In this document: positions 1-64,000 of the stretch, piece after piece
How positions within the stretch are numbered: position 1 is the first letter of the stretch
How the letters are laid out: every line of letters starts with the position of its first letter
From: a virus
Strand: one strand, 5' to 3'
Length of the DNA stretch: 64,000 nt
Virus record (IMG/VR): IMGVR_UViG_3300008448_000036
Span: 1 to 64,000 of that record
Translations under genes and position numbers: made by a program
Notes under the pieces: generated by a model
Database searches by the model: none
The model's input: the letters and a program-made list of their open reading frames with translations, nothing else
What the model was told of the DNA's origin: nothing

Positions 1-17
1 CACTACAAATAGAGTAG

Positions 18-59
18 CGGCGGCTGGTTTATTCTAATAGAATAAACGGCGGCTGGTTT
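18..59. repeat. 13-bp direct repeat flanking a palindrome
   Basis: CGGCGGCTGGTTT occurs at 18-30 and again at 47-59. Between and slightly overlapping the copies is a 19-nt palindrome at 28-46 with arms TTTATTCTA and TAGAATAAA around one central base. The GC-rich repeats stand out from the AT-rich surroundings. A protein-binding site or a recombination site would look like this; there is no U-tract, so it is not a typical terminator. Confidence 0.7.
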
Positions 60-131
60 GCGACTACACGCCCCGTCCGCGATATTACCATAGATCGGTG
101 TGTGAAATCTAGCACACAAAAACACTACGGC

Positions 132-291
132 TAGAGTAAAGATTTTATTTTTAATGTTTTTAATAATTTACGGCCCTTGACGCGGAACATTATTCTGTGA
201 TATAATAACACATCTCGGTTGAATTCAGATTAGTCATTTAACTATTTTAGTTAGAATCTATTTGTTTTGATCTTGGAACTTCTTTACTCTA
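132..291. repeat. 11-bp inverted repeat spanning the plus-strand promoter
   Basis: TAGAGTAAAGA at 132-142 is the exact reverse complement of TCTTTACTCTA at 281-291. The arms bracket the plus-strand promoter at 177-206. A looser version of the same motif (TAGAGTA) is also at 12-18. Their role is unknown. Confidence 0.55.
177..206 (+). promoter_or_regulatory. Strong sigma70-type promoter facing right
   Basis: The -35 box TTGACG (177-182) is followed by an 18-bp spacer and a perfect TATAAT -10 box (201-206) that is preceded by TGA, giving an extended -10 (TGnTATAAT). It points away from the minus-strand genes, so the transcript would start near 213 and run antisense into the gene at 339-974. 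It is the only promoter in the window that I see facing right, and no coding sequence follows it. Confidence 0.65.
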
Positions 292-338
292 CTGCTGTAG
301 TTTGTTATCTAGCAGATGAATTAATCATCTCGATATAA

Positions 339-974
339 CTACTGTTTTAGAACTCCGCTCTGTTCTGGAGCGTCGAGTAATTCCCCATCATAATTTGATT
401 CCCAATTTTTCATATATTCTTCCAATTCGTCTATACTTAACATTTCACATTCTTTCGCTAGAATAAAATTTTCATCATACATTGTTAAAATTTTATACTG
501 TGGTCTGTGATATTTAATTTTTACATTTGAGTTTGGATTATAATAATTTGGTTCCCACTTTAGATCTTCGAACTGAATTAATGCTGCATTATATTTTTGC
601 TGCTCTTCAGCTGGTCGATATGTATCTAACTCATCAAATTTAGTATAACCTATAACATAGCCAATTTCACCAGAATTTACAAAATAAATTCTATCAGACC
701 TAAGTTTGTTGTGTGGAAGGCATGGAGTAAAACTGTTTGTATTTATCCTATTAACTTGTAATACTTCTGTAAAAGTTAGATGCTTTTGAAGTTGCATTTG
801 ACTTTTTATATTTTGTTTAGACATGGACATCATACCATATAGAGCAATATCCATATAATTTGGAGTTCCGTTATAGACCCCCTCCCACACTGGTACTGGG
901 GTACTAGGATCTCTTTTTCTTGGATCTAACCAAAATCTAATTCCACCTTCAGGCTTTCTTGATGATAATCCCAT
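339..974 (-). CDS. Hypothetical protein (211 aa)
   Basis: I do not recognise this protein. It is soluble-looking, with no signal peptide or membrane segment, a Tyr/Asn/Pro-rich middle and an acidic C-terminal tail. The start is supported by a strong AAAGGAGT ribosome binding site just upstream of the ATG. It is the last gene of the minus-strand series before the non-coding left region, and follows the gene ending at 987 after a 12-bp gap. Confidence 0.75.
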   Translation of the reverse strand: MGLSSRKPEGGIRFWLDPRKRDPSTPVPVWEGVYNGTPNYMDIALYGMMSMSKQNIKSQMQLQKHLTFTEVLQVNRINTNSFTPCLPHNKLRSDRIYFVNSGEIGYVIGYTKFDELDTYRPAEEQQKYNAALIQFEDLKWEPNYYNPNSNVKIKYHRPQYKILTMYDENFILAKECEMLSIDELEEYMKNWESNYDGELLDAPEQSGVLKQ

Positions 975-986
975 GGGACTCCTTTG

Positions 987-1277
987 TTAGATTTGCACAA
1001 GACTATATAATCCAGTTTTTTCTTCATCTATTGAAACTTGATCAATTGTTTCATATAATTTAAACTCTGACTCACCCTCTGGTGCATTTATAAGATCACA
1101 CACATATGTAATTTCTTGAAACTTTTTATTGTTTAATACTTCTTTGTCATGAATAACGCTATCAAGAAATACGAAAGCATAAGCTTGCTCTTTTGGAGTA
1201 CGAGAATGATAGTCTACAAATTCTTCATGCACAACTACATACATTCTCCCTCTCTGCATTTCAGAGAGTTTATACAT
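987..1277 (-). CDS. Hypothetical protein (about 96 aa)
   Basis: No family is recognised. The frame stays open up to 1412, but that part overlaps the gene at 1288-1503. I place the start at the ATG at 1277 (MYKLSEMQRG) because AGGAG lies five bases before it and it falls just after the upstream stop. An ATG at 1298 is the alternative. The product is small and acidic, with the conserved-looking stretch RGRMYVVVHEEFVDYHSR near its N-terminus. Confidence 0.65.
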   Translation of the reverse strand: MYKLSEMQRGRMYVVVHEEFVDYHSRTPKEQAYAFVFLDSVIHDKEVLNNKKFQEITYVCDLINAPEGESEFKLYETIDQVSIDEEKTGLYSLVQI

Positions 1278-1287
1278 TCTCTCTCCT

Positions 1288-1503
1288 CTAAATTTCATTT
1301 GTTCCCTCGCAAACATATATTGGTTTATTTCTAAAATCTCCCATATATTCTTTCCCATCTTCATAGATCTCATATTTAATAGAGTTAGAATGTAGCATAA
1401 GCTCACCAACAAATTTAGCTTGATCTAGAGTACCATATATTTTCACTCTTTCAGCAAAATAGCCATCTCTTTTTCGGGAAGTTACTAGCCAGATTTTATT
1501 CAT
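1288..1503 (-). CDS. Hypothetical protein (71 aa)
   Basis: This is a small protein starting MNKIWLVTSRKRDGYF and continuing with a 'gtldqAk' helix and a YEIYEDGKE strand. The layout (display-type strand, helix, strand) resembles the 74-aa product at 25752-25976, which has the same kind of IVARQ... and TLEGASEA elements, so the two may be distant paralogues. It is the first gene after the terminator hairpin at 1521-1548, with GGAGGCGAT before its ATG. Confidence 0.65.
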   Translation of the reverse strand: MNKIWLVTSRKRDGYFAERVKIYGTLDQAKFVGELMLHSNSIKYEIYEDGKEYMGDFRNKPIYVCEGTNEI

Positions 1504-1515
1504 ATCGCCTCCAAT

Positions 1516-1548
1516 AAAAAGGGCAGCATATCTTTTGATATGCTGCCC
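1516..1548 (-). terminator. Rho-independent terminator
   Basis: A perfect 12-bp stem, GGGCAGCATATC / GATATGCTGCCC with a four-base loop (1521-1548), is followed on the minus strand by TTTTTA. It ends transcripts from the gene at 1566-1901 and sits immediately in front of the ribosome binding site of the next gene. A TATAAT-like sequence lies just before the stem. Confidence 0.8.
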
Positions 1549-1565
1549 ATAATTATATTCTATTT

Positions 1566-1901
1566 TTAACGAGCGCGGACTTCTAGTTCGCGGTCAAGGA
1601 ACGCCTTGAATGCACGGGCTTCTGATAGTGTCATTACAAAACGACGAGAAGGGCCGTCCGCATCTGTTGGCTTCCAAAGAACTACATTGCTGTAGTCACC
1701 GTGTCGGGTGTCGCCACGACGAATACCCATACCAATGCGCTTTAGTTTGCGCTCGCTCTTGTAAACACCACCATCATATTCAGATGGATCAAAAACTTCA
1801 ACCTGACGCTTTTGAGTACGTGTTGAAGTTGGGCGGCTTGAAGAGCGATCTGAAGAACGGTTGTTAGAACGGGTGTTGGTGTTAGTGTTGCGTACTGACA
1901 T
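1566..1901 (-). CDS. Hypothetical Ser/Thr/Asn/Arg-rich basic protein (111 aa)
   Basis: The first 35 residues are low-complexity Asn/Thr/Ser/Arg (MSVRNTNTNTRSNNRSSDRS), followed by a compact domain that includes GIRRGDTRHGDYSNVVLWKP and ends in a helix (LSEARAFKAFLDREL). A flexible basic tail plus a small beta-rich domain suggests nucleic acid binding, but I cannot name the family. The frame is open up to 2168; I start it at the ATG at 1901, where AAGGA precedes the ATG and overlaps the stop of the upstream SWIM gene. Confidence 0.65.
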   Translation of the reverse strand: MSVRNTNTNTRSNNRSSDRSSSRPTSTRTQKRQVEVFDPSEYDGGVYKSERKLKRIGMGIRRGDTRHGDYSNVVLWKPTDADGPSRRFVMTLSEARAFKAFLDRELEVRAR

Positions 1902-1905
1902 ATTA

Positions 1906-2241
1906 TCATCCTTTGCCTTTGGGGCGGTTAAAAACAGCTTTCTGCACAGCAGAAGCATGTTTGCATTTATTGCGGAAACGATATCCGCTACAATCACAAG
2001 TAATTTTTTTATCATTCCATACCTCGACAATATATTTTGATTTTCCATTAGAAGATTTAACGGAATATTTTTGCATTGGTTTCGGTAATTCGGGTCTTTC
2101 ATAAATTGCATAAAGATGCAAATTTTCACGGGTTGTACCGTTTGGAATCTCGACCCAATTTCCTCCAACGGCGTAAGTTTTACCTCCAGACACTAAAATA
2201 GCAGGAGGCTGATTCATTTTGGCGGGGTAGCTCTCAATCAT
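1906..2241 (-). CDS. SWIM zinc finger domain protein (111 aa)
   Basis: The C-terminal third has the pattern CDCSGYRFRNKCKHASAV, which fits the SWIM zinc finger consensus (CxCx(n)CxH), a small metal-binding module known for DNA or protein interaction. The N-terminal 60 residues (VSGGKTYAVGGNWVEIPNG) look like a separate small beta domain. The ATG at 2241 has no clear Shine-Dalgarno and lies about six bases past a -10 box, so the mRNA may be leaderless; an internal ATG at 2217 is the alternative. Its stop overlaps the ribosome binding site of the next gene. Confidence 0.75.
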   Translation of the reverse strand: MIESYPAKMNQPPAILVSGGKTYAVGGNWVEIPNGTTRENLHLYAIYERPELPKPMQKYSVKSSNGKSKYIVEVWNDKKITCDCSGYRFRNKCKHASAVQKAVFNRPKGKG

Positions 2242-2247
2242 AGAGAC

Positions 2248-2276
2248 ATAATACCACGCTAAAATAGCGCCGTCAA
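2248..2276 (-). promoter_or_regulatory. Sigma70-type promoter for the SWIM gene
   Basis: On the minus strand TTGACG (2271-2276) is followed by a 17-bp spacer and TATTAT (2248-2253). The spacer contains the short palindrome CGCTATTTTAGCG, a possible operator. The predicted start of transcription falls at or next to the ATG at 2241. Confidence 0.6.
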
Positions 2277-2322
2277 GGGCAAAAAATACTGTCGATGTTT
2301 TTTTACTGAGAGTGGAAGGACA

Positions 2323-2595
2323 CTAATCGTCTAGGTCATCTTCAAACTCATCATCTATAAGAGCTTCTTCAAGTAAGTCTTCATCGTCTACTATATCATC
2401 ATCTTTGCGATAATAATCTTTCTGTGCTTCATTCCAATAAAATTTATCTTCTTCGAACTCGGCTAGTAGATCTTCTATTTTTTCTTGCTCATCTTCATCC
2501 AAGAGATCCATCATATCTTCATATTTATCTCTTGCCTGTTCTACATCATATTTTCCTGACTCTAAACCTTTTTTTAAAATTTTAAATAATGACAT
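2323..2595 (-). CDS. Hypothetical highly acidic protein (90 aa)
   Basis: This helical protein is very rich in Asp and Glu, with the C-terminal 25 residues almost entirely acidic (DDDIVDDEDLLEEA). No family is recognised. Such phage proteins can act as DNA mimics or chaperone-like partners, but nothing here shows a function. A T4-late-like TATAAATA box lies 26 bp upstream of the ATG, so it may form its own transcription unit. Confidence 0.7.
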   Translation of the reverse strand: MSLFKILKKGLESGKYDVEQARDKYEDMMDLLDEDEQEKIEDLLAEFEEDKFYWNEAQKDYYRKDDDIVDDEDLLEEALIDDEFEDDLDD

Positions 2596-2620
2596 ATATT
2601 ATCGGCTCCTGCTGACTGTG

Positions 2621-2628
2621 TATTTATA
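2621..2628 (-). promoter_or_regulatory. T4-late-like promoter box
   Basis: The minus strand reads TATAAATA exactly, the core of the T4 late promoter, in the gap between the genes at 2661 and 2595 and 26 bp before the latter's start codon. No -35 element is needed for this promoter class. Confidence 0.5.
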
Positions 2629-2660
2629 CCACGGAAAAATCGCGGGGTAAAGCACTTTTT

Positions 2661-3170
2661 TCACTCTCTATCTGGAAGTTTATTCGCAATAAATTCATAA
2701 TGAGAGGAAAATTTATCAGTATATAGATCGATCTTTTTCTGTTCGTCATCCCACATCTCAATTTTTTTAATTGTTGGATGTTTTCTTAAAATTTTTCTTA
2801 TTTCTTCTGTCTTAAAATCTCCTGTATCCATACCCATAGGATTCAATTTAACAAAATCAAAATTAAGACCTTTAAATTTTATCAGATCCCTAATTCTTTC
2901 ATCAAAAACAGAATCTACTCTTCCAGTAAGCATGATACAAAATGTTTTTCTGTCAGATAATTCTTTTTTTGCGGCATCAACAGTGGAATCTATCCAAAAT
3001 CCATTACCTTTTAATGGTACAGAAGGAGGAGATAATGATATTAGTTCTCCCCACCAATTTCTTTTATAACCCTGCGGTTTATTTGGACTTCTAAATAAAG
3101 TTCCATCGAAATCAAATACCGATAATTTATTATAATATTCTCGTCTTTCCGTTAGGGTAATTTTAATCAT
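2661..3170 (-). CDS. HAD-superfamily phosphatase, Swiss-army-knife type (169 aa)
   Basis: The motif VFDFDGTLFRSP (about residues 18-29) is the HAD nucleophile loop DxDGT, and IMLTGR (about 79-84) is the second HAD motif. A later IEMWDDEQKKI segment supplies the acidic metal-binding residues. This arrangement fits the HAD domain found in RNA-repair 'Swiss army knife' proteins, with a likely role of removing 3' or 5' phosphates from nucleic acid ends. It is compact, without a cap domain. It begins MIKITLTERREYY, a weak version of the N-terminal tag seen on its neighbours, and sits next to a P-loop kinase gene, which supports an end-healing role. Confidence 0.75.
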   Translation of the reverse strand: MIKITLTERREYYNKLSVFDFDGTLFRSPNKPQGYKRNWWGELISLSPPSVPLKGNGFWIDSTVDAAKKELSDRKTFCIMLTGRVDSVFDERIRDLIKFKGLNFDFVKLNPMGMDTGDFKTEEIRKILRKHPTIKKIEMWDDEQKKIDLYTDKFSSHYEFIANKLPDRE

Positions 3171-3171
3171 T

Positions 3172-3504
3172 CTATCCTCTTGTTTTTTCGTATTCTAAAT
3201 ATTCTGCCACTGTCTCTATAGCTTCTGTAGCAACTGCAATTTTCTCTTGAACCCAAGGTTCTAAATCATCTTCATCATTTACTAACTTAGATAGCATTGA
3301 GGCGTGTTTCATTAAGTTATAAACATTACTTCTAGCCATACGACCATCTGAGTCGTAGCTTTCTTTATCGGAGTCTCCTAATTTTAGTTTTACTACACCA
3401 CCTCCAGTGAATGGCATATCTCCACTTAACATTCCCATATCTGCCATACATTCTTGTATTTCTTCAGATATAATCTTTTTTAAAGATTCTTTGGTTATTT
3501 TCAT
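3172..3504 (-). CDS. Tagged small helical protein (110 aa)
   Basis: The N-terminus MKITKESLKKIISEEIQE is the clearest copy of a tag shared with four or five other proteins of the window. The rest is helical and acidic, with the segment ARSNVYNLMKHASMLSKLV followed by LEPWVQEKIAVATEAI. I associate that module with accessory proteins of marine T4-like phages, but no function is known to me. It is spaced one base from the HAD gene and nine from the kinase fusion, so all are co-transcribed. Confidence 0.7.
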   Translation of the reverse strand: MKITKESLKKIISEEIQECMADMGMLSGDMPFTGGGVVKLKLGDSDKESYDSDGRMARSNVYNLMKHASMLSKLVNDEDDLEPWVQEKIAVATEAIETVAEYLEYEKTRG

Positions 3505-3513
3505 ATTTTTTCC

Positions 3514-5535
3514 TCAATTATCAAATATTACAAATACAGGATTTGATGGATTACTTTGTGGAAGTATACCAATATTTCCTACATGAGAATCATGTAAATA
3601 ATTTCCAGTTTTTATAAACAAATAAATTGTCTTTGCTAAACTCACAAATTCATTTTTTGTTAAAGCACTTGGATACATTTTCTTTTTTTGCATAAAATCT
3701 TTAAATATAGAAGCGATCTTTTCTTGGCTAAAAAGAAAAAACTTTTTACTATATTTCTGCTCTATTTCTATCATCATATCCTTACACAATTCATAGTCAG
3801 ATTCAGCATCATCTGCAGATCTTCTAGTTTCTTCCATAAAATCTGATAATGGAATTACTCTAGCCATTTCTACATAATTTACTTGCTCTCCAGCATCAAG
3901 TTTTATTTCACCCTCGTCATATATTGGAAGATCTGTAATATTACCAGCACTTGAGAACATTCTTGCTTTTGTTCCCTTATACCAATACATATCACCACCG
4001 CCAGAATAGTCATCCTGATATAGTTTTAATATATGCCCATTATCTAGTAGGTAGATAAAACCTTTTGTTCCAGCTGTTAACAACTCTTGAATTGGCTTAC
4101 TTAACACAGGGCATTTTTTTACTAACTCAACGGCATCTTGTAAACTTAAATTAAAATATTTAAGAATATTTTTAGTTCTTTTTCTTTGCCCAAGCTTTAA
4201 AATATCATATTCTTCTACATCGCCAATTAGTTTAAAAAAATTTTCTTTTTGTATATCCGATAATGAATCAAATAGTGGATTAGATTGGTTTTCTCCAATT
4301 GGACCAAATGATTCGCCCGGTGCAATTGTCGCGCCGCCAGCTTGTTTACTTCTTTTTCTATAAACTTTAGCTACGCCACCAGTTCTATCTTTACTGTACG
4401 GATATTTAGAGGTTATTTTAGCATCTTTATATGGATTTGGCAAGGACTTTTTTTTACTTAAATTTTTTGGAGATTTTAATTTTGCTAATTTTTTTTCTTG
4501 CATTTTTTTCTTTAGAGCTAATCTCTTTTTCTTGACTTTCTCTAAAAATTCAGAAATCTCCTCTGATAACTCCTCTGTGCCTTGTAGTTCTTTTTCAAAG
4601 ATTTTATGTATCTTTGCATTCATACTTCTGGACTTTTCCTGTTGTAGTTGTGCCCATTCAAGATCTAGCTTGTTTCCTGGTTTTCTTTTCGCGTGTTTAG
4701 ATCTTGAATCTGCTCTTATTTTCCAATAATTACTTAAAGTGGCTTCCCCTAATAAATTTTTAGTATTTCTGACTAACATCTCATTGAATGTTTCATCAGA
4801 AATTCCTATCTCCCTATCTGTTTTTTTAAACCTGTTAGATGTTATTAATCGATCAAAACCTTCTGATTTAGAAGGTTCTTCAAAGTTTTTATATATTTCT
4901 TCGTAATCTGATTTAGATACTCCCCTATCAAATTCTGGACCGTATCTTTCTAGGAAGTCTTTTGCTCTTAATTCCGCTGATCTTAAAATTTGTTTTTCAT
5001 ATCCCTTAAAAGGAAATACAACACCAATTATATTAAAATCGTCCCTGCCAGATATATAATCAATTGTAGTTTTTCTATTGCTTCTAGTCATATGTATTGC
5101 ATCTACTACAATATTTTTTACATCAGAAGAAATAGCATTTTTTAATTCTGAATCATATATGGCATTTAATTCTTCACCAGCAGCATGAGCGTTTTCAAAC
5201 GCTAATTCTTCTACTTCCTTTCCCTTACTCTTACTGAATCTTGTATATTTTGTTAATCTTCCAAGTTTCTTTTTTTCTGGATGCTCTTCACCAACTTCAA
5301 GATCTTGTGTTGGAACCTTAAAAATATCCTTGTTTGCTAGATTATATTTTGGAAATATAACATCCTCTATTATTTCATCTTTAGATATAATAATTCTATT
5401 GTCCTTAACATTGTTCTCTATCCAGCTAGATTTTCCTACAGCTGGCGGTCCTATTAAGACAAAGAAATTTCTTTTAGAAGAATTAGATTCTTCTTTTTCT
5501 TCTAATAGCCATTTCTTGAATTTAAATATATTCAC
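3514..5535 (-). CDS. P-loop polynucleotide kinase-like / protein-kinase-like fusion (673 aa)
   Basis: The N-terminal domain has a Walker A motif, LIGPPAVGKSSW (about residues 27-38), followed by a zeta-toxin/polynucleotide-kinase style body (ISKDEIIED, VVDAIHMTRSNRK). The middle, about residues 270-400, is Lys-rich. The C-terminal 220 residues look like a protein-kinase fold: an ILKLY beta-3 lysine, a VEMARVIPL hinge, HDSHVGNIG (648-656, matching HxDxxxxN of the catalytic loop) and a final VIFDN whose Asp672 fits the metal-binding DFG aspartate. The chain ends there, without an activation loop. The N-terminus FKFKKWLLEE resembles the WRxF tag class. Likely an ATP-dependent kinase of nucleic acid ends joined to a second kinase; substrates are unknown. 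Confidence 0.75.
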   Translation of the reverse strand: MNIFKFKKWLLEEKEESNSSKRNFFVLIGPPAVGKSSWIENNVKDNRIIISKDEIIEDVIFPKYNLANKDIFKVPTQDLEVGEEHPEKKKLGRLTKYTRFSKSKGKEVEELAFENAHAAGEELNAIYDSELKNAISSDVKNIVVDAIHMTRSNRKTTIDYISGRDDFNIIGVVFPFKGYEKQILRSAELRAKDFLERYGPEFDRGVSKSDYEEIYKNFEEPSKSEGFDRLITSNRFKKTDREIGISDETFNEMLVRNTKNLLGEATLSNYWKIRADSRSKHAKRKPGNKLDLEWAQLQQEKSRSMNAKIHKIFEKELQGTEELSEEISEFLEKVKKKRLALKKKMQEKKLAKLKSPKNLSKKKSLPNPYKDAKITSKYPYSKDRTGGVAKVYRKRSKQAGGATIAPGESFGPIGENQSNPLFDSLSDIQKENFFKLIGDVEEYDILKLGQRKRTKNILKYFNLSLQDAVELVKKCPVLSKPIQELLTAGTKGFIYLLDNGHILKLYQDDYSGGGDMYWYKGTKARMFSSAGNITDLPIYDEGEIKLDAGEQVNYVEMARVIPLSDFMEETRRSADDAESDYELCKDMMIEIEQKYSKKFFLFSQEKIASIFKDFMQKKKMYPSALTKNEFVSLAKTIYLFIKTGNYLHDSHVGNIGILPQSNPSNPVFVIFDN

Positions 5536-5537
5536 TA

Positions 5538-6158
5538 CTAACCTCCAACTTTAACTTTCATAATCAAGAAGCCGTCTTTAACCTCTGAACTAACAGTACT
5601 TGCTTTTCCGCTTGATACTCTGGATCCACCAACATCTCTACCTCTTACCGCATCAACAGCCATAGCTCTTGCGTCCATTTGAGCAGACTCTAATCCCATG
5701 CTGCCACCTCTTACAGGAACTTTTACGGTTACTACATTTCCATCTACCTTAAGGACTTCACCTCTTCCAGCTTTTTTGGCAGGGGCTGATGGTTTGACAG
5801 AGCCAGCATCAGATCCTAAATCTGCTCCTGATGTTGGTTTTACACCAACTGTTACAAATTTTCCTGGGCCGTATCTACTATCTAGTAGATCGTTCATAAC
5901 ATCTCTAACTTCGGAAGCGTTTGCACCTAAATCATCAACAACAATTGAACGAGTAGATCCATCTTTAACATTCTTGACGGTTACTTTTACTGGTTCTGCT
6001 TCTGCTGTATTGGCAGCACCGTAACCCATGCTCATAAGAGCGCCAGCAAACAATGCTGCGATGTTTTGTTTTAAACCTTCGAATAGTTCTTCTTGCTCCA
6101 ACTCTTTTTTAATTTCTTCTGATACAATTTGATTGAGTTTTGATACTGTAATTTTCAT
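5538..6158 (-). CDS. Tagged Gly/Val-rich protein (206 aa)
   Basis: It begins with the tag MKITVSKLNQIVSEEIKKEL and has an LFEG site (about residues 25-28) that fits an (L/I)-x-E protease cut. A moderately hydrophobic stretch follows (NIAALFAGALMSMGYGAA), which could be a membrane or signal-like segment. The rest is beta-rich and Ser/Gly/Val/Lys-rich, with a Pro/Ala linker near the middle. No family is recognised. I suspect a virion-packaged protein. Confidence 0.65.
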   Translation of the reverse strand: MKITVSKLNQIVSEEIKKELEQEELFEGLKQNIAALFAGALMSMGYGAANTAEAEPVKVTVKNVKDGSTRSIVVDDLGANASEVRDVMNDLLDSRYGPGKFVTVGVKPTSGADLGSDAGSVKPSAPAKKAGRGEVLKVDGNVVTVKVPVRGGSMGLESAQMDARAMAVDAVRGRDVGGSRVSSGKASTVSSEVKDGFLIMKVKVGG

Positions 6159-6167
6159 TTTTTTCTC

Positions 6168-6533
6168 CTACTGTAAGGTTAATAAGTACTTTAGTTTGTT
6201 AACTTCTGCTAACATTTCATCTCTTATATTCATAAGATCACTATCGCAACTAGGATCTAGTATAGCACTGATTCCAATTAACATTTCACAACATGCGTTA
6301 CAAAATTCTATTGGTTTTAATTCTTGTAAATTTTTTAACTCCAAACTACAAGATTCATCTAAAATAAATCTATCATGTTTTCCCATGCATATTTCAACAT
6401 ATTTGTCTATAAGGCCACTTAATGTATCATAAGTAGCACCAAAAGCTTGGTGACGAGCATAAGATTTTGTTTGCCAATGAAATATTCTTAACTGCTGTTC
6501 CATTTGTATAAGTGAAATAATTATCTTATCCAT
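6168..6533 (-). CDS. Dps/ferritin-like fold protein (121 aa)
   Basis: The segment RIFHWQTKSYARHQAFGATY followed by DTLSGLIDKYVE matches the first helix pair of Dps/ferritin-like proteins (HWxxxxxxxHxxxxxxYxxLxxxxDxxxE). The chain is all helical and shorter than Dps (about 160 aa), and its Cys-rich centre (CNACCEM) is unusual. Phage ferritin-like proteins of this size are known, but whether this one binds iron is not clear. Its stop overlaps the start of the gene at 6533-7552 in transcription order. Confidence 0.6.
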   Translation of the reverse strand: MDKIIISLIQMEQQLRIFHWQTKSYARHQAFGATYDTLSGLIDKYVEICMGKHDRFILDESCSLELKNLQELKPIEFCNACCEMLIGISAILDPSCDSDLMNIRDEMLAEVNKLKYLLTLQ

Positions 6534-7552
6534 TAAAAATCCCCTGTTTCAGAACCATATTTATCTTTATCTGCCATATCTTGCAATTCTAGCTCTTCTG
6601 CATATTCAGGAATTTCTTTTGCTAGTGCTTGCTTGTATTCTTCTACTGACATATTTTCAAATTCTGCCTCGGAAGGTAAAAATCCATAAATTTGAGGGTA
6701 TTCATCTGCAAATCTACTTTCAACATCATCATAAATATTTTCTTTCTCTCGCTGTTTTTTTTGAAAATCTGTAATTTCGGATATTTTTTGCTCTATAAGA
6801 GTTCTTATATACTTTTTAGTAATTTTTTGTTTATTCTCTTTCATGGAATCAGCTACCTTTTTTAAGCTTGGGACATTATCAACAGAAACCACTTCATCAA
6901 AACCTTCTGCGGCTTGATCAACTTTTTGAAAACTTTTAAACATTCTATCAAATGCAGCTTCTGGGATTGTTTTTGATTTACCTGCTGCTTTTGCTTCGGC
7001 TGCGCGTTTTGCTGCCACACTCTTAATTATATCTTCTGCGCCTTCAAAGTTAAACACCACAGCGACTTTGTGATAATCACTTTCAGACCCTTCAATTGCT
7101 TTTAAAGCTCCTTTTCTAGCTCCTGGAGTCATATTAGTCATATCGACAACAATAACTGGTTGTCCTTTTGCTTCCTGAACTCTGCCATTGAACCTTCCAA
7201 AGACTCTTCCGTTTGCCTCAATAACTTTGTCATAGGCGGTTGGATTAAAGGCTGCATGTGGAGGAGATTTAATCACTGTACCATATTTTTCACTAACATC
7301 TCCCTCTTTAGCATCTGGTGGAGGAAGCATAAACATATCATCATATGTCCATCCATAGTCAGCTGCAATTGCCTCTACAATATCATCTCTATTAATAATA
7401 TATGGATCTTGATTTCCAAAAGTTTTTTGAATCCAAGTAGATTTTCCAACAGATGGTGGACCAACTAAAACGTAAATTTTCTTTTTATCCAATTCTTCAT
7501 TTAGCGTAGAAAACTTCCTCCAGTTTTCCATAATAATTTTCATATTTTTCAT
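6533..7552 (-). CDS. P-loop polynucleotide kinase-like protein with WRxF tag (339 aa)
   Basis: The N-terminal 20 residues include IIMENWRKFSTLNEEL, the clearest copy of the second tag class, with LNE as a possible processing site. A Walker A motif, VGPPSVGKSTW, follows at about residues 30-40, then INRDDIVE and VVDMTNMTPGARKGALK, features of the polynucleotide kinase/zeta-toxin group that phosphorylate 5' ends or small substrates. The C-terminal 80 residues are acidic and helical. It is related to the N-terminal half of the 673-aa fusion at 3514-5535, so the phage carries two such kinases. AGGA precedes the first ATG. Confidence 0.75.
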   Translation of the reverse strand: MKNMKIIMENWRKFSTLNEELDKKKIYVLVGPPSVGKSTWIQKTFGNQDPYIINRDDIVEAIAADYGWTYDDMFMLPPPDAKEGDVSEKYGTVIKSPPHAAFNPTAYDKVIEANGRVFGRFNGRVQEAKGQPVIVVDMTNMTPGARKGALKAIEGSESDYHKVAVVFNFEGAEDIIKSVAAKRAAEAKAAGKSKTIPEAAFDRMFKSFQKVDQAAEGFDEVVSVDNVPSLKKVADSMKENKQKITKKYIRTLIEQKISEITDFQKKQREKENIYDDVESRFADEYPQIYGFLPSEAEFENMSVEEYKQALAKEIPEYAEELELQDMADKDKYGSETGDF

Positions 7553-7576
7553 ATTATTATCCTATATTATATCTTA

Positions 7577-7987
7577 TTACCACTTCCTACATGACCAATA
7601 TCTAGCTTTTGTTCTTGGACCTGGATTAGCGCAGTTATGACGAGCACGAAATGATTTACGACGTTTTGGATTACTTTTTTTAATACGCATATTCTTATCG
7701 CCAAAGTTTACTTTTTTAACGTTTCCGGTTGAAGGGTCGCGTACAAATACTTTAAACTTTTTTACATCTCCCCTCATTGGTTTTCCTAGAGGAACAGTAC
7801 GTCCTTGATACTTTGCTTCTTCAAGTTTATCTGGGCATCCGCATGTTAATTCTTCATATAGACATGCTTCGCAAACAAGAGTGCCGTCTTCTAAGGTAGA
7901 ATCATTATTGCCTAGTTGTTCAACAATTAATGCTTCATGGATGCTTTCTTTTACGACTTTTCTTAAGTCTGATTGTGAAATTTTCAT
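7577..7987 (-). CDS. Tagged Cys/Lys/Arg-rich protein (136 aa)
   Basis: The start MKISQSDLRKVVKESIHEAL is a copy of the MKIT tag and is followed by LIVEQ, a potential (L/I)-x-E cut. Then comes a Cys cluster (CEACLYEELTCGCP), probably metal binding, and a very basic C-terminal domain (KKSNPKRRKSFRARHNC, RTKARYWSCRKW). I know this basic domain from other T4-like aquatic phages as an uncharacterised conserved module; DNA or RNA binding is likely from its charge. Its ATG overlaps the stop of the gene at 7984-8583. Confidence 0.7.
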   Translation of the reverse strand: MKISQSDLRKVVKESIHEALIVEQLGNNDSTLEDGTLVCEACLYEELTCGCPDKLEEAKYQGRTVPLGKPMRGDVKKFKVFVRDPSTGNVKKVNFGDKNMRIKKSNPKRRKSFRARHNCANPGPRTKARYWSCRKW

Positions 7988-8583
7988 TCTTGTTCCTCTT
8001 TTTTAGTTTTCCAAGATACTCTTTTTGAGCTTTTTTTCTGACTAGCCCCTTTTCTGTTACAAGCACTTGGAGTAGGACGACAGGCCGGATATTTACTTCT
8101 TTTTTCACCGTCACTTCTGCCACAGGTTTTACAAGTTTTTCGACCAGTCTTAGGATTAGTCCTACAGGTATTACAATCTACCCATCCTTTACTTTTACCC
8201 TTGCCGCCCTTACGAGCAAACCATCCATGAAGACCTTGAGATTTTTCTTTATCAAAAGTGCCTTCATCCAGTTCTAACTCTAGAGTTTCATCTACCTCTT
8301 CATTTGCTTTTTTTTTACGTCCTACTTTACCTTTACGGCAACGAACAATAAATCCTGAAGCATATGCTGAAGGGAATACATCATATTTTTGTTTGGCTAA
8401 ATGATAACATCTATCTTTTTTTTCATAAATAACACTTTCATCTAAGTTAGAGTCTTCTTCCATTCCAACGTATTCTAAACGATTATCACCAGCAGAGTCT
8501 ATCTCTCCCGCTCCTCGTCGTAAATCATCATTTTGTTTATTTAACTCTAAAACTCTTTTACGTGAAATTTTTACTTTTATCAT
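7984..8583 (-). CDS. DUF5872-like Cys/Lys-rich protein (199 aa)
   Basis: I start this at the ATG at 8583 (MIKVKISRKRVLE), a weak relative of the MKIT tag, rather than at 8601. The chain has a segment CYHLAKQKYDVFPSAYASG and a C-terminal domain GLHGWFARKGGKGKSKGW followed by paired CxxC motifs (CNTC, CKTC), ending in a Lys/Ser tail. This C-terminal part matches my memory of the DUF5872 family of phage proteins, thought to bind nucleic acid. It pairs with the related basic protein encoded directly downstream. Confidence 0.7.
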   Translation of the reverse strand: MIKVKISRKRVLELNKQNDDLRRGAGEIDSAGDNRLEYVGMEEDSNLDESVIYEKKDRCYHLAKQKYDVFPSAYASGFIVRCRKGKVGRKKKANEEVDETLELELDEGTFDKEKSQGLHGWFARKGGKGKSKGWVDCNTCRTNPKTGRKTCKTCGRSDGEKRSKYPACRPTPSACNRKGASQKKSSKRVSWKTKKEEQE

Positions 8584-8588
8584 ACGAA

Positions 8589-8596
8589 TAAATAGT
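8589..8596 (-). promoter_or_regulatory. ACTATTTA box
   Basis: One of the recurrent intergenic ACTATTTA boxes on the minus strand, lying between the terminator at 8611-8634 and the start codon at 8583. Being only about six bases from that ATG, it would demand a leaderless or downstream start, so this copy is less convincing than the others. Confidence 0.3.
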
Positions 8597-8601
8597 AACA
8601 T

Positions 8602-8634
8602 TAAAACAAAACGGGAGGCATTTCTGCCTCCCGT
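8602..8634 (-). terminator. Rho-independent terminator after hsp20
   Basis: A 10-bp stem ACGGGAGGCA / TGCCTCCCGT with a four-base loop (8611-8634) is followed on the minus strand by TTTTGTTTT. It separates the Hsp20 gene from the DUF5872-like gene. Confidence 0.8.
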
Positions 8635-8653
8635 CGATTAAAAAATATATCTT

Positions 8654-9037
8654 TTAATTTACAACTACATCAACATTTATTTTTTTTGTCACTGGCTCTT
8701 TATGATTCAAAATTACAGTCAGTAATCCATTTACAAGTTTAGCAGAAACAGATTCGCTATCAATATTATCAGGAACTAACCAGTTTTCTTCAAACTGTCT
8801 TGCATAAGCTGAATCAGTAGAAGGTTTTACCACAATTTTTAGCATTTTATCTACAACTTTAACAGATACATCGTCTTTTGACGCACCAATTGCTGGTATT
8901 TCAAGTCTATATCCATTATCATTTTTATGTTGTACATATTCCGGCGTTCTGTGTTGAGGTTTTCGATAATATGTGTGAGGTGTTGTAAATGCTTTTGTTA
9001 CATCATCAAAAAGTACGTCTAAATTACCAATTGCCAT
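8654..9037 (-). CDS. hsp20: Small heat shock protein, Hsp20/alpha-crystallin family
   Basis: The 127-aa chain has a short Phe-containing N-terminal arm and an alpha-crystallin domain (about residues 40-120) with YRLEIPAIGASKDDVSVKV and the hallmark A-x(3)-NGLL element as AKLVNGLLTVIL. It should act as an ATP-independent holdase that keeps unfolded proteins soluble during infection. Hsp20 homologues are a regular feature of marine T4-like phages. It has its own sigma70-type promoter (9078-9107) and its own terminator, so it is transcribed alone, and its promoter shares an operator-like palindrome with that of the GroES operon. Confidence 0.9.
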   Translation of the reverse strand: MAIGNLDVLFDDVTKAFTTPHTYYRKPQHRTPEYVQHKNDNGYRLEIPAIGASKDDVSVKVVDKMLKIVVKPSTDSAYARQFEENWLVPDNIDSESVSAKLVNGLLTVILNHKEPVTKKINVDVVVN

Positions 9038-9077
9038 ATATATTTCTCCTTTGTTGTTGCGGAATCCCGCTCAACAA

Positions 9078-9107
9078 ATAATCTAAAACACAATTTTTGT
9101 GTGTCAA
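9078..9107 (-). promoter_or_regulatory. hsp20 promoter with operator-like palindrome
   Basis: TTGACA (9102-9107) is a perfect -35 box. At 17-18 bp lies a weaker -10 region reading AGATTAT. The spacer is occupied by the perfect palindrome ACACAA-n3-TTGTGT (9088-9102), well placed for a repressor to block RNA polymerase. A very similar palindrome lies in the spacer of the promoter at 30269-30297. Confidence 0.6.
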
Positions 9108-9109
9108 GA

Positions 9110-9490
9110 TCAATTTAATTCATACTTAAATCCATATTCTTGAAGCAGTAATTGTTTTTGTTCCTCTATGGATAAAGAAAATTTCTGTAGAAGGGTCAAC
9201 TCAAATTTTGTAACTAGAACATCTTTTATGTTATTTTCATTACAGAATTTTATTTCTTCTTCTGGTGGGTCGTTTATCTTTTTATCTAATAGTTCCCTCA
9301 AAGAGGATAATATAACAACAGTTTCCATAAAATCAGGAATTGGTGTATTTTCCCAATTATCTATATTATGTTCTAGTATCAACTCTTTTAATTTATCGGC
9401 AACCATATAATAATATCTATCAGTGTCAGTCATCAGTTCTATATACTTATCAAATAGAATAGTATAATATTGTGGTTGCTCTTTTGCCAT
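9110..9490 (-). CDS. Hypothetical helical protein (126 aa)
   Basis: No family is recognised. The product is helical and acidic, rich in Leu, Glu and Lys, with no signal or membrane segment. I use the ATG at 9490 (MAKEQPQYY), which overlaps the upstream TAA stop as TAATG and follows AGGAAA, instead of the more distant ATG at 9511. It is the second gene of a pair with 9490-10008. Confidence 0.65.
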   Translation of the reverse strand: MAKEQPQYYTILFDKYIELMTDTDRYYYMVADKLKELILEHNIDNWENTPIPDFMETVVILSSLRELLDKKINDPPEEEIKFCNENNIKDVLVTKFELTLLQKFSLSIEEQKQLLLQEYGFKYELN

Positions 9491-10008
9491 TATCTGTTTC
9501 CTATACCCCAAAAATTTTCGTTTGATTTAGAATCTGTAACGAGTTCAATAGCAATTATTTCTTTATTAAACTTGTTTATGGTTCTAAAACCATATAACTG
9601 CAAATTACCATATGGTTTTTTGGGATCTTTTTTCTGACCTTTCTTTTTAGTTTCGGTCTGATTTAAATAGTTTACACATCTTACAACGATTTGTTCATCT
9701 GTAAGACCATTATTTCTATGTTTTTCTAGGTCTGTATCCAAATAGGCCAAAACAACAAAAGAGTTCTTACCAAATCTATTTAATGTATATGTAGATTGTG
9801 CATATCTACCAGCTTTTTTAATTTCGTTATTGATATGTGAATATTCATTAATGGGTACAAGAGAACATTCTAACATTTCTTCAGTAGAGAGATCAAATGT
9901 AGGAGCTACATATGGTTTAGATTCAACTACAAAAACCTCTGGTGTTTTATTTTTATCTTTTGGAGGTCGCCCTAGTCTTTTACCGTTTTTACTAAGTTTA
10001 ACAGTCAT
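9490..10008 (-). CDS. Hypothetical protein with AT-hook-like N-terminus (172 aa)
   Basis: Residues 9-20 read GKRLGRPPKDKN, a textbook AT-hook (basic residues around GRP) for minor-groove binding to AT-rich DNA. The middle has YTLNRFGKNSFVVLAYLDTD and a helix DEQIVVRCVNYLN, and the tail includes a Lys-rich linker. I do not recognise the main domain. The likely role is a DNA-binding accessory protein. It is translationally coupled to the next gene by an overlapping TAATG. Confidence 0.6.
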   Translation of the reverse strand: MTVKLSKNGKRLGRPPKDKNKTPEVFVVESKPYVAPTFDLSTEEMLECSLVPINEYSHINNEIKKAGRYAQSTYTLNRFGKNSFVVLAYLDTDLEKHRNNGLTDEQIVVRCVNYLNQTETKKKGQKKDPKKPYGNLQLYGFRTINKFNKEIIAIELVTDSKSNENFWGIGNR

Positions 10009-10011
10009 GTA

Positions 10012-10341
10012 TTATCCCTCTCCATTTTCTTTATTTTCATCTTTATTTACGTTAGGAAGCACTAATCTTTCAGGCTCTAGCTCGCTAGCTTTATGTTTAG
10101 CATAAGCAGTTAAAATACTAAAACAATCAGAGCAAACCATATCTATATATGCTATTTCATCCCTAAAATTATTTAGGGTTTCTGCTGCTTTTATAATGTT
10201 TTGAGTCTGGATAAGGCTCAAAACATCTTCAAGTATTTTACAGGCTGATTTTTGCATCATATTTACTGATTGTAATTTTGCAGTAACTTCTTTTGGAAGA
10301 TCATCTACTTTTACAGTTATTTGTATTTTTGCATTTTTCAT
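10012..10341 (-). CDS. Hypothetical protein (109 aa)
   Basis: I start it at the ATG at 10341 (MKNAKIQITVKVDDLP), preceded by GGAGAAA. A further ATG at 10389 would lie inside the hairpin at 10360-10384. The first 20 residues form a beta strand, the rest is helical with a CSDC pair and an acidic tail. No family is recognised. A good sigma70 promoter and a hairpin leader lie directly in front. Confidence 0.65.
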   Translation of the reverse strand: MKNAKIQITVKVDDLPKEVTAKLQSVNMMQKSACKILEDVLSLIQTQNIIKAAETLNNFRDEIAYIDMVCSDCFSILTAYAKHKASELEPERLVLPNVNKDENKENGEG

Positions 10342-10353
10342 ATTTTCTCCATA

Positions 10354-10384
10354 AAAAATCGGACAGTTGTTTTTCAACTGTCCG
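10354..10384 (-). terminator. Hairpin terminator or 5' leader hairpin
   Basis: A perfect 10-bp stem CGGACAGTTG / CAACTGTCCG with a five-base loop (10360-10384) is followed by ATTTTTT on the minus strand. It can end transcripts of the gene at 10421-10741, but it also lies right at the predicted transcription start of the promoter at 10388-10416, so transcripts from there would begin with this hairpin. Confidence 0.7.
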
Positions 10385-10387
10385 ATC

Positions 10388-10416
10388 ATTATAACTCATT
10401 TATTTTACTCAGTCAA
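10388..10416 (-). promoter_or_regulatory. Near-consensus sigma70 promoter
   Basis: TTGACT (10411-10416), a 17-bp spacer and perfect TATAAT (10388-10393) on the minus strand. It overlaps no gene and drives 10012-10341 and probably 9490-10008. The hairpin at 10360-10384 starts within about four bases of the -10 box. Confidence 0.75.
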
Positions 10417-10420
10417 GCCA

Positions 10421-10741
10421 TTATTTAGATATTAAATCTGTAAAAATTTTAACCATAACTGAAATAATTCCGCCTCCTAGTAACCACATAAATTTAGCAT
10501 GAGTTTCTTGTGAATTTTTGATAAGAGCTAATTCTTTATGTAATTCTGGCGGGGTTGTCTGCTCTAATACAAGAACTTTTTTCTCTAATTCTTCTACCGT
10601 TTTATCCATTTTGCATAATGAGGTTTCGAGTCTGGAGACTCCGCTATTTAATTGATCTAATTTTGATATTAGTCTTTCCGTTCCTAATTTTATTTCTATA
10701 ACCATCATCTCTAAGTCTTTTTTATTATCTTGTTCAGACAT
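10421..10741 (-). CDS. Coiled-coil protein with C-terminal membrane anchor (106 aa)
   Basis: Residues 15-75 form a heptad-rich coiled coil (LDQLNSGVSRLETSL, VEELEKKVLVLEQ). The C-terminus carries one hydrophobic segment, MWLLGGGIISVMVKIF, ending in a short charged tail. This layout resembles XhlA-type small membrane proteins encoded near phage lysis genes, but no lysis genes are adjacent, so the role remains open. An ACTATTTA box lies 24 bp upstream of the ATG, just after the GroEL stop codon. Confidence 0.6.
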   Translation of the reverse strand: MSEQDNKKDLEMMVIEIKLGTERLISKLDQLNSGVSRLETSLCKMDKTVEELEKKVLVLEQTTPPELHKELALIKNSQETHAKFMWLLGGGIISVMVKIFTDLISK

Positions 10742-10764
10742 CTTATTTCCTCGTTAGATGATAG

Positions 10765-10772
10765 TAAATAGT
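10765..10772 (-). promoter_or_regulatory. ACTATTTA box (candidate phage-specific promoter)
   Basis: The minus strand reads GTATAAAACTATTTACTATC, resembling the extended T4 late consensus (TATAAATACTATT) with one base missing. It lies 24 bp before the ATG at 10741, the same spacing as the copy at 38922-38929. Confidence 0.45.
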
Positions 10773-10773
10773 T

Positions 10774-12351
10774 TTATACTTCAATAATAGCATGAGAAGT
10801 TGTTAATAAAGTTGAGGCAGCAGATACAGCATTTTGTAATGCACATCTTGTAACTTTTGTTGGATCTACAATACCTTCTTCAATTAAATCAACATAAGAC
10901 CTACTAACAAAATCATAACCAACCAAAGGGAGATCGGAAATATATAATACCTGATGAACTATAACGTCTGGGCTTTCATCGCAGTTCTTAGAAAGTGTTT
11001 TTATTGGCTCGTAACAGGCTTTTTTAATTATTTCTACACCAAATTTTTGATCTTCATTATCCAGTTCTACTTCTTTTTCTAGTTCAAATGAACATCTCAA
11101 TAGTGCCAATCCACCTCCAGGTAAAATACCCTCTTGTTGTGCGCTGCGTACAGCTTCTAAAGCATCTTCTATGCGATGCTTTCTTTCAGTCATATCTACT
11201 TCCGTAGAACCACCAACTCTTATAATTGCAATACCCGCAACTAAACGCGTAATTCTATCTTGAATAGATTCACACTCTTTTACATCACTACTTTGTTCAA
11301 TTTCTGCTTTAAGAGAGTCTATCTTTTTTTGTACTTCCTCATAGTTTCCGCCGCCGCCGACTACCGTTGTCCAGTTTTTCAAAGATTCAATAGTCTTACA
11401 GCTTCCCATATGACTTCTTTTTACTTCTTTTAATGACATACCACTTTCTCTAGAAATAAATGTCGCACCTGTTGCCAACGCTAAATCTTTTAGCAGGTTT
11501 CTTCTTTCTTCACCGTATTTAGGCGCTTTGATGGCAGCGACTTTCATGCTGCCTCTTTTAAGGTTTAGAACCATAGCAGCTAAAGATTGTCCCTCTACAT
11601 TTTCTGCAAAAATAATAAAAGGTTTATTCTCTCTTGCAGCAATTTCCAGTGCTGGCATTATATCGTCAAGGTTGTCAATTGAGTAATCAGTTACTAATAG
11701 TATAGCATTTTCATATCTCATTGCCCCTCGACGTGGATCAGTTACAAACTCTGCTGATACAAAGCCGGATGGAATTTGAAACCCCTCAACAACATCTAAA
11801 GTTGTATCTACAGATTTGCCTTCCTCAATTGAAATAGCGCCATCTTTTCCTACTTTATCAACAGCCATAGCAATAAGTTTACCAATCTGTTTATCACCAT
11901 TGGCAGATATTGTTGCGATATGTTCTATGTCTTCTATACTAGATACTTCTTTTGACATGCGATGCAATCTAGATACAATCGCAGTTACTGCTTTATCCAT
12001 CCCACGTTTAAGTTCTACTGGGCTTGCTCCGGCTGTAATGTATTTTTGAGCGTTTTGCATAACTGCTCTAGCTAGGACAGTAGCAGTTGTAGTTCCATCT
12101 CCAGCTTCTATAGCAGTAACCTCAGAAGCTTGTTTTAGCACTTGCGCTCCAACATTCTCAAAAGGATTTTCATATTCAATATTTTTAGCTACGGTAACTC
12201 CATCTTTTGTAATTATAGGGTTTCTACCCTTAAGATGTATTACTACGTTTCTTCCTTTAGGGCCGAGAGTTGAACTGACAGCATCTGCCAGTTTGTTGAC
12301 TCCATCTAATATTGCTTTATTTAAAGAAGTTCCATTATCATATACTTTCAA
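10774..12351 (-). CDS. groEL: GroEL-type chaperonin (525 aa)
   Basis: This is a full-length group I chaperonin. The N-terminal ATP-binding region has TLGPKGRNVVIHLKG and ITKDGVTVAK, followed by EAGDGTTTATVLA with the catalytic Asp, and the C-terminal equatorial part has EGILPGGGLALLR. It lacks the Gly-Gly-Met tail of bacterial GroEL and is about 20 residues shorter. A phage-coded chaperonin probably folds capsid or other phage proteins in the host cytoplasm. A GroES-like gene is encoded at 29657-29959, so the pair is split across the genome rather than forming one operon. It lies 19 bp after the 2H phosphoesterase gene and is probably co-transcribed with it. Confidence 0.95.
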   Translation of the reverse strand: MKVYDNGTSLNKAILDGVNKLADAVSSTLGPKGRNVVIHLKGRNPIITKDGVTVAKNIEYENPFENVGAQVLKQASEVTAIEAGDGTTTATVLARAVMQNAQKYITAGASPVELKRGMDKAVTAIVSRLHRMSKEVSSIEDIEHIATISANGDKQIGKLIAMAVDKVGKDGAISIEEGKSVDTTLDVVEGFQIPSGFVSAEFVTDPRRGAMRYENAILLVTDYSIDNLDDIMPALEIAARENKPFIIFAENVEGQSLAAMVLNLKRGSMKVAAIKAPKYGEERRNLLKDLALATGATFISRESGMSLKEVKRSHMGSCKTIESLKNWTTVVGGGGNYEEVQKKIDSLKAEIEQSSDVKECESIQDRITRLVAGIAIIRVGGSTEVDMTERKHRIEDALEAVRSAQQEGILPGGGLALLRCSFELEKEVELDNEDQKFGVEIIKKACYEPIKTLSKNCDESPDVIVHQVLYISDLPLVGYDFVSRSYVDLIEEGIVDPTKVTRCALQNAVSAASTLLTTSHAIIEV

Positions 12352-12370
12352 AGTATTACCCTTTACCTTT

Positions 12371-12841
12371 CTATTTTGAAAAAACTTCTTCTACTGTAGC
12401 ATCTACAGTAAAAGGTTCAATTGATTTCCAATCTTTAATTTTTGCCGCTAAAAACGGCTTTACTGTTTCATCTCTTAACATGGCTGTTATATGAGGCACT
12501 CCACTTTGTACGTACATATCCGTATCAACTTTCCAAGCGGCTATTCCAAGCTTTTCATCTACTCCAAAGGCAACTATCTTTAGTTTAGTTGGTACATTTA
12601 ACTCTATAGGAGTTTTAGATTTATTTGCTGGGGAAGGTACTATAGTCATGTGATGATTTAATTGTTCATTCCCATGAGAACCTACAGAGGAGTCTTTCCA
12701 TCCTTCTACCCTAAGTCCTAATTCATCTAGCTTAGAATTTAAATTTTCTACATCTTGTACAACAGCACCTGTATATAACGCTACTTTAGCATCTTCTTTT
12801 AAGAAATTTCTCCAACCTTCCATTAATTTATCTAAACTCAT
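12371..12841 (-). CDS. 2H phosphoesterase-like protein with WRxF tag (156 aa)
   Basis: The N-terminus SLDKLMEGWRNFLKEDAK carries the second tag class, with FLKE as a possible prohead-protease site. The body contains two H-x-T motifs, NHHMTIVP and GVPHITAML, the signature of the 2H phosphoesterase superfamily (ligT, cyclic phosphodiesterases), which act on 2'-5' or 2',3'-cyclic phosphates of RNA and nucleotides. The size (about 140 aa without the tag) fits the family. I infer an RNA end-healing or anti-defence (cyclic-nucleotide cleaving) role. It precedes groEL in the same operon. Confidence 0.65.
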   Translation of the reverse strand: MSLDKLMEGWRNFLKEDAKVALYTGAVVQDVENLNSKLDELGLRVEGWKDSSVGSHGNEQLNHHMTIVPSPANKSKTPIELNVPTKLKIVAFGVDEKLGIAAWKVDTDMYVQSGVPHITAMLRDETVKPFLAAKIKDWKSIEPFTVDATVEEVFSK

Positions 12842-12846
12842 TCACT

Positions 12847-14094
12847 TTACCTCGTCTTTATCTTTAGATCATCTCTTTTATCACTTAACATGTTAGAATG
12901 AAACTTAACAGAATGTATTGTTAATGGTTCTAATCCAGGAATATCTATAATAATATTAGCTCCTTCACTTCTAATAATATCATTTTTATTCATCATTTTT
13001 AATTTATTAATATTAGGCTTCGCTTCCTCTTGAGAGATCAATTTAACACCTTCTGATGTCGATGTTAACTTCAAAAATTTATCATATTCTTTACGCTCGT
13101 CAGCAACTCCTAGATGGGCTTCGTTAACCATGTCAACTAGATCTTTTAAACGTAGGCGTTTTAAATTATGTATTAACACTTCTCTTATCTTGGCGTAGAC
13201 TTCCTCCATCGCCTCCTTGTATAAGTCTGGATGATCCTCCTTCGCTTTTGTCATCCAAGCTGGACATTCAACGCCTTCTCCTTTTGGCACATATTTACGC
13301 TTACCAACTTTTTTAGCGAAGATTTGTCTTCCTACAACCCACCACGGTTCCCCAGATGGATTACGAACTAGATTGTCATCTTTTTCATCACCATATCCAA
13401 GATTTTTATTATATGTAAATCTTACACCACGACCTTCCTCTGTTACTAACTTAATAGACAAGCCTATTTTTTTTCCGTCTTCCGAATAAAGAACTAGATC
13501 CGCTTTTGAATTTTGACTTCCTACGGATTCTACCTTTTTTATTTTTCCAACTGATTTTATTATCTTTTTTTTACCTACTAGAGCAACTTTAAAAACTTCT
13601 AAGAATTCATTTTTTAATTTACTTATAACATCATCTTTTGATGAATTAGGAGATAAATCAATGCGATTTTTTAACTGGTCGTCTATTTGACCAGATAATA
13701 AAAAACGGATGATCTGCTCAAGAGCAAGACCATCCCTTATACCTAATTCTGTTTTATAGACAATATACGCCTTTCCACTACCATCTTTATATTCAACAGT
13801 AGTAACATCGGCAGAAGAATAAAACTTTGGGATATGGTCGTCAGACAAACTCAAATCAGAGTTTTTGATGGCAGTCTTGATTTTTTTCACCCCTTTGGTA
13901 AGACTGTCCTTATCTTCAAACCTAACGACCACTCCCAAATCCGTTTTATTTGATGCTGTAACGGAGACTATTCCGGCATCTTTTACGGAACCTATCTTTT
14001 GATAAAGATAGTTTATAAGCTTCTCTTGATTATATAATTCTTCATCAAGAGAAGCCCTTATTTCACTTAATAGATATCTACTGATCTTATTCAT
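12847..14094 (-). CDS. Hypothetical protein with nuclease-like core (415 aa)
   Basis: The N-terminus (ISRYLLSEIRASLDEEL) is a charged helix with an LLSE site. Around residues 190-220 lies ADLVLYSEDGKK followed by GLSIKL, a strand-turn-strand that resembles the PD-(D/E)xK nuclease core (D...(D/E)xK), except that a Ser stands where the acidic residue is expected. The same unusual SxK core occurs in the next gene (14099-15880), so the two are probably related in that domain. Function is unknown; a structural or packaged role is as likely as catalysis. Confidence 0.55.
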   Translation of the reverse strand: MNKISRYLLSEIRASLDEELYNQEKLINYLYQKIGSVKDAGIVSVTASNKTDLGVVVRFEDKDSLTKGVKKIKTAIKNSDLSLSDDHIPKFYSSADVTTVEYKDGSGKAYIVYKTELGIRDGLALEQIIRFLLSGQIDDQLKNRIDLSPNSSKDDVISKLKNEFLEVFKVALVGKKKIIKSVGKIKKVESVGSQNSKADLVLYSEDGKKIGLSIKLVTEEGRGVRFTYNKNLGYGDEKDDNLVRNPSGEPWWVVGRQIFAKKVGKRKYVPKGEGVECPAWMTKAKEDHPDLYKEAMEEVYAKIREVLIHNLKRLRLKDLVDMVNEAHLGVADERKEYDKFLKLTSTSEGVKLISQEEAKPNINKLKMMNKNDIIRSEGANIIIDIPGLEPLTIHSVKFHSNMLSDKRDDLKIKTR

Positions 14095-14098
14095 TATT

Positions 14099-15880
14099 TT
14101 ATTTTTTTACTTGCTGTTGAACAAGCGCAGTTTTAACATCAATATTTTTTGCAGCTTGTTGGGCTGCTGTTGCGTTAGCATCTTCAACCATACCATTTGC
14201 AAAATATGCATTAATATTAGTAGTTAGCACATTTAAACTTTCAAAAATTTCATATACTTCTGTATTAATAGCATCTTTTAGCTTATTCAATAAGCCTTCT
14301 ATTGACGTTCTACCGACAGTAAGGGTAGCAACTTTTTGCTCTTGTCCTGCTGCAGCAATAAGATCAAACACTTCTAGTTTAGTAAAACCAAACTGCATGA
14401 TATCTAAATATCCATAAGTATTCTTTAAAGCTTTCTTTTTTAATTCTTGATTTGCGTCTACAGAATTTAAATATGCTACAGATTCTTCTGTTGAAGCAAA
14501 AAGAATACCAGGCATTAGCTCTTCACTAGCTGGTGCTTTTGATTTTGTTGTCTTTTTTTCAGTTAGAAGATTGGATGCTGTAAATAAATTTCTCTTTCTA
14601 GCTTCTTCTAAAGCTTGAGGAGTAGCTTCGCCTTTTACTATAGCAAAATCTTTTGCTTTTTCATACAAGTCAATAAAGAAATTTGCATAAGAAGGCCATG
14701 CTCTTTTTTCACCAGTTATATCACTTTTAAACACTTTTCTAGCGGACGATGCCATGTCTGGATTATCTAATAGACCTTGTTCGGCAAAACCAGTAAATAA
14801 ATTATTTACAAATGTCTTTCCTGGGCTACTCTTTCCAAGGACACCTAGCTTATCTTCTTTGCCGCCTTCAAAAAATTTAGGTTCTGACATCTCGCTTTGT
14901 TTTAGGATTTTATACCACTGTTCAAAATTTTCATCTTTTGCATACTCTGATTTTCGAACTTGTGCATCGAACCAATCTTCTATTTCTTCTTGAGATTTAT
15001 AAGTCTTCTTAAGGTGTGAATAGTCAGTTCCATTTTTTATAAATGACACTGGTAGTCTTATACACAATCTGGAGCTTTTACCTCCTAGAGACATAACATT
15101 TTCTATGTTTTTTAAATCTATATCAAATTGGTGTACATCTATAGTACCTGTCATTTTTAATGCTTCACCGCTTAGACTCTTCACAGCTACAACATATCTA
15201 ATAAAAGGCTTAGATGGATTTTTTGGACTAATCATATCATTAACTAAATCCGAAAAACTTCCGCCTACGTGTACTTTTTTATCCGAATATAGTTTTAAGC
15301 TTATTCCTATTCCATCGCTTGTTTTTAAGTCTGCAATCGTACCACTGTTTGTAGGAACCTGCTCACCGCCCAATAAAACACCTAAAAATGATTCAAAAGC
15401 GAAACCGGCTGCAGCAGCATTAAAGTTTGTTATAATAGTGGTTAATGTTTTAATAAACACTAGATAAGACATAATTTGTTGAATTCTAGTAGTTCTGGAA
15501 GATTTATCTAGGATTCCTTTTTCCATCAGGGCATCTAGATCAGCATTATAAAACTCACTTATATTTTTAAACTTTTCTGCAAGATCTGCGCCTTTGATAT
15601 TGTTTAAGTACTGTTCTAGCTGTTTTCTCTGCTCAGAAGAAACTTTAATGGTTGAACCAGCCTCTGATTCAACAAGCGATGACCAACCAAGTTCAGAAAC
15701 TGAGATTTCCGGGATCGAACTAAATTTAATTCCAAAATTTTTTGGAATAGGCGCAACTGCTTCTTCGTTTAATAGTTTATTAAACTCTTCTCTAACTAAA
15801 TATTCAAGAAGTCCTGTAGTAATGACATTTTCCTTTTTAGCAAAAAAGGATTCAACAATTTGATTCATATCTTTTTTCAT
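14099..15880 (-). CDS. Hypothetical tagged protein with nuclease-like core (593 aa)
   Basis: It opens with a charged helical N-terminus ending in LLNEEAVAP (about residues 36-44), a plausible (L/I)-x-E cut. A central segment has FAFESFLGVLLGGE and then IADLKTSDGIGISLKLYSD, again a PD-(D/E)xK-like D...SxK arrangement as in the neighbouring 415-aa protein. The C-terminal third is helical with Ala/Gln-rich ends. I do not recognise the family. Gene context (next to ClpP, with similarly tagged proteins) suggests an internal or ejected virion protein. Confidence 0.55.
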   Translation of the reverse strand: MKKDMNQIVESFFAKKENVITTGLLEYLVREEFNKLLNEEAVAPIPKNFGIKFSSIPEISVSELGWSSLVESEAGSTIKVSSEQRKQLEQYLNNIKGADLAEKFKNISEFYNADLDALMEKGILDKSSRTTRIQQIMSYLVFIKTLTTIITNFNAAAAGFAFESFLGVLLGGEQVPTNSGTIADLKTSDGIGISLKLYSDKKVHVGGSFSDLVNDMISPKNPSKPFIRYVVAVKSLSGEALKMTGTIDVHQFDIDLKNIENVMSLGGKSSRLCIRLPVSFIKNGTDYSHLKKTYKSQEEIEDWFDAQVRKSEYAKDENFEQWYKILKQSEMSEPKFFEGGKEDKLGVLGKSSPGKTFVNNLFTGFAEQGLLDNPDMASSARKVFKSDITGEKRAWPSYANFFIDLYEKAKDFAIVKGEATPQALEEARKRNLFTASNLLTEKKTTKSKAPASEELMPGILFASTEESVAYLNSVDANQELKKKALKNTYGYLDIMQFGFTKLEVFDLIAAAGQEQKVATLTVGRTSIEGLLNKLKDAINTEVYEIFESLNVLTTNINAYFANGMVEDANATAAQQAAKNIDVKTALVQQQVKK

Positions 15881-15882
15881 TT

Positions 15883-16569
15883 TTAGATTACCTCATCAGC
15901 TATTCCGTATTTCACCGCCTCTTCTGCTGATAAATAGATGTTAACATGCTTTTCAAGCAATTTTTTCATTGTAGTTTGTGTTAATTTAGTTTCTGCAATT
16001 AGGGCATTGATATAGCGATCCTGTGTCCATCTAATTTCATTCATCTCATTTTCCAGACTATGAATTGGTCCTTCACTCCCTCCCAAAACAGAATGTAGCA
16101 TCACTCTACAATTTTTACCGATTTTTCTCTTACCTTTGCTGCCTGCTGCTAATAAAAGAACACCAGCACTCATCACCTTTCCTACTCCGATTGTAGAAAT
16201 ATCAATATCCTTTTTGACTTGACGCATGATATCATAAATTGCAAACATATCACTAGCTGATCCACCGTGTGTGCTAATGTATAATTCAATTGGATCTGGT
16301 TTCTCTTTTTTAGATTTTTTATCCTGTTCTTCGATTTTTGCTTTATTTCTATTTTCATTCCAAATTGTTAAAAGAGCGTATACGATTTCACTACCCTTTT
16401 CTTCGTTTATATCACCAAATAATCCAATACTCTTGATACCTCCCTGAGCATCATCTAGTCCTGGTAACATTATTAAATTCTGTACAGTCTTTTCTGTTGA
16501 GACATCTTCTGATGTCTCTTCGGATTCTACTTCCTTCTTCTTGTTATTTCTGCGGCTTGTAAGACTCAT
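15883..16569 (-). CDS. clpP: ClpP-like serine protease (228 aa)
   Basis: The ClpP/crotonase fold is clear: IELYISTHGGSASDMFAIYD, then GKVMSAGVLLLAAG with nucleophile Ser134, and NCRVMLHSVLGG with catalytic His159. The C-terminus YLSAEEAVKYGIADEVI aligns with the bacterial FLSAxEAxxYGLxD, but the residue matching the catalytic Asp appears to be Asn (HVNIY), which could lower activity. The first 45 residues are a charged extension. Phage ClpP-like enzymes act as partner proteases or prohead maturation proteases; here there is no Clp ATPase nearby. It overlaps the 101-aa gene upstream by one base and is part of an operon. Confidence 0.9.
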   Translation of the reverse strand: MSLTSRRNNKKKEVESEETSEDVSTEKTVQNLIMLPGLDDAQGGIKSIGLFGDINEEKGSEIVYALLTIWNENRNKAKIEEQDKKSKKEKPDPIELYISTHGGSASDMFAIYDIMRQVKKDIDISTIGVGKVMSAGVLLLAAGSKGKRKIGKNCRVMLHSVLGGSEGPIHSLENEMNEIRWTQDRYINALIAETKLTQTTMKKLLEKHVNIYLSAEEAVKYGIADEVI

Positions 16570-16874
16570 TATTTTCCTCTTTTCTTTTTATTCTTACAGG
16601 TTAATTGTACCTTTTCTTCTTTATCCCGTTTAACTTTTATTTCAAAAAGTTTTATTGGACAAGTTTTGGCCCACTTTAACCATTCTTTTTGATCTTCAAA
16701 CTCCTTGTTATATACGAGGAATTGATCACCGTTTTTCATATTCCATCCGGTAGCAGACTGTTTCCATTCCTTAAATAATTTCTTTAATTCACTCTTATCG
16801 GACTGCTTAACTTCATTAACTTGCAAGCTATAAACATTGGCATAACTTTTCCAAGCACATGCATACATTTTCAT
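16569..16874 (-). CDS. Hypothetical basic protein (101 aa)
   Basis: No family is recognised. The chain is Lys- and Trp-rich (KKLFKEWKQSATGWNM, KEWLKWAKTCPIKL) and ends in a strongly basic tail (CKNKKKRGK). Its stop overlaps the start of clpP and its start overlaps the stop of the 90-aa gene before it, so it is translated in a tightly coupled series of four genes. Confidence 0.65.
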   Translation of the reverse strand: MKMYACAWKSYANVYSLQVNEVKQSDKSELKKLFKEWKQSATGWNMKNGDQFLVYNKEFEDQKEWLKWAKTCPIKLFEIKVKRDKEEKVQLTCKNKKKRGK

Positions 16875-17143
16875 TCTTTACCTCTTTTTATGGAACCAAC
16901 TTTGATTATCCCATTATCCCAATATAAATTAATTTGCCCAGTCATATGTCTTTCAACTTGACTGAGATATTGTAAGATTTCATTTGTATCTTTTGTATTA
17001 CTAAAGATCCATTTTACAACAGACGCAGCAACAAATAATTTTTCTAGATAATAAACATTATCCTCAGAAGAGCAGTATTTGATTTTTAATCCTTTTATTA
17101 TATCTTCTGGAGGTTTTATTTTCATGTCGATATTTTCCGTCAT
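16871..17143 (-). CDS. Hypothetical protein (90 aa)
   Basis: No family is recognised. The protein is mixed alpha/beta with a KYCSSEDNVYYLEKLFV segment. It overlaps both neighbours by four bases (ATGA-type overlaps), indicating translational coupling. Confidence 0.65.
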   Translation of the reverse strand: MTENIDMKIKPPEDIIKGLKIKYCSSEDNVYYLEKLFVAASVVKWIFSNTKDTNEILQYLSQVERHMTGQINLYWDNGIIKVGSIKRGKE

Positions 17144-17523
17144 AATTTCTTATAATTCCTTTCTAGGAATTTTACTGCTTCATCCCAATTTTTATATGCT
17201 GGTTTATACGGTAGCATGTCAGTAATTCTTTTAACGTATTGTTCCCCCAACTCTTGATATTTCTGTTCAATTTTTATTTTTACAAGTTTAAATTCTTCTT
17301 GATACTTCAGATCTCTATATGCCGCATCTTCATAAGATAGTTCTAGAATTTTTATAGCTTGAGATCTCCATTGAATAAAAAGAGAGCTTAATAGTAAAAA
17401 TCTCATTTCTAACTCTTGCATATATTTTACATATGTACCTATCATAAATAGATATGAAAATAGAGATCTAATAAAAAAACCTATAAAAAATCCTAAACAC
17501 CAGATAATAAATTGATTAGTCAT
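17140..17523 (-). CDS. Hypothetical membrane-anchored protein (127 aa)
   Basis: The first 30 residues are strongly hydrophobic (IIWCLGFFIGFFIRSLFSYL), forming one or two membrane segments, and the rest is a long charged helix with coiled-coil character and an NWDEAVKFLERNYKK end. It is probably bound to the host inner membrane with its bulk in the cytoplasm. No family is recognised. It is the first gene of the clpP operon and follows an extended -10 promoter. Confidence 0.7.
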   Translation of the reverse strand: MTNQFIIWCLGFFIGFFIRSLFSYLFMIGTYVKYMQELEMRFLLLSSLFIQWRSQAIKILELSYEDAAYRDLKYQEEFKLVKIKIEQKYQELGEQYVKRITDMLPYKPAYKNWDEAVKFLERNYKKL

Positions 17524-17540
17524 TCCTAACTCCTGACATA

Positions 17541-17549
17541 ATTATACCA
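17541..17549 (-). promoter_or_regulatory. Extended -10 promoter for the clpP operon
   Basis: The minus strand reads TGGTATAAT, a perfect -10 with the TGn extension, about 18 bp before the ATG at 17523. No good -35 is present because that region is the terminator stem; extended -10 promoters tolerate this. Confidence 0.55.
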
Positions 17550-17555
17550 CACTTA

Positions 17556-17593
17556 ATAAAGAAAAAACCCACCTAAAATAGGTGGGTTTTTTT
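17556..17593 (-). terminator. Rho-independent terminator
   Basis: A very stable hairpin with the arms AAAAAACCCACCTA and TAGGTGGGTTTTTT (17562-17592) and a three-base loop. Because the arms carry A and T runs it can terminate in both directions. It separates the tagged 90-aa gene from the clpP operon. Confidence 0.85.
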
Positions 17594-17617
17594 ATCAATC
17601 TTTACTTAGAACCTTTT

Positions 17618-17890
17618 TTAATCTTCTAAAACATCTTTTAGAACATTCTGTACCATACCTTCTGGCAGATTTTCCATAAACGCTTCTAATGCTTCTCTTG
17701 GAATTTGAGATTCCTCTAAAACTTCTAGAAAATCTATAATCGCATCTTTAGAAACGAACTCTGCATCAGCATCTTCTGCATATCCATAGGCATAGCTTTC
17801 TACCAAAGTCTCTGTGTGATCTTTTTCTTTTTCAACACGTTGGACTTCTTCTGCAATAATTTGCTTTAATTCGCCTCTTGTAATTTGCAT
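17618..17890 (-). CDS. Tagged acidic protein (90 aa)
   Basis: The N-terminus MQITRGELKQIIAEEVQRVE is a copy of the MKIT tag. The rest is acidic and helical, and the C-terminal half (IPREALEAFMENLPEGMVQNV) forms two amphipathic helices. No family is recognised. It is located 10 bp after the acidic/Lys-rich 319-aa gene and ahead of a terminator, so the two form one unit. Confidence 0.7.
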   Translation of the reverse strand: MQITRGELKQIIAEEVQRVEKEKDHTETLVESYAYGYAEDADAEFVSKDAIIDFLEVLEESQIPREALEAFMENLPEGMVQNVLKDVLED

Positions 17891-17899
17891 AGTGATTCC

Positions 17900-18859
17900 T
17901 TATTTGTGTTTGTTGCTACCTTTTCCAGTCAAACCGCTGGTTTTCTTGTGAGTTGTTGTATGCCCACCAGAAGATTTTAGAGGTGTCATTTCATGACCAC
18001 CTTCACCTTTTTTAGACCACTTCATATTCTTGTGTTTAGAATATAGTTTATCTTTATTCTTTCCCTTTGAAGCCAAACCAGAACCTGAAGATTTTCCATG
18101 TGTTACTTTGTGGCTTTTTTCTTCTTCTAGTTTCTTTTTCTTAGCTTCGGCTTCTTTTTTCTTTGCCTGCATTTTCTTCTTAACGTCTTTAGCTTTTTTA
18201 TCTTCTGGTTTTTTCTTGGCTTCTGCTAATAATCTAGCAGTTACTCTGCGTAATACATTTTCTACTAACTCAGATTTATTCATGAATCGAGATTCTTTTA
18301 GTTCTTCTTCATCCATCTCTTCTTCTTCATTCATTTCATCTTCTTCTTGATACATATCTTCTTCATTCATTTCATCTTCTTCGTCGCCTTCGCCATCTTC
18401 CTCATCGCCCATATCCATTTCGTCGTCGCCCATGTCTACATCGCCCATGTCGTCGTCATCCATGTCTACGTCAAACTCTCCACCTTCTTCGTCGTCTTCG
18501 ACTGTTCCTTCAACGCCTAAAGCGTCTAGAACAGCTTGAACAACTCTTTTTGCGACCTCTGGAGATACGGCACCAGATTCTTCATCAGAAAAATCTGCTC
18601 CTTCATCATCTCCAAAATCCATATCCTCACCGTCTTCAGAATCTTCTTCATCTCCGCCTAAATCTAATTCTTCGGCTTCTTCTTGTGTATCCATATCTGG
18701 ACGGCCATATTTTTTAGCCACTTCGCTTTCTTTCATTTCTTCTTCTTCGTTATATCCCGGTCCTGATTCACTTAAGAATCTGTCGGTTAGTGGCTCAAGA
18801 TTTGCAAGTCTCATAAACTTGCGAATTGTTGATTCTTCTAGCAATTGTTTTTTACTCAT
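17900..18859 (-). CDS. Acidic/Lys-rich low-complexity protein with N-terminal tag (319 aa)
   Basis: The N-terminus reads LLEESTIRKFMRLANLEPL followed by RFLSESGPGYN, a segment I associate with many marine T4-like phages, with FLSE as a potential protease cut. Then follow about 150 residues of Asp/Glu/Met/Gly repeats, one foldable island (AKRVVQAVLDALGVEG) and a helix, and a C-terminal Lys/His/Ser/Gly-rich basic tail. The strong charge polarity suggests a packaged internal protein or a DNA-condensing factor. No enzyme motif is visible. A TATAAATA box at 18928-18935 can drive it. Confidence 0.65.
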   Translation of the reverse strand: MSKKQLLEESTIRKFMRLANLEPLTDRFLSESGPGYNEEEEMKESEVAKKYGRPDMDTQEEAEELDLGGDEEDSEDGEDMDFGDDEGADFSDEESGAVSPEVAKRVVQAVLDALGVEGTVEDDEEGGEFDVDMDDDDMGDVDMGDDEMDMGDEEDGEGDEEDEMNEEDMYQEEDEMNEEEEMDEEELKESRFMNKSELVENVLRRVTARLLAEAKKKPEDKKAKDVKKKMQAKKKEAEAKKKKLEEEKSHKVTHGKSSGSGLASKGKNKDKLYSKHKNMKWSKKGEGGHEMTPLKSSGGHTTTHKKTSGLTGKGSNKHK

Positions 18860-18897
18860 ATAAGGTATCTCCTAAAAAGATTGATGTTCTTAACAAA

Positions 18898-18905
18898 TAA
18901 ATAGT
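18898..18905 (-). promoter_or_regulatory. ACTATTTA box
   Basis: A copy of the recurrent ACTATTTA box 38 bp before the start of the 319-aa gene. A second copy at 18939-18946 overlaps the end of the sigma-like gene, and an exact TATAAATA lies between the two copies. Confidence 0.4.
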
Positions 18906-18927
18906 GTGTAAATCCTAGAAAGGATTT

Positions 18928-18935
18928 TATTTATA
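18928..18935 (-). promoter_or_regulatory. T4-late-like promoter box
   Basis: The minus strand reads GTATAAATAAAATCC, with the T4 late core TATAAATA exact. It lies directly after the stop of the sigma-like gene and 69 bp before the ATG at 18859, consistent with late expression of a packaged protein. Confidence 0.5.
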
Positions 18936-19193
18936 CTATAAATAGTAAGAATCCTTCAAAGAGGCTTTTATTTTTTCTTTAGCTGTGTCTTCTATTTGTT
19001 TTACCCTAACAAAAGATAAGCCTATACGCTCCGATACCTCTCTCAGTGTCAACTCACCATATTTATCCGCCGCAATAACAGCGCAATTTAGATCATCTTC
19101 ATAATTCATCCAATTTCTGCAATCTTTATTCGGGCATGATTCATCTAATTTAATGCAGGCTTCTGTACATGTTTTAAATTTATATTCACTCAT
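18936..19193 (-). CDS. Sigma-70 region 4-like transcription factor (85 aa)
   Basis: The C-terminal half, YGELTLREVSERIGLS followed by VRVKQIEDTAKEKI, is a clear sigma region 4 helix-turn-helix of the kind that reads a -35 box. The N-terminal half has a Cys cluster (CTEACIKLDESCPNKDC) that probably binds zinc, and there is no region 2 for the -10 box. It is therefore a partial sigma or an HTH regulator rather than a complete factor; T4 gp55 (region 2-like) is a different kind. It overlaps the 114-aa gene upstream by four bases. Confidence 0.75.
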   Translation of the reverse strand: MSEYKFKTCTEACIKLDESCPNKDCRNWMNYEDDLNCAVIAADKYGELTLREVSERIGLSFVRVKQIEDTAKEKIKASLKDSYYL

Positions 19194-19534
19194 AGGTCTG
19201 GATTCTCCATCGCTATAATATCAAAAATATCTTTAATCTCCTCTTCATTTAATCCAAAATTTTCTTCATTTTGTCTTAATTGCTTAAGATCTTTTTTTAT
19301 ATTTTTTTTACTTCTAGCACTTTTTTCTTTTTCAATTTTTTTATATATGAAAGACATAAACTCTTCATCTTTATTTTCATAAGCTTCCATACACATTCTA
19401 AAAAATTTAGCTTGCGCTAAATCATCATATCTTAACTGTATTCTAAATCTAGCATGAAAATTTTCATCAGCAAAAAATACTACCTTTTTCTCTCCGGGTT
19501 TATGCTTTCGAGAGAATGTGTGTCCAGCTTTCAT
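19190..19534 (-). CDS. Conserved T4-like phage hypothetical protein (114 aa)
   Basis: I use the ATG at 19534 ([14 protein letters not shown], with AGGA before it) rather than 19618, which would overlap the IMPDH gene far more. The pattern FRIQLRYDDLAQAKFFRMCM with a charged helix and a GLNEEEIKDIFDII end resembles a hypothetical family I have seen in T4-like cyanophages. It overlaps the end of the IMPDH/GMPR gene by 35 bp and is coupled to the sigma-like gene, so the two may act together in transcription. Confidence 0.65.
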   Translation of the reverse strand: MKAGHTFSRKHKPGEKKVVFFADENFHARFRIQLRYDDLAQAKFFRMCMEAYENKDEEFMSFIYKKIEKEKSARSKKNIKKDLKQLRQNEENFGLNEEEIKDIFDIIAMENPDL

Positions 19535-20555
19535 GTTGTCCTGCCGTTGTTTGCTGGACGTATTTTGCGAGTCTTTTAAATTCATCAATGCTTCTTGCTC
19601 CAGTATATGAGAACCCACTTTTAATTCCTCCTACGATATCCATAAATAGTGGCTCAAGTTCTCCTTTGTATGGAATAGTTGTAGAAATTCCTTCTGGTGC
19701 GGATGATTTACCTCTCCAATCATTCTGAGCTTCACGACTAGCCATACCACGATAAACTTTACGCATACCGTTTGCGGTTGAAAGCAATTCTCCTGGCGCT
19801 TCTTTAGTTCCGGCTAGCATCGATCCAAGCATTACAAAATCAGCACCAACGGCTAAAGCTTTTACAATGTCTCCGCTATTTTTAATTCCCCCGTCAGCAA
19901 TAATCGCAGGAGCTTTTTGTCCACATGCATAAAAGTAACTTTTCTTACTCCTAGCGCAATCCTGCAAAGCTGTAACACTTGGAACCCCATGACCAGTGTT
20001 TAACCTAGTGCTACAAATAGATCCGTTTCCAATACCAACTTTAACTGAATCAGCTCCCCAACCAGCCAAATCTTCATATGCATCTGATGTTGCAACATTA
20101 CCAGCCATAACGTGTTTAATATTTGAATTTTGTTTCAATTTATCAATTGCATTTTTCATATGCATATGATGACCATGAGCAATATCAATACAAATAAAAT
20201 CAGCACCAGCGGCGGTTAGCGCAAATGCTCTTTCATCAAAATCCCCAGTTGCACCTACTGCGGCACCAACAAATTTTGTTCCATTACGTTTTGCTTCTCT
20301 AACCAGTGTAACTTGTTCTGGTATTGTGTTATACCTGTGTATAATAGCACAACCACCAAGTCTACTAATTGACTCTGCCATATCTAAACCAGATACAGTA
20401 TCCATCGGAGCAGAAAAAATGGGAACTTCCAACTCAATTTCATCAGAAAGTTTATTGGCTATTGATACTTCTGACCTTGATTGAATATCAGAATAATTCG
20501 GAATTAATAAAATATCATCATATGTTAGTGCTAGATTGTTTTTGCTGCAACTCAT
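19500..20555 (-). CDS. IMP dehydrogenase / GMP reductase family protein (351 aa)
   Basis: A TIM-barrel enzyme of purine interconversion. [14 protein letters not shown] opens the barrel, [13 protein letters not shown] carries the catalytic Cys (about residue 181), and [20 protein letters not shown] and [13 protein letters not shown] follow. There is no CBS domain pair, and the length (about 350) and the [14 protein letters not shown] end are nearer to GMP reductase than to full bacterial IMPDH. It would adjust guanine nucleotide pools during infection. The start at 20555 follows AGAGGAAAC; an ATG five codons upstream is possible. Confidence 0.9.
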
Positions 20556-20772
20556 GTTTCCTCTTTTCATAACACTCGGGACAATATAAGTCCACTCGTT
20601 TTTGTTCGTTATATACCTCTACGAACCATGTCATCACCATTTCTTTGTTAAGTTTATCATAACTTTTTTTACAAGTCAAGCACTCTGTGGGTATATTTAA
20701 CATTAAATTTATTTTTTCTACATTTTCTTTGCCCATTTGCTTTTCTAGACTTCTTTTTTGTTTTCTATTCAT
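20518..20772 (-). CDS. Zinc-ribbon-like small protein (84 aa)
   Basis: After a Lys-rich helix (MNRKQKRSLEKQMGKEN) come two CxxC pairs, CLTCKKSY and CPECYEKRK, about 33 residues apart, the usual zinc-ribbon layout. The start at 20772 follows TTGAGGAAC and lies just after the terminator hairpin; the frame extends upstream into the hairpin but without a good start. The 3' end overlaps the next gene by 38 bp. Confidence 0.65.
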   Translation of the reverse strand: MNRKQKRSLEKQMGKENVEKINLMLNIPTECLTCKKSYDKLNKEMVMTWFVEVYNEQKRVDLYCPECYEKRKHELQQKQSSTNI

Positions 20773-20791
20773 ATGTTCCTCAAAAAAGCAC

Positions 20792-20825
20792 ATAAAAAAC
20801 CCGTGGTGTTTTGGCACCACGGGTT
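20792..20825 (-). terminator. Rho-independent terminator after dut
   Basis: An 11-bp stem AACCCGTGGTG / CACCACGGGTT with a six-base loop (20798-20825) is followed by TTTTTT on the minus strand, four bases after the dUTPase stop codon. Confidence 0.85.
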
Positions 20826-20829
20826 AATT

Positions 20830-21312
20830 TTATCGGGTTCCTGTGCTACCAAAACCTCCCGAGCCACGCTTATCACCACTTACATCAAATTCCTCGACTT
20901 CCACCAATTGTGAGTTGTAAACTCGTTGAACTGTAAATTGAGCAATCTTATCATGATGCCCAATCCTAATTTCATCTTTTGTTCCATTATGGACAACAAT
21001 ACCCCAAGGGCCAGTATAATATGAATCAACTAGTCCAAGAATAACGAACTTGCCTTTACTGTTCATACCGCTACGACCACGGATATCACAAGCCCAGCCT
21101 TCAGGTGGCATAATAGCAATATTAGTTGGAACAATAGTCGTTGCTCCTGAGATGATTAACATGCCTCCTGGGCAATCGGCATATAAATCCCATGCTGCAT
21201 CTTCGTGATGTGCTTTTTGCGGGCCTTTAGCTGTTTGTGTTAATTTCTTCCACTGTAGACGAACTGATTGATCCATTAGAACATCTACTCCATCAATTTT
21301 AATGCTTCCCAT
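20830..21312 (-). CDS. dut: dUTP diphosphatase (160 aa)
   Basis: All five motifs of trimeric dUTPase are visible: AAWDLYAD (motif 1), IRGRSGM (2), GLVDSYYTGPW (3), GHHDKIAQ (4) and the C-terminal RGSGGFGSTG (5) that closes over the active site. It hydrolyses dUTP to dUMP and pyrophosphate, which prevents uracil incorporation and supplies dUMP to the ThyX encoded at 28951-29691. The length fits the family. It lies at the end of its unit, with a terminator directly behind. Confidence 0.95.
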   Translation of the reverse strand: MGSIKIDGVDVLMDQSVRLQWKKLTQTAKGPQKAHHEDAAWDLYADCPGGMLIISGATTIVPTNIAIMPPEGWACDIRGRSGMNSKGKFVILGLVDSYYTGPWGIVVHNGTKDEIRIGHHDKIAQFTVQRVYNSQLVEVEEFDVSGDKRGSGGFGSTGTR

Positions 21313-21313
21313 T

Positions 21314-21715
21314 TTAATCCTTTCGGCTCAATAGCCAAGATGAACTTTGAATTTTTGCACCTAAACCATCAATAATTGCAATACCTAATTCTCTACAAAT
21401 TTTTGATTCGGGTATTTCATAGGTGTATCTATCTCCGCCTTTGGCAAAAATATCAGGTCTAACAAGCCATAGCGTTTTACACACCGTAGGATCTACATCT
21501 GCTGATAGAATTGCCATGTCAACACAACTTAAAGATCTAACAATTTGTAATCTCTCTTGCTCATCCATAAACTCTTTAGAGCCTTTAAGTTTTACTTGAA
21601 AGTCATTATTGACGATAACAATAAGCTTATCACCGAGAGTTTTAGCTCTCTCAAGATACTCTACATGTCCTTTATGTAGAGGATTGAAGTAACCACTTGC
21701 TGCTACGATTTTCAT
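21314..21715 (-). CDS. Cytidylyltransferase-like nucleotidyltransferase (133 aa)
   Basis: The start AASGYFNPLHKGHVEYLERA has the HxGH nucleotide-binding motif of the cytidylyltransferase (TagD/RfaE C-terminal) family, and RLQIVRSL and FAKGGDRY occupy the positions of the later family motifs. Such enzymes join CMP, AMP or similar groups to small phosphorylated molecules. It may act on a cell-surface precursor or a cofactor; the substrate is not readable. It overlaps the upstream gene by four bases. Confidence 0.85.
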   Translation of the reverse strand: MKIVAASGYFNPLHKGHVEYLERAKTLGDKLIVIVNNDFQVKLKGSKEFMDEQERLQIVRSLSCVDMAILSADVDPTVCKTLWLVRPDIFAKGGDRYTYEIPESKICRELGIAIIDGLGAKIQSSSWLLSRKD

Positions 21716-21942
21716 GTTTCTATCCTTTTATAGAAAAAGTATACTACTTTCTCCCTATTTGAATTTAGTTTTAAAGATTCTTGTATTTGAGTTTTTATAC
21801 CCTCATTGGAGCAGTACAGATTTTTTTCTGAGACTCCTTCAATATAAAAATCAAATTTTTCTTCTGGATATGGTTCTCCGACCACATATACATTAGATTC
21901 AATCTGTAAAAATTCCCATATTTCTTCGTTTTCTAACGACAT
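21712..21942 (-). CDS. Hypothetical acidic protein (76 aa)
   Basis: No family is recognised. It is a small acidic alpha/beta protein (EIWEFLQIESNVYVVGEPY). It lies between the DNA polymerase III gene and the cytidylyltransferase gene and is coupled to the latter by an ATGA overlap. Confidence 0.6.
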   Translation of the reverse strand: MSLENEEIWEFLQIESNVYVVGEPYPEEKFDFYIEGVSEKNLYCSNEGIKTQIQESLKLNSNREKVVYFFYKRIET

Positions 21943-21957
21943 TCATTTTGCCTCCAA

Positions 21958-24900
21958 TTATCCTAATAGTTTAAAATTATGCTTAATGCTTCTAGTGCTA
22001 AATCCCCAATCATCATGTTGAAGTTTTCCGAGGTATGGTCTATTTAACCAGACCTTATCTTTTTTAGGATCAACACCCCAGCATTTAATACTGGTCAGCT
22101 GATTTGTATTATCCGTAACTTCAAGTATCCAATAGATTTTACCGTTTTTGGTTTTCTTTTCGGTATATTTACGTGGAATAAACCATACAACCTGGTTTAA
22201 GTCTTCATTTTCCTCAAACATGCTGATGGGTGGAATATACTTCTCCTCCAGTCGTTTTAAAGTGGGTGCATCCATAACAAGACTTATCGGATAAATACCG
22301 GATAATGATACCAAGTTTTCAATTTTTTCTTCAACAGAAAAATCTCCTTCTGGTTTATATTTTTGGATATTTTCATCCAATTTTTTCTTAGTTTTTGGTC
22401 TGTCCACTACAACTGCTGACCAGAAATGTTTTAATCCACTAAAACGATTATCCACTAATGAATTCATTGCTTCGGTTCTAACTAGAGCATCAAGAGCTTT
22501 TTTATTTACCTTACTATAGATAATTTCATCGTGAAATAATATTTCTTCAACTGTCTTAAATGGACGATATTTCATAATCTGATCAATGGCTACTTCACCG
22601 AGACCTTTAACCGAAGTCAAGGGCTGGATAAGAGTTTTGCCATCATCGCCAACTTCCCATTTAACTCCAGACGAGTTAATATCTAATCGACGAATATTAT
22701 ATCCATAGCCTTTAGCTGTAGCAATAGCCTGCTCTTTTCTATCTTCCGGTTCTTTATCTAGGAATGCAGCGAGCCATTCCGCTGGGTGATAATGAAAAAG
22801 ATAGGCACACTGGTAAGATAGAATGGAATAACAAACAGCGTGAGACAAATTGAACCCGTAACCAGAGAAAAATTCCATAGTTTTCCATAGATTTTCTGCA
22901 TCGACTTTTCTAATGTTTTTTTCCATGCAGCCGTCCACAAATTTTCCATATAGTTTCTCCTTTACTTGGGCTTCCTTACCAGTACCTTTTTTAGTTAATA
23001 CCTTACGAAGTTCATTACCTTCATCAAGCGAAATATCTTTTCCAAGTTTATGAGCAAGCAGGCTCAATTGTTCTTGGAACACGATAAATCCATATGTCTC
23101 TTCTGTTACTTCTTTTACTACATCATGCATATAGAAAATATCGCTTGGATTATTTTTTGCTTCGATGTATTTTGTATGTACGTTTGCAGAAAGTGGACCG
23201 GGACGATAGATAGAAGTAATGGCGGCAATATCTACAATGCTTTTTGGTTTTGCCTGCATACAAAACTTTTGAGCACCCATGTTAGTAAACTGAAATGTAC
23301 CACAGAAGTTTCCCTCTCCAAATACATAATCATAGACTTTTTGATCATTTAGATCAATCTTGTCTGGATGTAGATTATCACGATAATACTTCTTCACATC
23401 TTCAAACGTTGGATTTTTAATCCCATGTTTACGCTTTAAGATGTGCTCAATACAAGTTTCGATCATCCTTAGCGATGCTAGACCAAGAATATCAAATTTA
23501 ATGAATCCAAGAGGTTCCAAATGACGTACAGTTTGGCCCTCAGTCCAAGGAGTTTGTGTTACTCCACCACTATTAATCAACGGCATTTTTTCGTTGATAT
23601 TTTCTGCAAATAGTACACCACCAGCATGACGGGAAATACTGCGAATCTGACCCTGTAGGTTCTCTACATGCGTAGCTACATCTGGATATCTCTCCAAATA
23701 TCCACGGAGCGACGGAGAGTGCTCTTTCAGTTCTTCCCAAGTCGGAATATAAACACCAGCGGTAATTCCGTGAATACGTTTACATACAGGAATTGCCTCT
23801 GCTTGCATCTTGCTGGTTACTTCATTTACCTCTTGAAATGGAATATCGTAAAGCTTAGAGATATCCTTAATCAGTGAACGAATTTGTAGGGTGTTGTAGT
23901 TGGAGATTGGAACTACAGTATTTTCACCATACTTTGCAATCATCAATTCTTTGATTGCCATTGGATCACTTACGTCGAAGTCAATATCAGGATAATCCTT
24001 TGCGTTCTTACGAATAAAACGTGAGAACTGAAGTTTATACTTGATTGGATCGACTTCTGTAATATCAAGAAGGTACGATACTAGAGAGCCAGCACCAGAT
24101 CCACGACCACCACCACAAAGTTGTACATCTTTAGCGTCATTAGCAATATTTTTCATTGTTAGGAAGTAACGAGAAAAACCACGATCCTTGATCGTGTGAA
24201 GTTCTTCCTTTAGACGATCAACATATACATTATCTTTGTGTAGTCCAGCTGCTTTTAGCTTTTCAATTGCAATTTTAGCTAGAGCAGAGTCGGCACTTTC
24301 GCCTTCTGGAATTACGAATGATGGCAATTTTACTTCTGTATCTGGTACATAATTCTCGATACGATTTTTTACAATATCGCTAGTTCTCTCGATACTTTCA
24401 GCGATAAGATCATCATCGTATTTAAATCCTAGTTTCTTAGAAGTCTCTTTATAAAATTGAAATAGTTGATCACCGTTTTTTGGATATAGTTGATAAGCCA
24501 TTTCTTCTAGAGAAACAGGGAGGTTGCCCATAGATAGCTCTTCTTTGTTTTTTCCAAGCCATCCAAGCATTTTGTAAATTTCACGATCCTTCCAAAGGTC
24601 TGGTGAAGGATAGTGGGCATCACAAGTTGTTACAAGCTTAAACCCATATTGTTGGGAAAGCTTGATAATATATTGATTTAGGATATGCTGTTCTGGTGCC
24701 ATAGCCCATTGAAGTTCGCCATAAAAACGATCTCCAAAGATGTTCATCATCTGTTGAACAGTTTTTTCCATAGCACTATAAACAGCGGTCTCACCAGCAT
24801 CTCGGTTACGCCAATAATCATTAGCAAGAACCCCACCCAAACAGGCAGAGGAAGCGATGATTCCTTCGCCATGTTGACGAAGCATATCGTAGTCAATACG

Positions 24901-25395
24901 GGGGAAACGGTAAAAGTTGTCACCACTATAACTGGTAGAAACCAGCTTAAAAAGATTGTTAAGACCTGTTTGGTTTTGGGCAACAAGAACAAGGTGGCTT
25001 CTTTGATTGAGGGCGCTTTTAATTCCTTTTTTTGTTTCAGATTCATCTTCGACAACCAAACCAATTTCATCATCAACCTGTTTTGCAAGTTTTGCATCAT
25101 CTTCATATCTTTCCTTTTCTTTTTTCCAGTCTGGAATTGAAGGATGGACATAGGCTTCAATTCCATACATAACCTTAAAATCAGTTTTACCTTCGTCCTT
25201 CATTTTCTTTGACTTCATAAAGGCATAAGAAAAAGAGTTCATATTACCATGATTAGTAAATGCAATACCATCCAAACCATTACCGTAAGCATAATCAATA
25301 TGCTCGTCGGGAAAGCCTAGACCATCGAAAATACTAAATGTATCGTGATTGTGTAGATTTGCGAACTTTAGGTTTGAATTTTTACGATCAGACAT
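21958..25395 (-). CDS. dnaE: DNA polymerase III alpha subunit, DnaE type (1145 aa)
   Basis: This is a complete C-family polymerase. The N-terminal PHP domain starts LHNHDTFSIFDGLGFPDEH (14-32), the palm has GGGRGSGAGSLVSYLLD (428-444) and the catalytic PDIDFD (469-474), and the fingers include GFIVFQEQLSLLAHKLG. The C-terminal third contains helix-hairpin-helix (VKGLGEVAIDQI) and a likely OB-fold (VVWFIPRKYTEKKTK). The PHP metal residues look mostly kept, but FTNHGNM replaces the usual LTDHxxM. T4 itself uses a B-family polymerase, so this points to a different replisome. A promoter at 25443-25471 with a leader hairpin lies in front. It is the largest gene in the window. Confidence 0.95.
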   Translation of the reverse strand: MSDRKNSNLKFANLHNHDTFSIFDGLGFPDEHIDYAYGNGLDGIAFTNHGNMNSFSYAFMKSKKMKDEGKTDFKVMYGIEAYVHPSIPDWKKEKERYEDDAKLAKQVDDEIGLVVEDESETKKGIKSALNQRSHLVLVAQNQTGLNNLFKLVSTSYSGDNFYRFPRIDYDMLRQHGEGIIASSACLGGVLANDYWRNRDAGETAVYSAMEKTVQQMMNIFGDRFYGELQWAMAPEQHILNQYIIKLSQQYGFKLVTTCDAHYPSPDLWKDREIYKMLGWLGKNKEELSMGNLPVSLEEMAYQLYPKNGDQLFQFYKETSKKLGFKYDDDLIAESIERTSDIVKNRIENYVPDTEVKLPSFVIPEGESADSALAKIAIEKLKAAGLHKDNVYVDRLKEELHTIKDRGFSRYFLTMKNIANDAKDVQLCGGGRGSGAGSLVSYLLDITEVDPIKYKLQFSRFIRKNAKDYPDIDFDVSDPMAIKELMIAKYGENTVVPISNYNTLQIRSLIKDISKLYDIPFQEVNEVTSKMQAEAIPVCKRIHGITAGVYIPTWEELKEHSPSLRGYLERYPDVATHVENLQGQIRSISRHAGGVLFAENINEKMPLINSGGVTQTPWTEGQTVRHLEPLGFIKFDILGLASLRMIETCIEHILKRKHGIKNPTFEDVKKYYRDNLHPDKIDLNDQKVYDYVFGEGNFCGTFQFTNMGAQKFCMQAKPKSIVDIAAITSIYRPGPLSANVHTKYIEAKNNPSDIFYMHDVVKEVTEETYGFIVFQEQLSLLAHKLGKDISLDEGNELRKVLTKKGTGKEAQVKEKLYGKFVDGCMEKNIRKVDAENLWKTMEFFSGYGFNLSHAVCYSILSYQCAYLFHYHPAEWLAAFLDKEPEDRKEQAIATAKGYGYNIRRLDINSSGVKWEVGDDGKTLIQPLTSVKGLGEVAIDQIMKYRPFKTVEEILFHDEIIYSKVNKKALDALVRTEAMNSLVDNRFSGLKHFWSAVVVDRPKTKKKLDENIQKYKPEGDFSVEEKIENLVSLSGIYPISLVMDAPTLKRLEEKYIPPISMFEENEDLNQVVWFIPRKYTEKKTKNGKIYWILEVTDNTNQLTSIKCWGVDPKKDKVWLNRPYLGKLQHDDWGFSTRSIKHNFKLLG

Positions 25396-25404
25396 TTATT
25401 CTCC

Positions 25405-25442
25405 AATAAGAAAGCCACCGATAGGTTCAACTATCAGTGGCT
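25405..25442 (-). terminator. Hairpin terminator or leader hairpin before dnaE
   Basis: A 12-bp stem with one G-T type mismatch, AGCCACCGATAG / CTATCAGTGGCT (25413-25442), followed by TTTCTTATT on the minus strand. It abuts the -10 box of the promoter at 25443-25471, so transcripts from that promoter would start with the hairpin. Confidence 0.6.
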
Positions 25443-25471
25443 ATTGTAGCACTGTAAATTCTCAGAGTCAA
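25443..25471 (-). promoter_or_regulatory. Sigma70-type promoter for dnaE
   Basis: TTGACT (25466-25471), a 17-bp spacer and TACAAT (25443-25448) on the minus strand, 48 bp before the dnaE start codon. The hairpin at 25413-25442 begins one base after the -10 box. Confidence 0.7.
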
Positions 25472-25478
25472 GAAGTTT

Positions 25479-25742
25479 TTACTCTTCCATATTATTTTTG
25501 CCCACGACTGCTGCCTCAATATTGCTGTTTTTTAGTAATGCTACTTCATCTTCTGTTTGACTAGATACTATCGTATTATATAAATACCTTTTATTTTTTG
25601 GCTTCCAAAACGCAATAAATTTATAAAGGTTTGAAAAAAAGATTGCCCAATTTATCCTATACATTCTTCTGTATTCTCTTTTTACTACAACAACTTCTTC
25701 TTTATTGAAGAGATCTTTCAATGTTGGTCCGATAAAATTCAT
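25479..25742 (-). CDS. Hypothetical protein (87 aa)
   Basis: No family is recognised. A central basic-aromatic segment (YRRMYRINWAIFFSNLYKFIAFW) could lie on a membrane surface or bind a partner. It is the last gene of a run of small genes that ends at the dnaE promoter. Confidence 0.6.
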   Translation of the reverse strand: MNFIGPTLKDLFNKEEVVVVKREYRRMYRINWAIFFSNLYKFIAFWKPKNKRYLYNTIVSSQTEDEVALLKNSNIEAAVVGKNNMEE

Positions 25743-25751
25743 AATTTTCTC

Positions 25752-25976
25752 CTATTCCCAAAGACCGTATCTTCGAACATCCACTTGACCATCCATATGT
25801 TGCTGGACATATTCTTTTCGAGCTTCTGAAGCACCTTCTAGTGTTTTATGGATTGATAAAATTTTTATCAGACCTGTTAACTCATCTGGTTGTCTTGCAA
25901 CAATATAAACTGTCTCTGGCGCTGTACTATTTCTAAATTTCCAATCATAATATAACTTTTTAAAAAATTTAATCAT
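25752..25976 (-). CDS. Hypothetical protein (74 aa)
   Basis: A basic N-terminal 20 residues are followed by a small domain (VYIVARQPDELTG, HKTLEGASEARKEYV, DVRRYGL) made of a strand, a helix and a final strand. That layout is shared with the 71-aa protein at 1288-1503. The function is unknown. The ATG overlaps the stop of the next gene upstream by eight bases. Confidence 0.6.
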   Translation of the reverse strand: MIKFFKKLYYDWKFRNSTAPETVYIVARQPDELTGLIKILSIHKTLEGASEARKEYVQQHMDGQVDVRRYGLWE

Positions 25977-26157
25977 TTATTTCTTCCTCCTTATACTCTC
26001 CTACTTTAAATCTAAGAGTAGACCACCAACAATTATCATTTCTCATATCAGCATTTTTTTGCGCGTCATCTCTGTTTTCAAATAAAATAGGTTTTAAACT
26101 GCCGTCTGTTTCTATCCAGCTACCGGCATCACAATATCTGATAATAACGTATTTCAT
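25969..26157 (-). CDS. Hypothetical protein (62 aa)
   Basis: A small alpha/beta protein (KYVIIRYCDAGSWIETDGS, ENRDDAQKNADMR) with a Trp-Trp pair and an acidic end. No family is recognised. It overlaps the neighbours on both sides by a few bases, as is usual in this run of tiny genes. Confidence 0.6.
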   Translation of the reverse strand: MKYVIIRYCDAGSWIETDGSLKPILFENRDDAQKNADMRNDNCWWSTLRFKVGEYKEEEIND

Positions 26158-26474
26158 CTATTTTCCTTTGATTTTTGATAGCATGAGTTTGAGCAATATT
26201 GCTTTTGTTCTCCTACACCTTCACCACAGGCAATAAATGTACCAGGAATTATTTCTTTACATTGGTATTGTGAATCTACTTCAAACAACTCTAAATATTC
26301 ATATGTAAGTTTAGCATTAAAAAGATAACTTGGGTAAAGATCACTATAACTGAAATCTGTTCCGCATGTTTCGTTTATTCTTTCTTTAAATTTTCCAAAA
26401 GAAATTTCTCCCCCATCTAAATACTCTTTAAGGGGTCCATTTATAAAATCCAGTATTAGTTTTTTTTTATCCAT
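26154..26474 (-). CDS. Hypothetical protein with C-terminal Cys cluster (106 aa)
   Basis: I start it at the ATG at 26474 (MDKKKLILDFING), which overlaps the stop of the 63-aa gene; the frame is open farther upstream but only opposite that gene. The N-terminal part is helical, and the last 40 residues hold CKEIIPGTFIACG and QKQYCSNSCYQK, probably a zinc site. No family is recognised. Confidence 0.6.
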   Translation of the reverse strand: MDKKKLILDFINGPLKEYLDGGEISFGKFKERINETCGTDFSYSDLYPSYLFNAKLTYEYLELFEVDSQYQCKEIIPGTFIACGEGVGEQKQYCSNSCYQKSKENR

Positions 26475-26658
26475 TTTGTTTCCATTTTTTGTATTCTTCA
26501 TAAGCAAAAAATAAACCTGATAGTTTTTCATCACAAATATAGCACCCATAGCCATCTTTTTTAAGATCATCAAGCTCTTCAAAAAGAACCATAAGTAATT
26601 CATTCTCTCTATGCATTTTTACAACTTTTTGAAAAATCTCTTCTTCCTCTTTTGTCAT
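26467..26658 (-). CDS. Hypothetical protein (63 aa)
   Basis: Two acidic helices (EEEEIFQKVVKMHRENELL, VLFEELDDLKKDG) and a CYIC pair followed by LSGLFFAYEEYKKW. No family is recognised. It overlaps both neighbours by a few bases. Confidence 0.6.
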   Translation of the reverse strand: MTKEEEEIFQKVVKMHRENELLMVLFEELDDLKKDGYGCYICDEKLSGLFFAYEEYKKWKQNG

Positions 26659-27512
26659 ATCTTATCTCTTTTTTCTCCGATAAAAAGATCTTTATTTCTG
26701 ACTAATTGTAAATTTTTACCTATAAAATTAGAATATCTTTCCCAAGAAGAAATATCATAAAACCATGGTGATTCTACCACAGAAGAATTTTCTAAGTCAA
26801 GATTTTTAAATATATATTCTACACCAAGAGCTAAAGTTTTCTTCCTATGAGAAAGAGGTATATGCTCAGAATCTCCTGACCATGTATCTATTGCATATCT
26901 TTTTACTAGATCTCTAGCTTTTTTAAAATCATTAGCATCAAATGTAAAATTTATATAAATACCGTCTTTTACTGTTTTACCTAGATTTGAAAATATAACC
27001 TGTTTTGGGCTTAATAACAATTTTCTATTATTTTTTATTGTGTCGTCATCGATTACTCCATAAGGAAATGAGCAAAAAAATTTTTCTGGAGTGACCCACT
27101 TACTTATCATTTTACATAAGCAGTAAGCTCTATTAGCGCCGTATAGTACACTCCAACCTATTGAGTCTCTTCTATCTCTATCTTTTGGATGAACTGGTAT
27201 GTAGTATATGTTAACTCTGCTCGACAGTTTTGCATCATCTCTCTCAGATATATTTACACTTATCGGTCTTACGACCGTATCTCCTATTCTTTTTCTAAGA
27301 AGAGGGATAGTACCCATGTGGCACACAATCCAAACTGTAGAACACCCCGCTAATACACATTCCCAAATAGATTTTTCAACAGCTAAATAATCTTGTGCTA
27401 TTGGCATCATTGCATCAGGCCATGGCATATTAAAATCCAGAGGTTGTCCAGCAACTGGTACTATACCCGCTAAATGATATACTGTATTGTCTGATTTTAT
27501 TAGGCTTTCCAT
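26655..27512 (-). CDS. Nucleotidyltransferase-like protein (285 aa)
   Basis: The first 70 residues, VYHLAGIVPVAGQPLDFNMP, then LAVEKSIWECVLAGCSTVWI, follow the GT-A-fold pattern of sugar-nucleotide transferases (glycine-rich loop, then 'vi...a..gc..i.iv'). Related phage proteins with the same VPVAGQPLDFNMPW start exist in my memory and are labelled nucleotidyltransferases, without proof. It could act on sugars, DNA base modification or surface glycans. It overlaps the Rossmann-like gene by 13 bp, so the two are likely to work together. Confidence 0.6.
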   Translation of the reverse strand: MESLIKSDNTVYHLAGIVPVAGQPLDFNMPWPDAMMPIAQDYLAVEKSIWECVLAGCSTVWIVCHMGTIPLLRKRIGDTVVRPISVNISERDDAKLSSRVNIYYIPVHPKDRDRRDSIGWSVLYGANRAYCLCKMISKWVTPEKFFCSFPYGVIDDDTIKNNRKLLLSPKQVIFSNLGKTVKDGIYINFTFDANDFKKARDLVKRYAIDTWSGDSEHIPLSHRKKTLALGVEYIFKNLDLENSSVVESPWFYDISSWERYSNFIGKNLQLVRNKDLFIGEKRDKI

Positions 27513-28267
27513 AATCTGCTTTCTATAAAGTTTAGATATCTATCTTCTACTTTTGGACCACCTAAGATTTTTTCATGGGAATCCGTTAAAATAGAAATAT
27601 TGTCTGGAAATTCATAAATATTCTTGCCTAAAGGATATATTTCTCTCCTAATGTGTTGTAAGGTTTGCATATTCTGATATATCCGATATAACCTTAGTCG
27701 CATGTAAGACTCTGAGAAGTCTATTTTTTCTAATTCTTCATCCGACAATAGCGAATTTATTATTAAATTCTTAAACTGTTTAGTTCCAGAAACATAAGTA
27801 CCTGGGTAATATATTGTTCTTGGACAGTCATTGCTTGTGTCTCCCATAAATTTTAATACGTATGTATCTGCTATTCCAAAATAATCAATTACACAATTAC
27901 TATAAGATGTTTTATCTTTTACCGGTGGAAGTCCTTCCACTTTATAATCATCACTTATTATTAATTTATTATATTTAATCTTAATTAGACAATTAGTATT
28001 TGTTGTTACTCTTAGCATATTTTCTTCGTCTAATCTTATAGATTGAACTTTGTCTGATAAAGGACAATATCTATTTATTGATAGCATATAAAACATATGT
28101 TCGTATATTTTTAATTTTTCTTCATAATCAAAATCAAATCCATATTTATATGGTTTTAATCTACGAATATATATAAACGGAACTTTTTGGGCATAAGAAA
28201 AAGAAAGCGCACTCAGATCTGCGCCTATAACAATTGTGTCATAGTGTAAATCTAGAGTGCGCTCCAT
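27500..28267 (-). CDS. Rossmann-like dinucleotide-binding protein (255 aa)
   Basis: The N-terminus YDTIVIGADLSALSFSYA looks like the first beta-alpha-beta turn of an FAD/NAD-binding protein (GxGxSG-like, here GADLSA, so degenerate). The next 30 residues (VPFIYIRRLKPY) fit the second strand, and the rest shows no motif I can place. Short for a flavin oxidoreductase. It overlaps the nucleotidyltransferase-like gene and may act on the same product. Family assignment is uncertain. Confidence 0.5.
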   Translation of the reverse strand: MERTLDLHYDTIVIGADLSALSFSYAQKVPFIYIRRLKPYKYGFDFDYEEKLKIYEHMFYMLSINRYCPLSDKVQSIRLDEENMLRVTTNTNCLIKIKYNKLIISDDYKVEGLPPVKDKTSYSNCVIDYFGIADTYVLKFMGDTSNDCPRTIYYPGTYVSGTKQFKNLIINSLLSDEELEKIDFSESYMRLRLYRIYQNMQTLQHIRREIYPLGKNIYEFPDNISILTDSHEKILGGPKVEDRYLNFIESRLWKA

Positions 28268-28269
28268 TT

Positions 28270-28455
28270 TTATCCTCTATCGTAGTGTTTAAGGAATGCA
28301 ATAAAGTATAATGAAAATCTATGTATGGGTCCGTCATACCAGTCTTCAGTATATCCCCAATCACGGCAAGTTGGATGATTCCAACCTACATAATATGCCA
28401 TATCCTTATATACAAATCCAAAATATTTAGATTCCCAACTACCTATAAATTTCAT
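28270..28455 (-). CDS. Hypothetical Trp/Tyr-rich protein (61 aa)
   Basis: A small aromatic-rich protein (FIGSWESKYFGFVYKD, AYYVGWNHPTCRDWGY) with no recognised family. Its ATG overlaps the stop codon of the 75-aa gene by one base. Confidence 0.6.
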   Translation of the reverse strand: MKFIGSWESKYFGFVYKDMAYYVGWNHPTCRDWGYTEDWYDGPIHRFSLYFIAFLKHYDRG

Positions 28456-28682
28456 TATCCCCTCAAAATTAATTCTGCATCAAGAAGTATTACTAAACTA
28501 GTATCTGAAAAATGACAAACACATCCGTCACTAATACAAACAGAATTAAATTTTAAATCCTCTTCTGGATGTAGAACTTCTTCAATTTTAATATAACAAT
28601 TCATATTCCATTCAAAAACTTGTCCTAATGTGACTTCTTTAAAGTTTAATTTATGTATTGATGATTTTCTTGTTATTTTCAT
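28455..28682 (-). CDS. Hypothetical protein (75 aa)
   Basis: It starts MKITRKSSIHKL, which resembles the MKIT tag only in the first four residues and lacks the following EE helix, so I do not count it in that class. The rest is a small beta-rich protein (EVTLGQVFEWNMNCYIKIEE) with three Cys. Its function is unknown. Confidence 0.6.
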   Translation of the reverse strand: MKITRKSSIHKLNFKEVTLGQVFEWNMNCYIKIEEVLHPEEDLKFNSVCISDGCVCHFSDTSLVILLDAELILRG

Positions 28683-28684
28683 AT

Positions 28685-28840
28685 TTACTCCGAAGTAGTC
28701 TCCCTAAAACGATCTAATTCTTTCATATCTTCTTGAACCCACTGCATATAACAATTACAACGGTATATGTTTTTTTCCCATGATAAACAATTATAATGAT
28801 GAGTTAGAAGCATTGGATCTTTTGTCATGCGTTTATTCAT
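28685..28840 (-). CDS. Hypothetical small protein (51 aa)
   Basis: The frame is open up to 28927, but its upstream part is the shadow of a zinc-ribbon gene in another frame. I start at the ATG at 28840 (MNKRMTKDPMLLTHH), which overlaps that gene's stop by eight bases. The product has CNCYMQW and a charged helix (QEDMKELDRFRE). No family is recognised. Confidence 0.55.
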   Translation of the reverse strand: MNKRMTKDPMLLTHHYNCLSWEKNIYRCNCYMQWVQEDMKELDRFRETTSE

Positions 28841-28964
28841 ATTCGTCGCAACTGCATTTGAGACACCCAACCATCGGTGCATGATAAACAATACTGTGAC
28901 CACAATAACTACAATCCCCAATAGCATTTTTTACCTTAGTTTCTTTAGATTTATTTTTCTTCAT
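28833..28964 (-). CDS. Small zinc-ribbon protein (43 aa)
   Basis: This short gene runs from an ATG at 28964 (MKKNKSKETKVKNAIG) to TAA at 28833. Its C-terminal half has CSYCGH and, 13 residues on, CLKCSC, a CxxC...CxxC zinc site. The start overlaps the end of thyX by 14 bp and has AAGGA upstream. The competing reading frame would give a hydrophobic N-terminus to the next gene, which I consider an artefact. Confidence 0.65.
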   Translation of the reverse strand: MKKNKSKETKVKNAIGDCSYCGHSIVYHAPMVGCLKCSCDEYE

Positions 28965-29691
28965 GAGATGGATTCCTTACTTCATAATACGCTTTAATTG
29001 TTTCTGGATAAAGCTGCTCAAGGATTTTGAGCATCGCATCGGCAACTTTCTGAATTTCCCATTGTGCGCCATCGTGGCTCCTTAAATCAATAAACTTTAG
29101 GATATTATTCAAGTTTGCACTTGCATAATACTCTGTATACATATTTTGTGGCAATACACCACGGGCTTGTTCACGGCAAACTCCAGCTTCCATTAACTGG
29201 TTATATGTTCTAACGGCATCGTCGTGTAAGTCTCTGACAATATCTGATGCTCGTCTTCCTTGAATCCATTGATCTGGTTCTTCGATCCATGGATTAATTT
29301 GCTCGTCGTTATTACTTGCTTGTCTGTTATTAGAATGCTGAGTTCTAAACTCTGTAGGGGCGTAAAACTCAAGATTTTCCGGCGTATAACGCCTACTGAT
29401 TTCATTGTAACTCCATGTTCGGTGTCTGTGATGTTGTGATCTAATAAATAATGGTACTTTTACACGGAAAGTAACAAAACAGTGCTCAAGAGTTGAAGTA
29501 TGCCTATGCTTAATAAGATATCTAATGAGCTTACGGTCTTTATCTTCCAGTTCGGCTTTGTGAACTCCAAAACTAACCCTAGCAGAGTTAACAATTGTAA
29601 GATCACTTCCGACATGATCAACAAGTTCCACTTTTCCAATTCCGTCATGATATAAATTAATACTCAATTGATTCTTTGTAGTCTGGTCCAT
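28951..29691 (-). CDS. thyX: Flavin-dependent thymidylate synthase ThyX (246 aa)
   Basis: The ThyX signature RHRxxSxNxxSxR is present as RHRTWSYNEISRR, with DLTIVNSARVSFG at the start and LRSHDGAQWEIQ near the end. It converts dUMP to dTMP using FAD and methylenetetrahydrofolate, using the dUMP made by the dUTPase encoded at 20830. I use the ATG at 29691 (MDQTTKNQLS, with GGAG upstream), which overlaps the GroES-like gene by 35 bp; the frame is open to 29754. Size and motif order are normal for the family. Confidence 0.95.
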   Translation of the reverse strand: MDQTTKNQLSINLYHDGIGKVELVDHVGSDLTIVNSARVSFGVHKAELEDKDRKLIRYLIKHRHTSTLEHCFVTFRVKVPLFIRSQHHRHRTWSYNEISRRYTPENLEFYAPTEFRTQHSNNRQASNNDEQINPWIEEPDQWIQGRRASDIVRDLHDDAVRTYNQLMEAGVCREQARGVLPQNMYTEYYASANLNNILKFIDLRSHDGAQWEIQKVADAMLKILEQLYPETIKAYYEVRNPSHEEK

Positions 29692-29959
29692 TTTTAAAAA
29701 CTCCATATACTGCTGATTCTGGAATGATTGAATACTTTTTCCCTTCATGGTCAAAAGTTTGCATCATATGTGCTTCAAATAACACATAGCTTCCAACATC
29801 ATGTTGAAATTGACCAGATTGTGCATCTATAACTTTTGCAACTTTTAGTCTAGAAGCTGCTTTTACATAATCATCTGGTAGAAAAACACCGTTTTGTTGC
29901 TGTTGTTTTTCATCTTCTACTTCAATTACTAGATTTCTATTTCTAGAATAGAAATTCAT
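29657..29959 (-). CDS. groES: GroES-like co-chaperonin (100 aa)
   Basis: The chain follows the GroES/T4 gp31 beta-barrel order: NLVIEVEDE, a mobile-loop region QQQQNGVFLPDD, AKVIDAQSG, DVGSYVLFEAHM and IPESAVYGVF. The length matches GroES (about 97 aa). The mobile loop carries GVFLPDD where GroES has GGIVLP. It should cap GroEL during folding, either the phage chaperonin at 10774-12351 or the host one, as gp31 does in T4 for gp23. It is in a three-gene operon with a GapR-like gene and thyX, under the promoter at 30269-30297. Confidence 0.8.
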   Translation of the reverse strand: MNFYSRNRNLVIEVEDEKQQQQNGVFLPDDYVKAASRLKVAKVIDAQSGQFQHDVGSYVLFEAHMMQTFDHEGKKYSIIPESAVYGVFKNGPDYKESIEY

Positions 29960-29960
29960 G

Positions 29961-30233
29961 CTATACCTTCTTTCCTGTAACCTTTTTGTACATAGAATCT
30001 AATTCGGTCATATCGGTTTCATCTTTCATTAAACGATATGCCTTTAGTGCCATCTTAATATCATCTTTTGATAGCCAATTATTGCTAACGTAACTTTTCT
30101 TAAGATCTGTTTTTTGATCTTTGAATGGCTGAATAGCTTGTTCAATTGCTACAAGCGACTTTACAAAATCTCTTACTCGATCCTCTTTAGTTTTTTCATC
30201 TTTCGTACCGTTTAATGACATTACTGAACCCAT
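29961..30233 (-). CDS. GapR/DUF2312-like helical protein (90 aa)
   Basis: An all-helical chain: RVRDFVKSLVAIEQAIQPF, then KKSYVSNNWLSKDDIKMALK, AYRLMKDETDMTELDSMYKK. The pattern of an antiparallel coiled-coil pair with KxxY...G/W..KDIxxAxxxxRLMK resembles GapR (DUF2312), a DNA-clamping protein that recognises overtwisted DNA. I give this as a fold suggestion only. It is the first gene of the operon with groES and thyX, with GGAGATAAA before its ATG. Confidence 0.5.
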   Translation of the reverse strand: MGSVMSLNGTKDEKTKEDRVRDFVKSLVAIEQAIQPFKDQKTDLKKSYVSNNWLSKDDIKMALKAYRLMKDETDMTELDSMYKKVTGKKV

Positions 30234-30268
30234 TTTATCTCCATTCTTGTACCAAGTACAACGAACAT

Positions 30269-30297
30269 ACTATAACACACAAAAATATTGTGTGCAA
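30269..30297 (-). promoter_or_regulatory. Promoter of the GapR-like/groES/thyX operon with operator-like palindrome
   Basis: TTGCAC (30292-30297), a 17-bp spacer and TATAGT (30269-30274) on the minus strand. The spacer is filled by the palindrome CACACAA-n5-TTGTGTG (30276-30294). The hsp20 promoter has the related ACACAA-n3-TTGTGT in the same position. Confidence 0.65.
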
Positions 30298-30300
30298 ATA

Positions 30301-30338
30301 AAAAAATATACGCCGTTTTTTAAGCGGCGTATAAAAAA
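30301..30338 (-). terminator. Rho-independent terminator
   Basis: A 9-bp stem TATACGCCG / CGGCGTATA (30307-30333) with A and T runs on both sides, so active in both directions. It follows the 342-aa gene and separates it from the groES operon promoter. Confidence 0.85.
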
Positions 30339-30351
30339 TTATAAATTTTAT

Positions 30352-31380
30352 TTATTTAACAAAAGCCCTTATATTATTCATCAAACTAAAAAATGCTGTT
30401 TTATACTGGGAAGGGTCGCCTGTTACATGTTTCTTTTTTAGTAATGCAGTTACAATATCTTTTAGATGTTGAGCATCAACCTCACCAGTGTATCCAGCTT
30501 TTTTAAGCGCAGCTAATAATTCTGCTTTAGAATGAATAGCTGCTACTGTTTCTCTGCCAGCAAATTTTGCTGCTTCTTGCAAATATTGAGCACTTTGCTC
30601 TGCGGTCGCTTGTGTGGCATCAATTAAACTACCCATTCTGTCTAGAACCTCTGGCGATTTTAGAACCGCATCTGATTTTAAATGTTCATGCATGGCAGTA
30701 AACATATTATTAAATTCTGTCATATCTGACACATCAAATGTTTTCTTTGATCTTATAAATGCATCTAGTTTTTCTACCATCTGAGGAGAAAGATCTACTC
30801 CCATTTTATGCATAGCGGCTTTATTATGTAGTAAGTTTAGCATCGCTTGAGAATCCGATGTTAATCTAACCTTTTCTCCATAATCGCTATAAACAACATC
30901 AGCTTTTGCAGTTCCAACCATAGAATTATATACTAAATATGCTATAGCTGCCCAAAAAGCCACTTTAACAACCAGTGCAACTATACTATAAAGAGTTGGA
31001 TAATTTTGTTTAAATTTTTCAACTAAACTAAAGACTTTTTGTATTAAGCCAAAGACAGCACCTGCACCCTTAATAGCTAATTGTAGCACTTTAATGCCCA
31101 TTTCGTTAATTTTATTAACGACTGCATCTTTTATTCCCTTTAACGCTCCAACAGCTTTTGTTAGGATTCCTTCATTTATAAATTTTAAATCATTTTCTAT
31201 AGATTCTGCTAATATCTTAATATATTCTTCTCTTGAAATTCTGTTTAATGATAATTCTTCATTTAGAACATCTAACTTGAAAGAGCCAAATTTTGTTTCT
31301 AACAATAAATCAGTAGATTTTTTTTCTACATCATTTGAAAAATTTCTCCAATTTTCCATGATAAGCTGCATATCTCTCAT
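30352..31380 (-). CDS. Tagged membrane-segment protein (342 aa)
   Basis: The N-terminus MQLIMENWRNFSNDVEKKS is a clear copy of the WRxF tag. Helices follow, then one transmembrane-like segment (LYSIVALVVKVAFWAAIAYLV, about residues 125-145) and an all-helical C-terminal half rich in Ala, Lys and His. No family is recognised. A tagged, membrane-active virion protein (for example one that enters the host envelope with the DNA) would fit but is not proven. It lies between two hairpin terminators, so it is transcribed on its own. Confidence 0.65.
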   Translation of the reverse strand: MRDMQLIMENWRNFSNDVEKKSTDLLLETKFGSFKLDVLNEELSLNRISREEYIKILAESIENDLKFINEGILTKAVGALKGIKDAVVNKINEMGIKVLQLAIKGAGAVFGLIQKVFSLVEKFKQNYPTLYSIVALVVKVAFWAAIAYLVYNSMVGTAKADVVYSDYGEKVRLTSDSQAMLNLLHNKAAMHKMGVDLSPQMVEKLDAFIRSKKTFDVSDMTEFNNMFTAMHEHLKSDAVLKSPEVLDRMGSLIDATQATAEQSAQYLQEAAKFAGRETVAAIHSKAELLAALKKAGYTGEVDAQHLKDIVTALLKKKHVTGDPSQYKTAFFSLMNNIRAFVK

Positions 31381-31394
31381 ATTAATTCCCCTAA

Positions 31395-31430
31395 TAAAAC
31401 TCCGATAATACTTAAATAGTATTATCGGAG
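31395..31430 (-). terminator. Rho-independent terminator after the RNR gene
   Basis: A perfect 12-bp stem CTCCGATAATAC / GTATTATCGGAG with a seven-base loop (31400-31430), followed by TTTTATT on the minus strand. The loop and adjacent bases include an ACTATTTA box (31413-31420). Confidence 0.8.
31413..31420 (-). promoter_or_regulatory. ACTATTTA box in the terminator loop
   Basis: ATAATACTATTTAAG on the minus strand, a copy of the recurrent box, located in the loop and first stem bases of the terminator at 31400-31430 and 33 bp before the ATG of the 342-aa tagged gene. Confidence 0.35.
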
Positions 31431-31444
31431 TGTATTAGTAAAAT

Positions 31445-33304
31445 TTATTTAACTGGGCAAGCACCACCAGCACATTCCATAGAATCTTCTAGTTCACCAT
31501 CACCAATATTTTGGTCGTTAATAGGCTTAATTTTTGCTGATAGTTTCTCGTATTGATCTTTTGTAATGGTTTCTTTTGGAGCTTGTTTGAAACCGTGTTC
31601 GCTATGACATAGGAATGAAATAGTTTTTAGATATTTCAAATTATCATTTAGCCATACCTTTAATTGTTCAATATCTTCACGCTTATAATATACTGTAACT
31701 GACACGGATTGATCTGCCCAGTGTTTTTGGGCCATCTTTACAACATCTAATTGTTTCCAAGTTGTCCAATCTTCATCTGCAACAGGCGCATCGTCTGGTG
31801 CTGCAACATAGAAATCAACAACAAGAGTGTTGTGATCTAAGCTACCGTCGAATCTTACCACAGGCTCCATGTAATGTCCAGCTTCTTTTAGGAGTGGAAT
31901 TAATGAATCATTTGCTGAGAATCGTACACGCTGAATAATATAGCGTGAATATCCTGGATGTACTCCTTCATAGCAATCAAATACCTTAGAAATAGTTCCA
32001 GAAGGCTTAATAACTGTGGTACGAATACTTTCTGGAATTCCTAGTTCGCGTGAATATTTTACGTTCTCGTCTTGGATTGCAGCATATGCACGGTCAAGAA
32101 CATCTGGCGTAAATAATGGGCTTTGTAGGCAACCAGTAATACCAGTTCCAATTCTACGATTACGTTTTACAACCGCATCACATTTAGGCTGATGATATTT
32201 TTCTGTTGTTACACGCTTACCCCAACGGTGCATAAGACGCGCAGCTTCAATAAACTCTTCTTCATTTTTTAGATTGGGAAGAGCAATTTCTTGAAGATTA
32301 CATGGCTCACCATCTTCTAGAGTTGCCTCTGCACATGGATTAACACCAATAGCTGTATCTGGCTTTAGTTCACCCATGCGAGCAAATTTTTGCATATTCT
32401 CACGGTTTACAATACCAAATGGTTCACCTTCTTCATAGGTTTTCCAGAATAGTGGATGTAAATCTTGTGCATCATCTACAACAACTGAGAAGTTAGCCAT
32501 AGCTCTTTGGGTTGGAATATTACCAAGATCCCAGCGTTTAGCCTTTAAGTACTCTTTATCCCAACAATCACCGAGAATAATAATAGCTGAACGACGAACA
32601 TTACCGGCAACGACCATCTCAGCAATTGAACACAAGATATCAGATGCGTCAAGAGGTTTGACGTGTTTTCCGCCTCTGGCGTTGAGAATTCCGCATAGTT
32701 TTTCAACAAACGAGATAAGAGGCTTTGGCCCTGACGAAGAACCTCCGAAACCGCGTATAGGCTCACCAGCAGGACGAATGCATACAGTACTATAGCTAAA
32801 AGACTTACCAGTAACAAAGTATGACTCCAAAATACGACGAGTTAGCTCGTTCCAACCTTCACGACTATCTGGTACAATAAAATCAGCATCGTGAGTGTCT
32901 TTATTGACAATTTGTACTTCTTTCTTAACTTTTGGTAACTTGCTGACATATCTGTGCTCAACAGACATACCAACACCGCCACCTAACATAAGTAGATCTT
33001 GAGCAAGTACAAAATTGGTCCAATCATCACCAGCAACGAACCAACAGTTATTTAATGCAACACCACCGAGCCGCTTATGAGATGGAGCACCTGAATACCA
33101 CCAACCACGACCAGCGGGACCAGCTTTACGTTGCATTAAATAGTATCGTAGACGATTAATTTCTTCTTCGCTTACATTATGACCAACTACATTTCCATGT
33201 ATAACACGTTCTACGGTGTCTTCCCAATTTTCTAACGCGCCATAATCTTTACGTGCGTATGTTCTTTTATATACAACTTTAGCTAGATTGGACCAATTTG
33301 ACAT
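31445..33304 (-). CDS. Adenosylcobalamin-dependent (class II) ribonucleotide reductase, monomeric type (619 aa)
   Basis: The sequence matches monomeric class II ribonucleoside-triphosphate reductase (Lactobacillus leichmannii type). Landmarks are GRGWWYSGAPSHKRLGG, NNCWFV (Cys87 of the substrate-reducing pair), the N-C-E active site VNPCAEATLEDGEPCNLQE (Asn322, Cys324, Glu326, Cys335), and a C-terminal redox pair CAGGACP (Cys611/616). It makes dNTPs and uses cobalamin, so it works without oxygen. At 619 aa it is shorter than the 739-aa bacterial enzyme. The thioredoxin gene lies directly upstream in the same operon and would reduce it. Confidence 0.9.
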   Translation of the reverse strand: MSNWSNLAKVVYKRTYARKDYGALENWEDTVERVIHGNVVGHNVSEEEINRLRYYLMQRKAGPAGRGWWYSGAPSHKRLGGVALNNCWFVAGDDWTNFVLAQDLLMLGGGVGMSVEHRYVSKLPKVKKEVQIVNKDTHDADFIVPDSREGWNELTRRILESYFVTGKSFSYSTVCIRPAGEPIRGFGGSSSGPKPLISFVEKLCGILNARGGKHVKPLDASDILCSIAEMVVAGNVRRSAIIILGDCWDKEYLKAKRWDLGNIPTQRAMANFSVVVDDAQDLHPLFWKTYEEGEPFGIVNRENMQKFARMGELKPDTAIGVNPCAEATLEDGEPCNLQEIALPNLKNEEEFIEAARLMHRWGKRVTTEKYHQPKCDAVVKRNRRIGTGITGCLQSPLFTPDVLDRAYAAIQDENVKYSRELGIPESIRTTVIKPSGTISKVFDCYEGVHPGYSRYIIQRVRFSANDSLIPLLKEAGHYMEPVVRFDGSLDHNTLVVDFYVAAPDDAPVADEDWTTWKQLDVVKMAQKHWADQSVSVTVYYKREDIEQLKVWLNDNLKYLKTISFLCHSEHGFKQAPKETITKDQYEKLSAKIKPINDQNIGDGELEDSMECAGGACPVK

Positions 33305-33319
33305 TACTTATTTCTCCTA

Positions 33320-33568
33320 TTATAGAATTTCTTTTAACTTGGTGACATTTGCACCACCAACCACTCTTTGTACCTCTGTGTTATTTTCTAATACAACAAA
33401 TGTTGGAACCCCCGCTACACCAAAATTAGTAGCCATTACTGGGTTTTCGTCAACGTCAACTACTTCAAATTGAACTCCCTGTACTGACTCTTTTAATTGA
33501 TTAAATACGGGCTTTGCTTGACGACATGGACCACACCAACTAGCTGAAAACATAATTACTTTCTTCAT
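33320..33568 (-). CDS. trxA: Thioredoxin (82 aa)
   Basis: A compact thioredoxin with the active site FSASWCGPCRQAKP (WCGPC), VDVDENPVMATNFGV and the cis-Pro loop GVPTFVV. It lacks the first beta strand and is about 20 residues shorter than E. coli TrxA, like the mini-thioredoxins of many phages. It probably delivers electrons to the ribonucleotide reductase encoded 15 bp downstream. Confidence 0.95.
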   Translation of the reverse strand: MKKVIMFSASWCGPCRQAKPVFNQLKESVQGVQFEVVDVDENPVMATNFGVAGVPTFVVLENNTEVQRVVGGANVTKLKEIL

Positions 33569-33569
33569 T

Positions 33570-34958
33570 TTATTCTCCTACGGCTTTTCGTTCCTTACGA
33601 AAGCTCTTGTATTTTTGCTTTAAGTTCTCTTCTTGCTTTTTTGTAGCACTTTCAATAATTTCACTTGCTGTTTCCGTACTCTGAGATAGGACTTTAATCT
33701 TAACATTGCTTGTATCCATAAAAATAGGGAATACTAAACCATCGGGACCATTTCGATTCTTAGCAACGAAAATACGTCCCTCGTTTGTGTTCTTATCTTT
33801 TATTGTTCTGGATACGGTAAAGATGAGGTCTGCAACGAAACACTTGTTAAAGGCTTCGCTAATTGACTCCATTGTGATGACTTCTGCGTTAAGCCCGCTT
33901 CGATTGGTTTGCGAGGCGGTCCATAATGTACAACCATATGTTTGTGCCAACCCTCTAAGTTCTTCATAGATGCTCTCCAACTCATTTCGTTTCTCTTTTT
34001 GTGCAGAGATAGGTTTAAGTAGATCGCCGTAGTCCACAATGACCATATCAATTTTAAAATCTTTACGTTTTAATTTCTCAAGGTGATTTTTAATTGTATT
34101 TGTCGATGCAGATTTTGTAGGATACTCTTTAATAATAAGCTTACCCTGTACGTCTTTTACACCTTCCCATACCTGATCTTTTTGTTCTTTTACATCAGAT
34201 AATTGAATACCAGTAATACATGAATCGTAACGTAAAGCTACAACTTTATCTTGAAGCTCCAGAGTGTAATGTACCACGTTTAAACCTGCCTGTAAAGCCA
34301 TCGCACCTAAATGTACAAGTGCCATAGATTTACCTGCGCCGGTTGGAGCAATAACTACACCTAGTTCGCCTCTGCCTAATCCACCTTTTGTAATATTATC
34401 AATTAGATCCCAGCCAGTTGTAATTGGATTACGAGCTACAATATCAAAACGCTTTTCAAAGTCAACAATAAAATCGTAACCATGATCATTGTCTGTGCCT
34501 AGTTTTAGAGCATCGTTGATAATTTTACTAATCTCATCATAAGATGAGTTTTGAATTAATCCAACACTTTTAATCATAGCTTCTTTTAGTTTCTGCTTTT
34601 TGCAGAAATCCAAAGATACGTCTTTAATGTGCTGTTCACCATCAAGTGAAAATTCATTAGATTGAATACGAGCATAGAAATCACGAACTTGTTTCTGTAA
34701 TAGTTCATTCTCTTTCTCAATATCTGACCTAAGTATGGTTGTCATAGTATCGCGTGATGGGTGCGTACCATATTTTTTTCTATATGCAAAAACTTTTTCT
34801 ACGAAAAGACGTAGATATTTTACATCTAGAAAGTTGATATCTAGAACTTCACTAATTTGATCACAAAACTGTCTATCGTCCAACATAAGTTGGACTAGGT
34901 TCTCTTGAAACTTTGTTCCAAATTTTTCAAATGTAGCTTTTTCATTAACAAATGACAT
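33570..34958 (-). CDS. DnaB/gp41-like replicative helicase (462 aa)
   Basis: The C-terminal RecA-like ATPase domain has Walker A PTGAGKSMALVHLG (about residues 205-218), VVHYTLELQDK, Walker B VIVDYGDLL, ASQTNRSGL and a final KNRNGPDGL arginine/sensor region. The N-terminal 170 residues are helical, as in DnaB and T4 gp41. It unwinds DNA ahead of the polymerases as a hexamer on the lagging strand. I start it at the ATG at 34958 (MSFVNEKATFEKFG, after GGGAGAAA). No primase gene is visible in the window. Confidence 0.9.
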   Translation of the reverse strand: MSFVNEKATFEKFGTKFQENLVQLMLDDRQFCDQISEVLDINFLDVKYLRLFVEKVFAYRKKYGTHPSRDTMTTILRSDIEKENELLQKQVRDFYARIQSNEFSLDGEQHIKDVSLDFCKKQKLKEAMIKSVGLIQNSSYDEISKIINDALKLGTDNDHGYDFIVDFEKRFDIVARNPITTGWDLIDNITKGGLGRGELGVVIAPTGAGKSMALVHLGAMALQAGLNVVHYTLELQDKVVALRYDSCITGIQLSDVKEQKDQVWEGVKDVQGKLIIKEYPTKSASTNTIKNHLEKLKRKDFKIDMVIVDYGDLLKPISAQKEKRNELESIYEELRGLAQTYGCTLWTASQTNRSGLNAEVITMESISEAFNKCFVADLIFTVSRTIKDKNTNEGRIFVAKNRNGPDGLVFPIFMDTSNVKIKVLSQSTETASEIIESATKKQEENLKQKYKSFRKERKAVGE

Positions 34959-34996
34959 ATATTTCTCCCAAATCATGTACACTATAGCACAGGAAA

Positions 34997-35962
34997 TTAG
35001 CAGTTCTCAAGTACAATCTTTTTTAGGTGAATAAAAAGGTCGTCCAAATTTAAAGATGGGAATCCATCTTGTATCATCATACGGACAATATCTAATTTAT
35101 TAAATGTACATTCACTATTCTCTAATGCATAATCTATTTTTTGTGAATCCTGAATAGAAATATTGGGAATAGCTAACTGCATAATTTTGTAATTGTCTCT
35201 AATTTTATTTTGTTGCTCAAGAACACTACTATATGCTTTTACTTTAGATTCTGCGTTTACACAAAAATCTACTAATTCATCCACAGTATATGTTTTTTCT
35301 TCAGCAAGAATAGGAAAACGTTTGGCAACAGTTGGCAATCCAACTCCACCAATGCCTTCAATATTATCTGATTTATCCCCAGATAAAGCTCTAGCCAAAC
35401 AGAAGTTATTTGGATGAATTCCATATTCTTCTATTATTTTTTTCTTGTTAAGAACTTCATGCTGGACAGGACGGTACAGAACAGTCGAATTATCACATAA
35501 CTGAATAAAATCTTTGTCACTAGATACAATTACCTTATTGTAGTTAGTCAATGTTTTATGATTAACTACGGCTGATATAATATCATCTGCCTCAACACCG
35601 TCAAGCAGAAGTTGTACAATAGGCATAGCATTGATATATTCTACCAATCTAGTCATTTGCCAAATTTTATTATCTATTTCTTCATTTTCAGATAGATTTC
35701 TAATATTTCTATTTAGTCGAATCGGACTTCTGCCTTCTTTATATCCCTTATTCATGGATTTACGTTTAGAAGACCCACCTTTTCCATCCCAACAAATTAC
35801 AACCCTGTTTGGGTTTGTTTCCCTAATTAATTTTTGTAAAATTTTTACAAAACCAGTAATTCCCCCAACAGGTTGACCATTGGAGGAAACACTTGGATCT
35901 ACAACATATGCTCTAAAATAGTTATTATTACCATCAATTATAAGGACTTTTTTCTTATCCAC
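34997..35962 (-). CDS. 5'-3' exonuclease / RNase H (FEN family, about 321 aa)
   Basis: Acidic motifs of the FEN/T4 RNase H family are clear: LIIDGNNNYFRAY, ICWDGKGGSSKRKSMNKGYK, VEADDIISAVV, VIVSSDKDFIQLC and GDKSDNIEGIGGVG, plus a helix-hairpin-helix. It removes RNA primers and 5' flaps from the lagging strand. The most likely start is the GTG at 35962, because GAGGT sits five bases before it; the ATG at 35977 is the alternative. It overlaps the small lipoprotein gene in either case. Confidence 0.9.
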   Translation of the reverse strand: MDKKKVLIIDGNNNYFRAYVVDPSVSSNGQPVGGITGFVKILQKLIRETNPNRVVICWDGKGGSSKRKSMNKGYKEGRSPIRLNRNIRNLSENEEIDNKIWQMTRLVEYINAMPIVQLLLDGVEADDIISAVVNHKTLTNYNKVIVSSDKDFIQLCDNSTVLYRPVQHEVLNKKKIIEEYGIHPNNFCLARALSGDKSDNIEGIGGVGLPTVAKRFPILAEEKTYTVDELVDFCVNAESKVKAYSSVLEQQNKIRDNYKIMQLAIPNISIQDSQKIDYALENSECTFNKLDIVRMMIQDGFPSLNLDDLFIHLKKIVLENC

Positions 35963-36102
35963 TAATACCTCAAACATTCATCTCTATGAATGTCACGTTG
36001 TAAAGTATTTCTACAAACTGAAGGAATTTCTTCCCTTCTTTCTTGTTTTTCTGTAGTAGCACATGAAAAAAATACAGTCAATAAAAGCAAATATTTAATC
36101 AT
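35962..36102 (-). CDS. Small predicted lipoprotein (46 aa)
   Basis: Starting at the ATG at 36102 (after GAGGAAAATA), the N-terminus MIKYLLLLTVFFSCATTEKQ is a Lys plus a hydrophobic core ending at FFSC, a lipobox-like site, followed by a charged 30-residue tail with two more Cys (VCRNTL, DECLRY). Small phage lipoproteins often act at the host envelope in superinfection exclusion or lysis. It shares its last base with the GTG of the exonuclease gene and overlaps the stop of the 64-aa gene, so it is translationally coupled to both. Confidence 0.6.
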   Translation of the reverse strand: MIKYLLLLTVFFSCATTEKQERREEIPSVCRNTLQRDIHRDECLRY

Positions 36103-36289
36103 TATTTTCCTCAACAACGATAAAAGTTAAATCTGGGTCCATGTTTGAGGCCATCCTATTGTTCCTCTCGCTAACCTCAAGTTCAGCATATCTTTTTTCT
36201 GTATATCTAAGTGGTCTACCATCATAACTTTTAAGAGTTAAAAGATGCTCACCTGTATTTTTTGAATATAGCACTACATTATATAACAT
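36095..36289 (-). CDS. Hypothetical protein (64 aa)
   Basis: I use the ATG at 36289 (MLYNVVLYSKNTGEH), after GGAGAAAG; the frame is open to 36343. It is a small mixed alpha/beta protein with a KSYDGRPLRYTEKRYAELE middle and an acidic end. No family is recognised. It overlaps the lipoprotein gene by eight bases. Confidence 0.6.
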   Translation of the reverse strand: MLYNVVLYSKNTGEHLLTLKSYDGRPLRYTEKRYAELEVSERNNRMASNMDPDLTFIVVEENND

Positions 36290-36300
36290 TATTCTTTCTC

Positions 36301-36492
36301 CTATGAAACTGGCATAACTTCTATAAACCCATATCCATCCCATTTAACAATTCTAAATGGTGAATTTTCTGGGTGTGTCCTATTAACACGCTCAAGAACA
36401 TGATTTAAAGTACTTGGCGGTAATCTTGCATTACAAGCGTCTACAATGTCTCCATCGCGATCAATGACCATATAACATGGATTTAATACCAT
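36301..36492 (-). CDS. Hypothetical protein, tandem paralogue A (63 aa)
   Basis: Starting at the ATG at 36492 (MVLNPCYMVIDRDGDI, after GAGGATATT), the sequence aligns with the 52-aa product of the next gene upstream: NPCYMVIDRDGDIV matches QPFYLIVDKWGNII, and VKWDGYGFIEV matches FKWTGYTFIEW. The two are recent or ancient duplicates of a tiny domain of unknown function. Confidence 0.55.
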   Translation of the reverse strand: MVLNPCYMVIDRDGDIVDACNARLPPSTLNHVLERVNRTHPENSPFRIVKWDGYGFIEVMPVS

Positions 36493-36532
36493 TTTAATAT
36501 CCTCTTTTCTTTCATGTACTCTATAAAAATAT

Positions 36533-36691
36533 TTAAGAACCATTATCTTTACTCCACTCTATAAATGTATAGCCGGTCCATTTAAAAACTTTATAGGGTG
36601 AAACATCACTTGGTTTCCAATCACAATCTCTGTACGCAATTATATTACCCCATTTGTCCACTATCAGGTAGAATGGTTGTTTTGGACTCAT
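36533..36691 (-). CDS. Hypothetical protein, tandem paralogue B (52 aa)
   Basis: The product MSPKQPFYLIVDKWGNII...KWTGYTFIEWSKDNGS is the partner of paralogue A at 36301-36492. The ATG at 36691 follows GGAGAAAAG. The 3' end of the 162-aa gene overlaps its start by 47 bp. Its function is unknown. Confidence 0.55.
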   Translation of the reverse strand: MSPKQPFYLIVDKWGNIIAYRDCDWKPSDVSPYKVFKWTGYTFIEWSKDNGS

Positions 36692-37133
36692 TTTCTTTTC
36701 TCCAACGGCGCTGTTCAGCATGTTCATCACAAAGAGTGATCATCCAACCATCATCTCTTGTTTTACCTTTTTGACCACATGTTTCACAAATTTTTCTGGA
36801 CATGGCTTCCGCAGTAAATATCACGCCACGGTCAAATTCGTCACCTCCAGATACATAAAAACGTAGTCCACCAAACTTTTCTTTAATCTGAACAGCTTTT
36901 ACTGGATAATACTCTTTTGTTTCTTGCTGCTTTCCCATTTTAATCAGAAGTTTTGTATTCGCTTCGTGACGTTTTTGGTTTGAAATTACACCATCACAAA
37001 TAGTAGTAATAAGATCATACCAGCCATCACCAATATCTAGGTAACATTTGGTTACAATTCCTGTGACTTCGCAGGTATCAGTAAGTACTGTAGGAAATTT
37101 ATCGTATAGTTCGTTTGCTAGTTCTTCTTTCAT
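36645..37133 (-). CDS. Conserved phage hypothetical protein with Cys motif (162 aa)
   Basis: The middle has KEKFGGLRFYVSGGDEF and AEAMSRKICETCGQKG, ending in WMITLCDEH. This combination (a 'KFGGLRFY' strand, then CxxCG and TLCDEH) recurs in many phage proteins of unknown function, with a likely zinc site from the CETCG and TLCDEH ends. The ends overlap the neighbouring genes. Confidence 0.65.
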   Translation of the reverse strand: MKEELANELYDKFPTVLTDTCEVTGIVTKCYLDIGDGWYDLITTICDGVISNQKRHEANTKLLIKMGKQQETKEYYPVKAVQIKEKFGGLRFYVSGGDEFDRGVIFTAEAMSRKICETCGQKGKTRDDGWMITLCDEHAEQRRWRKENESKTTILPDSGQMG

Positions 37134-37488
37134 CTTTTTTCTCCGCTTTTCTTATGATCATTTGCTGAATAGCAAGAATCATCTGACCAATATCAGATGT
37201 TCCATTCATATATATTTCCTGTTTTTTATTTTTCTTAAAACAGTCGTCGCATGGAACATATCCCCATTGATCTAGCTTACGCTGATCTTTTTCAGATAGC
37301 TGTTGTTTGTACTCAAAATATGTTCTACCAGCAACAAAAACTTCCACACAACAGTCTGGGATGTTTGAGTAATTTCCTTCTATTCTGTTAAATGCGTCTG
37401 TTAGAAGTAATACTGTATCTGCTAAATTTTTGTCGTCTGACAAAGACGGCTTAAGATGCTTTCTCATGATTTCTTTAGACTTTGACAT
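37099..37488 (-). CDS. Hypothetical protein (129 aa)
   Basis: A helical protein with PDCCVEVFVAGRTYFEYK and VPCDDCFKK, the Cys pairs perhaps binding zinc, and a basic C-terminus (RTSKRTIR). No family is recognised. It overlaps the UvsE gene at its start and the 162-aa gene at its end. Confidence 0.6.
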   Translation of the reverse strand: MSKSKEIMRKHLKPSLSDDKNLADTVLLLTDAFNRIEGNYSNIPDCCVEVFVAGRTYFEYKQQLSEKDQRKLDQWGYVPCDDCFKKNKKQEIYMNGTSDIGQMILAIQQMIIRKAEKKDERRTSKRTIR

Positions 37489-38404
37489 TAAAATCCTCTC
37501 GTAGTTTAAAAATTGCCAAGTTCTTGCTTTTTGCTTCTACATCAATATCTACAGTATCATCTCGCATATATTGCAACTGAAAGTCGGGAACGTAATGGAT
37601 CATTTGCGAGTGCGCTCTTCTATCGTTAAAGCCAGCATTTTCTTTGCCTGGTTCGGTGTTGGATAGATGTTGCAGACCTTTAATCTTACCCCATGTAGAA
37701 AGCGCAAGATTAGATGCATCAATAGGTGTAAGACCTCCAGTATTGAAATTATGATGGTGAGAATCAAATACAACAGGCACACCGCAATGATTATGAATCT
37801 GAACAAGATCAGTAACGGTATAGCTTTTTTCATCGTTTTCTAACGTTAGACGACTCTTTACAGACTCGGGTAATGACTTGATTACACTAATTAGCTGTTC
37901 CTTACGATTCGCTTTACCGCCATGAATGTTGATTGCATAGTAAGGTGTCCGATCAAAACCCATTTGGTCAAAAATCCACGCATGATATTCTAGCTCCTTG
38001 ATTGAGTTTTCAACTACTTGTCTTTTATCGGAAGACAACACCGTGAATTGACCTGGATGGGTGGTGACGCGGATTCCAGATTCTTTAAATAGCCTTCCAA
38101 GGCTGGCAAGTCCTTGTAGTAGCTGCTGATCATTTCGTGCAAGTTCTGCACAGAACTCAAAAAGCGGGAAGAGGCTGCTTGACAAGCGGAAAGACTTGAT
38201 GCCTCCTTCAAGGATCTTAGGTAGAATTCGCAAGTGTTCATCGACATTATTTCTATACGTGTCAATAATTCTTTCTCTAGTGTACTTGCCATTTTTGTAC
38301 GCTCCAAGTTGTAAGCTTTTTTCATCAATATTATTTTCGTACACAATTGTGCCATCTCGTTTTTTACGAGGTTCTAGCCATTGACAACATAAACCTAAAC
38401 TCAT
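37475..38404 (-). CDS. uvsE: UV damage endonuclease (309 aa)
   Basis: The TIM-barrel UVDE family is recognised by YRNNVDEHLRILPKILEGGI, FRLSSSLFPL, TTHPGQFTVLSSDK, NIHGGKANR, LTLENDEKSYTVTDL and VFDSHHHN, with conserved His/Glu/Asp metal ligands. It nicks DNA directly 5' of UV photoproducts, starting alternative excision repair; useful to a phage exposed to sunlight. The length matches the family. It begins one base before the stop of the 86-aa gene. Confidence 0.95.
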   Translation of the reverse strand: MSLGLCCQWLEPRKKRDGTIVYENNIDEKSLQLGAYKNGKYTRERIIDTYRNNVDEHLRILPKILEGGIKSFRLSSSLFPLFEFCAELARNDQQLLQGLASLGRLFKESGIRVTTHPGQFTVLSSDKRQVVENSIKELEYHAWIFDQMGFDRTPYYAINIHGGKANRKEQLISVIKSLPESVKSRLTLENDEKSYTVTDLVQIHNHCGVPVVFDSHHHNFNTGGLTPIDASNLALSTWGKIKGLQHLSNTEPGKENAGFNDRRAHSQMIHYVPDFQLQYMRDDTVDIDVEAKSKNLAIFKLREDFNVKV

Positions 38405-38664
38405 TATTGCTCCTTATAAGACTTTACGTAAGTCTCATCAATAACATCCCATGCTTTTGAAAAACCTAACACAAAAAATCTGCGTTCTGCTGCTGAACGA
38501 AAATGATACACGTTACCAACCATCATAACGCTTATTTCTTCCTCTTCAAGATTGTATAACCATTCAGTAAATTCATTCCAATTTTCTATATTGTCTAGAA
38601 CGTAAAGAGAGGCTTTGCCACCATGTGTAGATGGATTTGGCCCTATCTTTTGAATTTTAATCAT
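38404..38664 (-). CDS. Hypothetical protein (86 aa)
   Basis: A small acidic alpha/beta protein (NWNEFTEWLYNLEEEEISVM, RFFVLGFSKAWDVI) with no recognised family. It is the first gene of the unit with uvsE and is preceded by the promoter and hairpin at 38675-38723. Confidence 0.6.
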   Translation of the reverse strand: MIKIQKIGPNPSTHGGKASLYVLDNIENWNEFTEWLYNLEEEEISVMMVGNVYHFRSAAERRFFVLGFSKAWDVIDETYVKSYKEQ

Positions 38665-38674
38665 AAAAACTCCA

Positions 38675-38711
38675 ATAAAAAACCCACTGTGGCTATAGTA
38701 CCACAGTGGGT
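38675..38711 (-). terminator. Rho-independent terminator with a promoter inside
   Basis: An 11-bp perfect stem ACCCACTGTGG / CCACAGTGGGT with an eight-base loop (38682-38711), followed by TTTTTTATT on the minus strand. The loop contains the -10 box of a promoter (38695-38723), so read-through RNA forms the terminator whereas RNA started here lacks one arm. Confidence 0.75.
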
Positions 38712-38723
38712 CCGCAGGGTCAA
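38695..38723 (-). promoter_or_regulatory. Promoter for the uvsE unit, nested in a terminator
   Basis: TTGACC (38718-38723), a 17-bp spacer and TACTAT (38695-38700) on the minus strand. The spacer is the 5' arm of the terminator stem and the -10 is in its loop. The -10 matches consensus at only four positions, so confidence is moderate. Confidence 0.5.
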
Positions 38724-38730
38724 GAACTTT

Positions 38731-38898
38731 TTATTTTTTATTTTTGTACCTTCTTATTTTTTTTTTAATATTTTCTACCTTCTTCTGCATCTCTAGTTTT
38801 TCTTCCATAATTTTTTGTTTTTGTTGTTCTGCTTTAATTCTTTTTCCTAATAAGAATACAATCAAAAAAAATATAACTATGGTTACTAGAGTAGTCAT
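38731..38898 (-). CDS. Small membrane protein with charged coiled-coil tail (55 aa)
   Basis: The ATG at 38898 opens MTTLVTIVIFFLIVFLLGKR, a single membrane segment, followed by an all-helical Lys/Glu-rich tail (QKIMEEKLEMQKKVENIKKK). This is typical of small inner-membrane phage proteins (possible holin-like or spanin-like accessory), but nothing fixes the role. The ATG has GGAGAAAATAGA upstream and an ACTATTTA box 24 bp before it. Confidence 0.65.
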   Translation of the reverse strand: MTTLVTIVIFFLIVFLLGKRIKAEQQKQKIMEEKLEMQKKVENIKKKIRRYKNKK

Positions 38899-38921
38899 TC
38901 TATTTTCTCCATTTTTAGGAG

Positions 38922-38929
38922 TAAATAGT
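38922..38929 (-). promoter_or_regulatory. ACTATTTA box
   Basis: Minus-strand GTAACTATTTACTCC, directly at the RecA stop codon and 24 bp before the ATG of the 55-aa membrane protein gene, the same spacing as the copy at 10765-10772. Confidence 0.45.
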
Positions 38930-40059
38930 TACTCTGTCAGTAATTCTTGTTCCTCTCCTTCAATATTATAAAAAGATTTTGAATCTCCTTCTCTTGTATC
39001 AAACTTAACAACAACTTCTTGCTCCATAAGATCAAGAACTGCTTTTTTGAAAGCCTCATCTGTTTTCATTAATTCTTCCCAACCAGCTTGTTGGAATTTT
39101 TTAGGTTTACCATTTACCTCAATTTCATACCAAGCACCAGATTGTTTAATAAACGGTTTAACCGCCTCAAAAATACTCTCTTCATCTAAGATACCATACT
39201 GGTCTGCCCACATAATACGGAATAAACACTCACGACCTTGAGTACCGAATCTACTTTTTTCCAGTCTTGCTTTTACTTCTGATCCGATACGGTATCCACG
39301 CGAATCAATTACATAACTATCCTTGGCTCTACGACCAGTTAGCCAAACTCTTAGGCTATATGAATATGTAAGGGCTTTTCCACCAGGAGTTGTATATTTT
39401 TCGCTATCTGTAGCATATTTTGGATTTTGTACATTAAGATTTGTTTTAAGTTGATTCAGGATTAATAATGTTGCTTGCTTATTTGCAATAGGTTGAATTA
39501 ATTTTGATAAACCTTTAGCCAAAATACGTGGTTTTACCGCCATAGATGACTGTGGATCAAAATCTCCTTCAAGATCTGTCTTACTTGGAGTAAGAGCCAT
39601 TGAGTCCCAAACAAATAGAAATTTATCATCTGTAGTTTTTAACAAGTCTTCAATTGTTTCTAACACAAACTCTACAGATTCTGCTTGTAAATAAAGCAGA
39701 TTTTCCATATTACATCCAATTTTACTCAAAAACTCTGGATCGATGGCACTTTCTGAGTCAAAGTAGACTACTGAAATTCCTTGCTTCTGAGCATTTGCAG
39801 CTATTTGCGCTGCCATATAGCTTTTACCGCTTGAACTCTCACCTGCAAGTTCACTAATTTTTCCTACTGGAATTCCTGCTAGTTTTCCCCTACAAATAAT
39901 AGAATCCAACCAGCGTGAACCCGTAGAGATCCAATCAGTTACCTCCGTAGGATTTTCCTCTTGAAGATCAAATGCTACTTCACGACCTGCTTTTTTGTTA
40001 ATCATAGCACGCATATCTGCAATGCTTATTTTTCCTGCTGTTGTTTGTTTTTTTGCCAT
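38929..40059 (-). CDS. uvsX: RecA/UvsX-like recombinase (376 aa)
   Basis: The RecA core is clear: Walker A GESSSGKSYMAAQIA (about residues 73-87), DSESAIDPEFLSKIG, Walker B FLFVWDSMALTPSK, and LILNQLKTNLNVQNP at the DNA-binding L2 region. The N-terminal residues resemble T4 UvsX more than bacterial RecA in length and in their STGSRWLDSII start. It forms filaments on ssDNA for recombination-dependent replication. It has its own promoter and a leader hairpin (40081-40138), downstream of the SSB gene. Confidence 0.95.
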   Translation of the reverse strand: MAKKQTTAGKISIADMRAMINKKAGREVAFDLQEENPTEVTDWISTGSRWLDSIICRGKLAGIPVGKISELAGESSSGKSYMAAQIAANAQKQGISVVYFDSESAIDPEFLSKIGCNMENLLYLQAESVEFVLETIEDLLKTTDDKFLFVWDSMALTPSKTDLEGDFDPQSSMAVKPRILAKGLSKLIQPIANKQATLLILNQLKTNLNVQNPKYATDSEKYTTPGGKALTYSYSLRVWLTGRRAKDSYVIDSRGYRIGSEVKARLEKSRFGTQGRECLFRIMWADQYGILDEESIFEAVKPFIKQSGAWYEIEVNGKPKKFQQAGWEELMKTDEAFKKAVLDLMEQEVVVKFDTREGDSKSFYNIEGEEQELLTE

Positions 40060-40073
40060 ATTTTCCTCGGGTT

Positions 40074-40108
40074 AAAAAAAGAGGGAGCCGACACTTGCCG
40101 ACTCCCTC
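40074..40108 (-). terminator. Hairpin terminator or leader hairpin before uvsX
   Basis: The arms GAGGGAG and CTCCCTC (40081-40108) close a longer imperfect stem of about 13 pairs, followed by TTTTTTT on the minus strand. It ends SSB transcripts and also lies one or two bases after the -10 box of the promoter at 40110-40138. Confidence 0.75.
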
Positions 40109-40109
40109 A

Positions 40110-40138
40110 GTTATACTACACTAAATTTTGAGTGTTAA
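40110..40138 (-). promoter_or_regulatory. Promoter for uvsX
   Basis: TTAACA (40133-40138), a 17-bp spacer and TATAAC (40110-40115) on the minus strand; the -35 overlaps the SSB stop codon. Each box is one mismatch from consensus. The hairpin at 40081-40108 begins right after the -10. Confidence 0.6.
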
Positions 40139-40914
40139 GAGTCTAGTAATTCATCAAATGCAGCATCGACCGCATTCTTTTCAACCTTCTTAACAGCAGG
40201 ACGACCAGCTGGTTTAGCACCAAACTTTGCGGTTTCTGTGCTGTGTTCTTCTGCATCACCTTCACCAGCAAGGTATTCGTCAAGAATTACACCAACTTCA
40301 TCACTTGACTTACGAGTATGCAGTTTCTCAAAATCAGGTAGTGACTCTAATAGCTCTTTACAATCTTCGCTTGAACCTTGGCAAAGCTTGCTTGTTTTAC
40401 GAGCAGGTGTAATTTTTGTAGTTGGAAACGATTGACCAGGATTTTTGCTTGTTGAAAGCGTTAGGTCTGTTCCCTGTTCAGGGTCGGTGATATCACCGTA
40501 GTCAGGATTTAGTACAAGATTGATCAGATCTTGATACGCATTCTTACCATAACCCCAAACTTTTACGCCTTCCTTCTCTTCACCACGAACTACAACTGGT
40601 GAAAAGAATCGTTGACGAGGAAGGAACTTTTTAGCCATCTTGGCTGATTCTTCGTTCTTTTCCTTGTACAACTTGCTTGCAAAATCGCAAGCAGGACAGG
40701 CATCAGCAAAGTTCTTTTTTGGACATAGGAAGCCACCTTGTGACCCTAGTTCATAATGGAACCAATACTCCTTAAATGGATCACCATCGGGAGTAGGAAC
40801 AATACGCACTGAGTAACTATTACCCTCTTTAGGACTCCAAAAAGAGGTCTTGTTACCACCCTTGTTAGTTAGTGCGTTCAGTTTTTGCTTCATCTTGTTA
40901 ATATCAATAGCCAT
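40135..40914 (-). CDS. ssb: gp32-like single-stranded DNA-binding protein (259 aa)
   Basis: The layout follows T4 gp32: a basic N-terminal segment (MKQKLNALTNKGGNKTSFW) for cooperativity, an OB-fold with an inserted zinc module (GGFLCPKKNFADACPACDFA), and an acidic C-terminal tail ending DAAFDELLDS for partner binding. The zinc site here is CPxxxxxxxxCPxC, close to the gp32 type. It coats ssDNA during replication and recombination and precedes uvsX in the genome, as expected. Confidence 0.9.
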   Translation of the reverse strand: MAIDINKMKQKLNALTNKGGNKTSFWSPKEGNSYSVRIVPTPDGDPFKEYWFHYELGSQGGFLCPKKNFADACPACDFASKLYKEKNEESAKMAKKFLPRQRFFSPVVVRGEEKEGVKVWGYGKNAYQDLINLVLNPDYGDITDPEQGTDLTLSTSKNPGQSFPTTKITPARKTSKLCQGSSEDCKELLESLPDFEKLHTRKSSDEVGVILDEYLAGEGDAEEHSTETAKFGAKPAGRPAVKKVEKNAVDAAFDELLDS

Positions 40915-40964
40915 TTGTATTACTCCTATTTGTCGGTCGGTAAATCTCCCGCCGAACTGTTGTG

Positions 40965-40991
40965 AACTCTACCATGTCATAATGTAGAGTT
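40965..40991 (-). promoter_or_regulatory. Inverted repeat upstream of the ssb gene
   Basis: AACTCTAC (40965-40972) and GTAGAGTT (40984-40991) form a hairpin or operator in the 75-bp gap before the SSB start codon. Weak -35-like TTAACT and -10-like TAGAGT sequences overlap the arms, so it may be a controlled promoter. Confidence 0.35.
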
Positions 40992-41232
40992 AAAGTACAA
41001 AATTAATTTCTTTTTCTACGACTTCACCAATAACCGTGGTCATATTAAAAATTCTAAACTCATTTAGATCAACATCCCAAACTAAACGTAATCCATCTTT
41101 TAGCGGTGGTGGGCCACTGTTACCCTTTATCTTACCAGCTAAAAATCCCGCTGGCAAGTCTTTTAATTCTGCAAAATTAATTTCACGAAGAGTGCCGTCT
41201 TTTTTTCTAAAAGTCGCATTGTAAACTTTCAT
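40990..41232 (-). CDS. Hypothetical protein (80 aa)
   Basis: A small beta-rich protein (MKVYNATFRKKDGTLREINF, DGLRLVWDVDLNEFRIFN) with a PPP turn. It resembles WYL/SH3-sized domains in length and strand content only, so no family is assigned. It sits between the tubulin-like gene and the SSB gene. Confidence 0.6.
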   Translation of the reverse strand: MKVYNATFRKKDGTLREINFAELKDLPAGFLAGKIKGNSGPPPLKDGLRLVWDVDLNEFRIFNMTTVIGEVVEKEINFVL

Positions 41233-41240
41233 ATATTCTC

Positions 41241-42068
41241 CTATTTCTGTATTTGCGAACTAGATGCTGTGATTATACAGTAATTTTGTTCCGACTTTGT
41301 AGAGTGTATTATATACGAAATTTTAATACTGTCAACAGTTTTCTTTTTTAGGTGATTTTTTATTTCTTTATAAATTTTTCCATCTGTTTTTAATTGTTCT
41401 TCATTAATAAAGAAATAATAACATTTAAAGTCTACATTCTCTAGTTTATAAAAAAGTTTTTCATTATCATCTTCAAGTGTATATGCACCATACGTACTAA
41501 TACAAGATATATCTTTTGGTGGAGTAAAATTATCTACTACAGCTGGTCTTCTACCAGACATATCTAATCCATAAATGGTTCGAAATATAGTGTTATTTAT
41601 CTCTTTAAAGTGATTTATCACGGGAACATCCCCATTTATTTCTTCAATACACAAATTATCAATTAATATTAATGATCTAAACATTCCAGATCTTGCATAT
41701 TCTTGTAATACATTAAAAACTACTTTTTCATGTAAGATGTTTTTTATCAACATTGGCTCTGGTCTTACATATACCACAAAAACATTTTTTCTATCTCTTA
41801 GATGATAAAGAACTTTTAAAGATGCAGCACTTATATTTCCACCACCACCTATAAATATCATTATATTTGAATGACAATCTTTTAAAAAGTTTGAAACATC
41901 TGGAAAATCTTGCTCACATTTTTCTGGGTCGTCATATTTGGGTACAGAGAAACAGTTTGGTCCTTCTATCTCTGAATCAATTAATTTAATCTGATAAGAT
42001 GGATCATTTAGATCTTCATATAATTCTGCTATATTACACCCAGCTTGTCCTAATCCTATAATTGTCAT
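41241..42068 (-). CDS. Divergent tubulin/FtsZ-like protein (275 aa)
   Basis: The N-terminus MTIIGLGQAGCNIAELYED fits the first GTP-binding loop of the tubulin superfamily (tubulin QAGQCGNQIG; FtsZ GVGGGGxN). About 60 residues later FIGGGGNISAASLKVLYHLR stands where FtsZ and tubulin have the GGGTGTG phosphate loop, followed by a strand VFVVYVRPEP, like FtsZ VAVVTKPF. The phosphate loop is not canonical, and the chain is shorter than FtsZ (about 380). It may be a cytoskeletal protein that positions phage DNA, as PhuZ does in giant phages, but a Rossmann-type protein is the alternative. Confidence 0.5.
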   Translation of the reverse strand: MTIIGLGQAGCNIAELYEDLNDPSYQIKLIDSEIEGPNCFSVPKYDDPEKCEQDFPDVSNFLKDCHSNIMIFIGGGGNISAASLKVLYHLRDRKNVFVVYVRPEPMLIKNILHEKVVFNVLQEYARSGMFRSLILIDNLCIEEINGDVPVINHFKEINNTIFRTIYGLDMSGRRPAVVDNFTPPKDISCISTYGAYTLEDDNEKLFYKLENVDFKCYYFFINEEQLKTDGKIYKEIKNHLKKKTVDSIKISYIIHSTKSEQNYCIITASSSQIQK

Positions 42069-42069
42069 A

Positions 42070-43278
42070 TTATACCTTAAGTTTTAATTTTTTCATGTCG
42101 CCGTAATTTTTACCAGCTTTTACATTTACTATAAATTTTCCGAATTGGGTATCTTGTACTATTTGTACAAGATCAATAATATATTTTTTTTCGTCGTCAC
42201 TAACATCAAATACAGCTTCATCGTGTAATAAAAATGCTACAAAAGATTTTTTATTTTCTAAGAAATCATCAGTTTTTATAATTTGTCTATGGAATAGATC
42301 AATAAAAGTACTTTGATTTATATATGGAATAGCATGATGTTCATCACTTTCAATTTTTCTTCCATAAATTGTTTTAACGTGAGTACCATCCCAATGATTA
42401 TTTCTTAATTCTTCTTTTTTGAAGATACTATCTAATCCATCAGAATATTGTAAAGCATAAGGATTGCTTGAACCATAAAGCCATGAAATTACGGCATCTT
42501 TTGCTTCAGATCTAGATATAGAAGTGTTAAAAACATCTCGATTTATCATATCATAAACATCTTCATCTGGTTGTTTTCCACCCACAAGGCCAATTGCTGT
42601 TCTTAATTCAGCAGCATTGATATCAAATGATACAAACCAATCATTTTGTGGTTTCAATACGTTACGATAAGCTTTTGGAAAATTTTGTATTGGAAAACTT
42701 TTACGATTTGTAGATATTCTTCCCGTTACAGCACCAAACATATTGTAAGAAATATATTTTGTAATATTTAAAAATCTTCTGTAGTAGGAAAGATCTTTAT
42801 CTTTTTCAATATTTTTCTTCATTAGTTCATAATCTAAATTTAGATCTCTATATCTAATATCCGTAAGAAGCTCATTAAATCTTCTATAAAATTCATATTC
42901 TGCGGGACGAGAGTAAGTATTTAGTACGTGTTCTGTAACTTTATTTTTCACTTCACAGTATTCAATTAAAAAATTTTTAGGAGTTAGATCAAAAAAACAA
43001 TTTTCTGATAAAGAAACTTTGGCTTCTACAAAAGAAGAGATAAAGGCTTTCATACGATTAGAAATTTTTTGCCAATCTTCTTTTAAGTAATCTGGTACTA
43101 CATTTTCTATTTTTTGTCCCTGTGCATAAATTTGTGCATATTCTATATTTTTATTTTTTAAATATGGTGAATATGACCATGTTTTTGTTAAGTCGTCAGG
43201 TATGGTTTTAAAATTTAACTCATTATTACAATATATCCCTACGCATTCTTTTTTATCGTCTAAAGTTTGAAAAATCAT
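42070..43278 (-). CDS. Small family A DNA polymerase (402 aa)
   Basis: All three polymerase A motifs are visible: motif A SFDINAAELRTA (Asp219), motif B RSEAKDAVISWLYG (256-269), and motif C LLHDEAVFDV (His352-Asp353-Glu354). TGRISTNRKSFPIQNFP (185-201) is the DNA-binding/thumb segment typical of the family. There is no 3'-5' or 5'-3' exonuclease domain and the thumb region is reduced, so it is far smaller than T7 or Pol I enzymes. It may serve gap filling or repair beside the DnaE polymerase of the same phage. It is next to the tubulin-like and SSB genes. Confidence 0.85.
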   Translation of the reverse strand: MIFQTLDDKKECVGIYCNNELNFKTIPDDLTKTWSYSPYLKNKNIEYAQIYAQGQKIENVVPDYLKEDWQKISNRMKAFISSFVEAKVSLSENCFFDLTPKNFLIEYCEVKNKVTEHVLNTYSRPAEYEFYRRFNELLTDIRYRDLNLDYELMKKNIEKDKDLSYYRRFLNITKYISYNMFGAVTGRISTNRKSFPIQNFPKAYRNVLKPQNDWFVSFDINAAELRTAIGLVGGKQPDEDVYDMINRDVFNTSISRSEAKDAVISWLYGSSNPYALQYSDGLDSIFKKEELRNNHWDGTHVKTIYGRKIESDEHHAIPYINQSTFIDLFHRQIIKTDDFLENKKSFVAFLLHDEAVFDVSDDEKKYIIDLVQIVQDTQFGKFIVNVKAGKNYGDMKKLKLKV

Positions 43279-43284
43279 TTTTCC

Positions 43285-44595
43285 TCACGGTGCAAATCTG
43301 ATAATTTTTTCTTCTTGCTCACCCGGTGGAAGATTTATAACATCTTCAAATTTTGAAGTAAAGTACTCTTTTTTTAGTAAAATATTTTTGTATCCATTAA
43401 ATATTCTATTTGTCTCAAAGACAGCTTTTTCTAATCCATATGAATTAGAAATATTTTTTATTTTTTTTTGTAATAAATATAGTTGTTCATCATTTAATTT
43501 AGATTTGTTAGATGATGCTCTTAAAAATACATATAATTCTAACCATTTTTCTAAAGGATTTGCTCTATAGTATTCTTCTATTGTTAGGTTTTCTCTTTTA
43601 AATGTTTTTATTTCTTCGCCGCATCTTGTAGGAGATATATCCACATATTCTGGTTTTTCACTTACCAACTTTTTATATATTCTAATATAGGATTCTCTAA
43701 GATAGAACAAATCATATTCATAAGATTTTATAAACTGCTTCTTAAAGGTGTCTTCCGTGTTTGAAAGATTATATTTTTTCATGTATGGAACCATATTACT
43801 GGATCCTATGTTTGCTATTAATCTCCAAGGAGCGTTTCTATCTATAAAAAATCCATATCTTTGGGCGGATTGTACGAAAAATTCAAAGTTTTTATCATTT
43901 AGATATTTTCTACATTTAACTAAATCATCTGTAAAATCATCAACAGCTACTTCAACAACTAATCCACTTATATTTGGTGATGCATATCTGGAAAGAATAA
44001 AATCACTAAAAACTATTGAAGAATTTTCATCATAGTTTATCATATATTTTGTTAATATCTTAGTAAAGTCATTAAAATTTTTAATCTTATTAGAATCTAT
44101 ATTTTCAACAAATTTATCTCTAAAGACATAATACAACTTATAAATAAATTGATCAAACTCAAAAGTTGGAGAAGACCAGCCTACAACTGGCGCTAGATTA
44201 CTATATGGACCCTCTCTAGATAGGTTTGTTAAGATGTTGCAGCTTTTATTAAAGTAATCTGCCATATCTTCAAAAGCGTCAACAACAAAATTCATTGCAA
44301 ATAAATTTTTTGGAGTATTACTAAATTTTTTTATAAAAGAGTTTTCTTGAAAATCTACATCATTTATTCTCGAAGAAGGTGATTTTCCTATCTTCTTACC
44401 AGTAAATACACTATCAGATTTATCATCAATTCTTCCATAGAATGGTTTATCTACTGTTAAATCTATATGCGGAGATAAAATATAATTATGAGGAGCTTCC
44501 AGTGGAATAGGCATAACTCTAGTGTCGTATGCTTTTCTGTTTCTAAATGATTTTAGGGCATTTTGAGAATTATTTCCTCTTGAATAAAAAGCCAT
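43285..44595 (-). CDS. Hypothetical structural protein candidate (436 aa)
   Basis: I do not recognise the family. The first 75 residues are loosely structured, with patterns (LSPHIDLTVDKPFYGRIDD) that could pack on other virion proteins, and the remainder is mainly alpha-helical and Tyr/Phe/Lys-rich. It is located directly after the large baseplate-side genes in transcription order, so I suspect a tail or baseplate component. The last gene of the structural block before the replication genes. Confidence 0.6.
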   Translation of the reverse strand: MAFYSRGNNSQNALKSFRNRKAYDTRVMPIPLEAPHNYILSPHIDLTVDKPFYGRIDDKSDSVFTGKKIGKSPSSRINDVDFQENSFIKKFSNTPKNLFAMNFVVDAFEDMADYFNKSCNILTNLSREGPYSNLAPVVGWSSPTFEFDQFIYKLYYVFRDKFVENIDSNKIKNFNDFTKILTKYMINYDENSSIVFSDFILSRYASPNISGLVVEVAVDDFTDDLVKCRKYLNDKNFEFFVQSAQRYGFFIDRNAPWRLIANIGSSNMVPYMKKYNLSNTEDTFKKQFIKSYEYDLFYLRESYIRIYKKLVSEKPEYVDISPTRCGEEIKTFKRENLTIEEYYRANPLEKWLELYVFLRASSNKSKLNDEQLYLLQKKIKNISNSYGLEKAVFETNRIFNGYKNILLKKEYFTSKFEDVINLPPGEQEEKIIRFAP

Positions 44596-44606
44596 ATAAT
44601 TATCTC

Positions 44607-47210
44607 CTACTTCTTACCGTACTTTTTAGCTCTTAATTGTTCAATAGTCATTCTATGAACAGGGGTATTAATTAATCTTCCATAGTTTACAAATCTTGCA
44701 TCTAACTTACTTGTTATTTCACCTCTAGCAACATGCGTGTCTGTTTTTAAAATCATATATACACCACCTAATCCTATTTGACTTGCAAGCTGTTTAACGG
44801 CTTGAGATGGATTAGTTTTAGAATAAAATATTGGATTTATAATAACTAAATCTCCCGGCCTAAAAAAACAAGGACCGTACATATCTATATCACTGTTATA
44901 GACACCTCTAAACATACCAGGGATATTTCCTCCTTCATTTACAATTCTAGCCTCTCTAACACCTGGTATATCTTCTGCTTTATAAGATATTTTTCTAAGT
45001 AGTCCAACATTAGATCCAACTGTGAAAGTAAATAATCCTTTTTCATCATTTCCTGCAAGATCTGTAGTATCAATATCATCTTTATGAAGAGCAGGTATGT
45101 ATATAAATATAATGTTAGAAGTTTTTCCAACGCCTTCAGTACCTACACCTCTAACGTGCTCATCTGATCCATTAATTGCATTTTTTAATAATGTGGTAGA
45201 AATAAAATCTTCTGGGTGGTAATTTGTTAAAAAATCACCAACCTTAGAACTTACAGAAGAAGCTAAAATTCTTGGTGATGAATTTTCTGTTCCGTGTAAT
45301 CTAGTTCCAAAAACTCCAATTATAGATAGTCTAGCAAGATCTAAAATATCTGTCAAGAACTGTTTCAGAGTCCACTCTAAAATACCAGCCTGTACAATTT
45401 TTTCCCAAAACCACTTATTAAAAAACTCCAGAGAAATTGGCAAATATCCAATGTTATGACTATAAAATTTTATACCTGGATCTGTATTAGCTTTTGTAGC
45501 AGTAGCAGATCTTAACATGCTTTGATCTGAATTATGCATACTTTCAATAAATTGTTGATAAGAACCGGCAGTTGGAACTATAACATCACCTATAAAAAGG
45601 TATATATCATCAAATTTTAAATCAGTACCAAGTTGTTTAGAACATAACTCAATTAAATCTTGTAGAAACATAAAATTTATTGTAGTAGGGGCAGCTTCGG
45701 CACCAAGTGCTTCGTTTGTGGGAATTCTTGTATCAGTTGGAGTAACGGAGGCAGGCCCAGTACCCTCTGAATTTCTATCATTTTGAGCATCAGGCGGTTT
45801 TTTTGCTTCTGCAGCAACTTGAGCTTCGCGAGCATTTTGAAACGCCATAGATCCAACTAGCTTACCGATAGAAGCCGCTAGTGATTCTTCAGTTCCTAGA
45901 GTATTATAAGTAAATTCTGATGGTTGACTATCAGCTCTTTGAGCTTTTCTAGCTTCACTACCATCTACGTCTATTTCATTCCTAGAATCACTTAAGCCTA
46001 ACTCTGCGGGCGTATATGTAATAGATCTTATAATTTTTCCACTATAAAGTCCAAAAGTAAATGCTTGCCATATACTTAAGCCTAAATCTCTTTTTTCTGT
46101 ATCTGCTGCTTCATCTAATTCTTTTGCTTTCTTTTTACCCGCTTCTTCGACTTGTTGTTCGGATTTTCCTGAATCTTTTGCATCTTGTTTAGCTTTATCT
46201 ATTAATTTTTGTCTATCTTTCTTTTTTAATTTATAAGATTGAACTTTTGCTCTTGTTTCTGGACTGTTGGTTAGTATGTTAGATTCTGATAAAATTAATG
46301 TACTCTCTACCGCTCCGTGATAATCTATAGTAACATCTATAGTTTGATTATCATTAAAAGATATATCATGCCTTACAGGATATAAAAATAACATATTTGT
46401 AGTATCATCAATGGCATCTTGTAGTTGTTTTGCAAAAACCTTAAGAGATGTCTGTCCTGATTCAACATTAAAGACGTTATGTCCTGTATTACCAAGTAAA
46501 TCAATTATTTGAGCATAAGAGAGAGGCATATAGCCAACTTTTACTTTAATTCTATAATAGTGAGGATCACTTCTTAGCGCACTGTTAAATAAATCAGAAT
46601 AGTAGAATACAGTTTCTTGTCCGTCTTTATTTCTTAATCTTCTTGGTTCCAACAAAGAGTCTATTGATTGAAACTTTAATTTTAATTTTGCTGTAATTGC
46701 TGAATTTGCCTCTGCTTGATTTTGTCCTATATATTGATAATCAAAAGAAACTATGTTAGCTAAATCTATTGTTCCTTTCCTGTTTGCACTCAATACATCA
46801 TCAGCATCTTCATTTCCACCAACTCTATGAATTCCATGATCAAAAGGAATTCTAAATATTTCTTCAAATGTATGTCCGCCTCTATTTGCAATTCCGTTTG
46901 GATAATCAACTTTATAAAGCTCTAATCTTGGTTGAAGTGCAGCTAAAATATTTGGTGGAATTTTTCTTAATGTAGTTATATTTTCGCCTTTACTTAAGGC
47001 AGAGATTAAACCTGCATTACCTTTTCCATCGTTTCCTGTTTTTCTAACTCTTCTACCAAGAGCAGCATAACCAGGTCTTCGATCTAACATCAAATCCCCA
47101 GCTGCCGCAGCTTTTTGTAATATTGCAGGTAATCTATAGATAAGATAATGTTGATAATCTTGTACTAAAGCTTCATAACCCTGTGGTGTATTAATTTCTA
47201 CTACTGCCAT
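44607..47210 (-). CDS. Large putative baseplate/tail protein (867 aa)
   Basis: No named family is recognised. A first part (TPQGYEALVQDYQHYLIYRL), beta-rich middle parts (VTIDYHGAVESTLILSES), a central Lys/Gln/Glu linker (about residues 330-370), and a C-terminal half with helical packing (WFWEKIVQAGILEWTLKQ) suggest a multi-domain assembly protein. It lies two bases after the gp53-LysM gene and after the tail genes, which points to the baseplate hub or wedge. Confidence 0.65.
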   Translation of the reverse strand: MAVVEINTPQGYEALVQDYQHYLIYRLPAILQKAAAAGDLMLDRRPGYAALGRRVRKTGNDGKGNAGLISALSKGENITTLRKIPPNILAALQPRLELYKVDYPNGIANRGGHTFEEIFRIPFDHGIHRVGGNEDADDVLSANRKGTIDLANIVSFDYQYIGQNQAEANSAITAKLKLKFQSIDSLLEPRRLRNKDGQETVFYYSDLFNSALRSDPHYYRIKVKVGYMPLSYAQIIDLLGNTGHNVFNVESGQTSLKVFAKQLQDAIDDTTNMLFLYPVRHDISFNDNQTIDVTIDYHGAVESTLILSESNILTNSPETRAKVQSYKLKKKDRQKLIDKAKQDAKDSGKSEQQVEEAGKKKAKELDEAADTEKRDLGLSIWQAFTFGLYSGKIIRSITYTPAELGLSDSRNEIDVDGSEARKAQRADSQPSEFTYNTLGTEESLAASIGKLVGSMAFQNAREAQVAAEAKKPPDAQNDRNSEGTGPASVTPTDTRIPTNEALGAEAAPTTINFMFLQDLIELCSKQLGTDLKFDDIYLFIGDVIVPTAGSYQQFIESMHNSDQSMLRSATATKANTDPGIKFYSHNIGYLPISLEFFNKWFWEKIVQAGILEWTLKQFLTDILDLARLSIIGVFGTRLHGTENSSPRILASSVSSKVGDFLTNYHPEDFISTTLLKNAINGSDEHVRGVGTEGVGKTSNIIFIYIPALHKDDIDTTDLAGNDEKGLFTFTVGSNVGLLRKISYKAEDIPGVREARIVNEGGNIPGMFRGVYNSDIDMYGPCFFRPGDLVIINPIFYSKTNPSQAVKQLASQIGLGGVYMILKTDTHVARGEITSKLDARFVNYGRLINTPVHRMTIEQLRAKKYGKK

Positions 47211-47212
47211 TT

Positions 47213-47554
47213 TTACCCTCTATCTTTTACCATGAACGATACAAACAATTCTAAATCTATAGGTATTTTTATCATATCTCCAACTTTTATTAAAGTTTCG
47301 CAACCTATTTTATTAAAAGTTAATATCATCCACCAATTTTCAGCGCCACCTGCATACTTTTCGGCAATTTTATAAATTCTATCTCCAACTCCCCAAATAT
47401 ATTCTCTGTATGCTATCTGGTTTATTTCTTTTTCAGTTGGATAAACAATAGTTTTAGTCCCATAATATTCTATATGCTTAGTTGATCTTTCTTCTAACAT
47501 ATTACTATATTCATCTGTGTCGTTTATTAAAATTCTTCTTCCTGAATGTCTCAT
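47213..47554 (-). CDS. Baseplate wedge gp53-like LysM protein (113 aa)
   Basis: The C-terminal 60 residues contain YIWGVGDRIYKIAEKYAG followed by NWWMILTFNKI and IKVGDMIKIP, a LysM-like domain. Short phage proteins with a single LysM domain in the tail operon are typical of T4 gp53 and of related small baseplate adaptors. It probably joins the wedge around the hub. It sits between the 664-aa and 867-aa structural genes. Confidence 0.75.
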   Translation of the reverse strand: MRHSGRRILINDTDEYSNMLEERSTKHIEYYGTKTIVYPTEKEINQIAYREYIWGVGDRIYKIAEKYAGGAENWWMILTFNKIGCETLIKVGDMIKIPIDLELFVSFMVKDRG

Positions 47555-47564
47555 TAGCTTCTCC

Positions 47565-49559
47565 TTATCTCCTTAATATATTAAAATGATAAGGAAACAT
47601 TACATTTGTATTAAAAGTATGTCCCCCACCGGCCTTAACTTCTGCAGCTTCTGCACTTGAATCTAAGTCATTATCACCAACTGTGCTTACATGATAACCA
47701 AGCCTGTGAGTGTGTAATATATTTAATTCTAAAGATATCTTAAATGATTGAAAACCTATCATATCTGGTCTAGAAATTGTAGCAGCGGTTACACCAGTAT
47801 TTGAATGAAAGTGAAAAATAGGAGAATTCATATCTGGCTCATATTTTACTGATGGTATGTAACATAATAGTCCGTCCCTATCACTTTTTGGATCTGTATT
47901 ATCTATTAAATTATTAAATCTTACCTGCATTAGAGGTGGAGATGAAATACTATATACTTGTAAACCAGCTGAAAGTGTATATGTTGGGTACATGTAGGTC
48001 ATCAATTTTGAAAGTTTTTGATGATTGATATAACCCTCATTATGACTAGCAGCAGGAACACTAAAACTTACATTAATTTTTCTAGATGTTCCCTTATATT
48101 GTGCAGTTGGATCCATCCTACCAAAAACTTTTTCCGATGACCATTCTGCATCAACGCTATCAGAAAAACTTTCTATAAATGCTCTAAATGCAACCTTTTT
48201 TCCTGTTGCAATGTGAGTAAAAGCTATTTGAAGATTTGGTCCTTCAGCATTTGTTCTTGTTTTAGAAGCTGCTCCCGGCGCTTCTCCTATTAATAAATTT
48301 TGTTGTCTTCTTGCTTCTCTTAAAGCTGCTAATTCTCTTCCGAGAGCCTCTCTTTCTGCAAGGTTACTAGCTCCTTTTATTCTGGCTTTTAATAGATCTT
48401 CTGCTGCATCTAATCTTTTAGTTCTTTCTTCTTTTGTTTCACCTTGATACGCAAATCCAGCTGCCTCTAATAATCTTACTTGTCTATCAGTTAATCTTGC
48501 AGATGTTGGTTCAGCTTTTACCGCAGCAAGAACTTCAGCCTTGTCAAAACCAGCTACAGAAGGGTTAGAAGGATCAGAAGCAGCAGCAGCTTGTGCTGTG
48601 CCGGCTCTTCTTGCTCTTGTTTCTGCTACGGCTGCATCTTGTGCTGCCTTTATTGCTTCAGCATCAGCTTTTGCCTGTGCATCTCCAGCATCTAAATTTA
48701 CTTCTCTTCCTGACGCTCTTTGCTCGGCTGCATATTTTTCTGCAGCGGCTTTTCGCGCTGCCTGTTCTTCTAATACTGCTTCAGCAGCAGTTGCTTGTCT
48801 AATTTCTATTGCTAGTCTTGTTTGCTCATCGTCTAAATTGGGGTTTCTTCCGGCAGCTTTTTCTTCTAGAACAAATTCTTCTGCTGCTTCTTTTCTAGCT
48901 GCATCAACTTCCGCTTTTGCTCTAAAATCGCTAGCAGCTTTTTCACCAGCGGCTCGAAGCCTTTTTTGAGATTCTTCTTCTTTTAGAACGTCTTCTGGTT
49001 TTTTACCAGCTGCTTTAGCTTCTGCATTTATTACTTCTTCTTCTGCCTTTGTAGCCTCAGTTCTAGCAGTTTTTTCTCCTATTGCGCGTCTACCAGCTTG
49101 TGCTTCGGCTAGATCTTCAGTAGCATCTCTAGCACCTTGACTAGCACTACCTAATACTTCAGTAGCTACTCTTTCTGCCTCTCTCCTTGCTTGAGCAGCT
49201 GCTAATTGATCTCCACTCTTTTCTGCGGCTTCAGCAGCTTGTTCGGCTTCTCTTATTCTTGCAGCATCTTCTCTTGATATTTTTTTTCCATTAATAACAA
49301 CGGAACCATCATCTAGTTCTGGTGGAGTGGGAGCATCAGTTTTCACTTCAACTTTTTTTTCTGCCTTTTTACCTGCGTCCTTACTGCCTTTTTTACCCTC
49401 TTTACCACTACCCTTTCCTGATCCCTTACCAGATCCACTACCTGTTTTACTCGATGCTTTTCCACCACCAGTCTTAGCAGCTGGTTTAGCTTCCGTTTTA
49501 GCAGCCGGCTGACCTGGAGATTTAATTGGTTCTGCGTGTGATGTTCCGTTGTGTGCCAT
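47565..49559 (-). CDS. Tail/baseplate protein with long Ala/Glu/Lys-rich N-terminus (664 aa)
   Basis: The first 420 residues are low complexity: a Gly/Ser/Lys linker (SGSGKGSGKGSGKEGKK) and a long charged helix rich in Ala, Glu, Lys and Arg, likely an extended coiled coil. The C-terminal 230 residues form a folded beta domain with FRAFIESFSDSVDAEWSSEK, VFGRMDPTAQYKGTSRKIN and LMTYMYPTYT, which resembles conserved tail or baseplate domains of T4-like aquatic phages. It directly follows the tape measure gene (8 bp), so a tail-tip or hub role is likely. Confidence 0.65.
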   Translation of the reverse strand: MAHNGTSHAEPIKSPGQPAAKTEAKPAAKTGGGKASSKTGSGSGKGSGKGSGKEGKKGSKDAGKKAEKKVEVKTDAPTPPELDDGSVVINGKKISREDAARIREAEQAAEAAEKSGDQLAAAQARREAERVATEVLGSASQGARDATEDLAEAQAGRRAIGEKTARTEATKAEEEVINAEAKAAGKKPEDVLKEEESQKRLRAAGEKAASDFRAKAEVDAARKEAAEEFVLEEKAAGRNPNLDDEQTRLAIEIRQATAAEAVLEEQAARKAAAEKYAAEQRASGREVNLDAGDAQAKADAEAIKAAQDAAVAETRARRAGTAQAAAASDPSNPSVAGFDKAEVLAAVKAEPTSARLTDRQVRLLEAAGFAYQGETKEERTKRLDAAEDLLKARIKGASNLAEREALGRELAALREARRQQNLLIGEAPGAASKTRTNAEGPNLQIAFTHIATGKKVAFRAFIESFSDSVDAEWSSEKVFGRMDPTAQYKGTSRKINVSFSVPAASHNEGYINHQKLSKLMTYMYPTYTLSAGLQVYSISSPPLMQVRFNNLIDNTDPKSDRDGLLCYIPSVKYEPDMNSPIFHFHSNTGVTAATISRPDMIGFQSFKISLELNILHTHRLGYHVSTVGDNDLDSSAEAAEVKAGGGHTFNTNVMFPYHFNILRR

Positions 49560-49567
49560 TTTTTATC

Positions 49568-52348
49568 CTATCCTGCTATTAAAGTTCCTGTTTTAATTTC
49601 TATACCTGGAGCTACTTTTTTAACTAGTTCTGCAAACATTCTTTCATCAACTTTAATTACATATGATCCGCCACCTCCAGAATTAGCACCAGCACTTGTC
49701 ATCTTGCTTCTTGCATCGCCAACAATTTCAACTATCTTAGATAATAATTTAACAACAGGATCATCTTCCACTTCATTTTCTGAAACACTTACAACATATT
49801 CCTTTGCTTCTTTTAATAATCTAATTGTTGGGTCTATATTATCGGAAGATATTTGTTTTATCTCACTTAATACTTGTTTTAAGTTATCATTAGAGACTTT
49901 AAATCCTATTGCTTTTTCTGCTGGATATTCGTCATACGCTTCATTAATATTCTCAATCGCACTAGCTACTGCTTTTGACGCTAACCATGCAGGACCGGCA
50001 GCAATTGCCAATCCAGCAAAAGATAATGCTAAGGCACCAATTCCACCAGCTAATATCCAAACACCAGCTGAAAGGGCTAATATTGTTGGAACTATACCAT
50101 CAACTTGAACTAATTCAACAAATTTTTCTACCAGTAGTGATAAACCAGCAGCAGCTACTCCAATACCTATACCTATCATAAGTACTGCAGCACCAAATGC
50201 CAACATTGGTATCGCTGCAACGCCAGCTGTAGTTGCAACTGCAATAAGAGCTGTAGCCATTAAATACATAACGCCGACAAGTAATCCTATTGCAACAACT
50301 GCTCCTATTATTTGTTCACCAGATAAACCACTAAACGCTTTAACTAATTCAGCCATACCAGTAGCTGCTAACCAAACAGCACCACCTATTTCTAACATTG
50401 CAAAGCCAAATGCTATAGCAGGTTTAATTAATGGCTCTAATGCTTTTCCTATAGCGTCAAAAGCCATAGGTAAAGTAGTAGAAAGAGTATCGGTAAGAAT
50501 AGGAGAATGTGGAACTGATAACACATCATGAACATCATGGAAAGATTCCCACAACATCATTATAAGAGGTATTAAACTAATTAAAGTGCCTATAAATCCA
50601 CCCATAGATATGTTAGATAATGATTTTGCGCCTGCTTTTACAGAAGAGAAAAATCCCGTACCAGCTGCTCTAGCAGTTGAAAATGCAGTTCTAGCCGCAG
50701 ACATATTTGTTCTTATTGCTGAATATGAAGATTTCATACTTTCCCAAACACTTGTACGCATATCATTAAATGCTGGTATTAATTTTGAAGAAATCATTTT
50801 TGCTAGCAATAACCCAACTATAATTATACCTGCACGACCACCTGTTTTATCATTAAATTCCATAAATTTTGTTACAACCGCATCTATAACTTTAACAAAA
50901 GGCATAACAACACCAGTAACAACCTGAAACATCGCATGAATTTTTCCCATGACATCAACTGCTTGTTCTTGCAATTGATTCATTTGTTTCTGGGATGCCT
51001 CTTCTTTTTCTCTAGCCTTTCTAACTTGATCTGTCTCTTGACCTAACATTTTCATCATTTCTGCTTCATTACCACCAGCGAGAATATTAGCAAGAGCCTG
51101 TCTTTCTTGTTTGTTCATTGTTGCTACGTTTTTTCCTGTAGCTTCCATACTTCTTTTAATAATTTCTGTACGTTGGCTTTCGTCTGCATTTAGAAGTTCT
51201 ATTGAATTTAAATAATCTCCACCCATGAATGCATTAAACTTACCAGCAGCAGATGCAGCACCTTCAAAGGTATCCATCTGTTTTCCAACAATGTTCATCA
51301 ATGAACTAACTTCCATACCTAAAGCTTTAGATTGTTTTGCTAGATTTTCAAATACTGTTACAGATTGTTTACCTTGTGCTGCCAAAGAGGGTCCAACTGC
51401 TGCATAATCTGCTAACATTTTTTTCGTAGATATACCAGAAGCATATGCCACTCTAGATAATTTATTTGTAACCGCAGCTGCCTCTGCACCTGTAAATCCA
51501 AGAGCACTCTTTAGGTGATTTAATATTGGTCCTTGTTCTGAATAAGAAGCGCCAAGTTTTTCTAGCTGTGCGGCTTGACCAACCATTATTTGTTTATTTC
51601 TTTCAGATTCATTTGAGAAAGAAGTCATAGAATCTCTTAAGCCGATATTTGCGGCCATTAATTCTTTCGCTCCTATACCAAATCTTGTAAATGTAGTTCG
51701 TACCTCACCGTTTAAACTTCTTGTTTGTCCTACAAATATACCTAAAGATTTATTGGATTCTCTAAAAAAATCACTAAAAGGAGCATATGTATCATCTATT
51801 GTAGCCCCAGAAAGAACCAACTCTTTACGCATTTGCATAAATTCACCAGCAATTTGACCTAAACCCTGTGGTGAAAGCATGGACATAGCAGTTTGTATGC
51901 CCATAAAATTTCCTATGGACTCCACCATTTGCTGGTTTAATTGTTTTGAATCTTCTAATTCTTTCTTTCTATCTCTTGTTTCTTGTTCTTTTACTTTGAG
52001 TCGTTTAAGTTCTAGCTCATATTCTTCTAGAGATAAATCATGCGACTCTAATCGTTGCTTTAAAATTTGTTTATCTAAATCAAATTGTAGTTTTGCTATC
52101 TTTTCTTTATTTTTTTCTATTTTTTGAATATCTTCTTCTAATACAGCCGTTCTCTTTAACGCTTCATTTTTTTCTTTTAAAGCTTCTATCTGGGCTTCTA
52201 TAGCTTTAGAATTGACAGGCGCAGAAGGTGTTGCCCCAGCTGGAGGTGTGGTAGATCCCCCGCCGTCGTCAGAATCGGAAGATCTTTTATCTGCTAAGTT
52301 TTCTATAGCCTTTAATAGGTCTTGGAGTAATTTTGAATCTTCAGCCAT
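49568..52348 (-). CDS. Tail tape measure protein (926 aa)
   Basis: It has a coiled coil of about 100 residues near the N-terminus (EDIQKIEKNKEKIAKLQ), a middle region typical of tape measure proteins (SALGFTGAEAAAVTNKLSRV, FENLAKQSKALGMEVSSLM) and several hydrophobic stretches between about residues 520 and 850 (GFIGTLISLIPLIMMLW). The length sets the tail length in phages of this class. Gene order (after tail tubes and the frameshifted assembly gene) agrees. It has its own promoter region after the terminator at 52393-52425. Confidence 0.9.
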   Translation of the reverse strand: MAEDSKLLQDLLKAIENLADKRSSDSDDGGGSTTPPAGATPSAPVNSKAIEAQIEALKEKNEALKRTAVLEEDIQKIEKNKEKIAKLQFDLDKQILKQRLESHDLSLEEYELELKRLKVKEQETRDRKKELEDSKQLNQQMVESIGNFMGIQTAMSMLSPQGLGQIAGEFMQMRKELVLSGATIDDTYAPFSDFFRESNKSLGIFVGQTRSLNGEVRTTFTRFGIGAKELMAANIGLRDSMTSFSNESERNKQIMVGQAAQLEKLGASYSEQGPILNHLKSALGFTGAEAAAVTNKLSRVAYASGISTKKMLADYAAVGPSLAAQGKQSVTVFENLAKQSKALGMEVSSLMNIVGKQMDTFEGAASAAGKFNAFMGGDYLNSIELLNADESQRTEIIKRSMEATGKNVATMNKQERQALANILAGGNEAEMMKMLGQETDQVRKAREKEEASQKQMNQLQEQAVDVMGKIHAMFQVVTGVVMPFVKVIDAVVTKFMEFNDKTGGRAGIIIVGLLLAKMISSKLIPAFNDMRTSVWESMKSSYSAIRTNMSAARTAFSTARAAGTGFFSSVKAGAKSLSNISMGGFIGTLISLIPLIMMLWESFHDVHDVLSVPHSPILTDTLSTTLPMAFDAIGKALEPLIKPAIAFGFAMLEIGGAVWLAATGMAELVKAFSGLSGEQIIGAVVAIGLLVGVMYLMATALIAVATTAGVAAIPMLAFGAAVLMIGIGIGVAAAGLSLLVEKFVELVQVDGIVPTILALSAGVWILAGGIGALALSFAGLAIAAGPAWLASKAVASAIENINEAYDEYPAEKAIGFKVSNDNLKQVLSEIKQISSDNIDPTIRLLKEAKEYVVSVSENEVEDDPVVKLLSKIVEIVGDARSKMTSAGANSGGGGSYVIKVDERMFAELVKKVAPGIEIKTGTLIAG

Positions 52349-52368
52349 ATTTATTCCACCATTTTAGT

Positions 52369-52386
52369 AATTTATAAATAAATAGT
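52369..52386 (-). promoter_or_regulatory. Candidate late promoter for the tape measure gene
   Basis: The minus strand reads ACTATTTATTTATAAATT here: an ACTATTTA box (52379-52386) overlapping a TATAAATT, one base from the T4 late core. It lies between the tail-tube-operon terminator and the ATG at 52348. Confidence 0.45.
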
Positions 52387-52392
52387 ATATAC

Positions 52393-52425
52393 AAAAAAAG
52401 TGAGTGGAAATTCCACTCACTTTAT
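52393..52425 (-). terminator. Rho-independent terminator after the tail assembly gene
   Basis: Arms AAAGTGAGTGGAA and TTCCACTCACTTT (52397-52423), followed by TTTTTTTG on the minus strand. It directly follows the stop codon of the frameshift-extension reading frame, which is what one expects if that frame is really translated. Confidence 0.85.
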
Positions 52426-52628
52426 TATTTGCTCCTACTGGATGCTTTCTTAATTTGATCCGCTTCTGCTTTAATTTGTTCTGTTAGTTTTTCTACAAAC
52501 CATTTTCTCAATGGTACTGGTAAATTGTAACATTCAAATAAACTCCAACCACCATAGTATTTGAGATAAAAGAACTGCTCATATACATTTTCTTGGTATT
52601 CATCACTTAGGCCAAAAAAATTCAGCGG
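52425..52628 (-). CDS. Frameshift extension of the tail assembly protein (67-codon frame)
   Basis: This open frame begins right after a TAA and has no ATG before its conserved-looking part (GLSDEYQENVYEQFFYLKYY, GGWSLFECYNLPVP, LRKWFVEKLTEQIK). It overlaps the 3' end of the 287-aa gene at a run of seven T (52614-52620 on the minus strand), where a +1 or -2 shift from the 287-aa frame joins AEFF to GLSDEYQ. Tail assembly proteins just upstream of tape measure genes are classically expressed this way. It ends one codon before a terminator. Confidence 0.65.
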   Translation of the reverse strand, partial: PLNFFGLSDEYQENVYEQFFYLKYYGGWSLFECYNLPVPLRKWFVEKLTEQIKAEADQIKKASSRSK

Positions 52629-53466
52629 TTAGAGGCACCTCCATAACCTCTTCATGATCACATGATTTGCAAGTGAAAGTATTTTTTAAATCTAATCCTG
52701 GAATTCTTTTATCATATTCTTTTCTTAGGAATCTTGAATCCGACGCAGGCATAACCTCTAATGCTTTTTCAATGATTGCTCTATCAAATACTCCATTTAT
52801 TGAAACAACTAATAAATTTAATTGTTGCATTAATGTCATATTTTCTTTTGTTTTATCCGTTATATACGCAACAATCTTTTTTTCATCATGACCAGATAAA
52901 GCGCGACATTCAATTTTCCAACCAGTAGAAGGTAGATTTAAATAAAATGTTCCCTGTTCAGTTATTTCAGAAACAACTTCTTGATCTTCTTCTAAAGATT
53001 CCTCTAATTTTTCCAAAAGATCAAATGTATATTTTGTTTTAGTCTGGCATGATGGACAAATTATTGATGTTACATAACTTTTTCCATATGCCGAAATTCT
53101 TGCAGAAACTAAGATAGCATTTCTATCAGAAATTAACATATCTCCTGGATTAACGCGTTTATCTACTATAAGAGATTCAAGTAATCTCTCCAAGGCAACA
53201 CCTTTTTTTATAAAAGATCTATTAGTTAATATATCTTCTTCTTTTGCCGTCATCTGTTTTATTTCTACATTAGAAACATCTCTTAAAGGATGACCGTCAG
53301 GATAAAATTTACCTTGTGAAGGCAGTTCTATAAATTCTGTTGGAGCAACAAAATTTAAATTTAAACCACCAGAACTATTTTGAACTTTACTTTCTAAAGC
53401 TAGAATTTCATCATTTTGTTCTAAACTTTTTTTAGATCCCAGTCTTTCTTGATTATTTCTCATCAA
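52603..53466 (-). CDS. T4-type tail/baseplate assembly protein (287 aa)
   Basis: The pattern FIELPSQGKFYPDGHPLRDV, KQMTAKEEDILTNRSFI, DRNAILVSARISAYG and two zinc-like pairs, CPSCQTK and CKSCDHEE, fits the T4 base plate protein family (gp26/gp51-like). It may serve as a tail assembly chaperone because of its place between the tail tube and tape measure genes. It ends with AEFFWPK, where a frameshift signal gives a longer second product. Its stop TGA is at 52603-52605. Confidence 0.8.
   Translation of the reverse strand: MMRNNQERLGSKKSLEQNDEILALESKVQNSSGGLNLNFVAPTEFIELPSQGKFYPDGHPLRDVSNVEIKQMTAKEEDILTNRSFIKKGVALERLLESLIVDKRVNPGDMLISDRNAILVSARISAYGKSYVTSIICPSCQTKTKYTFDLLEKLEESLEEDQEVVSEITEQGTFYLNLPSTGWKIECRALSGHDEKKIVAYITDKTKENMTLMQQLNLLVVSINGVFDRAIIEKALEVMPASDSRFLRKEYDKRIPGLDLKNTFTCKSCDHEEVMEVPLTAEFFWPK
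52614..52620 (-). promoter_or_regulatory. Slippery heptamer for a +1/-2 frameshift
   Basis: TTTTTTT on the minus strand (GAA TTT TTT TGG in the zero frame) at the end of the 287-aa gene. Slipping by +1 gives TTT TTT GGC CTA and enters the frame at 52425-52628. The site is a homopolymer, so slippage in the sequencing could also explain it. Confidence 0.5.
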
Positions 53467-53483
53467 TTCCTCTACTTTCTGTA

Positions 53484-54077
53484 TTATTTACCATCGCTAA
53501 CAAGAGTTTGGCCTGCTGCATCATCTAGTGTAGCATAGTCGTATTTAATTGTTACATCTATATTTAATATATCTTCTGCTGAATAGTCTAATGAATCAAA
53601 TTTTACTTCTGTAAATAAACAATTCCATAAATACCAAGTTTCAATGGCAGTACCTCCAGCATCTAGAAGCTTTAAACCTATTGATTTTCCACCAGCGGCT
53701 GACGCGGGAGCCTCTGGTGTACTTGTTGTTCCACTTGTTAATTGAGCGATTGCATTGGCTTTACTTATTGTACCCCATTCATTATCTTTAGTAGGATAAA
53801 TATATCCAGCAGTTATTAGAGCATCAATTAAAGTAGAATCTCCAAGTGCTGCATCGTTTGCTGTAACGGTTGAAGCAAACGTAACTGATATTGGATCCCA
53901 TTCAAGTCTACCTGGATAGTAATAGAAATGATTTAAATATTTATGAGTAACTTCAGAAATTTTCATGGTCGGTCTGGAGGCTTTCTTAAGAGCATATCTC
54001 ATTCCAGCTAGCTTTCCGTCAAATTCCATAACCCATCTATATTGTCTTAGTGGTTCTTTTCCTTCATTCCAAAACAT
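53484..54077 (-). CDS. Tail tube protein, gp19-like (197 aa)
   Basis: The pattern FWNEGKEPLRQYRWVMEFDG, ALKKASRPTMKISEVTHKYL, YYYPGRLEWDPISVTF fits the T4 gp19 tail tube family. The last part, CLFTEVKFDSLDYSAED and IDVTIKYDYA, is the matching C-terminal strand pair. It polymerises into the inner tube of the contractile tail. A second, clearly homologous copy precedes it at 54135-54716. Confidence 0.85.
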   Translation of the reverse strand: MFWNEGKEPLRQYRWVMEFDGKLAGMRYALKKASRPTMKISEVTHKYLNHFYYYPGRLEWDPISVTFASTVTANDAALGDSTLIDALITAGYIYPTKDNEWGTISKANAIAQLTSGTTSTPEAPASAAGGKSIGLKLLDAGGTAIETWYLWNCLFTEVKFDSLDYSAEDILNIDVTIKYDYATLDDAAGQTLVSDGK

Positions 54078-54134
54078 CTTTTTTTCCTCTTTTGAATATA
54101 GATTGTTCGCGTTGTAGCTATAGTAACAATATTA

Positions 54135-54716
54135 TTATGTTGGGCGCGCTGCTGCTTTTGCAACAGCACCAACATTTGATGCAAGTTTTGCAGTATCATA
54201 TCTGATTGTTACTTCAATATCAATAACTTCTTCGCTTTCATAAGATAATTCACCAAATTTAATATTTGTAAAGAATGGGTGAGTTAACGTCCAAGTTTCT
54301 AATGTGGCACCTGCAGCATCAATTTGAATTATTTCTATAGCTCCAACATTTGATGTAAAACCAGCTTTTGAAACTCCTCTTAAAGCACCCGCTTCGGTAG
54401 AAGGAACTATATATCCAGCTGTATCTCCTGATGCTGTTCCCTTTAATATTCTTAAAAGTCTATGATCTAATTTTGGAACCGCAACAAAAGTTACGTTAAT
54501 TGGATTCCATTCTACTCTACCAGGATAATAAAAATTATAGTTTCCAAATTTATGTGTTATGTCTGAAACTTTAAAACTTGGCTTATCTACTTTTTTTAGC
54601 GCATAAGTATATTGATCACCAGTTCCACCACTCTTAGTTTCGTCTTTAAAATTTGGAATATTCATTTTCCATCTATTTTTTCTTAACGGTTCAACTTGAC
54701 CTTCCCAGAATGCCAT
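54135..54716 (-). CDS. Tail tube protein, gp19-like, second copy (193 aa)
   Basis: It begins MAFWEGQVEPLRKNRWKM and shares with the 197-aa copy the segments YALKKVDKPSFKVSDITHKF, YYPGRVEWNPINVTFV, FFTNIKFGELSYESEE and IDIEVTIRYDTAKL. The two copies differ mostly in a central insert. One may be the tube and the other a tube-initiator (like gp54/gp19 stack), or both may form a mixed tube. The gene follows the sheath gene by 44 bp. Confidence 0.85.
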   Translation of the reverse strand: MAFWEGQVEPLRKNRWKMNIPNFKDETKSGGTGDQYTYALKKVDKPSFKVSDITHKFGNYNFYYPGRVEWNPINVTFVAVPKLDHRLLRILKGTASGDTAGYIVPSTEAGALRGVSKAGFTSNVGAIEIIQIDAAGATLETWTLTHPFFTNIKFGELSYESEEVIDIEVTIRYDTAKLASNVGAVAKAAARPT

Positions 54717-54759
54717 TTTTTTTTCCTCTGTTTAACTTAATTAGATAGAAATTTAATTT

Positions 54760-57741
54760 TTAATCGTCAAAAGAAGCGCCAGTATTTGTTAATATAAAGT
54801 CTACTGCGATAAATTCAATTGCTCTAGCAGGTTTTAAGAATACTTTTGCGTATACTATATTTCTATCTATTAGTTCTGGAGTTGTTGTAGTCTCGTCTAA
54901 TGTAACTCTATATTCAGTAATACCAAATCTTGATTGAATTCCATTTAGGAAAGGCACTACTTCATTTAAGAATCTTGCCCAAGTTGTTGAAAGGTTAGGA
55001 TCAAATAAAATTGAGGTTGCAATTCTGCTAACTTCTTTTTTAACATATATCATCAAACGACGTACATTGATACGATCTAGAGCGGTAGGTGTTGCTTGAA
55101 GTGTCTTTTGTCCAAACACAACAATACCTTCTGCTGGGAAACTTGCGATAGGGTTAATATTAACTTCATATAGTCTATCACGATCTTTAGAAGTTAATTT
55201 ACTCTTAACACCTACTACTGGGAATCCAGCTGCACCATTTGATAATCCACCGCGATTAAATCCTGCTGGTGCAAACCATAATTCAGATGCAGTTTCACTA
55301 CTTCCCATTACACCTAGAGCAACTACAGAAGAAGGAAGTGCTACAAGTGCATTTGCTGCTGTATCTGTTGCTAAAACAGCAGGGAAGAATGTACAACCAT
55401 AAGAGTTATTAATTCCTCTAGATCTCATCTGTAATACAGCTGTGTCTACATCTGGTTTTACTTCAACATTTGCGCTGTTATATGATTCCCAAGAAGACTT
55501 AAAATCTCCTGGGATATCGATAATTGCTAATGCATCACCTCTTTGTTCACATACTTCCATTAATTTATTTGTTAATACTACGTTTTGTACTCCAGGAATT
55601 GTCATAATATTTGTTTCTACAACTTCTGGGTCGCTTACGGAATCAATTGCTACTTTTATAGAATTTACAGCATAGCTTGTTGTTTCATCTTTATCAGTAC
55701 CAGAATATGCTCCTAATGGTCTTCCGCTTCCTTCAGAAAATGGTTCTTTTTCTGTAATATCAAATCCATTAAATCCTCCAAATAGAGGCATTGTAAATCT
55801 TGCAACTCTTTGGAAGTTTGTTCCACCGAGACCATATTGTGCTCCTGAGCCGGTTAAGAATCCATTTTTTGCTGTTACAGAAGAACCAGCTAGGCGGCTT
55901 CCTACTGCCCAATATGCTGTATTTAAATTGGAACCAGTAACTTCATCTGAGCCTGTGTTAGAAGGACTATTTTTAAATTTAACGTCATCTAGAGAGAATA
56001 ATGTTGAATAGGTTAATAATCCAGAAGTATCCTCATTGATATTTTGTGGATTAACTCTAACGATATCTGTAAATTGTTGGTCAAATAATTTTGTGCTACC
56101 AATCTTGGTCTTTAGACCGAAAAATACTCTGTCAATAGAAGTTGCAGAAGAGTCAACAGTTGAGTCTTCAACAAATGGTAATTCTGGGAATGCTAAACTT
56201 GCTGTATAAACAGCGTTTCCACTGATTGATGTTGCAGATGTTAATAGTGAGTTAAAGAACACAGTATTCATAAATACTGGGCCTGCTGAAGATGTAGCAA
56301 CACTGTGTGTTCCGGTTCCAGATCCAGATACTAAGATTGTATTAAATTTCTTAGGACCATAGAAACCAAATGGTAGTAAGTCCGCTAAATCATCACCAGC
56401 GCCTGCATCAATAGCACCATCTACTTCTACACGAACAAATTTTGATAGATTTTGATAAGTTCCGTATTCAATAAACATTTTCTTATCATAATCCCAAGTA
56501 GAATAAACATCACCAATTCTTTTAGCGATATAATTTGGAGATACTGGGTTAAGGTTTACATTAGAAAATACTTCTAATGGTTGCATATTTTGATCATCAT
56601 CATCAACCTTGCGGATCATTACAGTAAATGTACCATATTTTTCATATCTAGTAGGAGATGGTTTAATATCTGTAATTGAAGTTTTGATATTATTTTGATT
56701 CCATTCACCTTCAGAAAGACTTACAAATCTAAATAATTTCTGTACTGGATATTCGCCTCTTGAGTTAGGAACAAAGTCTGTATGTAAACCTTTGTGTTGT
56801 CCAATTACCCATCCTGAGTTGGAAGATGCTGCATTTTGTCTAAAATTACCACCATCTTTTGCGATAGAATCTGTATCTGTACCTTTTAATGCTACAATTG
56901 TTGCTGCATAGCTTTGATTGGTTCCAGCAGAAGCAGTTACTTGTCTAGTAACAAATGTTTCAAAAGATTCACCTAGGAAGTAATCTTTTTTATTACTTGT
57001 AGAGTTAATAGCAGAATTTATGGATGCTGGATTTGTGTTAAATACGTTTCTAATAAATTTCTTACTTGATGGATCAAAATTAAAGTTTGTAGTTGTTGTA
57101 GCTCCAGCACTGTCAACAACTCTTAGTTTAAACTCCATATTGCCATGAACAGAAGAACGTACCCAAGTTGCACCGCTACCTGTAATACTTTCAGATGATC
57201 CTGAAAGAGGAGAACCAACTAAACCAACAGTTCCGTAGTTAACATAAAATACAGCTGCTAAAGCACCAGTTGTAGGTGGCATTGCATAAGTATTAGCAGA
57301 AGATGATGTTATACTTGTTACAAATAAACCATAAGCGCCTGCATTTGCAGCAGCAGTTGTAATTGATGTTGGTAGAGCGTTAATTTGCCATCCAGCAAAA
57401 CCAGTAGACGATGCATATTTATTTTGGAATCCACCCAATCTTACGAATGTTACAGGCCCATTAAAAGCTAAATATGCTTTTGCAGCATACGCACCATATG
57501 CTGGTGCTTGTGTTACTGCGGCTCTCCAAACATCTCCATTATAACCACCTGGATTTGGCTCACCAAATACTTCAACAAAGTCTGCGTAAGAATCAACCCT
57601 AATAGGTCTCATCATTGGTCCCTTCACGGAACGACCAATAATAGTTGGACCCATTGCTGGTGCTTCGGTTGGTGTTCTAGATTTATCTATTTCTTTTACA
57701 TATACACCAGGTGATACAAATTTAAATCTTGAGATGGACAT
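54760..57741 (-). CDS. Tail sheath protein, gp18-like (993 aa)
   Basis: The N-terminus FVSPGVYVKEIDKSRTP and the C-terminus VVPFLNGIQSRFGITEYRVT, INVRRLMIYVKKEVSRIATSI are the classic sheath signatures. At 993 aa it is larger than T4 gp18 (659 aa), with extra Ser/Thr/Gly-rich segments in the middle that probably form surface domains. It contracts to drive the tube into the host envelope. The gene has a promoter-like region before it (57782-57809) and follows the 167-aa connector gene. Confidence 0.95.
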   Translation of the reverse strand: MSISRFKFVSPGVYVKEIDKSRTPTEAPAMGPTIIGRSVKGPMMRPIRVDSYADFVEVFGEPNPGGYNGDVWRAAVTQAPAYGAYAAKAYLAFNGPVTFVRLGGFQNKYASSTGFAGWQINALPTSITTAAANAGAYGLFVTSITSSSANTYAMPPTTGALAAVFYVNYGTVGLVGSPLSGSSESITGSGATWVRSSVHGNMEFKLRVVDSAGATTTTNFNFDPSSKKFIRNVFNTNPASINSAINSTSNKKDYFLGESFETFVTRQVTASAGTNQSYAATIVALKGTDTDSIAKDGGNFRQNAASSNSGWVIGQHKGLHTDFVPNSRGEYPVQKLFRFVSLSEGEWNQNNIKTSITDIKPSPTRYEKYGTFTVMIRKVDDDDQNMQPLEVFSNVNLNPVSPNYIAKRIGDVYSTWDYDKKMFIEYGTYQNLSKFVRVEVDGAIDAGAGDDLADLLPFGFYGPKKFNTILVSGSGTGTHSVATSSAGPVFMNTVFFNSLLTSATSISGNAVYTASLAFPELPFVEDSTVDSSATSIDRVFFGLKTKIGSTKLFDQQFTDIVRVNPQNINEDTSGLLTYSTLFSLDDVKFKNSPSNTGSDEVTGSNLNTAYWAVGSRLAGSSVTAKNGFLTGSGAQYGLGGTNFQRVARFTMPLFGGFNGFDITEKEPFSEGSGRPLGAYSGTDKDETTSYAVNSIKVAIDSVSDPEVVETNIMTIPGVQNVVLTNKLMEVCEQRGDALAIIDIPGDFKSSWESYNSANVEVKPDVDTAVLQMRSRGINNSYGCTFFPAVLATDTAANALVALPSSVVALGVMGSSETASELWFAPAGFNRGGLSNGAAGFPVVGVKSKLTSKDRDRLYEVNINPIASFPAEGIVVFGQKTLQATPTALDRINVRRLMIYVKKEVSRIATSILFDPNLSTTWARFLNEVVPFLNGIQSRFGITEYRVTLDETTTTPELIDRNIVYAKVFLKPARAIEFIAVDFILTNTGASFDD

Positions 57742-57781
57742 ACTTTATTTCTCCTTGAGGGATAGAGATTCGTGATAATTT

Positions 57782-57809
57782 ATTATAAATAGTTAACTGT
57801 GTTTGCAAA
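57782..57809 (-). promoter_or_regulatory. Candidate promoter of the sheath gene
   Basis: TTTGCA (57804-57809), a 16-bp spacer and TATAAT (57782-57787) on the minus strand, with an ACTATTTA box (57786-57793) overlapping the -10. Either a sigma70 or a phage-specific late promoter; it sits 41 bp before the ATG at 57741. Confidence 0.5.
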
Positions 57810-57816
57810 TGTCATT

Positions 57817-58320
57817 TTATTTTGCATTAAACACATTCTCTCTTGCTCTAATACACTTAGCATCAATTTGAAAAGAGGTATCTTGACCGAATAAAACTCT
57901 AGACTCATTTAGTGTTACTATTTCGTAGTATAAACCATCATATAGAAGAAAATCTCCTTCTCTTACATATAAATCTTGATCTTCTACTAATCTACGTTTA
58001 TGAAATTTAACAGTTAATGATATTCTTCTATCGATACCAAATGAATCTAAATTTGTTCCTGAACCTTCCCAAGTTACTAATACAAATACCCTAACAGGCG
58101 AAAGAAATGTTTTTTGCATTGCTTCACCATATACTGGGTGGTAATATGTATTTTCTCTGCTAATTGGATAATATATAATTTCTTGACCTATAACTCTTTC
58201 CAGAAGTTCATCATTTACCTGTTTTACTAAATTTCTTTCTTTCTGCCCAAGAAATAAAGGTGGGGGAGGTGAATCTGGTGGTATTTCTACTAAATTTTCT
58301 TCTTTCTTTTTTCTAGCCAT
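57817..58320 (-). CDS. Head-tail connector candidate (167 aa)
   Basis: After a basic, Pro-rich start (ARKKKEENLVEIPPDSPPPP) comes a beta-rich domain (IIYYPISRENTYYHPVYGEA, VFVLVTWEGSG) and the strand pair DFLLYDGLYYEIVTLNE, RVLFGQDTSFQIDAKCIR. Proteins of this kind, between the capsid and sheath genes, are usually neck, head-closure or tail-terminator proteins. The assignment is by size, strand pattern and place, not by a known motif. Confidence 0.6.
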   Translation of the reverse strand: MARKKKEENLVEIPPDSPPPPLFLGQKERNLVKQVNDELLERVIGQEIIYYPISRENTYYHPVYGEAMQKTFLSPVRVFVLVTWEGSGTNLDSFGIDRRISLTVKFHKRRLVEDQDLYVREGDFLLYDGLYYEIVTLNESRVLFGQDTSFQIDAKCIRARENVFNAK

Positions 58321-58322
58321 CT

Positions 58323-59561
58323 TTATACTCCCAATTTATCTATAGCATCTTGAATAATTTGATTATGATCAAAAGCTAATTTGGTTGATAAGGCTTTTTC
58401 TACTGAAACCCATCCCGCTTCTTCTGCGTCATCTCTTCCCGCTACTTTTTGATTAATATCTTCCGGTAATAAAACTGCAAATGCAGTAGTTCTTGACCAA
58501 GATTCTTCGTTATCTCTAGGATCCCTATTATTTCCTTCGTATTTTCCAACTTGGATCATCGATCTATTTAAAGAAGGAATATATAAACCAGTTTCTTCTG
58601 TTAATTCTCTAAAAGCTGCTTGTCTAGCAGACTCTCTATCATCTTTCCATTGTTTTCCTTTGGGCTGATTTGTGTCATGAAAACCACCAGGTAATGCATA
58701 AAATCCTGGATACGCTTTACTTGAGGTATTTCTTTTTATTAGTAATATCTTTAGAGTATCGTCAAATTTTTTAAATACAGCTATATCGACAGTTGGATTA
58801 GCACCTGGTCTCCAGAATGGCTGTTCATCACTTCCCCAATATTCTACAGGTTTAGATATTTGACCATATGATCTATTCATATACCTTCCAATTAATTCGT
58901 AGGAAGAAGGGACTAAAAATACTGCCTGTGAAGACTGTAAAATATGAATATTTGAACCTTTATCAACTACAGCATCGTATCCCATATCTCTTAAAATTTT
59001 ATTCCATATAATAGTAGATCTTTTTGTATATTGACCAACTCTAGATTGATCTGTTTCTGCTATCGCTTGAGATACCCCCCAAATTTCTGATGCTTGATTG
59101 TCATATTTATAAAGATCTGCATTTTGTTTAACATCTTCTACAAACTCTTCAAAATTTTTTCCCACCTTCTTCTTTATACTCTTTTCATATACATCTTTTA
59201 AGAAGTTTATATCTTTTGAATAATTTGCATAAGACGATAAATTTAACACTCTATCTGTATTTAATCTTATTAGATTAACATATTTTCTATCATCTCCAAA
59301 AAAACGATCTCCAGATACCCAATCTTGCCATAAATCTTTTAAATTATAAGCATAAACGCCAATTGGAGTTGAAAATCTATTATTTGGGTTAACACCTATT
59401 TTTTCTAAATCTGTAAAACTGACAAAATAATTATCATCATCAGAAAATCTTTCTAGCCTCTTTAAAATAGGGATATTTACATTCTCTGGCCTCTTTTTCT
59501 TTTCTGTAAGAAAATTTCTCCAATTAGAAAATAAATCATAAACTTGTTTTTCTTTAGTCAT
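58323..59561 (-). CDS. ADP-ribosyltransferase-like / NUDIX hydrolase fusion (412 aa)
   Basis: The N-terminus DLFSNWRNFLTEKKK carries the WRxF tag and an FLTE site. The first 220 residues resemble an ADP-ribosyltransferase-like fold (FVSFTDLEKIGVNPNNRFST, PIGVYAYNLKDLW, then MGYDAVVDKGSNIHILQSSQ AVFLVP). The C-terminal 150 residues are a NUDIX hydrolase, with the Nudix box ESARQAAFRELTEETGL and GFYALPGGFHDTN. The two activities act on NAD/ADP-ribose chemistry. T4 packages an ADP-ribosyltransferase (Alt) in its capsid, and the tag here suggests the same. The gene lies between the neck and capsid genes. Confidence 0.65.
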   Translation of the reverse strand: MTKEKQVYDLFSNWRNFLTEKKKRPENVNIPILKRLERFSDDDNYFVSFTDLEKIGVNPNNRFSTPIGVYAYNLKDLWQDWVSGDRFFGDDRKYVNLIRLNTDRVLNLSSYANYSKDINFLKDVYEKSIKKKVGKNFEEFVEDVKQNADLYKYDNQASEIWGVSQAIAETDQSRVGQYTKRSTIIWNKILRDMGYDAVVDKGSNIHILQSSQAVFLVPSSYELIGRYMNRSYGQISKPVEYWGSDEQPFWRPGANPTVDIAVFKKFDDTLKILLIKRNTSSKAYPGFYALPGGFHDTNQPKGKQWKDDRESARQAAFRELTEETGLYIPSLNRSMIQVGKYEGNNRDPRDNEESWSRTTAFAVLLPEDINQKVAGRDDAEEAGWVSVEKALSTKLAFDHNQIIQDAIDKLGV

Positions 59562-59564
59562 TTT

Positions 59565-60836
59565 TTAACCTACAAATATTAAGTTTGGAATAAAAGTGTT
59601 AACTTTCTGAGCGTCTTCTGCTATCTTAGCGTTGTCTTCACCGAGTTTAGCATAAGTCATCTCCGCTAGTTGAGTTTTTAATTCTTCTCTTAAATCTTTT
59701 TGTTCCTCTTTACCTTCTGCAATTAATTTATCGCCATTTAAAGTTACGCTTTCTCCTGGAATTGGTATAGTACCAAATTTACTTCTAACTTGTCCTAGCA
59801 TTTCTTTGGAGATAGCTAAGGCAAATCTACGGATCCATTGTTTTCCAATCGAATTAATTTTATCATATGGTAAGTTTTCAAATGGTAAAGTATTCATATT
59901 ATTGATTCCATCTACATTAGTAGTAGAATTACTCTCTCCAGAATCCCAACCATTTTGCTCTATAGTAAATTCAAACCAAAAACGATTTGCACTGGATGCC
60001 TGTGGTACTGGAAATAATCTAAGGACGTTATTTCTTAGTTGATATGACCAGTCGCTAACTCTAGTTTTTATTGCATCTTTATAAGCCATGGCCTGTAATT
60101 TATTTTGCCACACTGGAATTATCTCAAATGTACTGTCATCTGCATATTGTCCATAAGTTGAAAGATTTCCTACTACGTTTAATCCTCCGAAATATCCATA
60201 AAAATTCCAAGATGCTCCAGCTGTTTTATAATACACTTTTCGTATATTTATACTTTTTCCCTCAATATCCCATCCATATTCATCAGCAGAAGAACTTACT
60301 GCATTTATTAGATCATAGTCTTGCTGCCCAGGATTTATATCAAAAGAAGCAGAATATATTGGCTGACCGCTGTTTAGTAATGCCTCTGTTGCTGTAAATA
60401 ATCCAACATTTTTTGCATATCCTAAACTAAATTTTGGTAATTTTAGGCTGATATTATCGGGTAAATCTGAACCAGTTAATTGACCATTGTTATCAAATGT
60501 ACCCGTAGCTTGACCTATCAAAAATGGTAATGCATTTTTAGATTGATGTAAGTTTATTAAATAAGAGTATTCTAAACATGCTTCTTCATACGCAGCATGT
60601 ACTTGTGTTTCCACTAACTCAATATCTAATATGTCTCCACCTAGTTTTTTATATACATACGATACCTGTTCGGCAGATCCACTTTTATATAAACTAATCT
60701 GAGAAGAATTCCAATAATCAGAATTTACATAAATGCCAAAAGGAAGTGTTTGTGAAGTTACATTTGAAATACTACCAGTAGATGGTAAAATTACTTTACT
60801 CATCATTGATACTGGTGTTAAAGTTGGTAATGACAT
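59565..60836 (-). CDS. Neck or head-completion protein candidate (423 aa)
   Basis: No named family is recognised with confidence. The protein is mixed alpha/beta with QVHAAYEEACLEYSYLINLHQ in the first half, NNVLRLFPVPQASSANRFWF in the middle and an acidic helical C-terminus (EEQKDLREELKTQLAEMTYA). Its place directly after the major capsid protein is that of T4 neck proteins gp13/gp14. The ATG has GAGGAAAT upstream. Confidence 0.55.
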   Translation of the reverse strand: MSLPTLTPVSMMSKVILPSTGSISNVTSQTLPFGIYVNSDYWNSSQISLYKSGSAEQVSYVYKKLGGDILDIELVETQVHAAYEEACLEYSYLINLHQSKNALPFLIGQATGTFDNNGQLTGSDLPDNISLKLPKFSLGYAKNVGLFTATEALLNSGQPIYSASFDINPGQQDYDLINAVSSSADEYGWDIEGKSINIRKVYYKTAGASWNFYGYFGGLNVVGNLSTYGQYADDSTFEIIPVWQNKLQAMAYKDAIKTRVSDWSYQLRNNVLRLFPVPQASSANRFWFEFTIEQNGWDSGESNSTTNVDGINNMNTLPFENLPYDKINSIGKQWIRRFALAISKEMLGQVRSKFGTIPIPGESVTLNGDKLIAEGKEEQKDLREELKTQLAEMTYAKLGEDNAKIAEDAQKVNTFIPNLIFVG

Positions 60837-60897
60837 ATTATTTCCTCAGATGCGTTAAATCCTTTCTTATTAAGTAGTTTTATTTAAACGAATAATC

Positions 60898-60932
60898 AAA
60901 AAAAACCCCGCTAATCTTTCGACTAGCGGGGT
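60898..60932 (-). terminator. Rho-independent terminator after the major capsid gene
   Basis: A 10-bp stem AACCCCGCTA / TAGCGGGGTT (60903-60932) with a ten-base loop, followed by TTTTTTT on the minus strand, 22 bp after the capsid stop codon. It limits read-through from the highly expressed capsid gene. Confidence 0.9.
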
Positions 60933-60953
60933 TCCAATTAACTTATAGGTTAA

Positions 60954-62753
60954 TTAGCCTTGTAGATCTTGTACAACAACTAGGCCGTACATGTCTGGAC
61001 GAACCATTGCTTTACCATAACGAGTCATAACAGCTTTGCGTGGTGCAAAAGTGTTTGGATCGAAGATGGTTGGGGTGCTTTGTAGTGGTACATATGGAGC
61101 ATAAACATAACCACTTTCTAGGAAGCTTCCACCTTTACGTCCTACTAAGATTACGTTACGTAGGAAGTATGGATGAACAATGATATCCCATTTCTTGTTT
61201 AGATCACCTACTTTAACAGCACCTACTGAACCTTTTTCATCAGTTGCAGTTACTGAAGCGCGGAATCCAGAAGTAAATTCTAGGATGTTTGCAACTTCTG
61301 GTCCGCAGACTAAGAAGTTAGCACCACCACGTAGAGTTTTACGGTGGATAGCTGCTGATACGTCGTTGATTGTTTCAACTAGGGTTTCATACCACATTGA
61401 AACGTTACCGGTGAAGTCTGGTGGTCCTGCATATGAATTAGCAGTACCAACTTCGGCACCAGAAGAACGATCTAAGAATTTACCTGGACGGCGTGACCAG
61501 TATTTGACACCGGCAGTTTGTCCCTTAACTAGATCGTTTAGAATTTCTTGATCAATTTCTAGACCAATTTGTTCTGATAACATAGAAGTTAATTCAACTT
61601 CAGCATCTAGGTTGTGGTAAGCATTTAGATCTTGACCTAATTCTGGAGTCCATGCAGCCTTTAGCTTACGAGTACGAGCTGTAATGCTGAATGAATCTAC
61701 TTTTAGCTCTACTTCTGGGATTGCTGAAGAGCCTTCAAATGTCCATGGAGATGTACCAGCTAATGCACCTAGAGCACTTGCTCCTACGTTAGCTAGATTA
61801 TCTTTAATTGGGAAGGTTACAACAGCTTGTGAAGCACCAGAGAATAGGTTTGCTTTTGTTGGAGAGGTAGAGGTAGTAGCTACTACGAATGATACTGTAC
61901 CAGCTGCCTTGTTTACTGTTGTTAGACGGCGAATTACTTTTGCACTTCCACCTAGAGCACCACCACCTGTGTAATCTCCAGCTGAATCAACTGCAGATGA
62001 ACCAGTTACCAATGATGCAGCAAATACGTCTTGTTCTGCAATCAAAGCAGCGGCTCCACCGCTAAATCCTAGATCAGAAAGATTAAATGTTACAACAGAT
62101 GCTGAAACATATGGAGTTGCATCTCCACCAGCTAATAGATCTGCATCATAACGAATTGCAGATAATTGAGCGGCAGTTGCATTTGCTCCCTTGCTTTCTA
62201 GATTGAATGGAGTTGCTACTGTTACGCTAGCAGTTGCAACTGATTTTGACCAACGTGATGTGTTGTAACCGTTAGCTAAGTTGTAGAAACCTTTTTCAGC
62301 ATAATCTACACCATCTACACGTACACCACCAGTGATTTCAACACCTAGACGATCACCGAAGAAAGAGCTAGATGCTGGGAATACAACGTCACCTGTGCTA
62401 CCTACGTTAGTTCCTCTACGGAAGTCCATAAAGAATACTAGACCTGATGGTAAGCTCATTGGTTGTACTGAAACTAGATCATTTGCGATCAAGCCAGCAA
62501 ATACACGACGGACGATTGGGAACGCAACAGCGGCAAAGCCTTGTACGTCACCTGCAGCCATTGTGGTTGCTTCTTTTAGTAATTCAGCAGCTTGGTTTTC
62601 TAACAAGCGTGCCATTGTGCTCTTTTGACGAGCAGATGATAGTCCTTCTAATAGACCACTTTTTTCCCATTTAGAAACTAGAGTTTCAGTTTCTTTTAGT
62701 AGGTTTCTTTCTACCATACCTTCTGTTAATTTTTCTAATACATTATTACCCAT
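60954..62753 (-). CDS. Major capsid protein, gp23-like (599 aa)
   Basis: After an N-terminal propeptide of about 61 residues the mature part has VAFPIVRRVFAGLIANDLVSVQPM and LPSGLVFFMDF, the beginning of the HK97-fold gp23 family. The C-terminus carries GKAMVRPDMYGLVVVQDLQ. LLKEATTMAAGD (58-69) offers a cleavage after Glu61, nearly the same place as in T4 gp23 (after Glu65). The chain is larger than T4 gp23 (521 aa). It has a late-like box GATAAATA before it and a terminator behind. Confidence 0.95.
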   Translation of the reverse strand: MGNNVLEKLTEGMVERNLLKETETLVSKWEKSGLLEGLSSARQKSTMARLLENQAAELLKEATTMAAGDVQGFAAVAFPIVRRVFAGLIANDLVSVQPMSLPSGLVFFMDFRRGTNVGSTGDVVFPASSSFFGDRLGVEITGGVRVDGVDYAEKGFYNLANGYNTSRWSKSVATASVTVATPFNLESKGANATAAQLSAIRYDADLLAGGDATPYVSASVVTFNLSDLGFSGGAAALIAEQDVFAASLVTGSSAVDSAGDYTGGGALGGSAKVIRRLTTVNKAAGTVSFVVATTSTSPTKANLFSGASQAVVTFPIKDNLANVGASALGALAGTSPWTFEGSSAIPEVELKVDSFSITARTRKLKAAWTPELGQDLNAYHNLDAEVELTSMLSEQIGLEIDQEILNDLVKGQTAGVKYWSRRPGKFLDRSSGAEVGTANSYAGPPDFTGNVSMWYETLVETINDVSAAIHRKTLRGGANFLVCGPEVANILEFTSGFRASVTATDEKGSVGAVKVGDLNKKWDIIVHPYFLRNVILVGRKGGSFLESGYVYAPYVPLQSTPTIFDPNTFAPRKAVMTRYGKAMVRPDMYGLVVVQDLQG

Positions 62754-62772
62754 TTGAGTCTCCTGTGAATGA

Positions 62773-62780
62773 TATTTATC
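62773..62780 (-). promoter_or_regulatory. Late-promoter-like box for the major capsid gene
   Basis: The minus strand reads GATAAATA, one base from the T4 late core TATAAATA, 20 bp before the capsid ATG and overlapping the end of the scaffold gene. It would let the capsid gene be transcribed apart from the scaffold. Confidence 0.45.
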
Positions 62781-64000
62781 TAATACCAGCTAACGCTTTC
62801 ATGCGATCTGCCATTAAAGAATCTAAACTCGCTGGTTGTTTAGATCTTGTTAAGAAAGGCGTTGATCCACGATTGATTGCTTCGCTTAGTGATTTTGGTG
62901 TTTTTTCTTTAACACTCTGCACTGTGCTTTGAAGAGTTTCGTAGATTGTTTTTGCCTCTATAACACTTTCAGCCTTAGTAATGTTTTCGACAATTTGAGA
63001 TTTTTGTCGCTCATTCAAGGAGACATTACTTAGAACTTTATTCGTGTACAACAATTTAGCATTTGAAATATTGATCTTATCTAATTGATCCTTTAAACTA
63101 TTAACTGCTTCTAATAATTTTTCGTTTGTAGAGTTTAATGAATCAGTTTTTTCTTTTTCTTTAAGAAGCTTTTTATCCATAATTTTTAAAGATTCTTCTA
63201 AGTCGGAAAGATTCTTTTTAGCATATTCCCTTCTAGAAACTTCTTTATCGCCTCTAGCTTTTGCATAAGCTACTTTTTTGGATTCTCTTTCTTCTCTTTT
63301 ATTTGTTCCCATATATCCATCTGGAACATTTTCCATGTCAACCATTAAAGACTCTTCTAGTTCTAGAAGCTCTTCTTCTGTTAACTCTACTTCTTCGTTT
63401 ACATCGGAAGCAACAGGTGCAGATTCTGCTGGTGATTTTTCACCTTTCTCTTTTGCAATTTTTTCAGCTTCTGCTTTTGCAGCTGCTCTTGCTTTATCAC
63501 TCTGTTGTTGAATTCTTGCTGCCTCTTCTCTTTTTTTAGATGCTTGCATTGATAAATCATCTGCTGCTTTATTAGATGTTTCAACATCTTCATCTAATTC
63601 AAGTTCAAGTTCTAACTCTTCCTCTTCTGCTTGAGATCTATGATAAGAAGTACCAGGATTATCATAACTTTCTTTAAATTTAATTCTTAAAGCCTCAGCC
63701 ATTGGTTGTGGTTCTGCTGCTGGTGCTGGTGCAGTAACCGCAGGAGGAGAGGAAAGCATTGTTACTTGTGAAGTCGATGGTTGTGCTTTTAGCTGATCAA
63801 AATTAATTGTTATTAATTCGTCATCATCTCCATCTAAATTAAAAAAGGCTGTTTTAACATTTTTAAATGGATCTTTTTTATCCATACCAATACCTGTTCC
63901 TGTTGCCATCGGAGTAACTGGTGCAGGAGGAGTTACTGTTGGACCTGTTGGATCCGCAGCATTAGCAGACGCAGTTTCTTGATCAACTTCTGCTGGTGGA
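62776..64000 (-). CDS. Prohead scaffold/core protein, gp22-like (5' partial)
   Basis: The sequence is a highly charged, helical scaffold: acidic stretches (EEEELELELELDEDVE), an Ala/Lys helix, then a long coiled coil in the C-terminal 150 residues (LLKEKEKTDSLNSTNEKLLE, VNSLKDQLDKINISNAKLLY). It ends with GSTPFLTRSKQPASLDSLM. An ATG at 63909 exists, but the frame stays open upstream through a Pro/Ala/Thr-rich stretch to the window edge, so the real start is probably outside. It forms the inner core around which the capsid assembles and is cut out later. Confidence 0.75.
   Translation of the reverse strand, partial: PPAEVDQETASANAADPTGPTVTPPAPVTPMATGTGIGMDKKDPFKNVKTAFFNLDGDDDELITINFDQLKAQPSTSQVTMLSSPPAVTAPAPAAEPQPMAEALRIKFKESYDNPGTSYHRSQAEEEELELELELDEDVETSNKAADDLSMQASKKREEAARIQQQSDKARAAAKAEAEKIAKEKGEKSPAESAPVASDVNEEVELTEEELLELEESLMVDMENVPDGYMGTNKREERESKKVAYAKARGDKEVSRREYAKKNLSDLEESLKIMDKKLLKEKEKTDSLNSTNEKLLEAVNSLKDQLDKINISNAKLLYTNKVLSNVSLNERQKSQIVENITKAESVIEAKTIYETLQSTVQSVKEKTPKSLSEAINRGSTPFLTRSKQPASLDSLMADRMKALAGIR

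Follow-up and report, generated by a model that had tools for sequence, protein, structure and literature searches.

An MKIT-type N-terminal leader on unrelated proteins of uncultured T4-like phages and its likeness to the T4 capsid targeting sequence

Many of the injected proteins of E. coli T4-like phages were recognised as such from a short leader at the amino terminus. In the T4 proteins Ip1-3, the leader is the sole part held in common, and each protein inhibits different restriction enzymes (PMC12373910). Among the bodies known to follow the T4 capsid targeting sequence (CTS) are an ADP-ribosyltransferase and several proteins that counter restriction (PMC9026906, PMC12373910). The protease gp21 cleaves after L/I-x-E, with several sites per propeptide being common in such phages, and the genetics of IPIII in T4 assign targeting to residues 4 and 7 and processing to residues 8 and 10 (PMC9026906).

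The window considered here is the whole stretch of 64,000 nucleotides that was analysed, and comprises bases 1-64000 of an 81.5 kb phage contig from IMG/VR. By its sequence, the source is a T4-like phage with a gp21-type protease and a gp23-type capsid protein. Nearly all of the genes of the contig lie on the minus strand, and GroEL and Hsp20 are also encoded. The original prediction described four proteins with a shared MKIT amino terminus, and their coordinates, minus strand orientation and amino termini were all verified (Table 1). A purine run resembling a ribosome site precedes each of the four ORFs. Weaker versions had also been proposed for the proteins starting at 3170 (MIKITLTERREYY) and 8583 (MIKVKISRKRVLE). 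While the letters are present, neither gene was matched by the tag profile in a scan of a near-identical record; the two amino termini look like a separate MIKI-type start that recurs in relatives. The near-identical 187 kb record G001 contains additional tagged genes at 14111 and 87163, and one at 14367 with the variant start MVLDKSYIKKIIKEE. The original prediction did not include these genes, the fifth MKIT-type gene of Table 1 or a second leader class in the window, which is described below.

Table 1. Tagged genes, genes with other leaders and head genes of the window and of the contig beyond it.
Product	Coordinates	Strand	Leader or start	Remarks
Tagged protein, 110 aa	3172..3504	minus	MKITKESLKKIISEE, tag codons 3460-3504	Body a helical hairpin
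Tagged protein, 206 aa	5538..6158	minus	MKITVSKLNQIVSEE, tag codons 6114-6158	Gly/Ala-rich hydrophobic stretch after tag
Tagged protein, 136 aa	7577..7987	minus	MKISQSDLRKVVKES, tag codons 7943-7987	Cys/Arg-rich body; phrog_7595, weak DUF5754
Tagged protein, 90 aa	17618..17890	minus	MQITRGELKQIIAEE, tag codons 17846-17890	Acidic body
Fifth MKIT-type gene	contig 70511-70786		MNISKSEILKLIKEVKEE	Beyond window, immediately upstream of protease gene
HAD_SAK_1 phosphatase-like protein	2661..3170	minus	MIKITL	Outside tag profile
Basic protein (phrog_727/3477)	7984..8601	minus	MIKVKIS	Likely start at 8583
P-loop kinase (AAA_33)	6533..7552	minus	W-type, MENWRKF	
P-loop kinase-like protein	3514..5535	minus	FKKWLLEE	Fits frame (F6..W9 L10.E12)
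Putative 2H phosphoesterase	12371..12841	minus	W-type, GWRNFLKE	Two H-x-T motifs, by eye
Protein with W-type leader	30352..31380	minus	W-type, MENWRNF	Helical/hydrophobic body
NUDIX-domain protein	58323..59561	minus	W-type, LFSNWRNFLTE	Structural gene region
gp23-type major capsid protein	60954..62753	minus		E 5.6e-71; L-K-E61, then A, at T4 gp23 cut site
gp22-like scaffold gene	62776..64000	minus		By position only; runs past window to contig 64149
gp21-type prohead protease	contig 69904-70509		 	Beyond window; Pfam S77, E 7.7e-32

For the family of the 3172-3504 protein, AlphaFold predicts, with modest confidence (pLDDT = 59), a helical hairpin that is joined by a disordered linker to a helix at residues 5-22. 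The tag of the 17618..17890 protein is preserved in two homologs (L131, L144). Homolog scans of IMG/VR with the proteins of 5538-6158 and 12371-12841 returned near-identical copies only. The two H-x-T motifs of the latter suggest a 2H phosphoesterase; its single-sequence fold had a pLDDT of 42 and was left out of account.

From 286 unique leaders of related phages, the consensus is MKITKSQLKQIIKEEL followed by L-x-E at 21-22. Within this set, position 14 was fixed by the search pattern and positions 11-15 partly by the DNA pattern; the test on loci that were not chosen by the tag, described below, gives the same result without this constraint. Beyond residue 16 the information content drops steeply, and almost none is left after residue 22. 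The bodies behind the 286 leaders form 234 clusters, and an alignment of 84 bodies has no invariant columns beyond the leader. With conservation ending at residues 16-22, the proposal that the bodies are otherwise unrelated holds. The largest array consists of nine tagged genes in one locus (L252). The leader is both amphipathic and basic, with a net charge of +2.8 over residues 2-14, a raised hydrophobic moment and spaced hydrophobic residues. Being amphipathic, it differs from a Sec signal peptide, in which a basic start is joined to an uninterrupted hydrophobic core.

Chance was addressed by fixing the first eight residues only (MK[IL][TS]xxx[LI]) in loci that were fetched by capsid or protease similarity and not by the tag. 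These loci contained 33 such amino termini, 26 of which continue with [IVLM][IVLM]xE at 11-14, where 0.11 would be expected. When the anchors were scrambled in the same test, between 0 and 2 genes were obtained. With a profile built on residues 2-16, and with tag-fetched loci among those scanned, 340 amino termini were matched, where internal segments predict 0.9. The DNA pattern of the tag was found in at least 120 stretches of IMG/VR, and the same codons in scrambled order matched none there. Chance and composition are ruled out by the unselected continuation, the profile excess and the empty scrambled-codon control. The shared tag, for which a pattern search in related genomes had been proposed, was thus recovered far above chance. 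A direct tblastn search of named phages with the 22-residue leader gave no match, the query being too short for judgement.

A second leader, MKKLLTEWRKFLKE, is present in the same phages and is 14 times denser within the first 20 residues than elsewhere. The pattern for this W-type leader at first allowed Tyr; it matched an unrelated head-region protein family (HNKKRNTAFLYE) and was afterwards restricted to Trp. In the window, the leader is found on the 12371-12841 and NUDIX (58323-59561) proteins and, with F-S replacing F-L, on those of 6533-7552 and 30352-31380. The two leaders may be compared in terms of a common frame. The corresponding letters of T4 IPIII are taken to be Y4, F7, I8 and E10. 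The T4 gp24 propeptide reads MAKINELLRE with S following the cut, placing I4, L7, L8 and E10 in the frame. The W-type leader presents W8, F11, L12 and E14, and the MKIT leader L8, I11, I12 and E14. As read from these letters, the spacing is identical in all four. The MKIT leader, being aliphatic, departs from the T4 internal protein lettering (aromatic-x-x-Phe-I/L-x-E), whereas the W-type leader conforms to it. Since the spacing is kept and the gp24 propeptide is alike, but the aromatic lettering is absent, the MKIT leader is best described as a variant of the T4-type CTS and not as a member by sequence. In a scan of the whole proteome of the window phage, the loose frame alone was found in 8 genes versus 2.5-3.4 expected; with an excess this mild, the loose frame is no finder by itself. 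Related leaders (MKKSQLRQIIKEA, FNLRSFLTE, FDLKKFLVE and KAYIENIIKE) are carried by an isolate, Flavobacterium phage immuto (NC_055915; L118).

The two leaders are also exchanged between homologs. The kinase of 6533-7552 has a W-type leader, and its homolog in L315/L289, about 60% identical, has an MKIT leader. Homologs of the hairpin protein of 3172-3504 carry either the MKIT leader (several homologs) or a W-type leader (L293, SKWFKYLTE). Homologs of the basic protein of 7984-8601 carry either MKIT (L182) or the W-type leader (L220). By these comparisons, the leader is a separable module, behind which bodies are exchanged and which is itself interchangeable with the second leader. A W-type leader is also found on a homolog (L143) of the 2661..3170 protein.

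Candidate cut sites are found at two places in the leader. In the capsid proteins of 99 relatives, the position of the T4 gp23 cut is occupied by L-[RK]-E, which is invariant and in most cases has Ser or Ala after it. The first site of the leader is I-x-E at 12-14; I, V or M at 12 with E14 is also seen unselected in the loci that were not chosen by the tag. The P1' residue of this site, which follows residue 14, is usually Glu, unlike known T4 sites. The second site, (L/I/M)xE, was observed 36 times at 21 and 56 times at 22 versus 4 expected at either, and its P1' position is enriched for Ala and Gly. A cut after 21-22 would be at least as plausible as one after residue 14.

Tagged genes are concentrated around the protease gene. 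Among loci not chosen by the tag, and with the caveat that related loci are not fully independent, 28 of 162 slots within -3..+2 of the protease gene are tagged versus 3 of 317 at a distance of at least 4 genes (odds ratio 22, p = 2e-11). Over all loci, position -1 is tagged in 25 of 76; T4 has genes 67/68, which encode prohead core proteins, at this position. A gp21 match is present in 30 of the 45 tag-bearing contigs of at least 20 kb and absent from 15. Since 14 of these 15 have no large-terminase match either, as compared to 17 of 18 gp21-bearing records tested that do, the contigs without gp21 are probably for the most part missing the head module. One exception is G028, a 125 kb contig with a terminase and no gp21 match. 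Co-occurrence with gp21 alone is weak evidence because the three random contigs of more than 100 kb all carry gp21 as well; it was set aside as the main evidence and gene proximity taken instead.

A number of the tagged proteins, in particular those encoded on either side of the protease gene, could belong to the head core and not to the injected cargo. That the leader marks only such core or scaffold parts, which would build the prohead, be chopped by the protease and be expelled with little or no injection, is improbable. Clustering is strongest at the protease gene, the place of the T4 core genes, and some protease-adjacent proteins (L331, L053, L211) have leader-like helices at both ends, both of which agree with a core role. 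A core role does not account for the tandem arrays of tagged genes or for 234 unrelated bodies, several of which carry enzyme domains. Domains identified on tagged proteins are a SAM lyase (L348), GNAT, NUDIX, HAD/kinase domains of RNA-repair type, an exonuclease and pentapeptide repeats, along with an ADP-ribosyltransferase of polyvalent proteins (L272) that scored below the curated cut-off. By analogy with T4, anti-defence and takeover roles are expected for the tagged bodies.

Leader-bearing enzymes in a mature virion provide a further argument against an exclusive core role. The virion proteome of S-CREM2, a T4-like cyanophage, has been published from mass spectrometry (PMC10665884). With annotated starts, and a frame narrowed to its aromatic form after the sequences were seen ([FYWL]xxF[LIMF]xE, E at 8-16), the frame is present on 5 of the 28 virion proteins classed as nonstructural, but on 0 of the 24 structural proteins and 0 of the 165 proteins that were undetected (p = 5e-5). 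A broader frame gave 5, 0 and 6 for the same groups (p = 0.011). The five framed virion proteins include a SAM hydrolase, a kinase and a cytidylyltransferase. All three S-CREM2 homologs of tagged proteins were detected in the virion, one of them being ORF160, the homolog of the basic protein of 7984-8601 (E 1.6e-11). The S-CREM2 data support packaging by way of homology and the frame, and not directly for the MKIT letters.

A docking role outside of packaging, with a phage compartment, a membrane, GroEL or the host RNA polymerase as conceivable partners, is very improbable. Many docking peptides are short amphipathic basic helices like the leader, and the contig encodes its own GroEL and Hsp20; such a role leaves unexplained the gradient toward the protease gene, the positional L-x-E sites and the swaps with a T4-CTS-like leader. 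Within loci, codon comparisons of the tag are 46% identical, 26% synonymous and 28% amino-acid-changing versus 5%, 7% and 88% behind the tag, indicating that selection acts on the protein sequence of the tag. A DNA-level device such as a translation leader or recombination cassette is hardly credible as the whole story. Near-identical upstream 20 bases plus tag do precede unrelated bodies in different contigs, for example atgaatggattagcaac-ATGAAGATTACAAAACAACAACTTAAACAG in L213, L218, L233 and L156. Against such a device, for most genes, is the codon pattern, in which the synonymous differences leave the residues stable; upstream identity averages only 33% between unrelated pairs. Cassettes do exist, and are a route of spread and not the function.

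The reading that accommodates these observations is that the MKIT leader is a CTS of the T4 kind in other letters, and this is very probably correct. It was proposed in the original prediction, and is supported by gp21 and gp23 on the contig, clustering at the protease gene, L/I-x-E sites, leader swaps and S-CREM2 homologs in the virion. From leader, gene position, cut sites and swaps, all of which are features of the sequence, we infer docking, cleavage, packaging and ejection of the MKIT proteins. The leader would fold into a short amphipathic helix and dock the protein in the prohead core. The gp21-type protease would then cut after L/I-x-E within the leader and at its end, leaving the body inside the head. 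By analogy with T4, mature bodies would exit with the DNA at infection and be active as soon as they have entered the host.

By its sequence matches, the leader is widespread among uncultured T4-like phages, hundreds of which carry it. It may serve as a search key for proteins possibly injected by abundant aquatic T4-like phages. With this key, small genes without a name, of which there are hundreds, could be listed for testing as sources of injected proteins, and hence as candidates for the inhibition of bacterial defences. As a second, sequence-distinct leader, MKITKSQLKQIIKEELEAVLNE might be used to load foreign proteins into T4-type heads. A more general proposal is tentative, with somewhat under an even chance of being right: in a large part of the uncultured T4-like phages, the head might be an open loading system that reads a degenerate code, hydrophobic-x-x-hydrophobic-I/L-x-E. 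A leader cassette of ~20 residues would allow any protein to be packaged, processed and injected, each phage would have its own anti-defence and takeover set, and some genes would be chained cargo modules with internal leader copies that are cut apart in the head.

The MKIT letters were not found mentioned in the open-access phage papers that were searched, and the leader may be placed by comparison with four known systems. Like the CTS of T4 IPI-III and Alt, it is a short amino terminal leader on unrelated proteins with exchangeable bodies, and combines a hydrophobic frame and a candidate L/I-x-E cut site with a gp21-type protease. Unlike the T4 CTS, it has no aromatics, places E at 14 instead of 10 and has a second L-x-E at 21-22, and the genes that carry it can stand in tandem, with as many as nine in one locus. 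The virion-packaged enzymes of S-CREM2, which start with MKxFxxFLxE, have a T4-style aromatic leader, unlike MKIT (PMC10665884). The head propeptides of phiKZ and SPN3US resemble the present proposal in that a gp21 relative cuts after x-x-E and head proteins are ejected; however, they usually exceed 100 residues and have S/A-x-E sites (PMC5694885, PMC9026906), as compared to about 14-22 residues and L/I-x-E for the MKIT leader. The nearest in style is the T4 gp24 propeptide, which has the same frame in aliphatic letters, but belongs to a vertex protein and is restricted to one gene.

Across the related-phage contigs L213, L218, L233, L156, L240 and L251, the MKIT-type leader, read as a capsid targeting sequence, and the 20 bases upstream of it are nearly identical while the protein bodies that follow are unrelated, which suggests that the leader spreads as a recombination cassette. 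Leader-like copies also occur inside tagged proteins, where 14 were counted versus 0.7 expected from shuffled bodies. It is as if several cargo modules had been joined and were to be separated by cutting, though fused genes or misassigned start sites may account for some of the copies. The C-terminus of some proteins also carries a leader-like helix (e.g. QLKRIVREEIKRTLKSK), and the genes concerned mostly adjoin the gene for the gp21-type prohead protease.

Table. Positions of leader-related features and neighboring genes (unprefixed, window; L-numbers, loci of related phages)
Feature	Position	Remark
Internal leader-like copies	L220:790-1896; L202:853; L288:1882; L182:2359-3159	
C-terminal leader-like helix	L331:8654-9646; L053:4988-5761; L211:4972-5514; L332:7607	
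P-loop kinase	3514-5535	N-terminal
Hsp20	8654-9037	
GroEL	10774-12351	by eye
ClpP-like	15883-16569	
536 aa protein	contig 79851-81461	outside window; start ...FGYLSFIGEG

Within the window, the tagged genes are interspersed with Hsp20, GroEL and ClpP-like genes. In the tagged protein 5538-6158, a hydrophobic Gly/Ala stretch follows the tag and looks signal-peptide-like once the leader is removed; L270 and L011 have similar stretches. The C-terminal part of 3514-5535 ends in HDSHVGNIGI...FDN, a stretch that by eye resembles the catalytic loop of protein kinases. The two H-x-T motifs of 12371-12841 (HHMTI and PHITAM) suggest a putative 2H phosphoesterase; a database search gave no match for this protein and its structure model was poor. 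Adjoining a tagged gene, 17900-18859 encodes an acidic protein with a further LLxE-type N-terminus, and its relatives keep the start KKQLLxE[ST]xIRxFMxLANI.

The T4-style, aromatic form of the leader spacing (Y..FI.E) is matched at FGYLSFIGEG in the 536 aa protein, which has a homolog in record G005. In the Cas9-like virion protein of S-CREM2 (L362:7704-10313), the frame reads RFASFMAE. Its glutamate is residue 25, so the protein may have extra N-terminal residues in front of a leader, or its true start may lie downstream of the annotated one.

Follow-up and report, generated by a model that had tools for sequence, protein, structure and literature searches.

In the viral DNA analyzed here, a stretch of 64,000 nucleotides of the IMG/VR record IMGVR_UViG_3300008448_000036 (hereafter the window), a gene situated among tail genes ends shortly after a run of seven T, and a second open frame, which follows a TAA, overlaps the same run. 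This raises the question of whether the two frames belong to one gene with two products and, if so, by which change of frame the longer product would be made. An earlier note on this DNA had described the arrangement, and the elements it named (coordinates, peptides and the T7 run of the coding minus strand, A7 on the plus strand, at 52614-52620) are all present. Our analysis indicates that the gene very probably gives rise to two gp26-type products through a +1 slip on UUU_U, and that these most likely act as a tape-measure/tail assembly chaperone pair of the lambda G/GT kind. The features of the locus are collected in Table 1.

Table 1. Features in and around the two-frame gene of the window.
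Feature	Position	Strand	Basis
Tail sheath protein, 993 aa	54760..57741	-	phrog_23 E 2.4e-64, PF17482 E 2.9e-11
Tail tube protein (gp19-like), the farther of two from the gp26-type gene	54135..54716	-	phrog_4542 E 6.5e-27
Tail tube protein (gp19-like), adjoining the gp26-type gene	53484..54077	-	phrog_4542 E 5.6e-25
Zero-frame product, 286 aa, short "G-like" form, T4 gp26 family	52603..53463	-	PF12322, phrog_150
Shine-Dalgarno-like GGAGG, 17 nt ahead of the first Phe codon	52638..52642	-	conserved GAG codon
Slip site TTT TTT TGG (P-site UUU then UGG; UUU_Y tetramer)	52612..52620	-	158/158 relatives
+1-frame C-terminal extension, 63 codons (second Phe to last sense codon)	52428..52616	-	conservation, selection
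Intrinsic terminator-like hairpin and T-run, directly 3' of the extension stop	52391..52424	-	sequence AAGTGAGTGGAATTTCCACTCACTTTTTTT
Probable tape measure protein, 926 aa	49568..52348	-	synteny

The zero frame has an ATG at 53463 and a TGA at 52605-52603. Because this ATG immediately follows the TTG at 53466, the short product is probably 286 aa long; of the 287-aa frame ending in FFWPK that had been noted earlier, the ending stands and the length probably does not. The C-terminus of the product reads AEFFWPK and the protein contains two CxxC pairs. It matches PF12322 (T4_baseplate) over residues 46-285 with E 2.1e-15 and 57.5 bits, against a curated cut-off of 24.5, as well as phrog_150, "baseplate hub" (E 4.5e-19), and by these matches it is a T4 gp26-family protein. 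On the coding strand the gene ends GAA TTT TTT TGG CCT AAG TGA, which with one base skipped becomes GAA TTT TTT GGC CTA AGT. Reading on in this frame to the TAA at 52427-52425 adds about 60 residues, and the longer protein of about 346 aa proposed in the earlier note is found as a fused frame with a computed length of 345 aa. In agreement with the same note, the +1 frame has a TAA three codons ahead of the FF and ends before a terminator-like element; in L003, a contig near-identical to the window, no ATG, GTG or TTG occurs from that TAA through the first 20 extension codons.

When core and extension were modeled separately in AlphaFold2, the core (the 286-aa product) gave a confident model (pLDDT 87) and the extension a model with three helices at moderate confidence (pLDDT 76). 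A Foldseek search of the PDB with the core returned no significant match (best E 0.66; the HK97 chaperone only at E 5.7), and a sequence search of the PDB with the core no relevant one. The extension alone had no significant match in Pfam or PHROG. DUF6760 was considered as its relative and rejected (E 0.087 only, with no mention in the literature searched).

The gene lies between the two tail tube genes and the 926-aa gene, which is the placement among tail genes known from the G/GT class. The 926-aa protein is without a family match in the Pfam and PHROG profile searches and its identity therefore rests on synteny: in Flavobacterium immuto and Listeria LIS04 phages the large gene after the gp26-type gene is annotated as tape measure, and the 926-aa protein gives a weak BLASTP match to the immuto tape measure (E 0.007). 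We regard it as probably the tape measure gene. It is separated from the gp26-type gene and its extension by the terminator, and 30/30 near relatives have a terminator-like element no more than 60 nt away from the stop of the extension. The two gp19-type tail tube genes form a diverged tandem pair. Further along, a 664-aa protein without family match (47565-49559) starts with about 400 highly charged, low-complexity residues rich in Ala, Glu and Lys, followed by an apparently ordered C-terminal part.

A scan of IMG/VR yielded 80 close relatives and a scan with the extension 79 further loci. Together these make 159 distinct loci, 158 of which reach the slip site, the remaining contig stopping short of it. 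TT[TC]TTTTGG is in frame in all 158 (112 distinct). The earlier note had pointed to a run of six or eight T, i.e., one continuous frame, and to a loss of the extension in relatives as observations that would speak against the frameshift. None of the 158 loci has six or eight T or a continuous fused frame, and a +1 extension with the YNLP..LR core is present in 110/110 distinct complete loci. Substitutions in the extension were counted over 1834 pairs of intermediate divergence, which overlap and thus give descriptive counts and not independent events; they fall on +1-frame codon positions 1:2:3 in the ratio 14484:3662:38172. Codon differences in the +1 frame are synonymous in 32460 cases vs. 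12234 nonsynonymous, and the other two frames of the region show overwhelmingly nonsynonymous differences and 4-5 stops per locus. Judged by this pattern, the extension is under purifying selection at the protein level in the +1 frame, and across these relatives the two-frame arrangement is far beyond chance. The conserved site, the extension and the selection on it support the earlier suggestion of a programmed frameshift in a tail assembly gene that neighbors the tape measure gene, and the gene can be placed more precisely in the T4 gp26 family (PF12322). The point of slippage suggested at 52614-52620 coincides with the slip-prone TTT TTT TGG.

Constraint is also seen upstream of the site. 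When the 75 conserved degenerate codon columns are ranked by synonymous constraint, the first five places go to -5, -1, -7, -2 and -4, counted from the first Phe. Glu at column -7 is encoded by GAG in 111/111 cases (34% usage elsewhere), which results in a conserved GGAGG, or AGAGG in a few loci; the spacing of this element, 17-20 nt upstream, is unlike that of the known RF2 or dnaX stimulators. At column -1 Asp is encoded by GAC in 101/102 cases, whereas GAT is preferred elsewhere (68%). The base preceding TTTTTT is C, G or A in 104/104, and the sole T precedes TTCTTT. Since T never stands before TTTTTT, the simplest reading of the non-T base would be avoidance of T_TTT_TTT, the strong -1 heptamer. 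No downstream stimulatory RNA structure was conserved among the relatives. A small hairpin immediately before the slip site, CCGC-N5-GCGG, occurs in 53/84 distinct contexts overall and is conserved in a marine subclade (e.g., L043, L061, L076), with z about -8 vs. column shuffles. It was not taken as part of the general mechanism, because it is absent from the window's subclade and shows no covariation.

The direction of the shift can be read from the variants of the site. At the second Phe codon, 112/112 distinct contexts have TTT, while Phe codons gene-wide are 83% TTT and 17% TTC. The first Phe codon is TTC in 8/112, and the resulting TTC TTT TGG contains a run of four T only, in which tRNA-Phe could move from UUU to the overlapping UUU and no -2 re-pairing is available. 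The cousins in Flavobacterium phages have TTT TTT TGG (29), TTT CTT TGG (27), TTT CTA TGG (3) or TTT CTT TAC (1), with a Y after UUU in every case. Streptococcus phage GXN1 carries TTC TTT CGT and phage LR756508 TTT CTA. UUU_Y is therefore the common denominator of the +1 sites in the window clade and its cousins, and the tetranucleotide UUU_Y(nn) has been reported as especially prone to +1 slips in bacteria (PMC5009743). In the Flavobacterium cousins CUU_UGG might itself serve as an RF2-like slip codon, but the CUA variants argue for the preceding UUU_C. The same downstream frame would be reached if ribosomes slipped by -2, as they do in phage Mu, or if the polymerase slipped on the T7 run during transcription, and seven T are indeed found in the window. 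Yet the extension is kept next to TTC TTT TGG, and likewise in the cousins with TTT CTT TGG and TTT CTA TGG, which preserve UUU_Y without a long run or -2 re-pairing, and this explanation is accordingly very improbable. Of the "+1/-2" shift put forward in the earlier note, the variants favor the +1 part over the -2 part. In a metagenomic contig, a change of frame on a homopolymer may also suggest a one-base assembly or sequencing error splitting a continuous gene. The same arrangement is, however, shared by 158 contigs, some of them variants that lack a long homopolymer, and by isolate genomes (Mel-JY01, immuto phages), and past the site the zero-frame C-termini vary while the shifted frame is conserved. 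The chance of such an error is negligible, and we favor a +1 movement of tRNA-Phe on UUU_Y over -2 slippage, transcriptional slippage and assembly error.

Two further explanations concern the nature of the products. The extension could be a small gene of its own, started by coupling or re-initiation in the manner of the short "gp51" annotations. Such an arrangement has parallels in the distant relatives Cygsa01 and Vibrio D531, where a TAATG stop-start overlap is found and no slip site; in cyanophages an ATG stands 3-4 codons into the -1 frame and the extension is annotated as its own gene, and in the marine subclade of the +1 relatives an ATG lies within the extension. In the window and in 15/31 distinct near relatives, however, no ATG, GTG or TTG occurs from the nearest stop upstream to codon 20 of the extension. 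Moreover, conservation begins at FFG, exactly at the slip site and ahead of any ATG, and a separate gene would leave the invariant TTT TGG and the strong upstream synonymous constraint unexplained. We hold a separate gene to be quite improbable. The frameshift could also be real with both proteins being baseplate hub parts made in a fixed ratio. Some work on T4 places gp26 in the hub (PMC3004832) and databases label the family "baseplate hub"; the same T4 review nevertheless lists gp26 and gp51 as hub assembly chaperones (Table 2 therein), with gp51 absent from the finished particle, and the gene adjoins the tape measure gene in many phages. This alternative appears rather unlikely.

According to the frameshift reading, the gene would make two proteins with a common N-terminal gp26-type domain. 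Most ribosomes would terminate at the TGA and release the 286-aa short form. Some, with tRNA-Phe on UUU in the P site and UGG in the A site, would slip one base forward on UUU_U and read about 60 more codons, producing the 345-aa long form. Both the occurrence of the frameshift in this gene and its rate we infer from the sequence. The short and long proteins would together load the tape measure protein and nucleate assembly of the tail tube, analogous to lambda gpG/gpGT. A chaperone function of the pair is the most likely one, considering the position among tail genes, the two-product design and the correspondence to T4 gp26 (short) and gp51 (long).

The long form appears to be made in several ways across the wider family. 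Besides the window clade, phages of Flavobacterium, Microcystis, Listeria and Streptococcus show the +1 design. A -1 design on T_TTT_TTY/G, with a matching extension, is found in cyanophages and in Aeh1, Vibrio and Rhizobium phages; the phages that have it are S-PM2, Melnitz-3, Desulfovibrio phage 7757, Aeh1, phi-Grn1, VmeM-32, S13 and Rhizobium LG08 and RL38J1, among others. In the cyanophage-type group TTTTTTC is present in 64/64 distinct loci, read as T_TTT_TTC, with the extension in the -1 frame and GGAGGG or GAGGG about 10 bases upstream; the slip-site TTC is the most constrained codon of the gene and the Shine-Dalgarno-like GAG takes third place among 139 columns. In jumbo phage XacN1 a -1 extension goes with T_TTT_TTT. 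In LR756511, Cygsa01 and Vibrio D531 a start codon overlaps or stands next to the stop, and a slip site is absent. The extension of Cygsa01 (L095, about 4309) and Vibrio phage D531 (L343, about 3223) is a separate ORF, by which nature offers an alternative to recoding. In a tree built from 34 core proteins, one side unites the +1 phages with XacN1 and LR756511, and the other the -1, coupled and duplicated types. The +1 type gene with TTT TTT TGG is also seen in contigs binned with Flavobacteriales (L346-L352, bins of Flavobacteriales and others), L352 having TTT TTT TTC instead. These bins give a hint that Bacteroidota are the hosts of some +1 phages, the binned contigs being possibly misassigned.

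The duplicated type is that of T4, in which gp26 and gp51 both belong to PF12322 (E 9e-64 and E 4e-52). T4 has two PF12322 genes, and 14 other records examined have one each; in two further +1 phages the gene lies below the Pfam search threshold and none was scored. The phrog_150 match of gp51 runs to its end (280/282), that of gp26 only to 235/282, and in T4 and Acj9 gp26 is followed by gene 25 without an extension. The gp26 and gp51 proteins of both T4 and Acj9 form one group in the tree, moderately supported at 83/76. For the extension of cyanophage P-SSM5, PHROG 634 ("baseplate hub assembly catalyst", E 2e-29) and the end of PHROG 150 both give a match. With hhalign, the -1 (cyanophage-type) extensions can be aligned to the gp51 C-terminus of T4 at a probability of 91% (E 1e-6), and the window-type extensions to the cyanophage-type ones at 55% (E 1.2e-4), whereas the direct comparison of the window-type extension with the gp51 C-terminus is not significant (probability 0.3%). 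The window gene thus has the gp26-type domain of a gp51-like long form, and its extension reaches the gp51 C-terminus via the cyanophage type only. By its place in the protein and its length, the window extension corresponds to this C-terminus. We consider it likely that an ancestor had a single chaperone gene with a frameshift, of which genes 26 and 51 of T4 represent the two halves. The short/long pair would have been kept while the route to the long form switched (+1 on UUU_Y, -1 on U_UUU_UUY/G, a coupled start, or duplication with in-frame fusion), the presence or absence of a T just ahead of the run going with the direction.

It has been reported that cyanophage gp51 has about 20% of the length of other gp51 proteins, that cyanophage and marine vibriophage gp51 are without the first ~200 N-terminal residues, and that Aeh1 has no gp51, no explanation being given for the last two points (Sullivan et al., 2010, PMC3037559). 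In P-SSM5 (L091, about 4690) and S-PM2 (L339, about 3184) the annotated short "gp51" starts a few codons past the conserved T_TTT_TTC, with a Shine-Dalgarno-like element upstream. The annotated start of the cyanophage protein may be wrong, and a -1 shift probably joins the protein to gp26. The Aeh1 genome (116507-122262, reverse complement; L338, about 3262) contains T_TTT_TTC in the context GAT TTT TTC GAC TGA and an unannotated gp51-like extension in the -1 frame, FFRLTLVNDSVYDLFNVNYEMHKEGWTIEELETTTPFERAIYRTLF; the gp51 reported missing from this phage appears to be present as that extension of gp26. Reading the short "gp51" as a frameshift extension of gp26 would account for the observations on the cyanophage, vibriophage and Aeh1 proteins and, in many phage genomes, would set the annotation right. 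The open-access papers searched contained no report of a frameshift in gp26/gp51. This reading offers a testable claim about T4 and a deep natural series for what sets the direction of a frameshift.

Among known systems, lambda gpG/gpGT and the wider frameshift class around it (Xu, Hendrix and Duda, 2004, as cited in, e.g., PMC5009743) come closest in design. As in lambda, the gene is flanked by tail tube and tape measure genes, with a short protein and a minority extension reached by a frameshift close to the 3' end, predicted in the window from sequence alone, and as in G/GT-type genes in general a slip-prone site in the last part of the gene leads into a conserved extension in another frame. 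Lambda, however, uses a -1 shift on a different site, whereas the extension of the window is in the +1 frame, and the gp26 family here has no detectable sequence or fold relation to the G-T proteins of lambda and HK97: it would work like that class, and homology is not supported. T4 shares the two forms, gp26 being the counterpart of the short and gp51 of the long one, both in PF12322, but has two divergent genes without a frameshift in place of one gene with a +1 shift. Cyanophages P-SSM5 and S-PM2 have the same gene layout and a conserved extension in another frame; they differ in shifting -1 on T_TTT_TTC, which a GGAGGG precedes by about 10 nt in the manner of dnaX-type sites, and in being annotated as two genes. 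Listeria phage PSA provides a precedent for +1 shifts in phage structural genes, although there they occur in the capsid and tail shaft genes on a proline codon. Finally, as in RF2 (prfB) and at UUU_Ynn sites, the P-site tRNA would re-pair one base forward, the A site of the window gene holding UGG and not, as in RF2, a stop codon.

What the first reader, a model, noticed from the sequence alone, without database searches (positions are those of the whole stretch)
58323..59561. ADP-ribosyltransferase-like domain fused to a NUDIX hydrolase and tagged for packaging
Seen: a Nudix box (ESARQAAFRELTEETGL) follows a domain with ART-like features, and the N-terminus has the WRxF tag. The gene is among head genes. 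Known: T4 Alt is a packaged ART that modifies host RNA polymerase. Inference: the phage could inject an enzyme that both places and cleaves ADP-ribose, or whose NUDIX part removes products.
Basis: partly seen in the sequence, partly recalled or inferred. Interest (0 to 1): 0.7.

Follow-up and report, generated by a model that had tools for sequence, protein, structure and literature searches.

The report
Phage head-packaged ART-fold–NUDIX fusion protein
A large phage carries, among its capsid genes, a protein that joins a divergent ADP-ribosyltransferase-type domain to an ADP-ribose-type NUDIX hydrolase behind a likely head-packaging tag; it resembles an enzyme injected at infection, but its transferase half has lost an acidic residue that nearly all its relatives keep.

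Summary
The ORF at 58323-59561 (-), 412 aa, is intact. Residues 256-410 are a NUDIX domain of the ADP-ribose group (NrtR/NadM-like). Residues ~41-230 have the ART-superfamily fold: the AlphaFold2 model (pLDDT 87, pTM 0.80) finds ART-type proteins first. The best PDB match is an ART-like domain inside an ejection protein of cyanophage A4; next come RES toxins and PARPs. The best labelled hits in the viral library are ART-PolyVal proteins.

The domain belongs to a large, uncatalogued phage family (about 126 unique members from unbiased searches) whose genes often lie beside terminase, portal, capsid or prohead-protease genes. The WRxF tag is real: 4 occurrences in 59,443 aa of the phage, all within the first 20 residues of a protein. 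Relatives carry it too. It resembles T4 capsid-targeting sequences.

The family keeps Tyr70, His206, Glu209 and Gln212. The window protein alone has Gln at 209 (115 of 116 have Glu). Across IMG/VR the motif occurs 97 times with Glu and never with Gln, except this gene. So the intact catalytic half is probably the NUDIX; the ART half may be impaired or a binding module. No second ART-NUDIX fusion was found. Packaging and activity are untested.

The parts
58323..59561 (-). ART-fold–NUDIX fusion gene, 412 aa
59502..59561 (-). N-terminal tag, aa 1-20 (MTKEKQVYDLFSNWRNFLTE); putative capsid-targeting sequence, possible prohead-protease cut after E20
   Evidence: WRxF found only at protein N-termini in this phage; on ART-family relatives L058, L097 x2 and L260; T4 CTS precedent PMC9026906. 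Cut site inferred.
58872..59441 (-). ART-superfamily-fold domain, aa 41-230
   Evidence: AF2 model; fold matches; family alignment; blastp to a relative 3e-25
59418..59420 (-). Ser48, first triad position (strand 1); family S/T, His in about 11%
   Evidence: DSSP strand 45-50
59352..59354 (-). Tyr70, second triad position (strand 2), 123/123 in family
   Evidence: strand 69-73
58935..58937 (-). Gln209 (CAG), where 115 of 116 family members have Glu
58926..58928 (-). Gln212, first residue of the strand that carries the catalytic Glu in PARPs; 114/114 in family
58332..58796 (-). NUDIX domain, aa 256-410, ADP-ribose (NrtR/NadM-Nudix) group
58584..58634 (-). NUDIX box E310-L326 (E-x7-R-E-L-T-E-E-T-G-L), catalytic residues intact
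59565..60836 (-). Upstream neighbour: head-tail adaptor (phrog_211)
60954..62753 (-). Major head protein (phrog_138)
62776..63909 (-). Probable scaffold/core protein
   Evidence: position beside the major head protein; no convincing family match
57817..58320 (-). Downstream neighbour, small protein (neck type by position), recurrent beside ART-family genes
54760..57741 (-). Probable tail sheath
   Evidence: position and sequence

Best explanation
The gene encodes a virion-internal effector. The N-terminal WRNFLTE tag takes it into the prohead core and is probably clipped by the phage's gp21-like protease; the protein enters the host with the DNA. There the NUDIX domain, whose box is intact and whose closest profiles are ADP-ribose-recognising, hydrolyses ADP-ribose or a related NDP-X molecule (free ADP-ribose, an NAD-derived immune signal, or ADP-ribose on macromolecules). 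The ART-fold domain most likely binds NAD+/ADP-ribose or a host target and presents it to the NUDIX; its own transferase activity is weakened or lost. Shown: fusion, fold, family, tag distribution, gene context, Glu-to-Gln change. Inferred: packaging, cleavage, injection, substrate, division of labour.
For: NUDIX: PF00293 1e-12, NrtR 2.7e-18 and NadM-Nudix profiles, PDB relatives 3i9x, 3gz5, 2qjo. ART fold; the top PDB hit 9k3a_B, very probably A-4L ORF27, lies in an ejection-machinery protein and its ART region weakly matches PF18760. Glu209 replaced only here. Tag. Head context. gp21-like prohead protease in the same phage at 953-1558 of the 187-kb contig (identified by sequence motif). In other phages, ART-family genes stand beside separate NUDIX genes on the same strand: L047 5 nt apart, L077 overlapping, L060 third gene downstream. 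Precedent for packaged ART and NUDIX proteins: PMC9503650.
Against: No proteomics or biochemistry. The H-Y-[EDQ] ART clade includes members with Gln, so Gln212 may suffice for catalysis. NUDIX substrate cannot be read from sequence with certainty, and NrtR itself is a sensor rather than an enzyme. The adjacent stand-alone NUDIX genes come from only 3-4 lineages and were not tested against a proper chance model.
Confidence: 0.42

Rival explanations
1. Both halves are active: the ART domain transfers ADP-ribose to a host target or cleaves NAD+ using Gln212 (H-Y-[EDQ] clade), and the NUDIX clears free ADP-ribose or trims the modification to phosphoribose.
For: Tyr70, His206 and Gln212 are kept; Gln is a known third residue in one ART clade (PMC9503650); a KptA-NUDIX fusion was read this way in a giant virus.
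Against: Glu209, near-invariant in the family, is lost only in this fusion; P73N and P210S also deviate; His at position 48 is Ser.
Confidence: 0.3
2. The NUDIX acts on other NDP-X compounds such as NAD-capped RNA or dinucleotides, and the ART-fold domain is only a carrier or docking domain for packaging.
For: Phage NUDIX enzymes have broad substrates; this box has an unusual 11-residue insertion, of a kind also seen in a stand-alone NUDIX of a 635-kb phage.
Against: Closest profiles are ADP-ribose-type; the RDPR motif of NadM-Nudix/NrtR is present; conserved pocket residues of the ART domain are mostly kept.
Confidence: 0.15
3. It is a late protein used inside the infected cell or in assembly and is not packaged; the WRxF stretch is an interaction helix for scaffold or neck proteins.
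For: It lies between two neck-type genes; no virion data exist.
Against: The same tag occurs on unrelated proteins outside the head operon (kinase-like, H-x-T protein); relatives carry other CTS-like N-termini ending in LxE-A; the fold relative 9k3a is a virion ejection protein.
Confidence: 0.13

Closest known systems
T4 Alt (packaged ART) and T4 capsid-targeting sequences
   Same: Works like it if the inference holds: an ART-fold protein with an N-terminal propeptide, in a phage with a gp21-like protease.
   Different: No sign of the R-S-E Alt family; single divergent S-Y-Q domain; NUDIX fused; Alt carries no NUDIX (own knowledge).
ART-PolyVal (PF18760)
   Same: Best labelled matches in the viral structure library; the C-terminal motif aligns without gaps after the loop (low probability); both families occur in the same phages.
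   Different: No member of the new family matches PF18760 by sequence; His-Gly-Thr is replaced by S/T/H-[FYM]-T; invariant H..E..QA motif.
Cyanophage A4 (A-4L) ORF27 ejection protein, PDB 9k3a
   Same: Best solved-structure match of the ART domain (Z 8.1, 159 residues), in a virion ejection protein.
   Different: C-terminal part of a 1717-aa protein; motif YHGT...GSGTYFS; no NUDIX.
KptA-NUDIX fusion of Bodo saltans virus; phage NudE fused to head proteins (Iyer et al. 2022, PMC9503650)
   Same: ART-fold plus NUDIX in one polypeptide; NUDIX proposed to be packaged.
   Different: KptA is an RNA-repair ART of the H-H-h clade in a eukaryotic giant virus; here a different ART family in a tailed phage with a packaging-type tag.
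NadM-Nudix and NrtR (COG1051-type NUDIX)
   Same: Closest profiles of the NUDIX half.
   Different: Neither NMN adenylyltransferase nor HTH domain; 11-aa insertion in the box.

Membership tests
ART superfamily | ART fold (split beta-sheet) | tested here: met
   AF2 pLDDT 86.7, pTM 0.80; PDB and viral fold matches mostly ART proteins
ART superfamily | Aromatic/Ser residue on strand 2 (Tyr of H-Y-E) | tested here: met
   Tyr70 on strand 69-73, 123/123 in family
ART superfamily, H-Y-E type | His on strand 1 | tested here: not met
   Ser48; family S 76, T 26, H 13 of 121
ART superfamily, H-Y-E type | Catalytic acid at the third position | tested here: not met
   Gln212 on the strand and Gln209 in the loop; the H-Y-[EDQ] clade allows Gln
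ART superfamily | NAD-dependent transfer or hydrolysis | not testable with these tools
   needs assay
ART-PolyVal PF18760 | Match to the Pfam profile | tested here: not met
   no match in the window protein, 29 family members or G001
NUDIX hydrolases | Box residues E-x7-R-E-U-x-E-E-x-G-U | tested here: met
   aa 310-326
NUDIX hydrolases | G-x5-E spacing at the start of the box | tested here: not met
   11-aa insertion (16 instead of 5 residues); a similar insertion in the LR745206 NUDIX; the Pfam score is still far above cut-off, so the membership of the domain is not in doubt
ADP-ribose NUDIX group (NadM-Nudix/NrtR) | Best profile matches and RDPR motif | tested here: met
   NF050029 2.7e-18, NadM-Nudix 1.6e-8, both below the full-length equivalog cut-offs
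T4-type capsid-targeted internal proteins | Short N-terminal tag shared by otherwise unrelated proteins | tested here: met
   WRxF 4/4 N-terminal in this phage; on relatives
T4-type capsid-targeted internal proteins | Presence in virion and cleavage after Glu by prohead protease | not testable with these tools
   protease gene present by motif; cleavage not shown

The most novel reading that the evidence does not exclude
A phage injects a two-part ADP-ribose trap: an ART-fold domain that has lost transferase catalysis has become a receptor for NAD-derived immune signals or ADP-ribosylated targets and passes them to a fused NUDIX that destroys them, making it a head-packaged counter-defence protein.
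Probability: 0.2. Interest if true: 0.8.

Novelty: new variant of a known kind. Interest (0 to 1): 0.55.

Why it matters
Phage ART and NUDIX proteins have been proposed to be packaged and injected; a single tagged polypeptide with both makes that testable with one protein. The work also outlines an ART-fold family that is absent from Pfam and PHROGs, abundant in large phages and often next to head genes, with a conserved motif (TP.G.Y.Y ... D ... IH..E..QA). The Glu-to-Gln change gives a direct test of which residue the family uses.

Tried and rejected
Sequence profile searches of the ART half (Pfam, PHROGs, PDB) gave nothing usable. The profile found no convincing match in phage N4 or in A-4L by sequence, so identity with the published 'N4-ART' family is unsettled. 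The model of a canonical relative also hits 9k3a first, but its other PDB hits are mixed with helical noise. hhalign against ART-PolyVal gave only a C-terminal alignment with 15% probability; it is used only as support for Q212 matching the catalytic-Glu position. An Escherichia phage hit (H48) is antisense to a capsid gene, taken as chance. Searches for closer relatives or another ART-NUDIX fusion found only the same gene. Macro and NAPRTase genes were not found in the 187-kb contig, and the fusion is its only NUDIX. The family was found in one bacterial MAG only, so a cellular toxin origin was not pursued. The 97 Glu-pattern hits are selected for Glu and are not used in the 115/116 count.

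Full report
What is there. The ORF 58323-59561 on the minus strand codes for 412 residues with an ATG start and no interruption. The same gene, identical in nucleotides, is in three further IMG/VR records, one of them a 187-kb contig of the same phage. The fusion is therefore not an assembly chimera, although all copies are one strain. The window itself lies in an 81.5-kb virus record.

NUDIX half. Residues 258-405 match PF00293 at 1.1e-12. The nearest curated profiles are the ADP-ribose-responsive NrtR (2.7e-18) and NadM-Nudix (1.6e-8), below their full-length cut-offs as expected for a domain. PDB relatives are 3i9x, 3gz5 and 2qjo. The catalytic part of the box, E310-x7-RELTEETGL, is complete. 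An 11-residue insertion separates it from the GG; a stand-alone NUDIX of a 635-kb phage has a similar insertion. It is the only NUDIX match in the 187-kb contig.

ART half. Residues 1-230 match nothing in Pfam or PHROGs beyond chance. A first distant homologue in a 735-kb phage showed the motif TP.G.Y.YP. A DNA pattern for that motif in IMG/VR gave 74 stretches, and further searches brought the set to 126 unique proteins, not selected for the residue at position 209. Direct blastp from the window domain to members reaches 3e-25, so membership of the family is firm. AlphaFold2 on the family alignment gave pLDDT 86.7 and pTM 0.80. In the PDB the first match is 9k3a_B, an ejection-machinery protein of cyanophage A4 (Foldseek 5e-6; Z 8.1, rmsd 4.1 over 159 residues); then RES toxins MbcT, NatT and ParT, PARP4, PARP1, tankyrase and the anti-CRISPR protein 6kyf (AcrIF11; identity from own knowledge) at Z about 5. 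The Z-values below 8 are modest alone, but the rows are nearly all ART proteins. In the viral library the best labelled hits are ART-PolyVal proteins. Chain 9k3a_B is very probably ORF27 of phage A-4L (1717 aa), whose aligned region reads YHGT...GSGTYFS, an ART signature, with a weak PF18760 match. No canonical family member matches PF18760 or any other profile consistently.

Active-site anatomy. In the unbiased set Tyr70 is 123/123, His206 114/116, Glu209 115/116, Gln212 114/114, and position 48 is mostly Ser, Thr or His. The only deviation at 209 is the window protein, with Gln (codon CAG). A pattern scan of all IMG/VR for G[IVM][IVM]H..E..QA[IVM]F gave 97 stretches; the same pattern with Gln gave none; with the window's own spacing the Gln form hits only this gene. 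By topology, Ser48 lies on strand 45-50, Tyr70 on strand 69-73 and Gln212 begins strand 212-215. That makes Gln212 the likely counterpart of the PARP catalytic Glu, with Glu209 in the loop three residues before it; a weak profile alignment to ART-PolyVal agrees. Whichever is the catalytic residue, the window protein has Gln at both. ART clades named H-Y-[EDQ] exist (PMC9503650), so this lowers but does not exclude activity.

Packaging. WRxF occurs four times in 59,443 residues of the phage, always within the first 20 residues of a protein: this fusion, a P-loop kinase-like protein, a protein with two H-x-T motifs and a protein of unknown function. Family members in other phages carry WRRF, WREY, WREF and WRNF at the same place; many others begin with M(K/R)xxE(I/L)xEARRNP, which fits a Glu cleavage site. 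T4 capsid-targeting sequences are the first ten residues of internal proteins and are removed after Glu (PMC9026906). The contig has a gp21-like prohead protease at 953-1558, recognised by its LTGIMQKCDQQNGNGRIYP motif. In the 50.6-kb contig G006 two ART-family genes sit between terminase, portal and prohead protease; across loci the neighbours recur as major head protein, adaptor, terminase, portal and protease. Packaging is thus well motivated but unproven.

Link between ART and NUDIX. In three or four other lineages a separate NUDIX gene stands beside an ART-family gene on the same strand: L047 (5 nt apart), L077 and L209 (overlapping), L060 (third gene downstream). Their N-termini (MRIKEI, MKIKEI) resemble those of neighbouring ART genes. 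This suggests the two functions work together, and that the window phage joined two cargo proteins under one tag. It was not tested against a formal chance model.

Mechanism. The most likely reading is an injected ADP-ribose-handling protein in which the NUDIX is the intact enzyme and the ART fold binds ligand or target. The main rival is a fully active ART plus NUDIX. Iyer and colleagues (PMC9503650) already argued that phage ARTs and NUDIX proteins are packaged, and described a KptA-NUDIX fusion in a giant virus. The new parts here are this ART family, the ART-NUDIX fusion in a tailed phage with a tag, and the Glu-to-Gln change seen in this copy alone.

Noticed in passing
window 12371-12841 (-): WRNFLKE-tagged 156-aa protein with two H-x-T motifs (HHMTI ... 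PHITA), reminiscent of 2H phosphoesterases; no database match.
   Followed up: partly
window 6533-7552 (-) and 3514-5535 (-): Two P-loop kinase-like proteins (AAA_33, polynucleotide-kinase type) with WRKF and FKKWLLEE N-termini; possibly further packaged cargo.
   Followed up: partly
window 30352-31380 (-): WRNF-tagged 342-aa protein of unknown function with a hydrophobic, membrane-like segment.
   Followed up: no
window 3172-3504, 5538-6158, 7577-7987 (-): A second N-terminal motif, MKI(T/S)xxxLxxI(I/V)xEE/ES, on several unrelated proteins; probably another head-targeting tag.
   Followed up: no
window 32664-32854: 191 bases present in the window but absent from the otherwise identical 187-kb contig.
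   Followed up: no
window 15883-16569 (-): ClpP-type protease close to the tagged genes; the phage also has a gp21-like prohead protease.
   Followed up: partly
L060 1494-7247, L136 4988-7736: Arrays of unrelated genes whose products share M(R/K)xxE-type N-termini, including ART-family and NUDIX genes: candidate cargo islands of large phages.
   Followed up: partly
G003, G007, G011, G012 (IMG/VR contigs of 295-561 kb): Phages that carry the new ART family also carry several ART-PolyVal genes.
   Followed up: partly
G001 132971-134548 and 144155-147592: By sequence, the same phage seems to encode a GroEL-like chaperonin and a DnaE/PHP-type DNA polymerase III alpha subunit; not tested with profiles.
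   Followed up: no
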